Position numbers and translations under genes: made by a program
In this document: positions 1-64,000 of the stretch, piece after piece
How the letters are laid out: every line of letters starts with the position of its first letter
Position numbering within the stretch: the first letter of the stretch is position 1
Assembly (NCBI GenBank): GCA_963971305.1
Contig: OZ020306.1
Location: 53,666,686 to 53,730,685, forward strand
Length of the DNA: 64,000 bases
Origin: Arcuatula senhousia
Lineage: Eukaryota; Mollusca; Bivalvia; Mytilida; Mytilidae
Reading direction: 5' to 3'
Notes under the pieces: generated by a model
What the model was told of the DNA's origin: nothing
What the model saw: only the letters and a program-made list of their open reading frames with translations
The model's database searches: none

Positions 1-65
1 TAAAGAATTGTTGGAAATTTAGACAAAAAGTGAAACAATTTGTTTTTTTTTTATATAAAATATTT

Positions 66-658
66 ATGTTCCCCAAACAAAGTTGGGGAACATATTGTTT
101 TTACTCCGTTTCTTACTATTCTTATTATTCTATTTCTTCCGCACTCTGCCAAATGCTTGTCCGGGTATAGCCGAAGAGATGTGAAGACTGAGCTTTATGA
201 AACTTTCCACAGTGATAGGGCACATATCAGAGGTGTGCATAATGTTTTCGAAATTTTCAAAATGGCCACCGTTTCTGAGTAAACAGCAAAAGTTCATTTT
301 ATAGGACATTGCTATATCTCGGTAACCTAGGGGGTGAGGACCTTGTTACTTGGTAGGATTATAGAGCTTGACAAGTACTACAAAAATATCCCAAAAAATT
401 TGAAGCGATATTTATGGTTTTTCTGCAAAATGCAAAAATGTGAAATTTCAAAATCCAAGATGGCCGCCAAAATTCTAAAGTGCTTGGATTTTAGGTAGAT
501 TTTGATGTTTCGAGTAATATTCCACCTCAGAGGTGTCCATAAGGACTTCGAAATTTTGAAAATCGCCACTTTTTTTTTAGTAAATGACAAAAGTTCATTA
601 TATAGGACATCGTCATATCTCAGTAACACAAGTGATGCGCACCTTGAAACTTTGTGGT
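66..658 (+). mobile_element. Family B element, 5' part, 3' end missing
   Basis: It begins with ATGTTCCCCAAAC, which pairs with GTTGGGGAACAT a few bases later to make a terminal hairpin. A degenerate CTT/ATT-rich stretch and a core with phrases such as 'tataggacattgctatatct' follow. The same order of blocks occurs in the complete copy at 21413-22329. This copy breaks off near 658, where family C core sequence starts, and lacks the 3' motif. Short open frames here are incidental. Assignment as a non-autonomous Helentron-like element is inferred from architecture. Confidence 0.7.
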
Positions 659-1298
659 TTCATTTGCACATTAAGTGAAAAGTATAATAGCTAGGCATCT
701 GATATCTAGTATACAGACACATCGGGTTATGGTCTACGCAACTGGTACCCTGCCGTTTGACCATGACCACAATTTCATGGTTCAGCGACTCTGTGAACTA
801 AGAAAAATTTCGGCCCAAAAACCCCTGTGTAAGACTTTTGTGGAAAATAATTAAGTGAAAAGTATAATAGCTAGGTAACTGATATCTAGTATACAGACAC
901 ATCGGGTTATGGTCTATGCAACTGGCACCATGCCATTTTACCCTGACCCCATTTTCATGGTTCAGTGACTCTGTGGACTTAGATGATTTTGGGGGCAAAA
1001 AAAACAAGCAAGGCATCTGATAATTGGGGATTATGGTATACACAACTGACATCACCATGTAATGTGATCTTCACCCCATTTTCATGGTTGAATGACTCAT
1101 GGAATGTTGGTCTTTTTCACTGTTTCTCAATAACTATGGTATCTAGAACAAACTTCAGACATTTTTGTGATGGTTAAATGGAATTCTGTCATCTGTCACA
1201 TGACCTTGACCTTAACTTTTCTGATGGCCGAGCTAGACCTTCAATGAGTTCTGTGATGGTGCCGACAGGCGAGTCATACTTTAGTGTCAACTCTTGTT
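659..1298 (+). mobile_element. Family C element, 3' part with tandem core units
   Basis: Two near-identical units of about 178 bp (from about 675 and 853) and a more diverged third carry the phrase 'gtgaaaagtataatagctag'. The segment ends with GACAGGCGAG, an imperfect form of the C 3' motif, followed by TTTAGTGTCAACTCTTGTT at the terminus. No 5' end is present; family B sequence abuts it. It is non-coding. Confidence 0.7.
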
Positions 1299-1507
1299 AC
1301 ACGTAGGGGGAATTCAATATGGTTTTCATTTTTCTATCAAGTTACAATTTTTGACAGTTAAACATTTTTTGCATCCATTTTTATAGTAAACTTACCAACA
1401 TAATATATTATATAAAATCATTTCTGAATGTCTAGTATATAATCAAACAATGTTACTGCAATTTCAACCCTGAAAATCATCTGATCTAATTTCAACCCTG
1501 AAAATCA

Positions 1508-1567
1508 TGCAGTTTCTGTGGAATCCAATGGAGCAAGAACGTAAACACGTTAGAGATAGCTATAAAT
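1508..1567 (+). repeat. 60-bp direct repeat, copy 1
   Basis: This block starts TGCAGTTTCTGTGGAATCC and recurs at 1970-2029 with a single mismatch (AAC versus AAT). Copy 1 lies inside the inverted repeat and copy 2 outside it, 462 bp downstream. Confidence 0.85.
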
Positions 1568-1754
1568 GACCATGCATAAATATCACAAGGCTATGGAATT
1601 TATCAAAATTCTGATAAATCTGTGTATGCTTTCAAATTAATAGCTCTGAAATTAAAAACCTTGCGACGCTTCATACATTGTGTTAGCAGAATAAGTTGTA
1701 ATTGTACTTCGCAGGGAAAAGTAACACTACCCAAACGATAGCTCTTCTTTTGAG

Positions 1755-1858
1755 GAGCCTAGGATGGTGTAGTGGTTACAACCTCTGTTCTGTTAGCTAG
1801 GCGCATACGCCGTAGATGTCCCAAATGTTGTGAGTTCGATCCTCGCTGAGGGCACTCA
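1755..1858 (+). mobile_element. tRNA-derived SINE-like segment
   Basis: An A-box-like TGGTGTAGTGGTTA near 1772 and a B-box-like GAGTTCGATCC near 1832 are arranged as in an internal RNA polymerase III promoter. The spacing between the boxes is longer than in a normal tRNA, and no complete cloverleaf with an acceptor stem could be drawn. I therefore read it as a SINE head rather than a working tRNA gene. Confidence 0.55.
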
Positions 1859-1969
1859 AAAAATCAAAATCTGTTATCAGATGATTTTCAGGGTTGAAAT
1901 TACAGTAACATTGTTTGATTATATACTAGACATTCATATATATTATAAAATTCGAATAATCTTGCATTC

Positions 1970-2029
1970 TGCAGTTTCTGTGGAATCCAATGGAGCAAGA
2001 ATGTAAACACGTTAGAGATAGCTATAAAT
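1970..2029 (+). repeat. 60-bp direct repeat, copy 2
   Basis: Partner of the block at 1508-1567, lying just downstream of the right arm of the inverted repeat. The two copies match except at one base. Confidence 0.85.
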
Positions 2030-2555
2030 AGACCATATATAAAATCATTTCGATATAAAACATAATTAATGGAAAAGAGTTGTGGGATTGTTTTGTAATT
2101 GTCTGAAAACAGGGGAAATAATTTCAAACATTCTAAAAAAGCGGGGGGTAATTCCGGAACGATGACGGCTATAGCGTTTCCACATCAATTAATTAGGTTA
2201 ATTAGCAAACTGCAGACATAATTGCATATGTGCTAATGAAATGTTCAAAGGGCACGGCCATCCCTTACGGAACAGCAGCATACATGTATTTGCAGCAAAT
2301 ATGAAGTAGATTTGCAGTATACTATTAAATAAAGCATAATAACAGTACTTTAAAAGACGCTGTGTAAGAAGTATATGAGGACAATACACCGTGCAGTAGT
2401 AAATGCAGCATATTTCAAATATGTTAATTCGGCTGCATATATGCTGTAAATATGCAAATTATGCTGCATTTATGTTGGAAAACTAGTGTTAAGAAACATA
2501 TACTGCTTTACAGCATAATGTTATTGAAGTAATGAATTTCTGTTTTGCGGTAGTG
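2030..2555. other. AT-rich spacer with no recognisable gene
   Basis: No supported coding region was seen. Scattered GCAGTA and TACTGC words before 2555 look like degenerate outliers of the minisatellite that follows. Confidence 0.5.
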
Positions 2556-3050
2556 CCACATAAGCCATATACTGCCTTGCAGTAGACAATGACATCCCAT
2601 ATACTGCCCTAGTAGACCAACTAGTAAAATCTGTTTGCTGCATCACAGTAGATTGCAAGAAACCCATATACTGTTTTGCAGTAGAATACTAGAAATCCAT
2701 ATATTGCTTTGCAGTACATTACTAGAAACCCATATACGCTTTGCAGTAATTATGAAAATTCCATATACTGCCTTGCTGTAGACCATATAAGATATACTGA
2801 CTTGTAGTAGACCATAAGTAGACAATACAAAATCCCATATACTTCTTTACAGTAGACCATGTGAAATCCATATACAGCATCACAGTAGACCATGAATATA
2901 CCATATGCTGCAGTGCAGTATGTAAAATTCCATATACTGTCTTGCAGTAGACCATGTAAAATCAAATATACTGCCTTTTTAGATGAAGCAATAGATATAC
3001 TGCATCACAGTAGACCATCAAAAATCATATATACTGCCTAAATGTCATAG
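2556..3050. repeat. Degenerate minisatellite of hairpin-forming units
   Basis: About a dozen imperfect units of roughly 30-40 bp carry a core like CCATATACTGCCTTGCAGTA, then AGACCATG and AAAATC. Each good unit contains TACTGC, a 3-base loop and GCAGTA, so every repeat can fold into a short stem. Open frames on the minus strand in this stretch are by-products of the repetition. Confidence 0.75.
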
Positions 3051-3061
3051 ACCAAAGTAAA

Positions 3062-3688
3062 AAATTCAAATGACAACAAAGTTCCAGACATTAAATTTTG
3101 CTACGCCTGACGCGCGTTTCGTCTATTCAAGACTCATCAGAGGCGCCCTACCAAAAATATTGAAAAGCCAAAAACATAAGATTATGAAGAGCATAGAACA
3201 ATGAAACCAAAAATACCGAAATGGGGAACCAAATTGAAACTAAGATGGTCAACCTATGTCTGGGGTAGGAAGAACCTTAGGTTTAGACAATTTTGAAATT
3301 TAAACGGATAATTTAAAGCTTTGATGTGTTCTCCAACACAAAAGTGTTGGTGCCGGAGCGGGCTAACCTCGGGGAATTAAAACTCCACCAGCAGCGCTAA
3401 CCTTCACGGGTGTTAGAAATTCAAATGACAACAAAGTTCCACACATGAAATTTTGCTACGCCTGACGCGCGTTTCGTCTATTCAAGACTCATCAGAGGCG
3501 CCCTACCAAAAATATTGAAAAGCCAAAAACATAAGATTATGAAGAGCACAGAACAATGAAACCAAAAATACCGAAATGGGGAACCAAATTGAAACTAAGA
3601 TGGTCAACCTATGTCTGGGGTAGGAAGAACCTTAGGTTTAGACAATTTTGATATTTAAACGGATAATTTAAAGCTTTGATGTGTTCTC
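3062..3688. repeat. 272-bp direct duplication with an 83-bp spacer
   Basis: Positions 3062-3333 and 3417-3688 are near-identical direct copies with only a few substitutions seen. They contain GCTACGCCTGACGCGCG, and a diverged relative occurs at 12295-12365, so the unit is a dispersed repeat. The spacer is GC-richer and holds a small palindrome (CCAACAC aaa GTGTTGG). Confidence 0.85.
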
Positions 3689-4029
3689 AAAGGGGTGCCT
3701 CTTATGTGTAATCTGAATCTCAAAAACCAAACTCAAATTTTACACAGTGATTACATATAATGAAGATGTGCACCTCCCCTTTTGGGATCATTTTATCATT
3801 CCGTTTAGAAATTAAGGACTCTAAAGGGGCCAATAAAGCGACCTTTTTAATTGTTCCACAATAACTTTTGTTTTTGATGACCAAATGCTATGAAACTTAA
3901 TAGTAATGTTACTTACCATAAAAGGAAGGATGGGAAGGGTTTTGGATGTCCCTTCATTTTACGTTTTTAAATTAGGGACCAAAGGGGGGCTTAAAATGAA
4001 ACTTTTATTAGTTTTCCACAATAACTTAA

Positions 4030-4644
4030 AGACATAGAACCTATCAATTTCGCAATTTTTTACATTGAATAAAAAGTACATAAATATAAAAATATACTAT
4101 CTAAAACTTTCCTTTACCAACATAAAAACTCAATGTTTTGCAGTTTTCTATAAAATAATCTTAATTTAATTATTCGCTTTGATTAAGTATTGTCCATGAT
4201 AAATATTTACATTTGGTAAACTGGGTACTGTTAAACTGAGAAACGAAATGTAACCAAACGAGGCGAAGAGAAAACGAAATCGGTAAATTAAGAAAAACGA
4301 CTGGTGTTACTTTTTACCAGTTTCGATTTCTTAATACAGATTTCGGTTGTTAATTTTACTGTTTACGTTTCCTTCTTTACCGATATTGTTTTTGTGCAGC
4401 TCCGTTTCGTTTGGTTACTTTTTGTTTCTCAGTTTACCAGTACCCGCAAGTGTTTACATTCTATAATAAGGTTGTCCTCTTTTTTGACACTGCGTTTTTT
4501 TCATCAGTTTTCCGTCGAAAAGAATACTTTCTGGCAGGTTTTTAAAAAAATTAACAGTTTCTTCAAAGGTTTTACAATGTATTCTTCAAATAGTGTGAAT
4601 TTTACTATTTTTTTAAAATTGCCAAAATGATAGGTTCTATGTCT
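4030..4644. mobile_element. 615-bp MITE flanked by TTAA
   Basis: The ends are AGACATAGAACCTATCA and its reverse complement, and the similarity extends about 30 bp inward with a few mismatches. TTAA lies directly outside both ends (4026-4029 and 4645-4648). An inner inverted repeat pairs 4221-4264 with 4403-4446. Removing the insert leaves 'aataacttaagttctgg', which agrees with the D core at about 32463. A TTAA target suggests piggyBac-type mobilisation, but the terminal bases are not the usual CCC/GGG. The 108-residue open frame inside is not considered real. Confidence 0.75.
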
Positions 4645-5394
4645 TTAAGTTCTGGTTGACTGATTGATTTTTTATTTTTCAATAATGTTCATTACCATTA
4701 AGTAATTGATTGGCATGCTGTTTTTAGGTCTCCCCCTTTTTTTGTTCAGAAATTAGGGGCCCAAAAGGGGCAAAAATCTGACTTTTTTTATTTAAGGTCC
4801 GGTTTTGAAATTTTTTTTTTGCAAGTTAATTTTTGTCATATATTGGATACAAAATGGAGGATAAATTTCTTCCTGACCCTTCCTTTTCTGTATAGCAATT
4901 AGGGGTCAAAAGGGGGGAAATTGAAACTTCAGTTTTTGTCTCGCCTGCGAAGCAGAGCGGGACATAGGTGTTACTTTACCGGGTGCGGCGACGGCGGCGG
5001 CGTTAACTTTTTGGAAAAGTTTTATGAGCAACTCTATATCTCAAGAACTATAGGTTCTGGGTTGATGAAACTTGGTATGCATATGCCCCAGTAGTAGCGT
5101 AGCACAGTAACACCCCTATCTTTTGACCTTGACCTTGATTTTCTTGTTGAGTGACTTTGACAATTTTCAATACATATAATAGCAATAGAAAAGTTTTGCA
5201 AGCACCTCCAAATCTCAAGAACAATAGGTCCTAGGTTGATGAAACTTGGTATGCATATGCCCCAGTAGTTTAGCACAGCTTTAGACATTGACCTTGATTT
5301 TCTGGATTAGTGACTTTGACAATTTTCAGTACATGTAAATAGCAATGGAAAAGTTTTGTGAGCACCTCCATATCCCAAGAACTATAAGTCCTAG

Positions 5395-5458
5395 CTTGGT
5401 GGGTTTAGTTTAGATTTACTAGTAAAGATATTACAAGCTCTAGTTTTTGTATTCAACA
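5395..5458 (+). repeat. Copia 5' LTR, truncated to 64 bp
   Basis: This segment is identical to 10005-10068, the last 64 bp of the 3' LTR, and ends in TTCAACA. The first 48 bp of the LTR, the left target duplication and about 30 bp of the host C core are missing at the left junction. The following TTGGCAGCAGAGT resembles the Copia-type primer-binding site complementary to an internal part of initiator tRNA-Met. Confidence 0.8.
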
Positions 5459-6538
5459 TTGGCAGCAGAGTCCTCTGTGGAACAGTGGAAGTCAGAAGTT
5501 AAACTTTGGGAGTTGGTAACAAATCTGGACAAGAAGAGAGGTCTTGCATTAGCCTTGTCGTTGGAAGGAAAAGCCAGGGAAGTAGCCGTAGATATAAGTT
5601 CAGATGACTTAAATGCAGATGATGGTGCAAATAAGCTAGTTACTGCCTTGGATAATCTTTTTGAGAAAGATAAAGTAGATCAGGCATATTCAGCTTACAC
5701 CGTATTTGATAAATTTTATAGAACTGACGGCATGGCTATGTCTAACTACATCATTCAATTTGAACAAAATTATACAAAATGCAAGAAACATGATATGGTA
5801 TTACCTGATGCAATTTTAGCCTTCAAGTTACTTGATAATGCAAGTTTAGATAGAAATAGTAGACAAATGGCTTTGATTGCATGTGCAGACCTAAAGTTTG
5901 ACACTATGAAATCTGCCTTAAATAGAATATTTGCATCATGTGCTAATGACAATGAGAACGTTGTTAAGGAAGAATCAGCCTTTCTCAGTGAACGTGTGTC
6001 AGAAAGAGGCAGAGGTTATAAAAGAACATTTCCTAAGCACCGAGGTGGACGGTCTGGAAATCAGAGTAAAGTGCAAGGGAAATTGAATCCAATGATAAAG
6101 GACAGTGTTTCTCGTTGTAGGATTTGTGATTCCAAACTTCACTGGGTTAAAGATTGTCCTCATAAGGATACTGATGTGTATTTAGCAGAAAATGACACTT
6201 CAGAAGAAACAGTTAACATCACTTTGTTTACATCAACTCCAGAGGAGTTACAGCCCCTTTCTATATTTGTTGCAGAAGCATACAATGCAGCAGTTATTGA
6301 CACTGCTTGTTCTAAAACTGTGTGTGGTTCAAAATGGTTACACAGATTTATTGATTCTGGCTGTGATAAAGTAACTTACTCTGAAAGTAAGCGTCCATTC
6401 AAATTTGGTGATGGTAAAACAGTTTATTCATACCAAAAGGTAAAGATTCCTGCTAAAATAGGATCTGTCAGATGTATGATTGACTCTGAAGTTATTGACT
6501 GTGAAATTCCACTGCTACTTAGCAAACCTTCTTTATAG
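5459..6538 (+). pseudogene. Copia gag and aspartic protease, no start codon
   Basis: This encodes the nucleocapsid/capsid-like Gag and protease of a Ty1/Copia retrotransposon. The frame has the Gag signature VEQWKSEVKLWELV near its beginning, a CCHC zinc knuckle (CRICDSKLHWVKDC, about 6117-6158), and the protease catalytic motif DTA in AAVIDTACSKTVCGS (about 6289-6333). Translation is open directly from the primer-binding region with no in-frame ATG before the conserved Gag sequence, so leader and initiator appear lost. The frame ends at TAG 6536-6538, and the continuation is in another frame from about 6539. It belongs to one + strand polyprotein with the next three entries. Confidence 0.85.
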
Positions 6539-7332
6539 AGAGCAAACCAATTCTAGATTTGAAAAATGACAAAGTGTTGATGTTTGGAAAACCAGTTGAA
6601 GTCAATCTAACATCAAGTGGTCACTATTGTGTGAACATCAGAGACAATGATTTCAACAACAGAAATGAAGATGAACATGATGAATATGAAGAAGTTCTTG
6701 TTATCAAGTCAGGTTGCTCAGAAAAGAAAAAGAGAGAAATTGTGCTAAAGTTGCACAAACAGTTTGGTCATGCTTCTGCTGATAGGCTGAAATCACTTCT
6801 ACAAAGTTCTGGTGAAATGGGATCAGATGTTAAATCCATTGTGGATGATGTTTGTTCTAAATGTGTGATATGCCATCAACACAAACGCCCTAATGCTAAA
6901 CCCATTGTAGCATTTTCACTTGCTAGTGATTTCAACCAAATAGTAGCAATGGACTTACATGAGATAGATCATAACCTGTACTATTTGCACATTATTGACC
7001 TCTTCAGCAGATTAAGTGCAGCTGCCATTATAAGACGTAAAGATCCTCATGTGATTGTTGACAAGTTCATTCAAGTATGGGTCAGTGTTTATGGAGCTCC
7101 TGATATTGGTGTGTACACAGATAATGGCGGTGAATTTACCTCACAGATCTTTCATGAGATGGCTGAGAGTCTTAATATGACTGTTAAAACAACTGCAGCC
7201 TATAGTCCATGGTCAAATGGTGTTGTTGAGCGTCATAATGCAACCCTAACTGAAACACTCTGCAAAATTAAAGAGGACTCCAATCTTTCTTGGGAAACTG
7301 CCTTAAGCTGGGCCGTGAATGCTAAAAAATAG
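6539..7332 (+). pseudogene. Copia integrase, zinc-binding and catalytic core
   Basis: This segment carries the integrase that joins retrotransposon cDNA to host DNA. The zinc-binding part shows HKQFGHA and CSKCVICHQHKRP. The catalytic core shows the three acidic residues in order: MDLHEID, then YTDNGGEF, then VVERHNA, as in the DD35E triad. A frameshift separates it from the protease around 6530-6560. The end is artificial: a run of six A at 7324-7329 carries what looks like one extra A, giving a stop at 7330-7332, while the protein continues in the next frame as NSLLSVCGYSPYQLVFGRNP. Confidence 0.88.
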
Positions 7333-8461
7333 CCTTCTTAGTGTATGTGGATACAGTCCTTACCAACTTGTGTTTGGAAGAAATCCTAATTTACCCTCGG
7401 TACTTGTCAACAAACCTCCTGCATTAGAAAATCAAAATATGAGCACAGTAATGGGAAAACATCTGGTTGGGTTACATCAAGCAAGAAAAGCATTCATAGC
7501 AGCTGAGTCATCTGAAAAGGTTAAAAGAGCATTACGAAAGCAAATTAGACCATCTGGAGACACATTTGAGAATGGAGAAAAGGTGTATTTTCTTCGTGAT
7601 AATCAGTGGAAAGGACCAGGATGGGTTATTGGACAAGATAATGTAGTTGTATTCATCAGGTATGGAAGTTCATATGTTCGAGTTCATCAGTCTAGAGTGC
7701 TGAAAGAAGTTGAGGCAAGTAGGAAAACTCAGACATTGTCAAAACAACAAAAGCAAAATAGACATTCAAATCAGTATGATAAGCCTGCACATGAGAAAGA
7801 TGTTAATGTTGCTAAAAGGAGTGAGCCTGCACAAGTGAAAGATGGTAGGGTTGCTAGGAATAAACCAACTTATCACACAAATTATGAAAGTGAAGACGAA
7901 AGTTCACATAGAGAAGAGCAGGATGACATATATAATGCAGATAGTGGTGAAGATGATGGAAGGGTAGGAGATACTGATACAGACAGTGAAAGTAATGTTG
8001 GTGATAATGAGTCAAGAGATGAGAATATACCTGAAATACCAAGTACTAGTGGTATAAGCAATAGAAACCAAAAAGAAAATAACACTGATTCTACTTTGAA
8101 CTCCTTAAAGAAAGACCAGGCTATCACATTTAGAATTCCAGGTGAAGATGTAGACCAACAAGCTACAATTCTAGGCAGAGCAGGGAAAGCCTCTACAAAT
8201 AAAAGACACTGGTATAATGTGGAATATAGTAAACCAGATGAAGTGTCTGGAGATCAGGGCGCAATAGATTTAAGTAATGTCCAACACTTAAACGTTTGCA
8301 GGCCTGAACAGAATCATGATGAAAGTGTTCTCATTAATTACATTGATTTTGGTGATGCTAAACACTTAGAATTGGAAAACTGGAGAAAGCTTGATGTCTT
8401 TGAGGAAGTTGATGATATAGGACAGCAATGTATTTCAACTCGTTGGGTTTGTACACTTTAA
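7319..8461 (+). pseudogene. Copia integrase C-terminus, acidic linker, start of RT
   Basis: After the A-run frameshift the frame resumes with the integrase C-terminal part (GYSPYQLVFGRNP; later KVYFLRDNQWKGPGWVIG and YVRVHQSRVLK). A long charged linker rich in D, E and S follows (about 7880-8090). Next is a compact segment of about 60 residues with HWYNVEYSKPDE and LSNVQHLNV that I cannot assign but that looks folded. The frame then enters the reverse transcriptase at ISTRWV and stops at TAA 8459-8461. Sense continues in the same frame after the stop. Confidence 0.82.
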
Positions 8462-9817
8462 GAAAGTGATGGAAAAGTACATCAGAAAGCCAGGTTAGTT
8501 GCCAAGGGATTTGAAGAGGCTTGTTTGGATGAAATTTCGAAGAACTCCCCAACTTGTGATAAGCAGTCCCTTAGATTGATTCTATCAATTATAGCAACTA
8601 AGAAATGAAGAATTAATTCTGTGGACATTAAAACTGCGTTTTTGCAAGGAGAGAGAATGCATAGAGAAGTATATCTAAGACCTCCAAAGGAAGCTAATGC
8701 TGAAAACAAAGTGTGGAAGCTAAACAAATGTGTGTATGGTCTTGCAGATGCATCACTAAAGTGGTATCAGAAAGTTAAGACAACAATGTTAGAATGTGGA
8801 GGAACTATGTCAAGAGTGGATCCAAGTGTATTCTATTGGCGTACTAGCAAGGGACTGTCAGGAATACTGTCTATTCATGTTGATGATTTCCTTTGGGCAG
8901 GTATCAAATGGTTTGAACAAAACGTTGTTCAAAAGTCGCGAGAAGCTTTTAATATTGGGAAAGAGGCTTTTGATTAATTCAAATATCTTGGATTAAACTT
9001 GTTGCAGGAGAATGAAACCATAATGCTTAGTCAAGATGATTATGGTAACTCAATGAAAACTGTACATATTCAGAAAGAGAGACCTAACACTTCATTGTTG
9101 ACGTCTAGTGAACAGAGTTGGTTACGATCAAAAGTTGGTCAACTTTTGTGGCTTACAAAGCAAACACGACCAGATATTGCCTTTGATGTTACATCACTCT
9201 CTGCTGCTGTATCAAAAGGTACAATAGAAGACATGAGAAAAGCTAACAAGTTAGTCCGAAAAGTTCAGAATGAAAATGTTGCACTGAGGTTTCAAAACTT
9301 AGGAGATAAAGTTGAAATGTTGTTATTCAGTGATGCTTCATTTGGAAATCTTGCTGACGGAGGAAGTCAAGGTGGTTTTGTTATTTTGCTTAAAGGAGAG
9401 AGTGAAAAGGTAAATCCTATCATGTGGCAATCCAAGAAGATCAGAAGAGTAGTAAGGAGCATTATGGCTAGTGAAGCTTTAGCACTTGCTGATGGTGTCG
9501 ATTGTGCCATTTCCTTAGCAATGCTATATCAAGAGTTATTAGGATGTGATAATATTCCTATCAAATGTTATGTTGATAACAAGGATCTTCATCATGCTGT
9601 TTATTCAGAGAAACAAGTTGCTGAACGTAGACTTAGACTAGAAATAAGTGCTTTGAAACAATCCATTGAGAAAGGAGAATTAGACAGTGTAAATTGGGTT
9701 GATACAAGATGTCAGCTAGCAAATGTTCTCACAAAGCGTGGAGCTTCTGGACAAGACATTATTGACTGTTTCAAAAATGGTGTTTTAAACTTGATCCCTA
9801 GGAAGGACCAGAATTAG
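8462..9817 (+). pseudogene. Copia reverse transcriptase and RNase H
   Basis: This encodes reverse transcriptase followed by RNase H. RT motifs are KARLVAKGF, VDIKTAFLQG, KLNKCVYGLADASLKWY and the catalytic HVDD box in ILSIHVDDFLWAG (usually YVDD). RNase H follows with LLFSDASFG, IMASEALALADG and CYVDNKDLHHA, giving the acidic residues D, E and D, and closes with NVLTKRGAS. Two in-frame stops interrupt it: TGA at 8606-8608, where the family has tryptophan, and TAA at 8975-8977. With the stop at 8459 and two frameshifts, the copy cannot make a full polyprotein. Confidence 0.88.
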
Positions 9818-9937
9818 ATGTGATGGAATTGTGTGGTTAATGAAAGAGACATATCAGTGAAAAACTTTTCATTAACTTGTGCATTTTGATAATTGTTACA
9901 CTTTCATTTAAATTTCATTAACATTTTACTATCTGAC

Positions 9938-9950
9938 AAAGAGAAAAGGG
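9938..9950 (+). other. Copia polypurine tract
   Basis: AAAGAGAAAAGGG lies a few bases upstream of the inferred 3' LTR start (TGTT at 9957), the expected place for the plus-strand primer. Confidence 0.6.
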
Positions 9951-9956
9951 TTAGAT

Positions 9957-10068
9957 TGTTAATCTTGTGTTTATTATTGTATATATATTTTCAGGTAATT
10001 ATCACTTGGTGGGTTTAGTTTAGATTTACTAGTAAAGATATTACAAGCTCTAGTTTTTGTATTCAACA
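9957..10068 (+). repeat. Copia 3' LTR, 112 bp
   Basis: It begins TGTTAATCTTGTG and ends GTATTCAACA, so TGTT/AACA are inverted at the ends as usual for Copia LTRs. The last 64 bp are identical to 5395-5458. The following AGTAG (10069-10073) is the probable surviving target duplication. The start is inferred from the purine tract and TG/CA ends because the 5' LTR is truncated. Confidence 0.7.
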
Positions 10069-10680
10069 AGTAGTAGCTCAGCACAGCTGCATCCCCATCT
10101 TTTGACCTTGACCGTGATTTTCCGGTTGAGTGACTTTGACAATTTTCAATACATATACATATAATACATGTAGCAATGTTAAGATTTTGCAAACACCTCC
10201 ATATCTCAAGTATTATTGGTCCTAGGTTGATGAAACTTGGTATGCACATGCCCTAGTAATAGCTAAGCATAGTTGCATCCACATCTTTTGACCTTGACCT
10301 TGTTTTTCTGGTTGAGTGACTTTGATTATTTTTATTGCATATATTAGCAAAGTTTAAGTTCTATAAACATCTTTTGATCTTAGAAACTGAAAATCCATGT
10401 AAATTCAAAATATAGTGGAAGTAAGAAAGAATAATTGTTTCTGATGGTGCCGGCAGGCGAGACATACTTTAGTGTTAACTCTTGTTTGTCTGGTTTTGTG
10501 TGTGTTTTTTTATTCTTGTTAGATATAAGGATCTTAAATATTCATTGTCAGTCTATAAATTGGGTTGCATGTGACAAATATGCTTTGTCAGTCCACCATA
10601 GGATGCAAGTGTCAAAAACTATTTACTGTCCATATTGGGACTAGAACGTACAGGGTTCAACGTTTTGCGATGCCACGCAG

Positions 10681-11254
10681 GGCCAGACAACGATTGGTCT
10701 TATAGACAGTTATTATTAGATACAGTTATTAGGGTCATTGTAGCATTTAAAAAAAAAGGTTTAAATGATTTTGGGATATCAACATACAACTTGCCAAATT
10801 TAATCACCTTGGACAGATAATTTCATTCAAATCATTACACCCAAAAAAACACATAGAAATAAAATCTTGTTGAAATTGAAAAGTTCAATATTTGGAGGGA
10901 GAAATGTACATGTAGTACAAAATGGCTCCCATTTGGAAAATCTTTAAAAGTATACTGCACACCTCTGAGTGGCCTCCTACCATCTCTGCAAGTTTTTGTT
11001 AAAACAAGTAAATTATAAGTAAAGACAAAAAAATATTATAATTGCTGAGAGTTTTAGGTTAACTTTTCTTATCCACTTCAAATCTTTCACATTTGCTTGC
11101 CATGCTAGTCAATTTTGTATGGTACATATTTATAACTAAGATATAAATTAATAATTCAATGATGTTACAACCTTTGGAGTAAATTGTTATTAAAATTCAA
11201 CGACTGAAATATATATACTATTGTAATAAATATTTTTGAACTTACATTTTCTAC
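10681..11254. other. Spacer, nothing recognised
   Basis: AT-rich sequence between the D 3' end and the retroelement tail. No supported gene or repeat family was identified. Confidence 0.5.
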
Positions 11255-11779
11255 AGAGCAATATACCTACTTCTCCTGCATACGGTGTTTATATTTATTC
11301 GATATGCCAGAGCTTGCACACATTTCACAGATTTTTTTATCAGACACCGATTTCTTCGTGACCGACTTTTGGAGCAGGGCTATAAGAAAATACGTCTCAT
11401 ACGATCCATAAAAAAATTCTTTCTTCGTTATCAGCCACTAGTAGAAAAGTTCAAAATTGACTTAAAAAATATGATAGTTAATTGTTTTAATTAGTGTTTG
11501 ACTGGTCTGCTGTACTGAGATGATCACCTCAATATCCCTATTGTGTCTCACAACTATGTTGTGTTCTATGGTCATTACCGGATCCTAAGATCGCAATGGA
11601 AAAGGGAGGTTTGGCGCCATAAAACCTGGTTTAACCCACCATTTCGTTTGAAATGCCTGTACCAAGTCAGGACCATTGCGATCCCCCAATTCTCCGGTAT
11701 GACTGATTCGTTTTTGTCATTTTCTCTGGACTATGAGATTGATCATTCAAGTTCGGTAGTTTTGTTATTACCTTTATTT
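11255..11779 (+). mobile_element. 5'-truncated retroelement, RT tail plus 3' UTR
   Basis: The coding part shows SNIPTSPAYGVYI, then after a small deletion/frameshift LIRYARACTHF-like sequence, LLEQGYKKIRL and KKFFLRYQPLVEKF, stopping at about 11492-11494. This is the C-terminal tail seen after the reverse transcriptase domain in a group of invertebrate non-LTR or Penelope-like retroelements; I do not assign the clade. The remaining 285 bp is a 3' UTR ending at TTGTTATTACCTTTATTT. Copies at 39170-39595, 52949-53172 and, inverted, 24843-25089 share that 3' end but begin at different points. Confidence 0.7.
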
Positions 11780-12294
11780 CTCTATCTTTTAAAACATAAA
11801 CCATTAATAGTTTATAAAACACAGATTTGGGCAAACACCATATTAACTTCTGTTAGCAAATATCATTTGTTGTTTAGGCTGCAACCCGGCTAACGAAAAA
11901 ACCGCTTCTTTATTTTAGTAGTATAGATATTTGTCTCTGTATTCTTGTCTAAAAAAGGAAGATTAATTCCTGTCCGTCGGACAAGTCAATCCAAACAATT
12001 ATTTAAGTTTTAGCATTTATTTCATTTATTTCTCGTCGAATGTAAAGGCTATTTTTTTCTCACTTTCTAGGCTAACCTTAATAAGGAACGACTTGATATA
12101 ATGTTCATGTTCTATAAACATGCAAGTAGTTATAAATTCTACAAAAATGCAGAGAGAACAGACGGCAATTTATTTATATGGTGCATAGAACTGTATTTCT
12201 CACATTGTGTATATCTTATTAGTTGCTAGCCTAGCACTTAAGACTCTTAACTTATAAGAATCATTTGTGTAGGGGTGTATGTAATCATCGAGTT
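11780..12294. other. Spacer, nothing recognised
   Basis: AT-rich sequence with no supported gene. The frame continuing from the retroelement 3' UTR to 11893 is incidental. Confidence 0.45.
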
Positions 12295-12365
12295 CGAAAA
12301 TTACATTGAAGTTTTGCTACGCCTGACGTGAGTTTTGTCTATTCAAGACTTATCATTGTGTCGCA
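12295..12365 (+). repeat. Diverged fragment of the 3062/3417 repeat
   Basis: It contains TTTTGCTACGCCTGACGTGA and 'tctattcaagacttatca', matching the middle of the 272-bp units at 3062-3688 with several substitutions. Confidence 0.65.
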
Positions 12366-12755
12366 TTAATCGAAAACAAACTTAAGTTGTGTGTTCTAAA
12401 CCTTTGACATGTTTCTTTATTATGTCATGTTTCAAGCACCTAGATGTAAAAGGAAAAACGAACAGTCTTGCATATATAAGTTTTAAAAAAAACATTTCAT
12501 AAGGTCATGGTGTAATATAAAAAAAAATATTCTTTCAGGAATAATGTTTCCATTGGAAACAAACATGCAATACTTATTCAAAAACAATCGTTTATATACA
12601 ATAGAGTAACAATCAGGATTTTTGAATGAAAGCTATGAATTATTTATAGAGAAAAAAACATGAAAGTGTGGATTGGGTTTATAGAAAAAAAGAATAATGG
12701 CTAAAAAAAGTTACAGACAAAGAATAATAACCCTTACAGAATTAAGAATTATGTG
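12366..12755. other. Spacer, nothing recognised
   Basis: AT-rich sequence with poly-A runs and no supported gene or repeat family. Confidence 0.45.
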
Positions 12756-13614
12756 AAAAGTGGCAAAACCTGTAAAGAATAGAGAATCTTTCTTCCCCTT
12801 GTCCCTTTAATGCTGTTGAACAAATTCCTCTTCGACGTCCCCTACTGGCAAGACAATTGTCTATGTAACTGTCACCATGACATGTGACCTTGATCCCATC
12901 TTCACGCTTTAGTGACTTTGTGAACTTAGGGTTTTTTGAGGCCACATTTAGTGGAAAAGGGAAATGAATTTTCAATTTTCAAGTGAATAACTTAAAAAGT
13001 GTAATAGACAGACATCTGATATTTGGTATATAGACAGTTCAGGTTATGGTTTACGCAACTGTCACTATGCCATATGATCTTGACCCCAGTTTTAAGCTCC
13101 AGTGACTCTGAACTTAAGTTTTTTTGAAACCGTAAACGTCTTTGCAAGACTTCTTGGAAAATGAAGTGCTTGAAAAGATTAATAGCTAGGCATATGTTAT
13201 TTGGTATCACCATTCTGTGTGACATTTATCCCATTTTCACGCTTTGGTGACTTTATGAACTTCGGTTTTTTTTCAGGCTGTAAACGTCTTTGTAAGACTT
13301 TTGTGGAAAACAAATTTCTTTAAAAAAGTATAATAGATAGGCATCTGATCTTTAGGATATTGATGAATTAAAAAGGAAAAATGGTTTTGGGTCCATCACC
13401 ATGTAATCTGACCTTGACCTCATTTCTATACTAAATGACTGTTTATATTGTTTTTTTTAGTCTTTTATCTTAAGTAGTTTCTCAATGACTATGATATCTA
13501 GAATAATTTTAGTTGGTCCACAGGAAATGTCGAAAATTTATTAATGAATAGTCGAATAACTTAGTATTCTGATGGTGTCAGCAGGCGAGACATAATTTAG
13601 TGTTTACTCTTGTT
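12756..13614 (+). mobile_element. Family C element, 3' part with about four core units
   Basis: Units of about 170-180 bp carry phrases such as 'gttatggtttacgcaactgt' and 'agtgactttgtgaacttagg', as at 659-1298 and 22370-23613. The 3' motif CAGCAGGCGAGAC and a terminal TTTAGTGTTTACTCTTGTT close it at 13614. No 5' end was found. Confidence 0.75.
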
Positions 13615-14155
13615 ATTATTTCACCTTTAACTTGTAAATAAAGTTAGGTTTAGCTGCAAAAATTTAAAAAATGTCATGTTATTCAAATGTGTCAGGAAAA
13701 ACCTAGATAGAAAAAAAATGTTCTCCAGAAGACCCTTCAACAGTCCTTTAGATTGGAAAATTGGTCTATAAAACTTTCATACCTGAAGAGTCAAACCATG
13801 AACATTGGTGTTAGAATATTTAAGACAAATCGGAAGATTGGAACAACAGAAAGCACAAAAACTTTGCTGTAGAAGTGTGTTTATCATTTACAACGACAGG
13901 AGACATCTGGTCTGGATCTGGTCTGGAAGGAAACTAAAATGGATTTTGATAAGAAATCATTGTGTATATGTCCTGAAAGATTCATGTCATGTCTTGAGGT
14001 CACATTTCTACTTTACATTTTCTATTGTCTTGTAAGGTAATTTAGCAAATTATATTTGTTTTTACATACAATAAATCCAGTGCATCTTAGTGTATTTTTA
14101 TATTTATTTACCGATTATGGTGAATGGTTGTAGAATTGTATCAAGATCGATTTTT
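13615..14155. other. Spacer, nothing recognised
   Basis: No known repeat end or supported exon was seen. A 76-codon open frame at 13805-14035 has no recognisable motif. Confidence 0.4.
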
Positions 14156-14360
14156 GGCTGGATTTCACAGAGTGAAAAATCCGGGTTATGAAATGGTGAA
14201 TGTCAGGCGGGCGAAAGAAATTTTCGTAACAGTTTTCTCATCAACTAATTATTACAGCTACTTGATATTTGGTATACAGTATCATGATGAGTTCCAAAAA
14301 CGTGGGATTCGTTTACAGGGCTGTCGCTCACCTAATTCCTGTTTAACGAAATCTGGCTAT
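14156..14360 (+). mobile_element. Family H element, single-unit copy
   Basis: It starts GGCTGGATTTCAC, pairs with GTGAAAAATCC in a hairpin, carries one core unit ('ttttcgtaacagttttctca'), and ends with GAAATCTGGC, close to the reverse complement of the start. The longer copy at 29543-30098 has three core units. Confidence 0.65.
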
Positions 14361-14423
14361 GTTTTACTTTGACAGATTTTCGTTTGTTGTGTTCATTACA
14401 TCTTATGTGTTATGACCATTTAT

Positions 14424-15118
14424 TGTCCCCGCCTCAACGCGACGAAGGTACCTAGTAATGGTCTTCGTCCGTGTGTCCGTCACACTTTTCTGACCACAAC
14501 TCCTCTGAGACCCCTCAATGGATTTTGATGAAATTTCGTAGGATTGTTTGTCATGATGTGTAGTTGATCATGTAAAACCGACATTTTTATTCGACAAATT
14601 TTATTGGAGTTATGGGACTTTATCGACTTTGTTCATTTTAGGTCATAAGAACACTTTGTGAGCGCAACTCCTGTGAGACTGATTAACGGATTATGATGAA
14701 ACTTTTTAGGATTGTTTGTCATGAAATGTTGTTGATCAAATTGCACCGCCATTTTGATTCGACATATTTTACAGGAGTTATGGGACTTTACCGACTTTTT
14801 TCATTTTAAGTCACAGGAACGCTTTGTGAGCGCAACTCCTCTGAGACCGTTGAACAGATTTTTATGAAATGTTGTAGGATTGTTTGTCATGATATTTTGT
14901 TGATCATATCGCACTGCCATTTTGATTCAACAAATTTTATAGGAGTTATGGGACTTTATTGACTTTGTTCATTTTATTGGTCATAGGAACACTTTGTGAG
15001 CGCAGATAGTGTCATGATAGTAGTTGATCATACTGCAATGCAATTTGAATTATTGAAATTTTAACAAATTTTCATGCGGTGGCGGCGGGGGACATTCGCT
15101 ACAAGTAGCAATCTTGTT
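14424..15118 (+). mobile_element. Family I element, complete, about 695 bp
   Basis: The 5' motif TGTCCCCGCC lies near a short CGTCCGTGTGTCCGTC-type stretch. Three to four core units of about 170 bp follow ('gtgagcgcaactcctctgag'). The 3' motif GGCGGGGGACA is nearly the reverse complement of the start. A perfect small hairpin GCTAC aa GTAGC (15098-15109) and the terminal CTTGTT close the element. Confidence 0.75.
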
Positions 15119-15152
15119 GTAAATGTGTTAAGCAAATAAAGATTTATAGGTT

Positions 15153-15289
15153 CTTACATAAGTTCTTGGAAAAGACCGGCTGATCTTTCACGATTGATAG
15201 AATTTTTCATTCTTTTTGCGAGTGAGTGACCAAAAAAAATTCTATCACGAGTGAAAGATCATTGCTGGTCTTCCAAGAACGCATGTAAG
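15153..15289. mobile_element. Short foldback element just upstream of an exon
   Basis: The left arm (CTTACATAAGTTCTTGGAA onward, 15153-15207) and the right arm (15233-15289) are reverse complements over about 55 bp with several mismatches and small indels. The central loop is about 25 bp. It is a MITE-like structure about 280 bp before the exon at 15566. Confidence 0.65.
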
Positions 15290-15565
15290 TGCCTATTTCT
15301 TCCGTAAAAATATATTTTTTTATATATTCTGAAACCTTAGGTGACTTCATTCTTAAAACCGAAAGTTTAAAATAACATTGCATTTTATTGGTCGACATTA
15401 TCAATCAATACCAGTACCAGCGGTTATTATTGGTCAATTGACCAGTGTGAGATCGCTGCACGTGCTCGCATCTCAACCTGGTCATCTCACACTGTAAAGA
15501 GTCATTTACGGAAGAATTCGTATTTCCAGTAAATCACCTTAGCTTTGACCACTTTCTTTTATCAG

Positions 15566-15733
15566 GTAATTTTGTAACAGACATCATGTTAGAAGTGTCT
15601 AAAGCTGACTGTGCCTTACTGAATGGTGGGACCTTTAGATCAGACAGGATACATCCTAAAGGAGAATTCAAGCTGGGAGATCTCCTGACCATACTACCTC
15701 TTGTAGATAATCTTATTGTTATAGAAGTTACTG
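15566..15733 (+). CDS. 5'-nucleotidase-like phosphoesterase, internal exon
   Basis: The exon encodes part of the C-terminal substrate-binding domain of the 5'-nucleotidase/UshA metallophosphoesterase family. Visible family motifs are NFVTDIMLEV, ADCALLNGGTFRSD and FKLGDLLTILP, followed by NLIVIEVTG. In this family the GGTFRSD region contributes to nucleotide binding. The boundaries rest on a polypyrimidine-rich acceptor ending ATCAG at 15565 and a donor GTGAGA at 15734. The exon starts with two bases completing a glycine codon and ends with one base of the next glycine codon (phase 1 at both ends). Mollusc homologues are often named mannosylglucosyl-3-phosphoglycerate phosphatase-like or YfkN-like. 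The upstream exons carrying the metal site were not found in the window. Confidence 0.9.
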
Positions 15734-16275
15734 GTGAGACATATTTTATGATTCAGCAAAGACAGCAAAGAAATATCAAATTGGCATCCAAATTTTAGAA
15801 ACTGAAACAAGTAGACACAGGAAACAGTATACACAGCAAAACGTGTCTAAACGGAACCCTTTAAGTCTGAATTGGGTTGGTTTAGACAGGTGTTTTGCTT
15901 TAATTACATATATAGGTTTAAAATTGTATAGAAATTTCAAGAAGAATCTAGAATTCAATTAGATTTTGACAGGCTTTTGGCATATTCAGGGTTCAGTTTT
16001 ATAACCCCATGGTCATCATACATACAATTTGGACCAGTTTTCTCATATTTTATCTTAATGAATACTAAGCCTCTTGCTACTAGTATGTGAGAGCTATACT
16101 AAAGAATTATAACACCACCATGTCAATAACAACATACCAGCAGTTTTGGTTTCTGAACCTGCTTGTAGATATTGTACATATTTGATTCATTGTTATAATT
16201 CTGATATTTGTTTTGTTAGGTTAAATGCTCTTTTGGTGCAAGTCATATATGTTTGTTATTGGATTTTTTGTTCAG

Positions 16276-16914
16276 TGTCATTTTTTGCCATATTTCACAG
16301 ATTGAAAATCTGGGTTATAAAATGGTGAATGTTAAGCAGAAGTAGAGCCACACGGCTGAAAAGCAAATTGTTAACACAGGGATACGTTGCTCCCAGGTTG
16401 TTGTCATCACTCAAGAAATTTTACGGACGACATCATGTGCTTGTATACAAATACGGAATTTCTATCTCTCAGATGAGCACAGATGTTGGTTTGACATAGA
16501 GTTTTGTAATGTCATCCTTTCCGGATTTTACCAACACTTAATCGATCTTTGGCAACGTGACGGGTGTGCTATAGCAAGCAGGAACTGCTTACTCTTCCGG
16601 AGCACCTGAGTTCACTCTCGTTTCGACTTGAGTTCGCGTTGCTGAATGCGGTTTTGTTGTTATGTGTGTTTGTGTTTTATGTTGTTATGTGGTTTGTTTG
16701 GTTGTGATGATTTTTGTCTGCCGGTTTTGTCTTTGTCTTTACGGTTTTATGATACTGATTACCCCTTTGGTACACCTTTGCTTCTTTGACAGGGAAATAT
16801 TTTCATAACCAATTTTGAACCAACTACTTATCATAGACTCTTGATATTTATTTTGTATGCAGCATTAGATGGTGTTCCATGTCATAAGATTTGATCTTCT
16901 CCCTGTTTAACAAA
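16276..16914 (+). mobile_element. Family H element split by a retroelement tail
   Basis: A diverged H 5' end (ATTTCACAGATTGAAAATCTGGG, the hairpin region) is at about 16292-16320. H core sequence resumes at about 16795-16910 with 'cagggaaatattttcataac' and TCCCTGTTTAAC. Between them sits a second kind of reverse-transcriptase tail with its 3' UTR. Confidence 0.55.
16342..16494 (+). pseudogene. Reverse-transcriptase C-terminal tail, second family
   Basis: The frame reads LLTQGYVAPRL, then LKKFYGRHHVLVYKYG and MSTDVGLT before TAG. It shares the pattern LL-x-QGY, RL, KKF-x-R-H/Y, LV-x-K with the tail at 11255-11494 but is clearly a different element. The 3' UTR to about 16775 contains CAAGCAGGAACTGCTTACTC, a phrase common in mussel repetitive DNA. 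It is 5'-truncated and non-functional. Confidence 0.65.
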
Positions 16915-17276
16915 AATCTGTCCTTCGTCCGTCGTCCGTTAACAATTTAAAAAATCTTCTTCTCTGAAACAACTAAACAAATTGAACTGAAACTTTGCAG
17001 GAAAGATATTTGATATGTTGGCAACAAACGGTCCTGATTTTAAAATGATTCGATGAAAAACATGGCAGTTGATACTAAAAATAGAACATAGGGTACAATC
17101 TCTTCAAATGGCTTTTAACTCGGTAACCAAAATAGATAGAAAAATGTGAAAGATCTAAGGCTCTTCAGAATCAAAAGCTCTAAAAAAGTCTCCATTGGGT
17201 CGAAGTTTTCAGATGACCCTTGATAGGGGTTATGGTCCTGTAAAGGTAAAAAATAGCGGGTTTTTTAGCTCACCTG

Positions 17277-18784
17277 ACCCGAAGGGTCATGTGAGCTATT
17301 GGCGTCACTTGGCGTCCGTCGTCCGTCCGTAAACTTTTTCAAATGTTAACTCCTCTGACACCATAAGTCCAATTGAAACAAAACTTGGTGTAGTTGATCT
17401 TTAGGGTATGGCCTACAAAACTATTGTTCGGATTTTTGATTCGTAAAAAAAACATGGCCGCCATGGCTAAAAATAGAACAGGGGGGTCAAATACAGTTTT
17501 TTGCAAATAACTCAAAAACGGTCACAGATATCAAAATTCTGGCATAGGGTAAAAGTGATCAGCACCTCAAGATCTACCTGCCCAGAAATTTTCAAAAAGA
17601 TCCAACAACCAATGTAGGAGTTATTGCCCTTTTTCTGGATTTTTTCAAAATTTTGCACTTATTTAGCCCTATATCTTGAAAACTATACAAGATATTTTAA
17701 AAATTCAAATTGCATATGATTAAGCACATCAAGATCTACATTTCATGTAATTAGGTCAAAGCTGTAGAACCATTTCTTTAGGAGTTATGGCCCTTAAAGC
17801 GTCAAAATTTACCATTTTTCATTACTTTTACCCTGAATTTTAAAGATTAACTTGTCTGACACCATTCATCCAACTTCAACCAAACTTGGCACAGTTGTTA
17901 AATAGCATTAATGCTACTATTCTATCGTTCGGATTTTTGATTCGTCAAAAAATGTGGCCTCCATGGCTTAAAATAGAACATAGGGGTCAAATTACAGTTT
18001 TTTGCAAATAACTCAAAAACAGTAACAGATATCAAAATTCTGATGGGAGACAAAAGTGGTAAGCATCTCAAGATCTACCTGCTCTGAAATTTTCAAGAAG
18101 ATCCAACAAATGACATAGGAGTTATTGCCCTTTTTCTGGATTTTTTTCAAAATTTTTCACTTATGTAGCCCTATATCTTGAAAACTATACAAGGTATTTC
18201 AAAAATTCAAATTGCATGTGATTAAGCACATCAAGATCTACATTTCATGTAATTAGGTCAAAGCTGTAGAACCATTTCTTATAGGAGTTATGGCCCTTTA
18301 AGCGTCAATATTTACCATTGTTCATTACTTTTCCCCTGACTTGTCTGAAACGGTAAGATCAACTGCATCTTAACATGGCACACTGTTTGATAGCTTATAT
18401 GCTACAACTCAATCGTTCAGATTTTTGATTTGTAAAAAAACATGGCCACCATGGCTAGAAATAGAACATAGGAGCAAATTTCATTTTTTTGCTAATAATT
18501 CAAAGCTGGTTTCAGATATCAAAATTGTGTAAGAATCAAAAAGTGATCAGCATATTAAGATCTACCTGTCCTGAAATTTCGGAAAAGATCTGACTGCTGA
18601 TGTGGGAGTTATTGTTCTTTTTCCTTATTTTTGCCAAATTTGCACTTATTAAGCCAAATATCTTGAAAACTAACCGAGATATTTCATAAATTTAAATCCC
18701 ATATGGTTAAGCACAATAATATCTACAAATATATGTATCTGTGTAGTTCAGGTGAGCGATTCAGGCTCTTGGGAGCCTATTGTT
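17277..18784 (+). mobile_element. Family A element, complete, about 1.5 kb
   Basis: The 5' hairpin AGCTCACCTGACCC gaa GGGTCATGTGAGCT follows six T. A CGTCCGTCGTCCG repeat and core units with 'ccgccatggctaaaaataga' and 'aaaactatacaagatatttt' follow. The 3' motif CAGGTGAGCG, hairpin GGCTCTTGGGAGCC and TATTGTT close it. No protein is encoded. Six T at 17497-17502 and five T at 17630-17634 serve as empty-site references for G and A insertions elsewhere. Confidence 0.85.
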
Positions 18785-19263
18785 TCATGTTTTTGCCCTA
18801 TAGCATGAAAACTATTGCAGATAGAGAAAAGCTGTTGCTTGCTCAAATGTTCAGCTCATTAAGCTCTACAAAAGTCTCCATAAGGTCGAAGTTTTCAGAT
18901 GATTCCTTATAGGGGTAACAGCCCCTTAAAGGCGAAAAATAGTGTTTTTGGCCTATAGAATGAAAAATATTGCAGATAAAGAAAAGATGTTGCTTGCTTA
19001 AATGTTCAGCTCATTTAGGTTTACAAAAGTATCCATAAGGTCAAAGTTGTCAGATAACCCCTTATAGGGGTTACAGCCCCTTAAAGGCGAAAAATAGTGT
19101 TTTTGGCCTTTAGAATGAAAACTTAATAATTGCAGATAAAGAAAAGATGTTGCTTGCTTAAATGTTCAGCTCATTTAGCTCTTCAACAGTCTCCATAGGG
19201 TCGAAGTTGTCAAATGACCACTTACAGGGGTTACAGCCCCTTAAAGGTAAAAAAAAGTTTTTC

Positions 19264-20736
19264 TGCTCACCTGACCGGTCATGTGAGCTATTGTCATCAC
19301 TTGGCGTCCGTCGTCCGTAAACTTTTTAAAACGTTAACTCCTCTGACACCATAAGTCCAATTGCAACCAAACTTGGTATGGTTGTTCATTAGCATTCGGT
19401 ACTTAGAACTGATGTGGGGATTTTTGATTCGTCGTAAAACATGGCCGCCATGGCTAAAAATAGAACATAGGGGTAAAATGCAGTTTTTTGCAAAACTCAA
19501 AAACGGCTACAGATATCAAAATTCTGGCATAGGGTAAAAGTGATCAGCACCTCAAGATCTACCTACCCTGAAATTTTGAAGAAAATCCAACGACCCATGT
19601 AGGAGTTATTGCCCTTTTTGTGGATTTTTTGCAAATTTTGCACCTGTTTTGCTCAATATCTTGAAAACTATACAAGATATTTGAGAAATTTAAATTGCAT
19701 ATTGTGAAGCACATCAAGATTTACAAAATATGTACAGGGTCAACGTTGTAGGACCTTTCCTTTTAGGAGTTATTGCCCTCAGAACGTCAAAATTTAGCAT
19801 TTTAACAGTATTTCCTCATTACATTGAAAACGTTAACTCCTCTGACACTTTAAGTCCAAATGGAACCAAACTTGGTATAGTTGTTTATTAGCATTAGGTG
19901 TATAGAACTGTTGTGGGGATTTTTGATTGGTCGTAAAACATGGCCGCTGTGGCTAAAAATAGAACATAGGGGTAAATGGCAGTTTTTTGCAAATAACTCT
20001 AAAACTGTGACAGATTTCAAAAATTTGATTGGGAACAAAAGTGATCAGCACCTTAAGATCTACCAGCTCTGAAATTTTGAAGAAAATCCAACAACCCATG
20101 TAGGAGTTATTGCCCTTTTTGTGGATTTTTTGCAAATTTTGCACCTGTTTAGCTCAATTTCTTGAAAACTATACAAGATATTGGAGAAATTTAAATTGAG
20201 CTCAATTTCTTGAAAACTATACAAGATATTGGAGAAATTTAAATTGCATATTGTTAAACGCATCAAGATCTACAAAATTTGTACAGGGTCAACGTTGTAG
20301 GACCTTTCCTTTGAGGAGTTATTGCCCTTGGAACGTCAAAATTGAACATTTTAACTGCATTTCCTTATATTGAAAATGTTAACTCCTCTGACACTTTAAG
20401 TCCAAATGGAACCAAACTTGGTATTATTGTTTATTATTATTAGGTGTATAGAACTGTTGTGGGGATTTTTGATTGATTGTAAAACATGGCCGCTGTGGAT
20501 AAAAATAGAACATTAGGTTTAACTGCATTTTTTTTGCAAATAACTCAAAAAGGGTGACAGATTTTTAGATTGTGATTGAGAACAAAAGTAATCAGCACCT
20601 TTAGATCCACCATATTGTCAGATGACCCCCTTATTAATCTTATGACCCTTTCAACGTTAAATAGATTTTGCCTTATAACCTTTACTTCAGGCATATATGT
20701 CAGGTGAGCGATTCAGGTTCCTGGGAGCCTCTTGTT
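19264..20736 (+). mobile_element. Family A element, complete, about 1.47 kb
   Basis: The 5' hairpin variant has TGACC directly joined to GGTCA. Two to three long core units with 'aatagaacataggggtaaa' and 'ttgtaggacctttccttt' follow, and the 3' end lies at 20701-20736. It is closely similar to the copy at 30107-31573, including the order of core units. Confidence 0.85.
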
Positions 20737-21412
20737 TTATGTTTTTGGCCTATAGAATGAAAACCATTGCAGATATAGAAAAGCAGTTGCTTGCTTAAAT
20801 GTTCAGCTCATTTAGCTCTACAAAAGTCTCCGTAGGGTTGAAGTTGTCAGATAACCCTTATACGGGTTACAGCCCCTTTAAAGTTGAATGATAGTGTTTT
20901 TTGCTTATTTAGAATGAAAACTTTTGCAGATAGATAAAAGTTTTTTCTTACTTTTATATTCAGCTCATTTAGCTATACAAAAGTCTTCATTGGATTGACA
21001 TCAAGACCAGGTGAGCGATTGAGGCTCCTGAGAGCCTCTTGTTTAATTTGACCCCATTTTTATCTTGCCTAAAACGAAAAGTTGCAGAAAGCAAGACGTT
21101 TTTTTTTTCATTTAGGGATGTCAACAAGACTTTTGTGGAAAATTAATTACTTGAAAAGTATACTAGCTAGGCATATAATATTTGGTATACAGACAGTTTA
21201 CGTGACCCTGACCCCATTTTACACTAAAGTGGGTCTGTGAACTTAGGCTTTTTTCAGGTTGAAAACTTCTTTGTTTAAAGACTTTTGTGTAAAATGAATA
21301 TCTTGAAAAGTATAACATTACATAACATATATATTAAATAGTTAGTCATCTGGCCTTGGCACCTCAAAACCTAGGAAGATATACTTAAGTCTGAGAATGT
21401 TTATGTTCCCCA

Positions 21413-22329
21413 AACGAAGTGTGGGAACATATTGTTTTTACTCCGTTTCTTCTTCTTCTTCTTCTTCTTCTTCTTCTTCTTCTTCTTCTTCTTCATCTTC
21501 TTCCGCACTCCAAAAAACGCTTGTCCGGGTATAGCCGAAGAGATGTGAAGACTTAACTTTATGAAATTTTCCACAGTGATAGGGCACATATCAGAGGGTT
21601 GCACAACATTTTCGAAATTTTCAAAATGGCCACCGTTTCCGAGTAAACAGCGAAAGTTCATTATATAGGACATTGCTATATCTCGGTAACCTAGGTGGTC
21701 AGGACCTTGAATCTTGGTAGGATTATAGAGCTTGTTGAGTACTACAAAAATATTTAAAAAAAATTCGAAGCGATATTTACCGTTTTTCCGCAAATTGCGA
21801 AAATGTGAAATTTCAAAATCCAAGATGGCCGACAAAATTTAAAAGTGCTTGGATTTTGTTAAAAATTAATATTCTGGTAGATTTTGATGATGCGAGTAAT
21901 GCTCCACATCAGAGGTGTCTATAAGGAGTTCGAATTTTTTTAAATGGCCGCTTTTTTTAATAAATAGCAAAAGTTCATTATATAGGACAGTGTCATATCT
22001 CAGTAACCCAAGTGATGAGCACCTTGAAACTTTGTGGTATAAGTACTACAAAAATATTTTAAAAGTTCTAAAGAGATATTTACAGTTTTTCCGTTAAATG
22101 CAAAAACGTGAAATTTCTAAATCCAAGATGGGCGCCAAAATTTATCCAAGATGGCATGTGTAAACACATCATTGACAATGCCATGAACATTATACATATA
22201 TATTTTATATTTTTATATCATTAGCACATTCTATAAATCTGAAAAAGGCAGTATTTTTGCTGCTTTGCGGTACATCTTGTTCGTTTGGGGAACATCTGTG
22301 ACGGCTGCCGTCACAATCAGTACTCGTTT
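21413..22329 (+). mobile_element. Family B element, complete, about 0.92 kb
   Basis: The 5' end ATGTTCCCCAAACGAA is matched by its perfect 16-base reverse complement at the 3' side (about 22280-22295). Next to the 5' end is a weaker hairpin arm, GTGTGGGAACAT, and then a CTT microsatellite (about 21444-21502). The 3' hairpin TGACGGCtGCCGTCA lies at about 22299-22313. The open frame with a lysine run on the minus strand is the microsatellite read backwards. Confidence 0.85.
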
Positions 22330-22626
22330 CAAACTTAAGTTGTTGATTTTTGTACCACCGGGGCCTGATATATGGTTTTCAGACAGTTGAGGTTTTGGTC
22401 TATGAAACTATCACTGTGCTGAGTGACTCTGACCCCGTTTTTCCAGTGACTCTGTGGACTTAAGTCTTTCTTTTCAAATCCCAAACATCTTTTTAAGATT
22501 TTTGTGCAAGTTTAATTGCTAGGCATCTGATATTTGGTATAAAGACAGTTTGGGTTGTGGTCTACGCAACTGTTACCTTGACCCCATTTTCACTCTTCAG
22601 TGACTTTGTGAACTTAGTTTTTTTTT

Positions 22627-23180
22627 GTCTCGCCTGCGAAGCAGAGCGGGATATAGGTGTTACTTTACTGGCGGCGGCGACGGCGGCGTTAACTTTTTGG
22701 AAAAGTTTTATTAGCACCTCCATATCTCAAGAACTATAGGTCCTGGGTTGATGAAACTTGGTATGCATATGCCCCAGTAGTAGCCTAGCACAGTTGCATC
22801 CCCATCTTTTGACCTTGCCCTTGATTTTCCGGTTGAGTGATTTGACAATTTTCAATACATATAATAGCAATGGAAAAGTTTTGTGAGCAACTCCATATCT
22901 CAAGAACTATAGGTCCTAGGTTGATGAAACTTGGTATGCATATGTCTCAGTAGTAGCTTAGCACAGTTACATCCTCATCTTTTGACCTTGATCTTGATTT
23001 TCCGGTTGAGTGACTTTGATTATTTTTATTGCATATATTTGCAATGTTTAGGTTCTATAAACATCTTTTGATCTCAGAAACTGAAAATCCATGTAAATTC
23101 AAAATAAAGTGGAAGTAAGAAAGAATAATTGTTTCTGATGGTGCCGGCAGGCGAGACATAATTTAGTGTTAACTCTTGTT
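22627..23180 (+). mobile_element. Family C element, complete, 554 bp
   Basis: It has the 5' motif GTCTCGCCTGC with hairpin arm, a GGCGGCGAC repeat, about two core units ('tcaagaactataggtcc'), and the 3' module 'agtggaagtaagaaagaata' followed by GCAGGCGAGAC and AACTCTTGTT. The same 3' module ends the copies at 10486 and 35835, so copies differ mainly in core-unit number. Confidence 0.85.
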
Positions 23181-23742
23181 TAGTCTTTGTAAGAGTTTTG
23201 TGGAAAATGAATATCAAGAAAAATATAATAGCTTCTGATATTTAGGATATTGATGAATTAAATTAGGGTTTTTGTGTCTGTCACCATGTCATCTAGCCTT
23301 GACCTCATTTTTACACTTATTGACTGTTAACATTGTTTTTTTTTGTTCTGTTTTTTTTTATCTTAAATCTGTTACTCAATGACTATGATATCTAGAATCA
23401 CTTTAGATGGTCCACAGGGAAATGTCATTCACTCCCCTGCCAAAATGACATTTACTTTTGGTAACCTCTGATGTCAACAACTCAAGGTCTAGATAAACTT
23501 TTAATGCATTTTTGTATTTCTCCAACAGGTGTGAATTAATGAATGAATAATTGAATAACTAGGTATTCTGACGGTGCTGGCATGCGAGACATAATTAAGT
23601 GTTAACCCTTGTACTAATTTTGTCTACATCAATTTTGTTGGGAGACATGCTGTTTTTGTCCTGTCCATTTGTCTATTAGAAAGTTATTTTCCTAACTCCT
23701 TTTAAAATACTTTACTTTATTTATCAAATCTATCACTATTAG

Positions 23743-23915
23743 GTTCACAGTTTATAGAAGCTTTAGAGAATGGTGTATCTAAGTATCCCTCATTAGAAGG
23801 TAGATTTCCCCAGGTAGCAGGGATATCTTATGGGTTTGATCCTTCCAAACCTCCAGGACAAAGAGTTGACCCAGAATTAGTTCAGATTCAAGATCAGTAC
23901 ATTAAGATGAATGAG
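23743..23915 (+). CDS. 5'-nucleotidase-like phosphoesterase, next exon
   Basis: It continues the C-terminal domain of the same gene. Visible motifs are SQFIEALENGVSKYP, GRFPQVAGISYGFDP and KPPGQRVDP, all typical of the 5'-nucleotidase C-terminal domain, where the F-P-Q-V-x-G stretch is strongly conserved. Two bases at the exon start complete the glycine codon split at the end of the previous exon, and the exon closes on a codon boundary before the donor GTAAAT at 23916. No frame damage is seen. The following exon, expected to hold the conserved GKDGY-like segment near the end of the domain, was not found in the window, so the gene runs on through a long intron. Confidence 0.88.
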
Positions 23916-24652
23916 GTAAATTTATTGCATAAGACTTGTGGGTTTAATTATAGGAAAAGATTTGTGCACTGTCCCTTGGCATTGATTGAATAACAATTAG
24001 TCAGAGAAAATGAAAAGGGGAGTTAACGCCTTACTCAACCTCCAACCTGGTGGATAAAGGATTTGTCATCAAGGTTACCTTTCTCTTGAATGCTTGTCTA
24101 TCACAGCCGAGGAAGCCATTTTATCCTGGTTTTATGTTTGATTATTTCCCTTGTCTAAGATGAATTGTCATCCAAGCCTAACCATATTTATCTGGCTGAC
24201 TTTTAATACGACAGCTTAAAATTGTTGACGTATTATGGTATGATGCTGTCATTGTCTGTTAACTTTAGTGTTCCCACAATACAATGTATCATCCGATTGT
24301 ATAAAATTGACAATGATGTAAGATGGATGGGATTGATTTTGGGGGTCCTCCCTTTTTCCCCCGCTGCAACTCGGATATTTCGTATGCAGCTTCAGGACGG
24401 GGTTTGATCTGATGGGATGCGTTTTCAGGTCTGTTGTTTTCCTACTTCCTGTTTAATTAGCCGACTCATAAATTTTTGGCGTAAAAGATTGAAACTTCTT
24501 CGTAACATATTTTGCAGCTATTATTAATTCTATGCTTTTGATATCAGGTAGGGTCTCATATGGTGGGATGCGTTTTTAGGTCTGTCGCTTACCTACTTCT
24601 TGTTAAACGGGATTGATTTTGGGAGTCTCCCCTGTTTAGTTTGGTCCAGGTG
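23916..24652 (+). other. Intronic remnants of D and H elements
   Basis: A degenerate D 5' end (ATACGACAGCTTAAAATTG with CGTATTAT) is at about 24208-24240, with D core to 24360. H core phrases ('gatgggatgcgttttcaggt', 'ctacttcctgttta') follow at about 24390-24610. None is intact. The region 23916-24200 holds nothing recognised. Confidence 0.5.
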
Positions 24653-24842
24653 AGGTATTGCTATCACTTGGCGTCCGTCGTCGTCATCGTTCGTCGTCGT
24701 TAACTTTTCTTCAAACTTCTTCTCCTCTGAAACGGCTGCACAGATTAAAATCATATTTGGTCTGTTAGTACTTTAGGGTATCCCCCACAGAACTGGCGTG
24801 GGGATTTTAGATTGGTCTTAAAACATAGCCGCAATGGCTAAA

Positions 24843-25089
24843 TAAAGGTAATAACAAAACTACCGAACTTGAATGATCAATCTCATAGTCCAGAGAAAAT
24901 GACAAAAAACGAATCAGTCACACCGGAAAATTGCTGGATTGCAATGGTCTTTGACTTGGTACAGGCATTTCAAACAGAATTGTGGGTTGAACCAGGTTTT
25001 ATGGTGCCAAACCTCCCTCTTCCATTGCGATCTTAGGATCCAGTAATGACCATAGAACACAACATAGTTGTGAGACACAATAGGGATAT
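24843..25089 (-). mobile_element. 5'-truncated retroelement tail, minus strand
   Basis: This is the reverse complement of the 3' UTR also found at 11500-11779, 39310-39595 and 52949-53172. Its 3' terminus (AATAACAAAACTACCGAAC on the + strand) is at the left, and it is truncated near AATATCCCTATTGTGTC at the right. It carries a few private differences, so it is an independent copy. Confidence 0.75.
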
Positions 25090-25377
25090 TTTATAAAAAT
25101 GGAACATAGGGATGAATTGCAGTTTTTGCAAATAACTCAAAAACGGCTACAGATATCAAAATTCTGGCATCAATATAAGTGATCAGCACCTCAATATCTA
25201 CCTACCCTGAAATTTTTAAGAGTTATTGCCCTTTTTGTGGATTTTTTTTTTGAAAATTTTGCAACTGTTTAGCTTAATATCTTAAAAACTAAACAAGATA
25301 TTTGAGGAATTTGAATTGCATTTTGTTTAGCACATTAAGATCTACAAAATATTTAACATAATGGTGCAGAATTGCTG

Positions 25378-26157
25378 TTTTGACTAAATTGACTCGATTG
25401 ACATATGAGTTCAATTGACTCAATTGAACAAAATTGTAAAAAGAGTCAAAAAAGTCAATCCAAATCAATTTATACAATGGTCCAATTGAACTACTGATCA
25501 ATTGACACAATTGACTCAATTGATTCAATTGAACTCATACGTCAATCCGGTCAATCCAGTCAATCGAGATCAATTGACACAATTGACTCAATTGATTCAA
25601 TTGAACTCATATGTCAATCGAGTCAATCCAGTCAATCGATGTCAATTGACACAATTGACTCAATTGATTCAATTGAACTCATGTGTCAATCCGGTCAATC
25701 CAGTCAATCGAGATCAATTGACACAATTGATTCAATTGAACTCATATGTCAATCGAGTCAATCCAGTCAATCGAGATCAATTGACTCAATTTATTCAATT
25801 GAACTCATATGTCAATCGAGTCAATCCAGTCAATCGAGATCAATTGATACAATTGGCTCAATTGATACAATTGGCTCAATTGATTCAATTGGCTCAATTG
25901 ATTCAATTGGTTCAATTGATTCAATTGAACTCATAGGTCAATCGAGATCAATTGATACAATTGACACAATTGATTCAATTGAATTCATATGTCAATCGAG
26001 TCGATCCAGCCAATCGAGATCAATTGATACAATTGACTCAATTGATTCAATTGAACTAATATGTCAATCGAGTCAATCCAGTCAATCGAGATCAATTGAC
26101 ACAAAAGACTCTATTGATTCAATTGAACTCATACGTCAATCGACGTCCAATTCTCAT
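25378..26157 (+). repeat. Left satellite arm, 9-base CAATTGA-type units in about 72-bp blocks
   Basis: Successive 9-mers (TCAATTGAC, ACAATTGAC, TCAATTGAT, TCAATTGAA) are organised into larger units with CTCATATGTCAATCGAGTC and AATCCAGTCAATCGAGAT. Higher-order units vary from about 55 to 75 bp. Because 9 is a multiple of three, long open frames reading SIDTIDSIE-like peptides arise; I do not count them as genes. Confidence 0.85.
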
Positions 26158-26867
26158 AAATAAATTCAAATTCAAACTCATTATGTTTCTCTGATAAAAA
26201 ATTCTTTCGGAGTCATCGATTTTTTCTGAATCACTATGTATAATGTAGTGATGTAAATTGGGGTACATGAGAGGCCTGTACTATGGTTGAACATGACTTC
26301 GAATCCATTATTAGATGCAAGATTGCCTTTCATGAAATCTCACACATCAAACCATGGGCTGAAAACAGGAGTACCTAGGGCTTGGACTCCAGAGTCTGTA
26401 ACTTCCAATTGAAACTTGGGATACAGTTTTATGTGTACTTTCTTGGGTCAAATAATGAGGCTGCGCAGCGCAGTTGCCCGGCGGAGCGATGCCTTGGCAT
26501 AGCGGAGGGCGACACCCCGAGGACTTGACTTGACTTTACTATTCTGGAAGCAATACCAGATTGATCTTTATCTTCAGCATACAGCGCAGCGGAGGGCACC
26601 GGAGGGCACAATAGCAAGCGACACCCCCTCTATCAGATACTACTATCACTTTGATCTATCTTTGTCAATTGGTCTGAGAAGCAATTGTATTAAAGCGCCC
26701 CCCATTATAAGACATGAATATGCACATACTCATTAGTGTGTTTTGTGATACCATTACAGCGGGGATACCATTAATACTAGAATATCCCCGCTGATACCAT
26801 GGTAATAACTGACTCATTACATAGCATGTAACTCGATATATATGATACAGGACATCAATGGATTGAA
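26158..26867. other. Unique centre of the Foldback element with a GC-rich patch
   Basis: No transposase-like frame was found. About 26455-26620 is markedly GC-rich (GCTGCGCAGCGCAG, GCGGAGGGCGACACCCC) in an otherwise AT-rich region, and GCGGAGGGC and GCGACACCCC recur there. The rest (26160-26440) is ordinary single-copy-looking DNA that may be captured sequence; a minus-strand stretch reads plausibly but matches nothing I recognise. Confidence 0.45.
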
Positions 26868-28090
26868 TTAAGTCAATTAAACTGTGCAAAAGCAATTGAG
26901 AAGGATTGACTACATTGACAAATGAGTTCAATTGATTCAATTGACACAGTTGAACCGGGATATCAATTGAGTCAATTGTGTCAATTGAATTGTGCAAAAA
27001 CAAATAAGAAGGATTGACAGCATTGAATTATGAGTTCAATTGATTCAATTGACACAATTGTACCCGGTGATCAATTGAGTCAATTGTGTCGATTGAACTT
27101 TGCAAAAACAAATAAGAAGGATTGACTACATTGATAAATGAGTTCAATTGACACAATTGAACCGGGAGATCAATTGAACCAATTGAGTCAATTGTGTCAA
27201 TTGAACTGTGCAAAAACAAATTAGAAAGATTGACTGCATTGACATACGATTTCAATTGATTCAATTGACACAATTGAAATTGAAGATCAATTGAGTCAAT
27301 TGTGTCAATTGAATTGTGCAAAAACAAATAAGAAGGATTGACAGCATTGAATTATGAGTTCAATTGATTCAATTGACACAATTGAATCCGGTGATCAATT
27401 GAGTCAATTGTGTCAATTGAACTATGCAAACACAAATTAGAAGGATTGACTACATTGATAAATGAGTTCAATTGATTCAATTGACACAATTGAACCGGGA
27501 GATCAATTGAGTCAATTGTGTCAATTGAATTGTGCAAAAACAAATAAGAAGGATTGCCTGCATTGACAAACGAGTTCAATTGATTCAATTGACACAATTG
27601 AACCCGGTGATCAATTGAGTCAATTGTGTCAATTGAGTTGTGCAAAAACAAATAAGAAAGATTGACTGCATTGACATACGAGTTCAATTGATTCAATTGA
27701 CACAATCGAACCGGGAAATCAATTGAGTCAATTGAGTCAATTGTGTCAATTGAACTGTGCAAAAACAAATAAGAAAGATTGACTGCATTGACATACGAGT
27801 TCAATTGATTCAATTGACACAATTGAAATTTGACATCAATTGAGTCAATTGTGTCAATTGAACTGTGTAAAAAACAGATAAGAAGGATTGACTGCATTGA
27901 TATACATGTATGAGTTCAATTGATTCAATTGACACCATTGAACTGGGAGATCAATTGAGAAGGATTGACTGCATTGATCACATATGTTGATGAATTGACT
28001 CGGTTGAAAAATGGATCAATTGTTAAGGATTTATATGAATTACTGTTATGGATTGACAGGATTGAAAAAGATGTCAATACAGTCAATTCA
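26868..28090 (-). repeat. Right satellite arm, about 108-bp units
   Basis: About ten units of roughly 108 bp carry GTGCAAAAACAAATAAGAAG, then GATTGACTGCATTGACATAC and several CAATTGA words. Reverse-complemented, the unit contains TCAATTGAACTCGTATGTCA, which matches the left arm block (TCAATTGAACTCATATGTCA). The arms are thus homologous but have diverged in unit length. The unit is 36 codons and stop-free on the minus strand, giving spurious frames of up to 181 residues. Confidence 0.85.
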
Positions 28091-29542
28091 GCAATACTGC
28101 ACCACACTCATATTTAATAGGGTCAACGTTGTAGGACCTTTCCTTTTATTAAGTCAAATTGAAACCAAACTTGGTTTGGTTATTTATTAGCATTAGGTGT
28201 TGGGATTGATGATTCATCTCAAAATATGGTGGCTGTGTCTGAAAATAGAACATAGGGGCAAATTGCAGGTTTTTTTTAAACTCAAAAACGGTGACATATT
28301 TTTAAATTTTTGTAGAGAACAAAAGTGATCAACACCTCAAGATATACCAGCCCTGACATTTTGAAGAAAATCCAACAACCCATGTATAGGAGTTATTGCC
28401 TTTTTTGTTGCTGTTGATTTTTTTTGCAAATTTGCACCTATTAAGCTCAATATCTTTAAAACTATATAAGATATATGAGAAATTTAAACCGTATATTGTT
28501 GAGCACATCACGATCTAAAAAATATGTTAAGATTCAACGTTGTAGGACCTTTCCTTTTAGGGTTTATTCCCCTTAGAACGACAAAATGACAATTTTCACA
28601 GCATTTCCTCTTTAACTCCTCTGACACCATAAGTTCAATAGAAAACAACTTGGTATGGTTATTTATTAACATAAGGTGAAAAGAACATATTTGTGGACTA
28701 TTGATTGGCTCTAAAACATGGCCGCCGTGGTAAAAATAGAACATAGGGGTAAATTGCTATTTTTTTGCTAATTACTCAAAAAGGTGACAATTTTTTAAAT
28801 TCTGATAGAGAACAAAAGTCACCCGCCCATCAATCAGCACCTTTAGATATACCTGCCCTGAAATTTTGAAGACGATCCAACAACCCATTGGGTAATTGCC
28901 CTTTCATCTTGATTTTTATGAATTTTGCACTTACAAAAATGTATAAAGGTCAATATCTTAAAATCTATATATAATCTATGAGATATTTAAGAAATGTTAA
29001 TTGCATATTGTTAAGCACATCATGATCTACAAAAATGTAAAAACGTCTAGATTGTAATACTGTTCGTTTTACGGGTTATTCCTCTTAGAGTTTTGAAAGA
29101 AGAAGACAATTAAAAAGTTTCAACTCTGCACAATGCAATCATTACTACATTAAGTTAAACCATATTGTCAGATGACCCCCTTATCAAACTTGTCAAATAG
29201 ATTTTGCCTAAAATTGCCTTTACTTTAAGTCAGGTGAGCGATACAGGCTCCTGTGAGCCTCTTGTTTGGTCATTGGAACAACTTGTGTGAGCAATTCCTC
29301 TAAAATTTTGTTCGGTTGTTTGCAGTTTTATTATGATTCCATAAAGGAATGTATGGTTAGTGCCCCCTATTTTATAAAAAAAATAAATCTTATGTAAAAT
29401 GCACTTTATAAATGGAGTAAAATCGTTCAAGTTTCTGAGAATGCTTTCAATCACCAATAGTCTACTTAGTTTTTCTTCTTATTATTTTAAAGACACCTTT
29501 TACAGGGTAAAATTAACAAAATCGAGAAAAATGTTGATTTTT

Positions 29543-30098
29543 GGTCGGATTTCACTAGTGAAAATCCGGGTTATAAAAAGGTGAATGTCAGGCGGGCGGG
29601 TGGGGAAAATACTTTCGTAACAGTTTTCTCAGCAGCTACTAATCACAGCCTCTTGATATTTGGTATGCAGCATCATCATGGGGACCCATAACGTGGGAAT
29701 CGATTTCAGGTCTATGCTCACCTACTTCTTGTTTACCGACTGAGTTAGTTTTTGACATTAATGTACAATAATAGAAAATTTTCGTTATAGTTTTCTCTGC
29801 AACGACCAATCACAGCCTCTTGGTATTTGCTATGCAACATCATCATAGGCTCCCATAACATGGGATTCGATTTCAGGTCTATCACTCACCTACTTCCTGT
29901 TTACCGACTTAGTATTTTTTTACATTAATGTTCAATAATAGAAAATGTTCCTTACAGTTTCCTCAGCAACTACTTATCACAGCCTATTGATATTTTGTAT
30001 GCAGCATCAGCATGGACTCCCATAAGGTGGGATTCGGTTTCAGGTCTGTGGCTCATATACTTCCTGTTAAACGAAATCCGGCCATTTCTGTCTTTGAC
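29543..30098 (+). mobile_element. Family H element with three core units
   Basis: The start GGTCGGATTTCAC folds with GTGAAAATCCGG. Three core units of about 170 bp begin near 29609, 29779 and 29948 ('cagcctcttgatatttggta'). The 3' side has GAAATCCGGCC at about 30072-30082. The exact 3' terminus is uncertain because an A element starts at 30107. The 276 bp before it (29267-29542) hold only a diverged family I scrap. Confidence 0.7.
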
Positions 30099-30106
30099 CC
30101 TTTTTT

Positions 30107-31573
30107 AGCTCACCTGACCCGAAGGGTCATGTGAGCTATTGTCATCACTTGGCGTCCGTCGTCCGTCCGTCGTCCGTCCGTCGTCCGTCGTCCGTCGTCC
30201 GTCGTCCGTCGTCCGTAAACTTTTTAAAACGTTAACTCCTCTGACACCATAAGTCCAATTGCAACCAAACTTGGTATGGTTGTTCATTAGCATTCGGTGC
30301 TTAGAACTGATGTGGGGATTTTTGATTCGTCGTAAAACATGGCCGCCATGGCTAAAAATAGAACATAGGGGTAAAATGCAGTTTTTTGCAAATAACTCAA
30401 AAACGGCTACAGATATCAAAATTCTGGCAAGGGTAAAAGTGATCAGCACCTCAAGATCTACCTACCCTGAAATTTTGAAGAAAATCCAACGACCCATGTA
30501 GGAGTTATTGCCCTTTTTGTGGATTTTTTGCAAATTTTGCACCTGTTTAGCTCAATATCTTGAAAACTATACTAGATATTAGAGAAATTTAAATTGCATA
30601 TTGTTTAGCACATCAAGATCTACAAAATATGTAACAGGGTCAACGTTGTAGGACCTTTCCTTTTAGGAGTTATTGCCCTTAGAACGTCAAAATTTAGCAT
30701 TTTAACAGCATTTCCTCATGACATTGAAAACATTAACTCCTCTGACACTTCAAGTCCAAATGGAACCAAACTTGGTATAGTTGTTTATTAGCATTAGGTG
30801 TATAGAACTGGTGTGGGGATTTTTGATTGGTCGTAAAACATGGCCGCTGTGGCTAAAAATAGAACATAGGGGTAAATGGCAGTTTTTTGCAAATAACTCT
30901 AAAACGGTGACAGATTTCAAAATTTTGATTGGGAACAAAAGTGATCAGCATCTCAAGATCTACCAGCTCTGAAATTTTGAAGAAAATCCAACAACCCATG
31001 TAGGAGTTATTGCCCTTTTTGTGGATTTTTGCAAATTTTGCACCTGTTTAGCTCAATATCTTGAAAACTATACAAGATATTTGAGAAATTTAAATTGCAT
31101 ATTGTTAAGCACATAAAGATCTACAAAATTTGTAACAGGGTCAACCTTGTAGGACCTTTCCTTTGAGGAGTTATTGCCCTTGGAACGTCAAAATTGAGCA
31201 TTTTAACTGCATTTCCTTATATTGAAAATGTTAACTCCTCTCACACTTTAAGTCCAAATGGAACCAAACTTGGTATTATTGTTTATTATTATTAGGTGTA
31301 TAGAACTGTTGTGGGGATTTTTGATTGGTTGTAAAACATGGCCGCTGTGGCAAAAAATAGAACATTAGGTTAAACTGCATTTTTTTGCAAATAACTCAAA
31401 AAGGGTGACAGATTTTTAGATTTTGATTGAGAACAAAAGTGATCAGCACATTTAGATCCACCATATTGTCAGATGACCCCCTTATTAATCTTATGACCCT
31501 TTCAATGTTAAATAGACTTTACTTCAGGCACATATGTCAGGTGAGCGATTCAGGCTCCTGGGAGCCTCTTGTT
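30107..31573 (+). mobile_element. Family A element, complete, 1,467 bp
   Basis: It has a perfect-type 5' hairpin (TGACCC gaa GGGTCA within AGCTCAC/GTGAGCT), a long CGTCCGTCCGT array at about 30150-30220, and three long core units. The 3' end CAGGTGAGCG, hairpin GGCTCCtGGGAGCC and TCTTGTT close it. It is one of the best-preserved A copies and a good reference for the family. Confidence 0.9.
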
Positions 31574-31982
31574 AGAAGCTCAAATTGCTATTTTCAAAGG
31601 CCTCCCCCTACATAACCCAGGGATTGTGTAACTGATCTAGACTTTAATTGAAGTAAATTTGAGAATTCAGTTACAAATTTTCTGGGTCAAGAAGGCGAAG
31701 GCAACTAAAAGTAAAAAAAATTACTAAGAATTGTCCAATTTCAGTCAATTTAACAGACATCTTACATATTTGGTTTGTTTTAACATCCTGTTCATCAATG
31801 TCAGATGCAATATTTAAACGTTGTTAAAACAAGTTTGTACATACGCTTGAACTTATGGATAGCACAGGAAATTTGTTAAAAACAGTTTTGTATTTTTAGT
31901 CATATTAAGGGCCAAATATGGGACTTACTGTACCTTGTCCTTTGATGGGAATAATAGGACTAGATTGACTTATTCCTTTTAT
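31574..31982. other. Spacer, nothing recognised
   Basis: AT-rich sequence between two A elements with no supported gene or known repeat. Confidence 0.5.
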
Positions 31983-32221
31983 AGCTCATCTGGCCAAAGA
32001 CCATGTGAGCTTGTGCCATCACTATGTGTCCGTCGTCGTCAGTCATTGTCGCCCGTTAACAATTTCAAAAATCTTTTCCTCTGAAACCACTCAACCAATT
32101 TAACTGAAACCTGCAGGAATGATAAATGACATGTTGGCAACAAACAACATTTTGAAATGATTCGATAAAAAACATGGCTGTCGTTGCTAAAAATAGTATT
32201 GGGGATAAAACAGCAGTTTTT

Positions 32222-33244
32222 ATACGACTTTAAAAAAATGCAGACGTGTTATGATATGATGCTGTCGTTGTCCTTGTCGTCGTCGTCTGTTAACTTTTTA
32301 GTGTTTCTAAAATAATTTTCGTTTTGTATTCGATTGCTATGAAATTTCACAGTGATGTTTCTTACCATAAAAGGATGAATGGGAAAGATTTTGAGGGTCC
32401 TCCCGTTTCAAAATTAAGGGCCAAAAAGGGGCTAAAAATGCTACTTTTATGTTTGTTGCCACAATAACTTAGTTCTAGTTATTCCATTGGTTTGTAATTT
32501 GGCAATAATGTTCCTTACCATTAAAGGATGAATGGGATTGATTTTTGGGGTCCCCCTTTTTTGTTTCGAAATACAGGGCCCAAAAGGGGCAAAAAATCCA
32601 AATATTTAATTTGTTTCCTCCATAACTTTGGTTCTTGTTGACCTTTTGCTGTGAAATTTGTCAAGAATGTTTTTGCAATAAAAGAATGAACCTGATGAAT
32701 TTTTGCGCCCCCTTTTTTTCGGTTATGTAATTAGGGGCCCAAAGGGGCCAAAATCTAAACTATTTTATTTGAGGTTTGATTTTGAAAATTTATTTTGCAT
32801 GTTTGTTCTTGTCAAATAGCGGATACAAAATTTAGAATTAATTTTTGTGACTCCCCCTTTTCCCCCGATTACGTAATTAGGGGCCAAAATTGAAACTTTT
32901 TTACTCAATACAGATTGGCAGTATCTCTTACTGTTTTCAAGAAGTAAGTTGGCAAAGGGGTAAACAAAATCAGTTTTTATAGATTAACCAAGAAAATGGG
33001 CCTATTTCCTAATATAGAATTGAGTGGGGATATTGAAATGATATAAATATGATATTGTAAGAATATTTTTTTTTCCATTTGCTTTTAAAATAGTTAAAAT
33101 CTAATGAATTCCTTTTAAAATGTGGCTGAAAAGTCCACCACAGAAGGCATGTGTCAAAAACCTTTGTCAGTCCACCAGAGCAATTTACTATCCATATTGG
33201 GCCTAAAAAGTACAGGGTTCAACGTGTTGCGGTCGTATCATGCT
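32222..33244 (+). mobile_element. Family D element, about 1.0 kb, diverged 5' end
   Basis: It starts ATACGACTTTAAAAAAATG after a T-run, followed by GTCGTTGTC repeats and D core units ('ccttaccattaaaggatgaa'). The 3' module ends with TACAGGGTTCAACG, TTGCGGTCGTAT and CATGC at about 33225-33244. Confidence 0.75.
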
Positions 33245-33576
33245 AACTCTAAAACGGTGACAGATATCAAAATTCTGGCATGAACAATGGTGATCAGCAC
33301 ATCAAGATCTACCTACCCTGAAATTTTGAAGAAATTCCAACAAACTATGAGGGAGTTATTGCCCCTTTTCTTAATTTTTTTTTTTGCATTTTGCACTTAT
33401 TTTATCTTATATCTCAAGAACAATATAAGATATTTCAGTTGCATATTGTTCAGCTAAGTAAGCTCTACAAAATTGTCCATTGGGTCGAAAATGTCAGATG
33501 ACCCCTTATAGAAGTTATTGGAGCCCTTAAATTCTTAAAAATAGGGGTTTTTCTTATAGGTTGTGAACGAAACTAG

Positions 33577-34057
33577 GTCGTTTTCAGTTGACCTTCTCGA
33601 GTTAACTAGAGTTAACCCGATTAACAAATAAACGACTAGAGTTAGTACTCGGGTAAACCCCAATGACCTTTAACCGCTACTCGAGTTTAACTCTGGAAAG
33701 GCAGGGTTGGTAGAGTACGTGACGTCATGAGTAGAATTAACCTGTGACAATGGGACTTGATTTTGAAAATTATACATATTTAATGTTTAATTTATACAAG
33801 GAATAACATTAAGTTACTTTAGAAAATGATTTTTTTTTTATTTTATTATTTATAAGTCTTGAAGTTTAATTGTTATAATATAGTTGCTATGGTTAACTCT
33901 ATACCTGAGTACCCCGTTTTATTGAGAAAAATACACGAGTTAACCCGACTTTAGAATAACTTGTTCATTTGAAAAATGTAGTGCACATGATCCTAAAGAG
34001 CTATTAATAGAAAATTACTCTACTAGGGTTCACTCGAGTAGGTGTACTGAAAACAGC
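33577..34057. mobile_element. 481-bp MITE flanked by ACTAG
   Basis: The ends read GGTCGTTTTCAGTTGACC and, reverse-complemented from the right, GCTGTTTTCAGTACACC, continuing into CTCGAGTKAAC on both sides. ACTAG flanks it at 33572-33576 and 34058-34062. Closing the gap restores the A core phrase 'gaactagagaaaaggtttta'. GAGTTAAC-like subrepeats fill the left half, and a TGACGTCA palindrome lies at 33720-33727. No coding capacity is seen. Confidence 0.7.
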
Positions 34058-34917
34058 ACTAGAGAAAAGGTTTTACTTGCTTAAATGTTCAGCTAAGTGA
34101 GATTTACAAAATTGGCCATTAGGTCCAAATTGTCAGATGACCACTTATAGAGGTTATGGCCCCTGAAATGCAAAAGTAGTGGTTGTAGTTTTATAGTATG
34201 TGTAAGATAGAAGATAGGGAAAAGGATTTGCTTGCTTAAATGTTTAGTTAATTGAGATCTACAAAATTGTTCATTAGGTTTAAATTGTCAGATGACCCCT
34301 TAATCACCAAAAATAGAGGTTATAGCTTTATAGTAGTTAGGAAAAAGGTTTTGATAACTTTACTGTTCAGCTTATTAAGCTCTTCAAAATTGTCAACTAG
34401 GTCGAAATTGATAGAGAGACCTTATAGGAGTTATGACACCTTGAAAGACAAAAAAGTGGTTTTTGCCTTATAGATTGTGAAGGATAGTAGATAGAGAAAA
34501 GGTTTTGCTTGCTTTGCTTACTTTGTTGAGTAATTAGCTGGACATTTAATTGTCATCGTTAAGCGTCCGTCGTCCGTCCGTTAACTTTTCTTCAAAGATC
34601 TTCTTCTCTGAAACCACTGAAGGGATTGCATTGATACTTGGTATACATGATCTTTAGGATGTCCTCTACCAAGTTTGTGAATTATATTCATGTCGACCAA
34701 CCAAGATGGCCGCCGTTGCTAAAAATAGAACAGGGGGGTCAGACCATTGTTTTTGGCTTATAACTCAAAAAGTATAAGAGATAGAGAAAATCCGAAGCAA
34801 CCTACCTTGTTCAGCATCAAAAGCTCTACCAATCTCTCCATTGAGTCGAAGTTGTGAAACAACTCCTTATAGGAGTTATTGCCCTTTAATCATCAAATTT
34901 GACCGTATGTAGTTTTT

Positions 34918-35835
34918 GTCTCGCCTGCGAAGCAGAGCGGGACATAGGTGTTACTTTACCGGCGGCGGCGGCGACGGCGGCGGCGACGGCGGCGTTAACT
35001 TTTTGAAAAAGTTTTATGAGCACCTCCATATCTCAAGAACTATAGGTCCTGGGTTGATGAAACTTGGTATGCATATGCCCCAGTAGTAGCTTAGCACAGT
35101 TGCATCCCCATCTTTTGACATTGACCTTGATTTTCCGGTTGAGTGACTTTGACAATTTTCAATACATATAATAGCAATGAAAAAGTTTTGCGAGCACCTC
35201 CATATCTCAAGAACTATAGGTCCTGGGTTGATGAAACTTGGTATGCATATGCCCCAGTAGTAGCTTAGCACAGTTGCATCCCCATCTTTTGACCTTGACC
35301 TTGATTTTCCGGTTGAGTGACTTTGACAATTTTCAATACATATAATAGCAATGAAAAAGTTTTGCGAGCACCTCCATATCTCAAGAACTATAGGTCCTAG
35401 GTTGATGAAACTTGGTATGCATATGCCTCAGTAGTAGCTTAGCACATTTGCATCCCCATCTTTTGACCTTGACCTTGATTTTTCGGTTGAGTGACTTTGA
35501 CAATTTTCAATACATATAATAGCAATTGAAAAGTTTTGCGAGCACCTCCATATCTCAAATACTATAGGTCCTAGGTTGATGAAACTTGGTATGCATATTC
35601 CCCAGTAGTAGCTTAGCACAGTTGCATCCCCATCTTTTGACCTTGGCCTTGATTTTCCGGTTGAGTGACTTTGATTATTTTTATTGCATATATTTGCAAT
35701 GTTTAAGTTCTATAAACATCTTTTGATCTCAGAAACTGAAAATCCATGTAAATTCAAAATATAGTGGAAGTAAGAAAGAATAATTGTTTCTGATGGTGCC
35801 GGCAGGCGAGACATACTTTAGTGTTAACTCTTGTT
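34918..35835 (+). mobile_element. Family C element, complete, 918 bp
   Basis: It has the 5' motif and hairpin arm, a GGCGGCGAC array, four core units of about 170 bp (starts near 35012, 35187, 35362, 35535) and the standard 3' module with GCAGGCGAGAC and AACTCTTGTT. It sits between TTTTT and GGACAATATC, and the empty form of this site is at 36320-36334. Confidence 0.9.
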
Positions 35836-36755
35836 GGACAATATCTTGAAAATCGTTAGAGCTAGAGGAAAAGTTAGCATTGGAGAATTGTTTAGCTTAT
35901 TGAGATCTACAAAAATGATTCAGGGTCTAAATTGTCAGATCAGCCGTTTAAAAGTTATTCCCCTTTAACTGTTTTTTCCATGAATTTACACTGATTTTCA
36001 AAAATCTTCTTCTCTAAAACTACTGAAGGGATTGCATTGATACTTGGTATACATGATTTTTAGGATGTCCTCTACCAAGTTTGTGAATTATATTCATGTC
36101 GACCAACCAAGATGGCCGCCGTTGCTAAAAATAGAACAGGGGGTCAGACCATTGTTTTTGGCTTATAACTCAAAAAGTATAAGAGATAGAGAAAATCCGA
36201 AGCAACCTACCTTGTTCAGCATCAAAAGCTCTACGAATCTTTCCATTGAGTCGAAGTTGTGAAACAACTCCTTAAAGGAGTTATTGCCCTTTAATCATCA
36301 AATTTGACCGTTTTTGCAGTTTTTGGACAATATCTTGAAAATCGTTAGAGCTAGAGGAAAAGTTAGCATTGCAGAATTGTTAAGCTCATTGAGATCTACA
36401 AAAATGATTTCAGGGTCTAAATTGTCAGATCAGCCGTTTAAGAGTTATTCCCCTTTAACTGTTTTTTCCATGAATTTACACTGATTTTCAAAAATCTTCT
36501 TCTCTAAAACTACTGAAGGGATTGCATTGATACTTGGTATACATGATCTTTAGGATGTCCTCTACCAAGTTTGTGAATTATATACATGTCGACCAACCAA
36601 CCTGGCCGCCGTTGCTAAAAATAGAACAGGGGGGGTCAGACCATTGTTTTTGGCTTATAACTCAAAAAGTATAAGAGATAAAGAAAATCGGAAGCAATTT
36701 TTTTTGTTCAGCATCAAAAGGTCCTTACAGTAGTCATTGCCCTTTAACTGTTTTT

Positions 36756-39168
36756 ATACCCCGCCACACGAAGTGGCAGGGTATTATGTTATACCCTCAG
36801 TTTTTAGCTCACCTGACCCGAAGGGTCATGTGAGCTATTGTCATCGTTAAGCGTCCGTCGTCCGTCCGTCGTCCGTCGTCCGTCGTCTGTCGTCCGTCGT
36901 CCGTCCGTCCGTTAACTTTTCTTCAAAGATCTTCTTCTCTAAAACCACTGAAGGGATTGCATTGAAATTTGGTATACTTGATCTATAGGATGTCCTCTAC
37001 CAAGTTTGTGAATTATATACATGTTGACAAACCAACATGGCCGCCGTTGCTAAAAATAGAACAGGGGGGTCAGACCATTGTTTTTGGCTTATAACTCGAA
37101 AAGTATAAGAGATAGAGAAAATCCGAACCAACCTTTCATGTTCAGCATCAAAAGCTCTACAAATCTCTCCATTGAGTCGAAGTTGTGAAACGACTCCTTA
37201 TAGGAGTTATTGCCCTTTAATCATCAAAATTGACCATTTTTGCAGTTTTTGGACTATATCTTGAAAACCGTTAGAGCTAGAGGAAAAGTTAGCATTGCAG
37301 AATTGTTAAGCTCATTGAGATCTACAAAAATGATTTCAGGGTCAAAATTGTCAGATCAACCGTTTAAGAGTTATTCTCCTTTAACGGTTTTTTTCCATTA
37401 GTTTACACTGATTTTCAAAAATCTTCTTCTCTGAAACAACTGAAGGGATTGCATTGATACTTGGTATGCTCGATCTTTAGGATGTCCTCTACCAAGTTTG
37501 TGAATTATATACACATCGACCAACCAACATGGCTGCCGTTGCTAAAAATAGAACAGGGGGGTCAGACCATTGTTTTTGGCTTATAACTCGAAAAGTATAA
37601 GAGATAGAGAAAATCCGAAGCAACCTTCCATGTTCAGCATCAAAAGCTCTACAAATCTCTCCATTGAGTCGAAGTTGTGAAACGACTCCTTATAGGAGTT
37701 ATTGCCCTTTAATCATCAAAATTGACCATTTTTGCAGTTTTTGGACTATATCTTGAAAACCGTTAGAGCTAGAGGAAAAGTTAGCATTGCAGAATTGTTA
37801 AGCTCATTGAGATCTACAAAAATGATTTCAGGGTCAAAATTGTCAGATCAACCATTTAAGAGTTATTCCCCTTTAACTGTTTTTTTTCCCATTAATTTAC
37901 ACTAATTTTCAAAAATCTTCTTCTCTGAAACAACTGAAGGGATTGTATTGATACTTGGTATGCTTAATTGAATTATATACATGTCGACCAACCAACATGG
38001 CGGCTGTTGCTAAAAATAGAACAGGGGGGTCAGACCATTGTTTTTGGCTTATAACTCAAAAAGTATAAGAGATAGAGAAAATCCGAAGCAACCTTTCATG
38101 TTCTGCATCAAAAGCTCTACAAGTTTTTGCAGTTTTGGGACAATATCTTGAAAACTGTAAGCATTTCAGATGTGTTTAGCTCATTGAGATCTACAAAAAT
38201 GATTTCAGGGTCAAAATTGTCAGATCAGCCATTTAAGAGTTATTCCCCTTTAACTGTTTTTTTTTCCATTAATTTTAACTGATTTTCAAAAATCTTCTTC
38301 TCTGAAACCACTGAAGGGATTGTTTTGCAACTTTGTATACTTGAAAGTTTGTGAAATTTATTCAAACTTTGGCATAAGAGATCAGGTGAGCGATTCAGGC
38401 TCCTGGGAGCCTCTAGTTTTCGGTGTCTGTCCGTCCGTCCGTCTGTCTGTCCGTCTGTCCGTCTGTCCGTCCCCCGAAGGTTTCCGACCAATAACTTGAA
38501 AACGCGTCAAAGGATTTGAATGATATTTTGCACAGCTGTTTAGTACAATAAAATACAGGTCAAGTTCGATTTCCAGCATGATTCAAAAAACAGTTTTCGA
38601 GATGGGCCACTTTGAAAAATCAAATTTCATGAAATTTTGAGTTTCCGACCAATAACTTGAAAACGCGTCAAAGGAGTTGAATGATATTTTGCACAGCTGT
38701 TTAGTACAATAAAATACAGGTCAAGTTCGATTTCCAGCATGATCCAAAAAATATTTTTGGAGATAGGCCACTTTGAAAAATCAAATTTCATTAAATTTTG
38801 AGTTTCCGACCAATAACTTGAAAACGCGTCAAAGGATTTGAATGATATTATGCACAACTGTTAAGTACAATAAAATACAGGTCAAGTTCAATTTCCAGCA
38901 TGATCAAAAAAAAGGTTTTTGAGATAGGCCACTTTTAAAAAATCAAATTTCATGAAATTTTGAGTTTCCGACCAATAACTTGAAAACGCGTCATGGGATT
39001 CAAATGATATTTTGTACAGCTATTGAGTACAATAAAATGCAGGTCAAGTTCAATTTCCAGCGTGATCCGAAAAACAGTTTTCGAGATAGGCCACTTTGAA
39101 ATCAAATTTTATAAACTTTTGATATTATAACGTGGCGGGGTATCATTTAATGTCCCATTACATGCCCT
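36756..39168 (+). mobile_element. Family E element interrupted by an A element
   Basis: The 5' hairpin ATACCCCGCCAC acgaa GTGGCAGGGTAT follows five T. The element is split after 'ataccctcagttttt' by the A copy at 36806-38418 and resumes 'ttcggtgtctgtccg'. Four core units follow with starts at 38481, 38642, 38803 and 38965 (period 161). The 3' motif GTGGCGGGGTAT lies at about 39132-39143, and the terminus CATGCCCT ends at 39168. Confidence 0.85.
36806..38418 (+). mobile_element. Family A element, complete, nested in E
   Basis: It has a standard 5' hairpin, a CGTCCGTC array, four units of about 490 bp ('aagggattgcattgatactt'), and the 3' end CAGGTGAGCG with hairpin GGCTCCtGGGAGCC and CTAGTT. 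The empty counterpart of its site is in the E copy at 52304-52310. Confidence 0.88.
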
Positions 39169-39169
39169 G

Positions 39170-39595
39170 TTTCTTCGTGACCGACTTTTGAAGCAGGGCT
39201 ATAAGAAAATACGTCTCATACGATCACTAAAAAAATTCTTTCTTCGTTATCAGCCACTAGTAGAAAAGTTCAAAATTGAGTTAAAAGATATGATAGTTAA
39301 TTGTTTTAATTAGTGTTTGACTGGTCTGCTGTACTGAGATGATCACCTCAATATCCCTATTGTGTCTCACAACTATGTTGTGTTCTATGGTCATTACCGG
39401 ATCCTAAGATCGCAATGGAAGAGGGAGGTTTGGCGCCATAAAACCTGGTTTAACCCACCATTTCGTTTGAAATGCCTGTACCAAGTCAGGACCATTGCGA
39501 TCCACCAGTTCTCCGGTATGACTGATTCGTTTTTGTCATTTTCTCTGGACTATGAGATTGATCATTCAAGTTCGGTAGTTTTGTTATTACCTTTA
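39170..39595 (+). mobile_element. 5'-truncated retroelement tail
   Basis: The coding tail reads LRDRLLKQGYKKIRL-like sequence, KKFFLRYQPLVEKF and a stop near 39310, followed by the same 3' UTR as at 11495-11779. It is nearly identical to that copy apart from scattered substitutions but starts further downstream, as expected for incomplete reverse transcription. Confidence 0.75.
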
Positions 39596-39738
39596 ATTAA
39601 ACTGATTTCCAAAAACCTTCTCTGAAACCACTGAAAGGATTGTTTTGCAACTTTGTATACTTGAAAGTTTGTGAAATTTATTCAAACTTTTGCATAAGAG
39701 ATCAGGTGAGCGATTCAGGCTCCTTGGAGCCTTTAGTT

Positions 39739-42700
39739 CATTACTTTTCCCCTGAATTTCAAAATTAACTTGTCTGACACCATACATCGAACTTCAACCA
39801 AACTTGGCACAGTTGTTAAATAGCATAAATGCTACAATTCTATCGTTCGGATTATTGATTCGTCAAAAAATATGGCCGCCATGGCTAAAAATAGAGCATA
39901 GGGGTAAATTGCAGTTTTTTGCTAATTACTCAAAATTAGTTACAGATATTAAAATTCCGATGGGAGACAAAAGTGATCAGCATCTTAAGATCTACCTGCT
40001 CTGAAATTTTCAAGAAGATCCAACAACCAATGTAGGAGTTATTGCCTTTTTTCTGGATTTTTTTTTCAACATTTTGCACTTATTTAGCCCTATATCTTGA
40101 AAACTATACAAGATATTTAAAAACTTCAAACCGCATATGATTTAGCACATCAAGATCTACATTTCATGTAATAAGGTCAAATCTGTAGAACCGTTTCTTT
40201 TAGGAGTTATGGCCCCTTAAAGCATCAAAATTTACCATTTTTCATTACTTTTCCCCTTGAATTTCAAAGATGAACTTGTCTTACACCATACATCCAACTT
40301 CAACCAAACTTGGCACAGTTGTTTAATAGTATAAATGCTACAATTCTGTCGTTCGGATTATTGATACGTAAAAAAATATGGCCACCATGGCTAAAAATAG
40401 AACATAGGGGTAAACTGCATTTTTTGCTAATAATTCAAAAATAGTTTCAGATATCAAAATTGTACAAGAATCAAAAGTGATCAGCATATTAAGATCTACC
40501 TGTCCTGAAATTTTTGAAATGATCTGACTGCTGATGTGGGAGTTATTGTTCTTTTTAACTCACCTTGCCGAAGGCAATGTGAGCTTTTGCCATCACTTGG
40601 CGTCCGTCGTCTGTCATCCGTCGTTCAACTTTTCAAAAATCTTCTTCTCTGAAACCGCTTAGTCAAATGTAATGAAACTTGGTAGGGTTGTTTTGTAGTA
40701 TGTCCTCTACAAAACTATCGTTCGAATTTTCGATTCGACAAAAAAAACATGGCCGCCATGGCTAAAAATATAACATAGGGGTAAATTGCAGTTTTTAGCT
40801 CACCTGACCCGAAGGGTCATGTGACCTATTGCCATCACTTTGCGTCCGTCGTCTGTCGTCCGTCGTCCGTTACCTTTTTTCAAACATCTTCTTCTCTAAA
40901 ATTGCTTGGCCAAATGCAGCCAAACTTGATATGGTTGTTCCTTAGGGTATTGTGCAAAAATTTTGTGTTGGTATTTTTGATACATCAAAAAACATGGCCG
41001 CTGTTACTAAAAATAGAACAGGGGGGTCAAATACAGTTTTTATGCCCCGCCAACTTTGTTGGGGGCATATAGTTTTTCGGTCCGTTCGTCCGTCCGTCCG
41101 TCCTTCCGTCCGTCCTTCCGTCCGTCCGTCCGTCCGTCACACTTTAGTTTTCCGCACTTTTTTTCCACATCCTTGCATATATTCAAAAGATTTTTGGTAT
41201 GTGAGTCTACCATGATGAGTTACAGGTCAAGTTCGAGTTTAGTTCCGGTCCACTGATTTTGACCTAAATTACGGCCCTTGAACTTAGCAAATTTTGTAAA
41301 AAAAAAGTTTTCCGCTTTTTTTTTCCACATCCTTGCATATATTCAAAAGATTTTTGGTATGTGAGTCTACCATGATGAGTTACAGGTCAAGTTCGAGTTT
41401 CGTTCCGGTCCACTGATTTTGGCCTAAATTACGGCCCTTGAACTTAGCAAATTTTGTAAAAATAAGTTTTCCGTACTTTTTTTCCACATCCTTCCATATA
41501 TCCAAAAGATTTTGGGTATGTGAGTCTACCATGATGAGTTACAGGTCAAGTTCGAGTTTCGTTCCGGTCCACTGATTTTGACCTAAATTACGGCCCTTGA
41601 ACTTAGCAAATTTTGTAAAAAAAAAGTTTTCCGCACTTTTTTTCCACATCCTTGCATATATTCAAAAGATTTTTGGTATGTGAGTCTACCATGATGAGTT
41701 ACAGGTCAAGTTTGAGTTTCGTTCCGGTCCACTGATTTTGACCCAAATTAGGGCCCTTGGACTTAGCAAATTTGGTAAAAATAACAATTTTATTTTATTT
41801 GACAGCGGGGCATCAGTGTCATCTTGACACATTTCCTTGTTTGCAAATAACTCAAAAACGGTCACAGATATCAAAATTCTGGCAAGGGTAAAAGTGATCA
41901 GCACCTCAATATCTATCTGCCCAGGAATTTTCAAGAAGATCCAACAACCGATGTAGGAGTAATTGCCCTTTTTCTGGATTTTTTCAAAATTTTGCACTTA
42001 TTTAGCTCTATATCTTGAAAACTATACAAGATATTTTAAAAATTCAAATTGCATATGATTAAGCACGTCAAGATCTACGTTTCATGTAATTAAGTCAAAG
42101 CTGTAGAACCATTTCTTTTAGGAGTTATGGCCCTTAATGCGTCAAAATTTACCATTTTTAGCTCACCTGGACCAAAGGTCCATGTGAGCTATTGCCATCA
42201 CTTGGCGTCCGTCGTCGTCGTCGTCGATGTCCGTGGTTAACTTTTCTTTGAAAATCTTCTCCTCTGAAACGACTGAAGCGATTGCTTTGAAACTTTGCAC
42301 ACTTCATCTATGGGATGTCCTCTAATAAGATTGCACAAATGGTGACTGCCATCCAAACAACATGGCCGCCGTTACTAAAAATAGATCACGGGGGTCAGAC
42401 TACTGTCTTTGGCTTGTAAATCAAAAAGTTAAGAGATAGATGAAATCTGATGTCACGCTGCTGCTTCAGCATCAAAAGCTCTACAAAAGTCTTCATTGAG
42501 TCGAAGTTGTCAGATGACCCCTCATAGGAGTTATGGCCCCTTAAAGGTGAAAAATAGCTTTTTAGCTCACCTGACCCGAAGGGTCAGGTGAGCTATTGTC
42601 ATCACTTGGCGTCCGTCGTCCGTAAACTTTTTAAAACGTTAACTCCTCTGACACCAAAGTCCAATTGCAACCAAACTTGGTATGGTTGTTCATTAGCATT

Positions 42701-44035
42701 CGGTGCTTAGAATTGATGTGGGGATTTTTTATTCGTCATAAAACAAGGCCGCCATGGCTAAAAATAGAACATAGGGGTAAAATGCAGTTTTTTGCAAATA
42801 ACTCAAAAACGGCTACAGATATCAAAATTCTGGCATAGGGTAAAAGTGATCAGCACCTCAAGATCTACCTACCCTGAAATTTTGAAGAAAATCCAACAAC
42901 CCATGTAGGAGTTATTGCCCTTTTTGTGGATTTTTTGCAAATTTTGCACCTGTTTAGCTCAATATCTTGAAAACTACTAGATATTTGAGAAATTTAAATT
43001 GCATGTTGTTAAGCACATCAAGATCTACAAAATATGTTATAGGGTCAACGTTGTAGGACCTTTCCTTTTAGGAGTTATTGCCCTTAGAACGTCAAAATTG
43101 TGCATTTTAACAGCATTTCCTCATTACATTGAAAACGTTAACTCCTCTAACACTTTAAGTCCAATTGGAACCAAACTTAATACAGTTGTTTATTTGCATT
43201 TGGTGTATAGAACTGATGTGGGGATTTTTGATTGGTCGTAAAACATGGCCGCTATGGCTAAAAATAGAACATAGGGGTAAATGGCAGTTTTTTGCAAATA
43301 ACTCTAAAACGGTGACAGATTTTAAAATTTTGATGGGGAACAAAAGTGATCAGCACCACAAGATCTACCAGCTCTGAAATTTTGAAGAAAATCCAACAAC
43401 CCATGTAGGAGTTATTGCCCTTTTTGTGGATTTTTTACAAATTTTGCACCTGTTTAGCTCAATATCTTGAAAACTATACAAGATATTTGAGAAATTTAAA
43501 TTGCATATTGTAAAGCTCATTAAGATCTACAAAATATGTAATAGAGTATCGTTGTAGGACCTTTCCTTTAAGGAGTTGTTACCCTTTGATTGGTCGTTTA
43601 ACATGACCACCATGGTTAAAAATAAAACATGGGATAAATTGCAGTTTATTAGTAACTAAAAAACTGTGTCTGATTGAGTACAAAGTTGATCATCACCTCA
43701 AGATCTACACACTCTGAAATTTTGAAAAAGATTTAACAACCCATGTGGAAGTCATTGCCCTTTTTCTGGATTTTTGCAAAGTTTGCACTTGTTAAGCTCA
43801 ATATCTTAAAAACTATACAACATGCTTGGGAAATTTAAATTGCATATTTTCAAGCACACTAAGATCTCCAAAATGTAAAACAGAGACAAAGTTGTAGGAC
43901 TGTTCATTTTGAGTTTTTGCCCATAGAATATAAAATGAAGGGAAAAAAAACGTTGATTAAATATATATTTCTGTACCCTTCTACACTTAACTGCATGAAG
44001 TTAAATCATGTTGTCATATCTATATTCTAAGTATT
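39739..44035 (+). mobile_element. Stack of family A elements, four 5' ends and no 3' end
   Basis: A-type 5' hairpins start at 40557 (AACTCACCTTGCC gaa GGCAATGTGAGCT), 40797, 42160 and 42564, each after a T-run in the core of the preceding copy. A core units fill the rest, including 39739-40556. None of the four has the CAGGTGAGCG/CTTGTT end in this window section; the core fades out near 44035. A G element sits inside the second. Confidence 0.7.
41042..41841 (+). mobile_element. Family G element, complete, 800 bp
   Basis: The 5' hairpin ATGCCCCGCCAAC tt GTTGGGGGCAT follows five T. A CCGTCCGTCCTTCCG array comes next, then four units of 160 bp (tccgc marks at 41151, 41311, 41470, 41630). The 3' motif GCGGGGCAT, hairpin GTGTCAtcTTGACAC and CCTTGTT close it. 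The empty form of the site is at 17497-17502 in another A copy. Confidence 0.88.
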
Positions 44036-44880
44036 GTGATTTTTGTTTTGGTGTTTGAATAATTAAACCACATGTGTTTTTTCGATAATTTGGGTCCAAG
44101 GTCGGGATAAAACTGAAGGAATTTAGGTCTTTTTTAAAGCAACTTCCTGTTCCTTTTTCCCGCGGATTTCAGATAATAAACATTGTGTATATTTCAGACA
44201 GTATTTCAGGCAAAAATATCACTAAATATCGTTTCATTTTGTAAGAGTAGTTGTTTAATCATGTTATAACTAATCTACTAAACATTTATGATTGATTTAA
44301 TCTAACAGAAACATTTTAAAATGAGTTTTTAGTCAAATTCGCATTGTACTAATTATAGCCTATAGCCATAGGATAGTATTTATGTATTGCCTTTCCATAA
44401 AAGGGACTGTTAATTTTTATTATTTTAAGATATAAATAAAAACAAACAATCATACAAAAACTTATAAAGAATATAACATTTACAAACAGCGTTCTACATG
44501 TACATCCTTTGTAAACTGAGACAGCAACAGAATTTATCCACAACAACCACAAGACTGTAGGTAAAAGAGACCTAAACCAAAATAAACTAGAATCTAAAAT
44601 TTCAATAAAAATAAGAAATCTTAATTTGTGAATTGTAACAAATTTACAACTTGGTGTCAAACATAGTTGAAACAATAAACAAACAACTATATACATGTAA
44701 TTATGGCCCGACCACGTATGTGGATCAGACATCAAATATCATTTGTACAATAGTCAATACCATGTCAATACATGTATGTGCAGTGTCCGTATCCAAATGA
44801 CCAAACACTACTATTCGGTTAAAAGCTCAATAGAGCTTATGTTCACTGTTATAAATGTACCGAATTCAAATAAAATTTTT
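44036..44880. other. AT-rich spacer, no supported gene
   Basis: The longest frame, 128 codons on the minus strand (44349-44735), has hydrophobic stretches but no recognisable motif, no splice context and no repeat partner. I consider it chance in AT-rich DNA. Confidence 0.45.
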
Positions 44881-45480
44881 GTATATAGATTTACCCATTC
44901 CGTCCGTTCGTAAGTACGTACGTCCGTAACACTTTGGTTAAGTTCTTGGTTAAGGTCCATTACTCGGATACTAGATGTTGGGAGTCAATGATAGTTCACC
45001 ACCAGATGGGTCTTGGGTAGGGCAACACCACCCACTAGAAATTAGGTCACTGTCACTTATATTTTATGCATGAATGACATCGGTTAAGTTCTTGGTTAAG
45101 GTCCATAACTTGGATACTTGATGTTGGGGGTCAATGATATTTCACTACTACATTTGTCTTAGCTAAGGTGACACCACCCACTAGAAATTTGGTCACTGTG
45201 ACCTATATTTTACGCATGAATGACTGGTTAAGTTCTTGGTTAAGGTCCATATCTTGAATACTACATGTTAGGGGTCAATAATATTTCACTACTCGATGAG
45301 TCTTGGTAACATGGCACCTCCCACCAGAAATAAGGTCACAGCGACCTATATTTTACACTTTTGATCAATTTCTTGGTAAAGTTCCATATCCCAGGTAATA
45401 CATATTGAGGGTCAATGATATTTCAAGAATGGGAGGGCCATCCTGTGGCTCATAGACACATTATCTAGTTTTAAAATATT
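44881..45480 (+). repeat. Family J tandem repeat, about four units
   Basis: Units marked by GGTTAAGTTCTTGGTTAAGG begin near 44936, 45082, 45236 and, diverged, 45364. They are preceded by a CCGTCCGTTCGTAAG stretch, as in the other families. Terminal motifs could not be recognised, so it is probably a decayed element of the same architecture. Confidence 0.6.
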
Positions 45481-47276
45481 TCAATTAAATTATATGCAAG
45501 CTAAGCTTGTTAATGAACAGAGTCTGCCAAATTGCATGAGAATCAAAATTTGATCCAAGAAAAATCGTTCTGCCCTCATTGATTCAGAATTTGGTTCAGT
45601 TATCAAACAAGTGCTTGTGTAAATTATGTATATTATGGGTTGAATACATTTGAAAACTCTTGCCGCAGAGCTTCACCATCCATGAGAAATTAGCTTGCCG
45701 TAACAAATATTTTTCGTATGAGACTTTGTTTATTATTAAGGTTCATGTCCAAGGAACAAAATATTGGGGTTGTTTGGGGTACCCAAGTGCAACACAATAA
45801 TCTATATAGAAATAAGAACGATTGATTTCAACCTACATGTATATTTGAAGCATGAACAACTTTCGTTAAGGTTCATATCTCAGGTGCTATGTGTGGATTC
45901 AACGATGCATGTAAGTTATATAACCATTTATTACATGTAGTGTAGATTTTTTTTGTTTTAAACTGAACTTTATACTGTCTCGTAAAAGCAGATGGTTTTA
46001 TAATTTACCATGTCATATTATATGATTTTTTACTTGAATATTTTTGAAATGGGTCCCACTCCAAATCGATTCCTCATTTGGCGGAATCTCAGCATGTTAA
46101 AAATTGTTGGCAAGAAAAAAAACTTCATTGAAAAAATATAAATCCCTGTGTCTGTGTCCAAAATTATGTCCAACATTTTTAGTACTACAGTTGTTTTCTA
46201 AACTATGTTTATGTTTATTTTGCATGGATTTAAAAGTTTTCATGTCGTAAGACTACAAATTGTCAGGTGTTTCCTTCAATAATCATCAAAGCGTGTGGAA
46301 AATGTTAGATAGTAATATTCATGATATAATATATCTATTTTGTAAGAAGAGGCCTTATATTTTAGCGCTTACTTGATGTGAAATAGATTTTTATTATTTT
46401 TCTGTTTTAATTAAAAAAAAAAGGTTGCAGCTCACTAGATAACTAAAAATCTTCTACTGTTTGAAATTGACGATTCTGAAAAAAAAATTAAAATGAAGAC
46501 TTCGTGCACTCACACCCTGTTTATGCTAAAATGTCTGACCAACAAAGAATCGGTTTGGAGTGGCCTGATATATATAGATACAATTAAAAAATGGAAATGT
46601 CTTGTAAAACAGACACTACATGTATTATAATTGTATACAATGTAGTTGTAAATAGAAGATAATATGATGTGGAATAGGTGTACATAACAAAACATGTACT
46701 ACATAATCAATGGAAAACAGCAAAGCAGCCTTCAAAGTGACATGTGGTTGCTGCAATGGGGTACCGTTTTCCCATTGACCCTGAATTTAAAATATTTATT
46801 TATAATGCATAAAATTTAAAATCAGTTTTCTTTTTTTCTTTTGCCATTATCCTGAGATTTCATACACATACATGTAGATGTACAAGAATGCATCATAAGA
46901 ATAAACATATATCATTACAAAATTGTACATCATCATTCATGGTTAAAAGGACACATAAGCAGGATTATACTCAAGTTTAATTAGTACAGGTTTAATAAAA
47001 TTTACTTTTTATACAATTGCTAAAAAAAACTGGTGTTGAAATATTATGTAGATGTTGTTGTCTGTAGACATTGAATTTCCAATATACAGGGTTAAACATG
47101 TTAGGTTGTATCATGCTGTACAAATGTACTCAAGTTAGCTTTTTTACTCGCCTTCCTGCCAAAGCTGAAGGGGACTTAAGGTTTGCACTCTGTCCGTCTC
47201 TGTCACACCTCATATACATTGTACATGTACAAATATACTGAAATACAATTTAATTTTCCTCAGAATCTGTTTTACT
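45481..47276. other. AT-rich spacer, scattered scraps only
   Basis: A faint J-like scrap occurs near 45730-45900 and a decayed element start (CCTTCCTGCCAAAGCTGAAG) near 47150. No gene is supported. Confidence 0.45.
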
Positions 47277-48275
47277 ATGTCTCCCCTTCACAGAAGGGAG
47301 ACATATTGTTTTACCATGAGTTCTTCTTATTCTTCTCAGCGAAACCTTGTCCAGGCCATAACTTTTGTCTTTTGACATAGGTCTTAGATATTTGGTATGT
47401 GGGTAGGTCACTACAAGACGATGTGTCGCATACCAACTTGATTGAGCCTTGACCTTAGACCTCAAGGCCATTTTGATGAAATTTTGGACCATAGTCTTGT
47501 CCATGCCATAACTTTTTTGTCTTTTGACAAAGGGCTTGGATTTTTGGTATGTAGTTAGGTCACCATAAGGCGATGTGTTGCGTACCAAAGTGGTTGACCT
47601 TGACCTTTGACCTCAAGGTCATTTATGATGATATTTTGGACTATAGTCCTGTGTGGGCCATAACATTTTTGTCATTTGTTATAGGCCTTAAATTCGATAT
47701 TTGGCATGTGGAAATGTCACTACAAGACAATGTGTCACATACCAACATGGTTGACCTTTAACCTCAAGGTCATTATTGATGAAATTTTGACCATAGTCTT
47801 GTCTGGGGTCTTTTGACAAAGGGGTTAAGATATTTGGTATGTAGTTAGTTCACCACAAGGCGATGTGTTTCTTACAAAAATGATTGACCTTGACCTTTGA
47901 CCTGAAGTTCATTTATGATGATATTAAGGACTATAGTCTTGTATAGGCCTAGGTCATAATTTTTTTGTGACATAGGCCTTAAATATTTGGTATCTGGGTA
48001 GATCACTTCAAGACGCTGTATCATATACCATTATGGTTGACCTTTGACCTCAAGGTCATTTTTGATATTTGGGAACATATTCTTTTCCAAGCCATAATGT
48101 TTTTTGTTTATTGACATAGGCCTTAGATATTTAGTACGAGAAAGGTCACTACAAGAAAACATGTTCACATTAACATTGTTGACCTTGATCATTGACCTCA
48201 TACCTTATGTTATTATGTAAAATACACAAAACAAAGGGGAGACATCAGTTTTAGTTACGTAAAGCAATTCTAGTT
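47277..48275 (+). mobile_element. Family F element, complete, about 1.0 kb
   Basis: The start ATGTCTCCCCTTC folds with GAAGGGAGACAT, and a CTT-rich run follows. About six units of roughly 150 bp carry 'gccataacttttgtcttttg' and 'gaccttgacctttgacctca'. The 3' motif AAGGGGAGACAT is a perfect reverse complement of the first 12 bases. CAGTTTTAGTTACGTAAAG, with the palindrome TTACGTAA, and CTAGTT close it. Confidence 0.8.
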
Positions 48276-48887
48276 TGTCCTGTACTGGGAAAGGCCAAGA
48301 AGAACTTTAGGATGGCACTCTGTCTGTCATTCCTTAGTTTTTCATCAGATATTTATTCAAAACACTTATAGATAATGATCTGATTTTTGATGTTTGAGTC
48401 TACATGTACTAATGACTATGATAACTTGCAGATCAAGTTCACATTTTTGTTTTGTTGCAGAAATTTTTTACCCGGGAAAATACCCTTTGGACTTTCGAAT
48501 ATTTTTGGCTAGTAGGAGATTATGTAATGCTTTGCAATATAGTACTCTCAGAATGTTTGTTAATATTGAATTTTTTTTAACATGACGTGTAAGCAATAAA
48601 CTTTACTACTGTTGTATTTCTGAATATTGTACTAAATGTAAGACATCTAGGGGTCTCTGAACCAACATTTAAAAAAAATATTAGGCAAATACTTGAATGG
48701 TTGTTACAGAAAATTGCATACAAAATTATGCAAATCAATGTTTATTTCTGACCAAGTTTTCAAACAACATAAATTTATTTCACCTGAAATTATTTTCTTA
48801 AAGCTTTGCAGTAATGAGATAGTTGATACTTTTAGAAAATAATATCTGACAAAAGTAATTTTTTTTCAATTTATAATTGCAGTCACA
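48276..48887. other. Upstream region of the Helentron coding part
   Basis: AT-rich sequence with no coding support. TTTCAATTTATAATTGCAG (ending about 48882) directly before the first ATG looks like a splice acceptor, so the coding region may have an upstream untranslated exon. The Helentron 5' terminus was not identified. Confidence 0.4.
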
Positions 48888-50009
48888 ATGCCTCGCAAAG
48901 CCAACTGGAAGAGGAGGATGATGATGAGTGGGGATGGTAATCCAAGGATCAAGAAGAAACGGACGGACTTGACTGAGGATACTGGCCTCGGGGTCTCTGA
49001 CCTGAACAACAGTAACAAATTTGACTCTGACTGCCATAACCAGGTGGCGGGGGATACTGTCCTCCTTAACAACAGTAACAATGATTGCCTTCGGGCGCCA
49101 AATGCGATTGCAAATGTTAGCCTTCGGGCGCCAAATTTACTTGAAAATGTTAGCCTTCGGGCGCCAAATTTACTTGAAAATGTTAGCGTTCGGGCGCCAA
49201 ATGAGATTACAAATGATAGCCTTCGGGCGCCAAATGAAATTACAAATGAGATTGCAAATGATAGCCTTCGGGCGCAAAATGAAATTACAAATGAGCTTAC
49301 TAATGAAATTACTAATGAGATTACAAATGAGATTGCCAATGATAGCCTTCAGGCGCAAAATGTGATTGAAAATGTTAGCCTTCGGGTGCCAAATTTGATT
49401 GAAAATGTCAGCCTTCGTTCGCAAAATGATTTAACAAATGGTATTCCTTACGCGATTACAAATGAGCTTTCTAATGTCAATATTACTAATGATTTTCAAA
49501 CTTGTTCAAATATTTCCATTTTCAAGTGCTGTTTCATAAATTTTGGAAGTTTTGATCAGTCGGATGACAAGTTTTCTGTCGAAACAAGAGGAAATCAATG
49601 TACATGCAACAGTTTACTGTATTTAGCTATGCTATCTAGGTGCAAGTGTTATAGGGATATAGATTTAGATCATGTTTTAGAAGTTGGGGATGAAGCATAC
49701 GCAAAGACTATTGAAACCCTAAAAAATACAGGTAGATTTAGAAACATGCTTTTGACGCTGGATGAAATTCCTGCTTCTGTAGAGTTTAATAATAGAAAAG
49801 TTAAAATAAATACTGGAGAGGTACTAGTTGGCATAGCTGTTCATAACAATGAGTTGCATGATGTTTTGACATTGCAGAAAGGTCTTGAAAAATGTTTTAC
49901 ACATTCTGAGTTTGCATTGATAGAGAAGCTAGAGAAGATGAAGAATTTCAACAAAAAGAAACATCAGATAAGCGAGAGGCGAGAAAGGATCCCAAGTTCA
50001 GGAGTTTAG
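48888..50009 (+). pseudogene. Helentron N-terminal part with cysteine-protease-like domain
   Basis: The ATG at 48888 (CACAATGCC) starts a basic segment (PRKANWKRR) followed by tandem peptide repeats of the type SLRAPNLLENV (about residues 65-190; 30-33-base DNA units). From about residue 225 a domain reads FSVETRGNQCTCNSLLYLAM and, further on, ALIEKLEKM. The QCTCNSL motif resembles the nucleophile region of herpesvirus-tegument/OTU-like deubiquitinase domains that often occur in Helitrons and Helentrons; this assignment is from motif recognition only. The frame runs into the charged repeat region and stops at about 50009 after the frame drifts. It belongs with the next five entries. Confidence 0.7.
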
Positions 50010-50690
50010 AAAGGCAAAAAGAATTGAAAAGTAAACAACAAGCTAGAGAAGATTTGATTTAAACATATTTTATTCAATAAGAAAAGGATTGGATAGCAGG
50101 CCAAGGCCTATAAGTATCCTCTCCATGAAGAGAAGCTAGAGAAGATGAAGAATTTCAGCAAAAAGAAACATCAGATAAGCGAGAGGCGAGAAAGGATCCC
50201 AAGTTCAGGAGTTTAGAAAGGCAGAGAGAATAGAAAAGTAAACAACAAGCTAGAGAAGATGAAGAATTTCAACAAAAAGAAACATCAGATAAGCGAGAGG
50301 CGAGAAAGGATCCCAAGTTCAGGAGTTTAGAAAGGCAGAGAGAATTGAAAAGTAAACAACAAGCTAGAGAAGATGAAGAATTTCAACAAAAACAAACATC
50401 AGATAAGCGAGAGGCGAGAAAGGATCCCAAGTTCAGGAGTTTAGAAAGGCAAAGAGAATTGAAAAGTAAACAACAAGCTAGAGAAGATGAAGAATTTCAA
50501 CAAAAAGAAACATCAGATAAGCGAGAGGCGAGAAAGGATCCCAAGTTCAGGAGTTTAGAAAGGCAAAGAGAATTGAAAAGTAAACAACAAGCTAGAGAAG
50601 ATGAAGAATATCAACAAAAAGAGGCTAAAAATGATGTTAAAAGAAAGAGAAACAAAAGATCTGATGACAGCTTTTTGGAACTTGAGAGAC
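49932..50690 (+). repeat. 114-bp coding tandem repeat, charged helical segment
   Basis: Copies begin with GAAGATGAAGAATTTCA near 49935, 50141, 50255, 50369 and 50483 and, partial, 50597, with a period of 114 bp (38 codons) after the first interval. The peptide is REDEEFQQKETSDKREA-like, strongly charged and likely a coiled coil. An extra piece of about 80 bp (roughly 50056-50135) breaks the second unit, and TTG to TAG at 50231-50233 breaks another. A further frame change occurs near 50680 before the next domain. Confidence 0.8.
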
Positions 50691-52253
50691 TTGGCCAAGC
50701 AGGCTGCAAGACAGCAAAATCCACATAAAGATAAACTGATTAATAAAACCAGCAAGGCAAAGCAAAGAACAAATGATGAGTATGTGCAGCATGAACATCA
50801 TTTAAAGAAAGTAAAATCTCAAGGCTCCACTTTGAATGAAAGTATAGAAAAATTTGATAAAGTTATTTCTGTTGGTCCCTGTTACATATGTACCTGCTGT
50901 CATCAAACATGGTTTGCTGAATCAGTTGTAAAATGTAGTGGTTTGAAAACAATAAGCCCAGACATGCTGAAAAGTTGTATAACAAATCTTAAATCAGTTG
51001 ACAATAAGGAATGGATATGTCATACATGTGCCAATGCTTTGAAGAAAAATAAAATACCACGATATGCAATAGCAAACAAGATGGGATTTCCAAATAAACC
51101 AGTAGAACTTAATTTATATCCATTAGAAGAACGTTTGATATCATTGCGAATTCCATTTATGCAGATACGCCAGTTGCCAACTGGTGGTTAGTATTCAGTA
51201 AAAGGAAATGTTGTCAATGTTCCTGTAGATGTTCAGCCTACAATAAATGCTCTACCACGTAATATTGAACAGACAGGGACAATCGCTGTAAAGTTGAAAA
51301 AGAAGCTTTCTTTTAAGAACTGTGATTTCTCTGAAAATGTTAGACCTTTAGCAGTCATATGTGCTTTACATTATTTAATGAAAACTAGTGAAATGTACAG
51401 ATCTTCTGGCATAACTGTGGATAATTAGTGGGTAAAGAGAATTGAAGAAATAAACAAACAGCAGAATCAGACAGAAAGAAGTCTAGTTGATAATGATAAT
51501 ACAGAAAGTGAAGAGGAAAGTGACAACTTAAGCGAGATTGAAGAAGCTGAAGCTGTAGGGAATTTAGATACTCTTCTGGATGAAATTATAGATTAATCAA
51601 ATAGCCTTGATAAAGAATTTGTTTTTGCACCGGGAGAAGGCCAGAAACCTGTCAGTCTTTATTATGATGCAGATGCTGAGTGTCTTGCATTTCCCTCTAT
51701 TTTTTGTGGACAACGAAGACCTGACTTTAAAGAAAAAAGTGTCCCAGTACATTACAGTGACATTGTTAAGTGGGAATTAAGATCAGTTGATAGGAGAGTA
51801 GCTCAGTCTGTTCCAAATCTCTTTTTTAAACTGAAAAAAGTGCAGTTAAAAAATGTAACAGACAAAGTAAATCTTGCTCTAAGAAGATGTAAATCAGATC
51901 ATAAAGCATGGACTGCCAAAGATATTCTTAATCCATCAGTAGTGAAAGACCTTGTTCGTTTAGACGAAGGATACTATATATTTCGTACCTTAAGAAATTC
52001 CCCAGTCTATCTTGAAAAACGCAAAAAAGATGTCTTTGCAATGATTCGCCAAATTGGATTACCATCATGGTTTGGATCTCTATCATCTGCTGATACAAAA
52101 TGGAATGATCTTCTCAAAATTCTTGGTCAGTTAAATGATGAAAAGGATTACTCAGAAGAAGATCTTAATAACATGACTTGACAAGACACGACCCGACTTG
52201 TGCAAAAAGATCCTGTAACATGTTCAAGATTTTTTGACTACAGAGTTCAACAG
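50690..52253 (+). pseudogene. Helentron Rep N-terminal region
   Basis: This is the region between the charged repeat and the Rep catalytic core. A cysteine-rich segment (CYICTCCHQTWF, then WICHTCANAL) precedes the typical Helitron stretch ELNLYPLEERLISLRIPF and, across a stop, a GG-x-YSVKGNVVNVP motif. It continues through YYDADAECLAFPSIFCGQ and KDPVTCSRFFDYRVQQF, which is the start of the Helitron-like N domain. In-frame stops lie at 51189-51191 (TAG), 51426-51428 (TAG), 51594-51596 (TAA) and 52179-52181 (TGA). At 52253 the frame is cut by a family E insertion and continues at about 52898. Confidence 0.85.
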
Positions 52254-52258
52254 TTTTT

Positions 52259-52897
52259 ATACCCCGCCACACGAAGTGGCAGGGTATTATGTTATACCCT
52301 CAGTTTTTTTCGGTGTCTGTCCGTCCGTCCGTCTGTCTGTCCGTCTGTCCGTCTGTCCGTCCCCCGAAGGTTTCCGACCAATAACTTGAAAATGCGTCAA
52401 AGGATTTGAATAATATTTTGCACAGCTGTTTAGTACAATAAAATACAGGTCAAGTTCGATTTCCAGCATGATCCAAAAAATAGTTTTTGAGATAGGCCAC
52501 TTTGAAAAATCAAATTTCATGAAATTTTGAGTTTCCGACCAATAACTTGAAAACGCGTCAAAGGATTTGAATGATATTTTGCACAGCTGTTTAGTACAAT
52601 AAAATACAGGTCAAGATTGATTTCCAGCATGATCTAAAAAATAGTTTTTGAGATAGGTCACTTTGAAAAATCAAATTTCATGAAATTTTGAGTTTCCAAC
52701 CAATAACTTGAAAACGCTTCATGGGGTTCAAATGATATTTTGTACAGCTATTGAGTACAATAAAATACAGGTCAAGTTCAATTTCCAGCTTGATATGAAA
52801 AATAGTTTCCGAGAAAGGCCACTTTGAAATAAAATTTTATGAACTTTTGATATTAGTACGTGGCGGGGTATCATTTAATGTCCCATTACATGCCCTA
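52259..52897 (+). mobile_element. Family E element inside the Helentron
   Basis: It follows CAGTTTTT, starts with the hairpin ATACCCCGCCAC acgaa GTGGCAGGGTAT, has a CCGTCCGTCTGTC array and three core units (period about 160), and ends with GTGGCGGGGTAT and CATGCCCT. Helentron coding sense resumes at TTTTTCAAAATTATC directly after it. The frame is VQQF before and FKIIL after. The T7 run at 52304-52310 is the empty form of the A insertion at 36806. Confidence 0.9.
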
Positions 52898-54249
52898 TTT
52901 TTCAAAATTATCTTGAAAAGTGAATTTTCTCCAATTGGCATTTTGACTATGTTGTGTTCTATGGTCATTACCGGATCCTAAGATCGCAATGGAAGAGGGA
53001 GGTTTGGCGCCATAAAACCTGGTTTAACCCACCATTTCGTTTGAAATGCCTGTACCAAGTCAGGACCATTGCGATCCACCAGTTCTCCGGTATGACTGAT
53101 TCGTTTTTGTCATTTTCTCTGGACTATGAGATTGATCATTCAAGTTCGGTAGTTTTGCTATTACCTTTATTTGACTGATTACTTCTATCGAGTAGAATTC
53201 CAGCAAAGAGGTTCACCACATATTCACATGTTGGTTTGGATTGAAGGTGCCCCAAAATTTAAACAGGATTCTGAAGAAACCATTGTTAATTATGTTAACA
53301 AATTTATTTCCTGTTCATCGAATCCTTCCACTGGCAAAGAATGGGTGCAGTTGCAAGTTCATAAGCATTCAAAGACTTGAAGAAAAGGAGGACATGCAGT
53401 CTGTAGATTTGGGTTTCCTTTGCCCCCTCTAAAGAAAACCATGATCTTAGAGCCTTTGGAATCTGATATTGAAAAATACAAAGCTATTTACAAAGAAATT
53501 CAACAAAAAATTGACTCCCTACAAGAAATGGAAAATGTTGAGAACTTGACTTATGAAGAGTTCCTTCAAAAGTTCTTGAAATGACAGAGGAAGATTATAT
53601 AAAAGCAATTCGAAGCAATCTTCGTGGACCAAAACTTTTCCTAGAACGAAAACCATCAGAGGGACGTGTTAATCCATACATGAAAGATATGTTATCAGCA
53701 TGGAAAGCAAACCATGATTTACAGTTTGTTCTTGACCCTTATGCCTGTGCAATGTACATTGTTTCATATATCAGTAAGTCACAAAAAGGAATGAGTGCTT
53801 TGTTGGACCAAGCTGCAAAAGAAGCACGACAAGGTAATTTAGGTTTGAAACAGCAAGTCAGACTCATAGGAAATTACTTCACAAATTCTGTTGAAACATG
53901 TGCACAAGAGGCAGTGTATTTATTGTTGCAAATTCCACTCACTAAAGCAACTAGAGAAGTAGTCTTTATAAATACATCACAGAGTGAAAAAAGAACATTT
54001 CTGCTTAAGACTTCAGACCAGTTAGAAAAGCTTTCTCCTGATTCAACAGACATTGAAGCAGACAATGCAATTAAAAGATATGCCAAGAGACCTAAAGCAT
54101 TAGAACATTGGTGTCTAGCTGATTACATGTCTCAACTTGAAGTGATTTTCCCAGATAAATCTTCAGAAAATGAGGAAGTTGAAGAACAATCTGAAAATGA
54201 AGAAGTTAATCCACAAACAATAGATGCTGAAGAAAAAAACTGCATTTAA
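52898..54249 (+). pseudogene. Helentron Rep (HUH nuclease) core
   Basis: This encodes the rolling-circle replication initiator of the Helitron superfamily. The HUH motif is visible in EFQQRGSPHIHMLVW (about 53190-53236), and the catalytic tyrosine motif in DPYACAMYIVSYISKS (about 53737-53784). These residues nick and rejoin single DNA strands in the family. Damage: TGA at 53378-53380, where the family has cysteine (HKHSKT-stop-RK); a one-base frame change near 53569-53582 between EEFLQK and MTEEDYIKAIRS; and a frame change at the A7 run 54233-54239. The frame leads directly into the helicase. Confidence 0.9.
52949..53172 (+). mobile_element. 5'-truncated retroelement tail with 7-bp target duplication
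   Basis: This copy holds only the 3' UTR (ACTATGTTGTGTTCTATGG to TTGCTATTACCTTTATTT). TTTGACT flanks it at 52942-52948 and 53170-53176. Helentron coding sequence reads SPIGIL before it and TDYFYRVEF after it without loss of residues. Confidence 0.85.
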
Positions 54250-54251
54250 GC

Positions 54252-55229
54252 TTGACACTTAAGAATGACATGATGATCAGGCAGAGGAAAAATAATAGAG
54301 TGATTAGATATGTTAGATTCAACAAAAAAATAGATTCTGAGAACTTTTACAGGGAACGCTTAATGCTATTCTTTCCTTGGAGAAATGAGACGGACCTTAA
54401 ACAAGGATGTGAAAGTTACGAACAGAAGTACTCAATAGTCTCTCGCATCATTGAGCACAAAGTAAAGCAATATGAACATAAAGCAGAAGAGTTAGATAAA
54501 GCTATTGAACTTGCTGAAAATGAAATTGACAACTTCGATGAAATAGCTCCAGGAACTGAACAAGTTGAAAATGAAGCTGCAGAAGAAGGCATTGTTGATG
54601 CTGAAAAATACATTCATTTCAACCCAGACAGGCAACCAGATCACATCAACTATGATATTGGTCAAGACCTTGGAATGCCTAGTGCTGCAGTAGAATTAAT
54701 CAGTCATGCAAAAAGAATACCAGATGATGAATATAAGAGCATGCTTCAAAGTCTGAATGAAAAGCAGCGAGAGTTTTTCCAACATGTGACAACGTGGATT
54801 AAGACTAAACAAGAGCCATTACATGCTTTCTTAACTGGTGGTGCAGGAGTTGGAAAATCAGTAGTTGTAAAGGCTTTATATCAGGCTTTGCACAGATATT
54901 TGTGCTCTGTTGAGGGTGAAAACCCTGATGAAGTTCGAATTTTGTTGTGTGCTCCAACTGGAAAAGCTGCTTATAATATTGGAGGTGTTACATTGCATAA
55001 TGCTTTTCAAATTCAACCTTCCAAAAAGTTGGAAGAGCAGACTTTGTCTTCTGATGTTCTGAATTCTTTGAGAATGAGGTATAGACATTTATCAGTTATC
55101 ATGATTGATGAAATATCAATGGTTGGCAACAGAATGTTCTCTCTTCTTGATACAAGATTGCAGAAAATAATGGGAAACAAGCAATCATTTGGAGGAGTAA
55201 GTGTTATTGCTATTGGGGACTTCTTTTAG
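54252..55229 (+). pseudogene. Helentron PIF1-type helicase, N-terminal half
   Basis: This is superfamily 1B helicase of the PIF1 type fused downstream of Rep. The Walker A motif LTGGAGVGKS lies at about 54831-54860, LLCAPTGKAAYNIGG further on, and the Walker B motif MIDEISMVG starts at about 55102. The frame closes at IAIGDFF followed by TAG 55227-55229, where the family has glutamine (GDFFQL), so the stop is a single-base lesion. Sense continues in frame with LKPVFDGWIFEDL. The initial TTG at 54252 is not a real start; the segment is contiguous with Rep across a frameshift. Confidence 0.92.
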
Positions 55230-56230
55230 TTGAAACCGGTTTTTGATGGTTGGATTTTTGAAGATTTGAAAAGAGGCATGTCTGCATTAGCACCAAATTT
55301 ATGGAGGGAAAAGTTTACTTTTCTTGAGCTTGTCGAAATTATGAGGCAAAAAGATGATCTTGAATTTGCACACCTCTTGAACCGTCTGAGAGAAAATGAA
55401 CTGACACAGGAAGATTGAGATGTATTAAGGACTAGAACTGTGGAAAATGAAGAAACACATCAACAACAATCAGCTATTCATTTATTTGTTGAAAATGACC
55501 TTGTTGATAATTACAATGTCCAGCATATTATGAAACTTGAAACTGAAAAGGTCGTTGTAAATGCATTTGACTCTGTCAGTGGAGATGTATCTGAACAGAT
55601 AAAGAATAAGCTGATAAACAGTCTTCCTAAGAAACAAGCTGAAACTGCTAATCTTGCAAAAGAAGTACAGCTTGCAGTAGAGATGACTTATGATCTAACA
55701 GCCAATATTGATGTCAATGATGGCCTTACAAATGGATCTACCTGTGTAGTTAAATTGGTGGAATATAAAACTGAATCTACTAGACCAAGTATTGTGTGGG
55801 TAATGTTTGATGATCAGAGAATAGGTTTAGCATCTAGAAGAAAATATAGTCATTTATTTACAAGAGATATTGACAAATCTTGGACACCCATTTTTGATAT
55901 TAAGAGATCCTTTGTGTACAGACAGAAATCTTATGACTGCATTCAATTTCCCTTGAAACCAGCTGCAGCAAAGACCATTCACAAATCTCAGGGAGATACA
56001 TTGGATAGAATTGTGGTTAATTTAAACACAAAACACAGAGGGAAGATACAACACATTCACTATGTTGCTTTAAGCAGAGTCACATCCTTAAATGGTTTGC
56101 ATATATTAGATCTGAATGTGGATAAGATAGCAGTGTCTGAGTGTGTTAAAGAAGAAATAAAAAGATTGAGAACCAATGCTATCTTAAAACTGTGTTACAC
56201 ACCATTGTACAAAATTTCCAACAATTGTTT
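55230..56230 (+). pseudogene. Helentron PIF1-type helicase, C-terminal half
   Basis: It continues from the stop at 55227 with LKPV and FLELVEIMRQKDDLEF, and is interrupted by TGA 55416-55418 where tryptophan is expected (ELTQED-stop-DVLRTR). It resumes through NVQHIMKLE and YDLTANIDVNDGLTNGS, then helicase motifs TIHKSQGDTLDRIVV (about 55975) and HYVALSRVTSLNGL (about 56058). The frame is open from 55419 to the end of the endonuclease. Confidence 0.92.
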
Positions 56231-56882
56231 GAAAGTTGTATTCAATAATGCCAGATCATTTCATGCTCATTCTCATGATATATCAGCTGAACCAAATATC
56301 TTGGATGCAGATATTGTTGGCATTGCTGAAACAAGATTGACCCAAAATGAAGAATGTTGTTTACCAGGGTTTAATGTTTTGACAAGAATTGATCAAAAGC
56401 AAACAGATCCAAGATATAGACCAGCTCATGGGTTAGCCCTGTTTGGCAAAAGTGACCAAAATGTTGTCAAAAAACATAGTTTTTCAAATTCAGAGATTGA
56501 ATTCATAACCACAGTGCTTTCAGGGTTAAAAGGGAAGATACAGGTTGTTGTAGTTTATAAAGCCCCTAGCTGTACTTTTCAAAGTTTCAAGCATATTCTT
56601 TTGTCTGAACTTCTGCCAGTTCTTGATGTGAATGCTACAAAGACTGTTATAATGGGAGACTTCAATTTTGATATACATGTATTGTCATCTAACCAAGGGT
56701 TCTTACAATTCATGCAAGATACATTTGAATGCAGACAGGTGATTTCAAAAGCAACGACAGTTAATAAAACAAAGTTGGAATTGATTTTTATTCGTGAAAG
56801 CAGAGAATCATGCATACACACTGATGTAATAGAAACATATTGGTCAGATCACTCAGTGGTATATGTTGCAATGGAACTGTAG
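56231..56882 (+). pseudogene. Helentron endonuclease domain (EEP/AP-type)
   Basis: Fused to the helicase C-terminus without a break is an endonuclease/exonuclease/phosphatase domain, the feature that separates Helentrons from canonical Helitrons. Visible motifs in order are VFNNARSF (Asn), DIVGIAETRL (Glu), VVVVYKAP, VIMGDFNFDI (Asp/Asn) and WSDHSVVYV (Asp/His). The stop is TAG at 56880-56882. This domain itself is intact, unlike the upstream regions. Confidence 0.92.
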
Positions 56883-56898
56883 AAAAGGTTTAAACCCG

Positions 56899-57117
56899 CA
56901 AAGATATTAAAATGTATCGCACTGCTCAGTTGCAGTGTGATGCATTGAGTGGTTTTGGCATAGTGAAGGGTTGCCACTCACATTTTAATCTTTGTTAAGC
57001 ATGCAGTGTCCTGGGGAGGGGAAGGGGGTTGAAACATATGATGTGCTTTTGACTTGTTTATAGTTATGAATTTCTTGTAAAGGGTGACTCCAACTCTACC
57101 ACTGCATGCTTAACAAA
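56899..57117. other. Cluster of nested inverted repeats after the Helentron stop
   Basis: CAAAGATATTAAAATGT (56899-56915) pairs with ACATTTTAATCTTTG (56980-56994) apart from a small bulge. It encloses hairpin CACTGC/GCAGTG (56920-56937) and hairpin GAGTGG/CCACTC (56947-56979), making a three-way junction. An 18-base perfect inverted repeat, TTTGTTAAGCATGCAGTG (56991-57008) with its complement at 57100-57117, follows and shares four bases with the first stem. Confidence 0.75.
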
Positions 57118-58900
57118 TGATATATATTTACAGTATTTGTAGGTTAATTGCAATTGTTTCTTTCCACTTTCCACTTGTATTTTGTACTTTGTTAATACTG
57201 TAAACATGACATTTTTTATGTTAACTTAATTCTATAAACATTGACATTTTAAGCTCCATTTATGAAAGTAGGGGGCATATAGTGTTCATGTCTGTTTGTT
57301 CGTCCTAAATGCTGCCAGATGGGGCATTGTGTCTTTTGGACATTCTTGTTTGTGTATTGATATTTTACAAGTTTTGATAAACTAACCATTTGCATTAGAA
57401 TACATATATTCTATATAATTTCCATGGGGTTAATTTTAGTTTTGTAAATTATAGGAAAATAACATCATGTGAAATACTTCCTTCTTACAGTAGATATTTT
57501 TTAATACAGCACATGCCATCATTTTATCAACATTTATAAATATCAACATATCTTTAATTTTTATTATTGTTAGTTGTCACAATTGAGAGACTTTTACATT
57601 ATGTTTTTTACTACTGGTTCAATTTATGTACCAGAATTTTATAATATCTATTTAATGAATATGTTTTAATTCCTTTTATAAATTTGTTATTGTATAAATA
57701 CATATGTAATCATGACATGATGATAAATAATACAGTAACTGTCAGATTTGCAAGATTTCATTCATTATTTTTAGTAATTGTTTTCAAGGACTTTGTTGGA
57801 AAATAAAATATTAATTGTATAACATAATAAGATGCATTCATGGTATCATGTATTATATAAGAAATATACAGAACAGGGTAGATCTAATAGAACATACTTG
57901 AATAATATGTTTGTTACCCTGATAATGAAAAAATATGACTAGATAAAACTAACCATGGTGCTCTTATATACCAATTCCAATTTCAAGTCCTTGCAACAGT
58001 TTCTAGGATGATGTATTTTGCAGATTTGATATGTATTTGAAAATCAAACAAGATAACTTCAAATAGTTGTATAAATTCTGAATCGATAAGTGCTGTGAGG
58101 ATATATAGATTCTACACGAACAATCTACACTGTTGACTATGGACACTTAAGTGTTGTTATTATGCAAAGTATAGTGATGATGAAACAATTAAGCCACTGA
58201 ATTAAGCCTTTGACTTCATTCTTCAACATACATTGATCATGGAACAATAAGTAATTCCAAAATTTGGTGCTATAGCTGCTCTACATATTACTTTGTGATG
58301 GTTGAACAATTATTCTAGAATATGGACTTTATTCTACTTGAAATGGACATTGGAACATTTATACTTTATATATGGAACTTTATTTTACTAATAACATTAA
58401 TTACTATATACTACGAAATATGGATCTATTTATTTGCAAATGGCATGAAATTTGTGTTTGTACAATCATGGAAGTAATATTGAGATATTACTTCCATGGT
58501 ACAATATACATAATATATATACTGTATAAAATGTTTGTATTTGTAGCATTAATTATATTCTTAAGGATTAAAAAAATGTTAATTTGAACTCAAAATGCAA
58601 GTGGAACTTGATTATGTTATCAACAAAAATTTAAAATTTTTATTTTAAACAAATGTTAAATGTAAAATTTAAATGAAAAATAAAATCATAAGGTTTGTTA
58701 GTTAGACATTTCCTCTTAGAGAAGTTGAAGTCATCTTGTATTGCTAAAACTTTTGCATACAATCACTTACACAAATTATTTCTGAGAAATTCTCACTAAT
58801 GTCACAGTCCACATCACATACATATAGGTTGGTCTAAGTTAAAATTTGTCCCAAATTTGGTTTTTTGGATATTGTAACATTTCATGTGTGTAAAAACAAA
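57118..58900. other. AT-rich region downstream of the Helentron, no gene
   Basis: A G-like scrap (GGGGGCATATAGTG with TTCGTCC) is at about 57270-57305. A perfect 14-bp stem CATGGAAGTAATAT tgag ATATTACTTCCATG lies at 58467-58498. Nothing else is recognised, and the Helentron 3' terminus, which should lie in this region, was not located. Confidence 0.45.
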
Positions 58901-60600
58901 AACAAAAATCTGGAAAATGTGGTTTCTTGATGGGAACTCAAAATATTTTTAAATCAGTACAAAAACTTGAGATGTTTCTATATATCAATCAAGTAAGAGC
59001 AGATCGAATGTTGAAGGAATTTTGTTCAGGGTTGAGATCATTGTTAGATGAATTAAAACTAAATACAAGAATTAATGAAACTTGGCATGTAGTAATGTTC
59101 TTTACAGGTGTTTTTCATGTTTTTGCTCTAAAGAATGAAAACTATTGCAGATAGAGAAAAGCTGTTGCCTGCTCAAACCTTCAGCTGATTGAGCTCAATT
59201 GGGTTCAAGATGTCAGATGACACCTTACAGGGGTTACAGCCCTTCAAAGGTCTAAAGCAGTGGGGTTTTTTTGTGTTTGTTTTTGTCATAAAGAATGAAA
59301 ATTACTGCAAATAGAGAAAAGCTGAGTGCTGGTTGTTTAAATCTTCAGCTTGTTATACTTGACAAAAATCTCCATTTTGTTGATAAAGTTTGATGACCCC
59401 TTATAAATTTAGAGCTTATGACCTTTTGAAGGTAACAACAGTTGTTTTTCTTATGTCTTTCCCTATAAAATGATAAGTACCTGCAGTTTATTAAGCTCTA
59501 CAAAAGTCCATTAGCTCTACAAAAGTCTCCATGGGTAAAAGTTGTCAGATGACCCTTTTAAGGTAATACATGTAGCTCAAAGAAGAGACTCATAGCTTAA
59601 GAACCAGGTGAGCGATTCAGGCTCCTGGGAGCCTCTTGTTTTCATGTTTTTGGCCTATAAAATGAAAACTATTACAGATAGAGAAAAGTTGTTGCTTGCT
59701 TAAATGTTCAGCTCATTTAGCTCTACAAAAGTCTCCATAGGGTCTAGTTGTCAGATGACCCCTTATAGGGGTTACAGCATCTAAAATAACGTTTTCTCAT
59801 ATTTTTGGCCTATGGAATGAAAACTATAGCAGATAGAGAAAAGCTGTTGCTTGCTTAAATGTTCAGCTCATTAAGCTCTACAAAAGTCTCCATAGGATCG
59901 AAGTTGTCAGATGATCCCTTATAGGGGTTATGGCCCCTAAAATGACTTTTTTCATGTTTTTGGCTTATAGAATGAAAACTATAGCAGATAGGGAAAAGCT
60001 GTTGCCTGCTTAAAAGTTCAGTTCATCTAGCTCTACAAAAGTTTACATAGGGTCAAAGTTGTCAGATGACTCCTTATAGGGGTTACGGCCCCTAAAATAA
60101 CGTTTTTTCATGTTTTTGGCCTACAGAATGAAAACTATTACAGATAGAGAAAAGTTGTTTCTTGCTTAAATGTTCAGCTCATTTAGCTCTACAAAAGTCT
60201 CCATAGGGTCGAAGTTGTCAGATGACCCCTTATAGGGGTTACAGCCCCTAAAATAACGTTTTTTTCATATTTTTCGCCTAGAGAGAAGCTGTTGCTTGCT
60301 TAAATGTTCAGCTCGTTAAGCTCTGCAAAAGTCTCCATAGGATCGAAGTTGTCAGATAACCCCTTATAGGGGTAACGGCCCCTAAAATAACGTTTTTTCA
60401 TGTTTTTGGCCTATAGAATTAAAACTATAGCAGATAGAGAAAAGCTGTTGCTTGCTTAAATGTTAAGTTCATTTAGCTCTACAAAAGTTTTCATAGGGTC
60501 GAAGTTGTCAGATAACCCCTTATAGTGGTTATGGTCCCTAAAATGTATAAGGTTGACTCAAGACCAGGTGAGCGATTCAGGCTCCTGGGAGCCTCTTGTT
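58901..60600 (+). mobile_element. Family A tandem units with two 3' ends
   Basis: About nine units of roughly 156 bp ('ttgcttgcttaaatgttcag', 'cagatgaccccttatagggg') run from about 59110 to 60560. Complete 3' ends (CAGGTGAGCG, GGCTCCtGGGAGCC, TCTTGTT) occur at 59605-59640 and 60565-60600, so one copy is nested in another. No A 5' hairpin is present on this side. Confidence 0.75.
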
Positions 60601-60732
60601 TGCAAATTACTCAAAAACCGAAACAGATATAAAAATTCTGGCTAGGGTAAAAGTGATCAGCACCTCAAGGTCTACCTGCCCAGAAATTTTCAAGAAGATC
60701 CAACAACTGATGTAGGAGTTATTGCCCTTTTT

Positions 60733-63288
60733 AGCTCACCTGGACCGAAGGTCCATGTGAGCTTTTGCCATCACTTGGCGTCCGTCGTCGTCTGTCGTCG
60801 TCGTCGTCTGTTAACAATTTTTATACGACCGCAAAATTTTTGCGATCGTATTATGTTATGGCGATGTCGTTGTCGGCGTTGTCGTCGTTGTCGTCGTCGT
60901 CGTTGTCGTCGTTGTCGTCTGTGGACACTTTGGTTTCCGTGCGATAACTTTAGTTGTAGATAACCAATTGCTATAAAATTTTGATATGATGTTTATTACC
61001 ACTAAAGGAAGGTTGGTATTGCATTTGGGGTTTCTGGCCCCTACCGTTTAAGAAAAAAGGGCCAATAGGGGCAAAAATGTGTATATTGACAAAACGTCTG
61101 TAGAATGTTTAATTTTCATCCAATTTTGATCATTCTTTTTTTATTGTATTCCTCAATAAATTCTGTCAACAAAATGTATCAACGGCTTTGATGTATCTTG
61201 TACCGTTACATTGCTACTGGGGGTCAAAAAGGGGCCACACCCAAAAAATTGACTTTTTTATTTGTGGTCCGATTTTCAAAATCTTTTTTTCATTGGAATC
61301 CTTGTGAAAATCCCTGCCTGCATTTTTCAATCAGATTTGCAATATCTCTTACCGTTCCTGAGAATTTAGGGGTCAAAGGGGCCAAAAATGCTGTTTTTAA
61401 AAGGTTGTCATTTAAACCAAAATTTAAGTTGTAGTGGGCCTGCCAATTTTTATGAAGTTTTAATATGATGATTAAATCCACTAAAGGAATGTTGGTTTTG
61501 TATTTTGGGTTTGTGGCCCCTTCTGTTTTAGAAAAAAAGGCCAAAAAGGGCTAAAACGGGTGTATTGACAAACCTGTTGTAGAATGTTTATCATTCATTC
61601 GATTTTGAAATTTTTTTTTATTGAATTCAACATTAAATTCTATCTACCTAATGTGTCAATGATTTTGATATGTATTTCACCATTACATTGCTACAGGGGG
61701 GCTAAAGACAGGCCACACCCTTAAAATCAACTTTTTTATTTGTGGTCCGATTTTCAAATTCCTTGTGAATATTTCTGCCTTATTCTTTAATCGGATTTGC
61801 AATATTTTACTGGTTTTGAGAAATTAGGGGTCAAAGGGCCAAAATTGTAAATTAATACATGTATATATAAATAAGGCGTTTGTATTAGATGTTGATGTAA
61901 ATATAAATGTGTCAAAAATGCATTTTAAGTCCACCACAGGATGCATGTGTCAAAAAGCTTTGTAAGTCCACCATGGGCTTCATGTGACCAAAGCAATGGA
62001 CTATCCATACTGGGCCTCAAACGTACAGGATTCAACTTGTTGCGGTCGTATCATGCTGCGCTCGGCGTAGCTTTTTATTCAAAAATCTTCTCCTCTGAAA
62101 CTACTGAACAGAATTCAATGAAACTTGGTACGATTGATCCTTAGGGTTGCCTGCACTTAAATTGTGTTTCGATTTTTGATTCGTCAAAAAACATGGCCGC
62201 CGTTACTAAAAATAAACCAGCGGGTCAGACTACTGTTTTTGGCTAGTAATTCAAAAGTATAAGAGATAGATGAAATATGATGCCACCCTACTGCATCAGG
62301 ATCAAAAGTTCTACAAAAGTTGCCATTTGGTCGAAGTTATCAGATGACCCATTATAGGGGTCACGGCCCCTTAAAGGTGAAAAATAGCATTTTTTCATGT
62401 TTTTGGCGTATAGAATGAAAACTATTGCAGATAGAGAAAAGCTGTTGCTTGCTTAAATGTTAAGCTCATTTAGCTCTGCAAAAGTCTCCATAGGGTCAAA
62501 GTTGACCCCTAATAGGGGTTACAGCCCCTTAAAGGCGAAAATAGTGTTTTTGGCCTGTAGAATGAAAACTATTGCAGCTAGAGAAAAGCTGTTGCTTGCT
62601 TAAATGTTCAGCTCATTTAGCTCTACAAAAGTCTCCATACATTCCAAGTTGTCAGATGACCCCTTATAGGGATTACACCCCCTTAAAGGCCAAAAATAGT
62701 GTTTTTGGCCTATAGAATGAAAACTATTGCAGATAGAGAAAAGCTGTTGCTTGCTTAAATGTTCAGCTCATTTAGCTCTACAAAAGTCTAAATAGGGCCG
62801 AAGTTGTCATATAACCCCTTAAAGGGGTTACAGCCCCTTAAATGCGAAAAATAGTGTTTTTGCCTTATAGAATGAAAACTATTGGAGATAGAGAATAGCT
62901 GTTGCTTGCTAAATGTTCAGCTCATTTAGCTCTACAAAAGTCTTCATAGGGTAGAAGTTGTGAAATGACCCCTTATAGGGCTACAGCCCCTTAAAGGCAA
63001 AAAATAGTGTATTTGGCCTACAGAATGAAAACTATTGCAGATAGAGAAAAGCTGTTGCTTGCTTAAATGTTAAGCTCATTTAGCTCTACAAAAGTCTTCA
63101 TAGGGTCGAAGTTGTCAGGTGACCCATATTGGGGTTACAGCCCCTAAATGGCGAATAATATGGTTATTGGCCTATAGATTGAAAACTATTGCAGATCGAG
63201 AAAAGCTGTTGCTTGCTTAAATGTTCAGCTTATTCAGCTCTACAAAGTTCTTCATAGGGTTGACATCAAGACCAGGGAGCCTCTTGTT
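60733..63288 (+). mobile_element. Family A element with a D element inside
   Basis: The 5' hairpin AGCTCACCTGGACC gaa GGTCCATGTGAGCT, a CGTCGTCTGTCGTC repeat, and the D insertion at 60833-62071 start it. A core follows with six units of about 155 bp (62403-63168), and a shortened 3' end (CAGGGAGCCTCTTGTT, missing the middle of the usual end) is at 63273-63288. The empty form of the site is at 17630-17634. The preceding 60601-60732 and following 63289-63804 are core of an older A copy. Confidence 0.82.
60833..62071 (+). mobile_element. Family D element, complete, about 1.24 kb
   Basis: The 5' hairpin ATACGACCGCAAAA tt TTTGCGATCGTAT is followed by a GTCGTCGTTGTCGTCG array and core units with 'actaaaggaaggttggtatt'. 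The 3' module contains 'gtccaccacaggatgcatgt', TACAGGATTCAAC, TTGCGGTCGTAT and hairpin GCTGCGCtcgGCGTAGC, ending at 62071. Arginine- and serine-rich frames in the array are artefacts of the repeat. Confidence 0.88.
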
Positions 63289-63804
63289 CTGAATTCTTTC
63301 AATTTTTTTTACTTATTTAGCACTATATCTTGAAAACAATACAAGATATTTCAAAAATTTAAATTGCATATGACTAAGCACATCAAAATCTACAAAAGTT
63401 GTAACAGAGTCAAAGTTGTAGGATCGTTCCTTTAGGAGTTATACCCCTTGGTGAATTGACCATTTACAGCTTTTTGTTCAGTTTTTCAAAAATATTCTTC
63501 TCTGAAACCGCTTGACCTAATGAAATGAAACTTAGTAGGGTTGTTCTGTAATATGTTGTCTACAAAATTGTCGTTCGAAATTTTGATTCGACAAAAAACA
63601 TGGCCACCATGGCTAAAAATAGGACATAAGGGTAAATTGCAGATTTTTGCAAATTGCTCAAAAATGGTAACAGATATTAAAATTCTGTTTGGGTAATAAT
63701 GATCAGCACATCAAGATCTACCTGCCCTGAAGTTTTGAAGATCTGACAATGTTTGTAGGAGTTATTGCCCTTTTTCTTGTTTTTTTTTCAAATTTGCTCT
63801 TTTT

Positions 63805-64000
63805 ATACGACCGCAAAATTTTTGCGATCGTATAATGTTATGGCGATGTCGTTGTCGTCGTCGTTGGCGTCGTCGTCGTCGTTGTCGTCGTCTGTGGACA
63901 CTTTGGTTTCCGTGCGATAACGTGCGTAAATATTGACCGAATGTTATGAAATTTTGATATGATGTTTGTTACCACTTAAGGAAGGTTGGTATTGTATTTG
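63805..64000 (+). mobile_element. Family D element, 5' part, cut by the window edge
   Basis: It has the same 5' hairpin as at 60833 and a GTCGTTGTCGTCG array, followed by 'tggacactttggtttccgtg' and D core. It continues beyond the window. Confidence 0.85.

Follow-up and report, generated by a model that had tools for sequence, protein, structure and literature searches.

Helentron-type elements with a hairpin at the 5′ end

Among the closest described relatives of the repeats studied here are the DINE-1 (INE-1) elements of Drosophila, which have a 5′ subterminal inverted repeat (subTIR) with an adjoining, partly complementary inverted repeat, a GTCY-rich microsatellite, central repeats, and a 3′ subTIR with a stem-loop, and which insert at TT (available text of PMC2374699). 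The adjoining repeat was called 'partial and/or interrupted' (Yang & Barbash 2008, PMC2374699), and the available text does not describe the interruption as systematic or functional. A first-pass annotation of our DNA knew of no report of a systematically mismatched near arm, which is partly wrong in view of this earlier description. In Crassostrea gigas, the 11 Cg_HINE elements combine a subTIR, a complementary inverted repeat of 7–12 bp at 1–12 bp spacing, GTCY, GTCC or GTCK microsatellites, tandem repeats and a 3′ palindrome (PMC7492417, in part), and genome-wide 257 of 751 Helitron-like elements were reported to have subTIRs, a third of these with a 5′ inverted repeat (PMC7992393, in part). 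The Helentrons and HINEs of mite, mosquito and fly have subTIRs, a 3′ palindrome and a Rep/helicase/endonuclease partner, but in mite HINEs the subTIR itself is palindromic and a separate near repeat is absent (PMC4067079). FoHeli and Helitron2 of Fusarium and Chaetomium have asymmetric terminal inverted repeats and a hairpin at the 5′ end, with some 5′ hairpins called degenerate and some palindromes imperfect; the 5′ hairpins of FoHeli1 and FoHeli2 are short, and the accessible parts of that paper describe no microsatellite or tandem array (PMC5148889).

Element class and anatomy

The window (the whole 64-kb stretch of Arcuatula senhousia DNA that was analysed) contains repeats that are well supported as HINE/DINE-1-like elements, i.e. 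non-autonomous Helentrons. Their order is T-run, 5′ subTIR (here called X), near inverted repeat (near arm), GTC-rich microsatellite, tandem repeats, 3′ subTIR (far arm) and 3′ hairpin. The HINE/DINE-1 assignment of the first-pass annotation was thus borne out for the subTIRs, the near repeat, which is complementary to the 5′ subTIR and lies a few bases downstream, the GTC microsatellite, the tandem repeats and the 3′ palindrome. DINE-1 subTIRs begin with (T)ATACC or TACCC, as in the E-type families here (PMC2374699, in part). The ends resemble HINE ends rather than those of a canonical Helitron (Helitron1: 5′ TC, 3′ CTRR, a hairpin about 11 bp from the 3′ end and an AT target). Exact pairing between X and the far arm extends over 9–13 bases in families A, B, C, D, E, G and H, over 10–13 bases in E3, E4, E5, M1 and M2 (the E3 far arm was taken from a different locus than the E3 left ends) and over 10–11 bases in E2, and some of these pairings are slightly below the published subTIR range of about 11–15 bp. 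One-mismatch subTIR pairs predominate in most Cg_HINE elements (PMC7492417, in part), whereas here the far arms are mostly exact and the flaw is in the near arm.

GTC-rich arrays follow the left ends of A, C, D, E, E2–E5 and M2, and are replaced by TTC in B and CGG in G. In A, C, D, E, G and H, the two ends flank central tandem arrays with units of about 150–174 bp; such arrays are absent from a short M2 element, and none was listed for B. Judged by eye, a 3′ palindrome follows the far arms of A, B, C, D, E2, E4, E5 and M1, and is weak or unclear in E, G and H. Left ends are preceded by a T-run, which the scans partly required, and one A element sits after a T-run within an E element. The families had been called unrelated, which is overstated. 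The T-run is common to the families and the GTC microsatellite to most of them. C, D, E, E4 and H have ATCA at the far arm or behind it, and CTTGTT lies close to the end in A, C, G and the short M2 element. The imperfection recurs with different chemistry in many families. A gene set at 50577–56879, with DUF6570 and PIF1 above and Helitron_like_N and Exo_endo_phos below the cut-off, is similar to the partner of mite, mosquito and fly Helentrons (PMC4067079, in part); its termini were not found. Viral contigs scanned as other-species sequence gave no match.

The near arm is flawed in most families in the window

The 5′ hairpin consists of an outer and an inner stem separated by a small flaw. 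The outer stem, of about 6–8 bp, belongs to the subTIR, and the flaw may be a mismatch, a bulge of one or two bases or a small internal loop. Between X and the 3′ subTIR, complementarity runs without a break across the position of the flaw. All coordinates below are on the + strand. The D hairpin at 60823–60851 (X 60823–60834, near arm 60840–60851) has a C×A mismatch at X7 and an exact far arm, TTGCGGTCGTAT, at 62040–62051; a second D hairpin at 63805–63833 has its far arm outside the window. The E hairpin at 36756–36784 (X 36756–36767, near arm 36773–36784) also has C×A at X7 and an exact far arm, GTGGCGGGGTAT, at 39132–39143. A second E copy at 52259–52287, with its near arm at 52276, is nested within the Helentron-type gene set and has an exact far arm at 52860–52871. 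In the A hairpin at 17267–17297, X starts at 17267 and the near arm CATGTGAGCT (17288–17297) has a C×T mismatch at X8; the far arm CAGGTGAG at 18749–18756 is exact and is followed by a 3′ hairpin and TTGTT. At these and other copies the arms of A, D and E read as first quoted, with the odd base of D and E facing X position 7.

The same C×T mismatch was found in the A hairpins at 19266–19289 (short inner stem ACC/GGT), 30107–30137 (A far arm downstream at 31538), 42160–42190 and 60733–60763, and in a variant at 40557–40585 with the inner stem TGCC/GGCA. A further A hairpin at 36806–36836 belongs to the element nested within an E element (A far arm at 38383), the one at 40797–40827 has two mismatches, and the one at 42564–42594 is an exception with a perfect near arm. 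The G left end at 4938–4963 (X 4938–4947, near arm 4953–4963) has a T·G pair plus a bulged A, the G hairpin at 22627–22652 (X 22627–22636, near arm 22642–22652) is flawed and has the exact far arm CAGGCGAGAC at 23148–23157, and a further copy at 34918–34943 (near arm 34933–34943) has the same exact far arm at 35803–35812. In C (41042–41068; X 41042–41054, near arm 41058–41068) X carries two extra bases, and the far arm GCGGGGCAT at 41805–41813 is followed by a 3′ hairpin; in H (47279–47302; X 47279–47289, near arm 47293–47302) one base is missing, and the far arm AAGGGGAGAC at 48234–48243 is exact over 10 bases. The B left end at 66–93 (X 66–78, near arm 82–93) pairs uninterrupted over 11 bp, with an extra A in X at the inner end. 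Its second copy at 21403–21430 (X 21403–21415, near arm 21419–21430) is interrupted, with a far arm at 22283–22295 that matches X at 13/13 and is followed by a 3′ hairpin. The small near-arm bulges claimed earlier are present as bulges or double flaws, opposite exact far arms, in G, C, H and the second B copy, but not in B at 66. A very short M2-type HINE at 57268–57327 retains a near arm (57268–57278) and a far arm (57317–57327) with a decayed X.

The flaw has one prevailing state per lineage

To count the flaw genome-wide, the first 100 matches listed per search were read, all on contig C1 of one genome. In the D and A near-arm searches, both the X core and the downstream flank had to match exactly, and the G search required the first 8 bases of X and a downstream flank; reversed-pattern controls gave 0 matches in the D near-arm, A near-arm, A far-arm and G searches. 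Among the 100 A near arms listed, 85 had the T mismatch, 14 were perfect and 1 was of another kind. The A inner stems vary on both sides, and the mismatch predominated in every type among the matches listed (GACC/GGTC, 33/42; ACCC/GGGT, 30/35; GCC/GGC, 21/21). The A far arm was exact in 91 of 100 matches listed, and the remaining 9 were of seven kinds, one seen three times; this tally was read by eye from a pattern limited to right ends of the GACC and GCC types. Among GACC-type copies, a linked far arm was found for 4/9 perfect versus 12/33 mismatched copies. Because the two are linked similarly often, the flaw is not needed for full-length A copies.

Among the 100 matches listed for one D flank type, G>A at position 6 accounted for 88 and C>T at position 4 for 8, while 4 arms were perfect. 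Without the flank requirement, 25 D left ends had T>A at position 7 (19), G>A at position 6 (5) or C>T at position 4 (1) and none was perfect, the perfect copies from the flank-type search having been left out of this sample; an exact 12-base far arm was present within 3.6 kb on the same strand in 20 of the 25. Family D shows three lineages with the same X, an exact far arm and three different single near-arm mismatches, and the flaw arose more than once within this family. All 40 E copies with GTGGCA or GTGGCG before GGGTAT had GTGGCA, and 39 were mismatched; the remaining one is paired because its X7 is T. No perfect near arm was seen among 100 G matches listed, 75 of which had CAGAGCGGGAC. 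In contrast, E2, which made up 20 of the 100 matches listed in the search with the ATACCC outer stem, had a perfect 13-bp near stem in 17 copies, and its far arm paired over just 11 bases in one of the two copies read and 10 in the other, more weakly than its near hairpin. The near arm of D. melanogaster DINE-1 is probably interrupted mid-stem; in published text on the Drosophila near arm only the subTIR sequence was found.

The near-arm flaw is real, fixed in most of the families read (A, D, E and G among them) and, as the first-pass annotation required, not random between copies. Because a single state prevails within each lineage, decay of the near arm at random was rejected as a full account. 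Claims that the near arm is always flawed and the far arm nearly always perfect need narrowing. The first holds as a fixed flaw in A, D, E and G, but not for E2 or the A copy at 42564, and the second holds for A and most far arms in the window, but not for E2. The flaw is common but not universal, and the reasons for which it is kept are still at the stage of proposals.

Inner stems beyond the flaw exceed shuffled controls

A different reading, possible but on balance doubtful, is relaxed constraint with founder effects. The transposase would need an exact X and far arm, the near arm would need only to form some hairpin, and master elements would have fixed one or two harmless changes that their copies inherited. 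The near-arm variants do behave as inherited lineages (D1, D2 and D4; T in A), in contrast to the scattered far-arm changes of A. One family (E2) is perfect, A and D include perfect copies, and, as a rough impression, families have 0, 1 or 2 flaws, which drift could produce. The inner stems weigh against this reading. In searches with the outer stems ATACCC and ATGCCC, the outer 6 pairs were required and the middle was left free; the reversed patterns gave 26 and 2 matches, respectively. A flaw followed by an inner stem of at least 3 bp was found in 73/100 (ATACCC) and 77/100 (ATGCCC) of the matches listed. Counting distinct middles only, 37/48 and 40/61 had both, compared to shuffled means of 11.8 and 16.2, and an inner stem was missing in only 9/100 and 23/100 of the listed copies. 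Thus, the near arm is not free to vary. Also against relaxed constraint, 12 of 13 designs had the flaw in the near arm only, with p = 0.0017 if near and far arms are equally changeable and the families independent, which they are not because of shared descent. The designs (A, B, C, D, E, E2–E5, G, H, M1 and M2) are a hand tally of those read rather than independent origins, and the single odd left ends L012, L014, L020, L029 and L093 were excluded.

Bacterial IS200/IS605 transposases read imperfect hairpins. By analogy, the flaw itself might be a feature that the Rep (HUH) domain recognizes in an interrupted or bulged 5′ hairpin, which we consider improbable. The flaw does lie at a similar place in many families (X8 in A; X6, X7 and X9 in D; X7 in E; and X8–9 in C, M1 and M2), but its chemistry and the bulging strand differ between families and E2 lacks it. 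Moreover, the generic searches demand intact outer pairs and are blind to flaws in the outer 6 bp, which biases the positions, and position statistics were therefore dropped.

Folding favours the far arm in some families only

In the folding model the flaw cost 3.3–5.5 kcal/mol in A, D and E and, by difference, 2.7–8.5 kcal/mol in B, C, G, G2 and H. Repairing the flaw in whole-element folding made X exchange its far partner for the near one in D, in E and in one of two G elements; A, C, H and E2 preferred the near arm with or without a flaw. Among single changes of a perfect near arm, 8/36 in E and 12/36 in D favoured the far arm. The changes observed in E and D1 were among these, the E one at the position with the strongest effect. 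With the D4 or D2 mismatch alone the far arm did not win (0.30 and 0.11). In G, 24/30 single changes favoured the far arm and the element at 22627 did so even when repaired (0.94), so the model tells little about the G flaw. The linear multiloop term of the model probably flatters long-range pairing. The proposal that the local hairpin yields to pairing between the 5′ and 3′ ends therefore agrees with the folding of D, E and G, is marginal for E4 and E5, and does not agree with A, C, H or E2. As a general rule, a switch by energy alone was rejected, since the latter four keep near pairing in the model.

Interpretation

The best explanation, which we favour tentatively, is that the stems are kept as a 5′ end signal and that a flaw is favoured so that the hairpin stays openable or releasable. 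Selection would keep the outer and inner stems, and the flaw would stop the hairpin from becoming too stable. X could then be opened by Rep/helicase, or it could be freed for pairing with the 3′ subTIR as the two ends come together. The flaws fixed in A, D, E and G, the three D mismatches on one X, the inner stems above shuffles and the folding in D, E and part of G fit this explanation. Counting against it, E2 multiplied with a perfect near hairpin, perfect and mismatched A copies have a linked far arm similarly often, A, C, H and E2 have no far preference in the model, and neither the D4 nor the D2 mismatch alone makes the far arm win. A recurrent flaw of differing chemistry fits selection better than accident, without proving the 'selected design' suggested earlier.

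A stronger version, which seems unlikely, is that the 5′ end is a tuned two-state strand. A selected flaw would keep near and far energies close, so that X could alternate in rolling-circle transposition between forming a 'start' hairpin and taking part in end synapsis, and X and its near and far arms would coevolve across families. Very improbable, in our judgement, is that the flaw avoids false 3′ ends. On this view, a near arm with the same sequence as the 3′ subTIR, held in a stable hairpin, could act as a terminator and cut the element short, and the flaw would prevent this by keeping the arms distinct. The Helraiser 3′ hairpin is a termination signal whose deletion raises truncation and read-through (PMC4778049, in part), which is in line with this idea, as is the rare E variant with X7 = T, where the near arm is paired yet still unlike the far arm. 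However, near and far arms agree over 11 bases in one E2 copy, and 14/100 listed A copies share 8 near-arm bases with the usual far arm. A strict rule that the near arm must differ from the far arm is weakened by E2 and the perfect A copies.

Helentrons and HINEs are very abundant in several invertebrates, yet the way in which they mark and join their ends is poorly understood. Here, the recurrent flaw in one of the two rival partners of X, reached by different mutations within D, offers a testable handle, since natural D lineages and natural perfect copies have 5′ hairpins that differ at single bases. Should the flaw matter, a controlled step of end pairing or hairpin opening would be indicated; if it does not, the near repeat would be only loosely constrained.

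Results

Several dispersed element families in the window share one common layout. They begin with a T-run and a 5′ arm (X, the 5′ subTIR), which can pair with a near arm across a short loop; a microsatellite, rich in GTC in most families, comes next, and then a far arm, the 3′ subTIR, that is also complementary to X. In most families a short 3′ hairpin follows the far arm, and tandem repeats with units of ~150-174 bp lie between the element ends. This agrees with the HINE/DINE-1 plan, to which the first-pass annotation referred, as set out in the text consulted of PMC4067079, PMC7492417 and PMC2374699, where these elements are non-autonomous partners of Helentrons. A Helentron-type gene set was located at 48888-56879, with matches to Herpes_teg_N, DUF6570, Helitron_like_N, PIF1 helicase and Exo_endo_phos spread across several frames (Herpes_teg_N, Helitron_like_N and Exo_endo_phos below Pfam cut-offs), and it is interrupted by an E-family HINE at ~52259-52900. 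Between the first Helentron frames lies a 114-bp tandem repeat (50133-50622; 4.3 copies, 98% matches). A nested insertion, at 36756-39143, has an A-family HINE (36806 to ~38418) after the T-run within an E-family HINE. The window also holds two type I hammerhead ribozyme matches above the Rfam gathering score, 355 bp apart, at 3103-3146 and 3458-3501 (-); a reading frame at 6559-7329 matching the integrase core domain (rve), probably a retroelement remnant; and, at 25496-27959, extensive arrays whose 9-bp units are of the TCAATTGA type, organized in 63-108 bp higher-order repeats and accompanied by numerous long inverted repeats.

The arm sequences that had been quoted for families A, D and E were found exactly in the window, and the 1.04 Gb host genome was searched for their near-arm flaw, meaning a mismatch, bulge or small internal loop in the middle of the X:near hairpin. 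A pattern search gave 9456 family A left ends genome-wide; among 100 matches listed, the key near-arm base was T in 85, G (perfect pairing) in 14 and C in 1. The family A far arm, searched via its flanks, gave 5388 matches; of the 100 listed, 91 were exact and 9 were variants of 7 kinds, one of them with T at the key base. For family E, 40 of the 100 listed matches of the ATACCC outer-stem search described below had GTGGCA or GTGGCG before GGGTAT; all 40 carried A, and the near arm was mismatched in 39 and paired in one because X7 was T. Family G gave 2815 matches, and among 100 listed none had a perfect near arm and 75 had CAGAGCGGGAC.

The exact 12-mer of the family D arm has 15504 genome matches, near arm and flank disregarded. 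One flank type accounted for 2236 matches genome-wide; of 100 listed, the near arm had G>A at position 6 in 88 and C>T at position 4 in 8, and paired perfectly in 4. For a sample without the flank requirement, 60 of 100 matches listed were taken, all below 5.35 Mb on contig C1, excluding sites already in the flank-type search, their partners and sites further along. Near arms were present at 25 left ends in this sample and absent beside three further X matches. T>A at position 7 occurred in 19 of the 25 (the sole change in 16), G>A at position 6 in five (sole change in four) and C>T at position 4 in one. No perfect near arm was seen among these 25; two perfect copies, at 3266783 (same stretch) and 5955112 (beyond), came from the flank-type search and lie outside the sample. 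In 20 of the 25, the same strand carried an exact far arm no more than 3.6 kb away. Thus, one X and one far arm are combined with three different single near-arm mismatches, giving A x A opposite X6, C x A opposite X7 and G.T opposite X9.

Searches with the outer stem alone, the middle left free, gave 3087 matches for ATACCC...GGGTAT (26 for the reversed pattern) and 5019 for ATGCCC...GGGCAT (2 for the reversed pattern). They revealed families E3, E4, E5, M1, M2 and C, in each of which a bulge or internal loop interrupts the stem midway, with an inner stem beyond it. Among 100 ATACCC matches listed, 73 had a flaw plus inner stem, 18 were perfect and 9 lacked an inner stem; the corresponding ATGCCC numbers were 77, 0 and 23. 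Counted as distinct middles among the matches listed, flaw plus inner stem was found in 37 of 48 (shuffled mean 11.8) and 40 of 61 (shuffled mean 16.2), respectively. The far arms of E3, E4, E5, M1 and M2, with one to few copies each, were exact over 10-13 bases, that of E3 being assigned without a link to an E3 left end. The exception was family E2, with 20 of the 100 ATACCC matches listed: its 13-bp near stem was perfect in 17 of 20, and of two copies examined at the far arm, one paired over 11 bases and the other over 10. The claim that the near arm is always flawed therefore fails, although 12 of the 13 designs examined fit it.

The first-pass annotation had proposed that the weaker near hairpin may yield to X:far end pairing. 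The predicted cost of the flaw to a single hairpin of A, D or E is 3.3-5.5 kcal/mol. In whole-element DNA folding, a model in which long loops are probably penalized too little, repairing the flaw lowered the predicted per-base X:far probability from 0.73 to 0.001 in D, from 0.97 to 0.02 in E and from 0.98 to 0.006 in the G copy at 34918, but only from 0.997 to 0.94 in the G copy at 22627. Single near-arm changes predicted to make the far arm win clustered mid-stem in D (12/36) and E (8/36), and in G nearly any change sufficed (24/30). The mismatches of D4 and D2, two near-arm lineages of D, did not fully flip the modeled balance. Near pairing was predicted to prevail despite the flaw in A (0.86) and H (0.78). 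It also dominated the predictions for C, A3 and E2, and for the most part those for E4 and E5. On these folding results, a switch could operate in some families but is unlikely to be the rule overall.

Discussion

A 5′ hairpin that is retained, yet held below excessive stability, agrees with more of the data than the switch and is our best, if tentative, explanation, which we put at somewhat under an even chance. Against the earlier suggestion of a selected design stand the common descent and framework of the families and the existence of perfect lineages; a harmless change fixed in a loosely constrained near arm would also leave a similar picture. For selection speak the repeated origin of the flaw within D, a family A far arm without lineages like those of the near arm, and the family A inner stems, which vary on both sides while the mismatch predominates in each type (33/42, 30/35 and 21/21 among matches listed).

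Perfect A copies occur on the loop backgrounds GACC-AAA, GACC-GAA, GACC-TTC and ACCC-GAA among the matches listed. In the GACC type, a linked far arm accompanied 4 of 9 perfect versus 12 of 33 mismatched copies. Perfect copies may have been regenerated repeatedly by hairpin-templated correction; hairpin-creating template switching is the topic under which PMC8794818 is listed. Three A-family hairpins with a perfect near arm (a listed left end on the minus strand at ~7574, C1:9376298 and C1:11290863, C1 being the contig of the listed matches) have the loop TTC instead of GAA, as though template switching had flipped the tip of the hairpin.

The general element plan is already known. The first-pass annotation knew of no report of a systematically mismatched near arm, but the consulted text of PMC2374699 terms the DINE-1 near repeat "partial and/or interrupted", and that of PMC5148889 describes some 5′ palindromes of fungal Helitron2 elements as degenerate or imperfect. 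A paper treating the flaw as systematic was not found in the open-licence literature, as represented by text without figures or supplements. The parts that appear to be new are the tallies over several families, the three lineages within D and the exceptional family E2.
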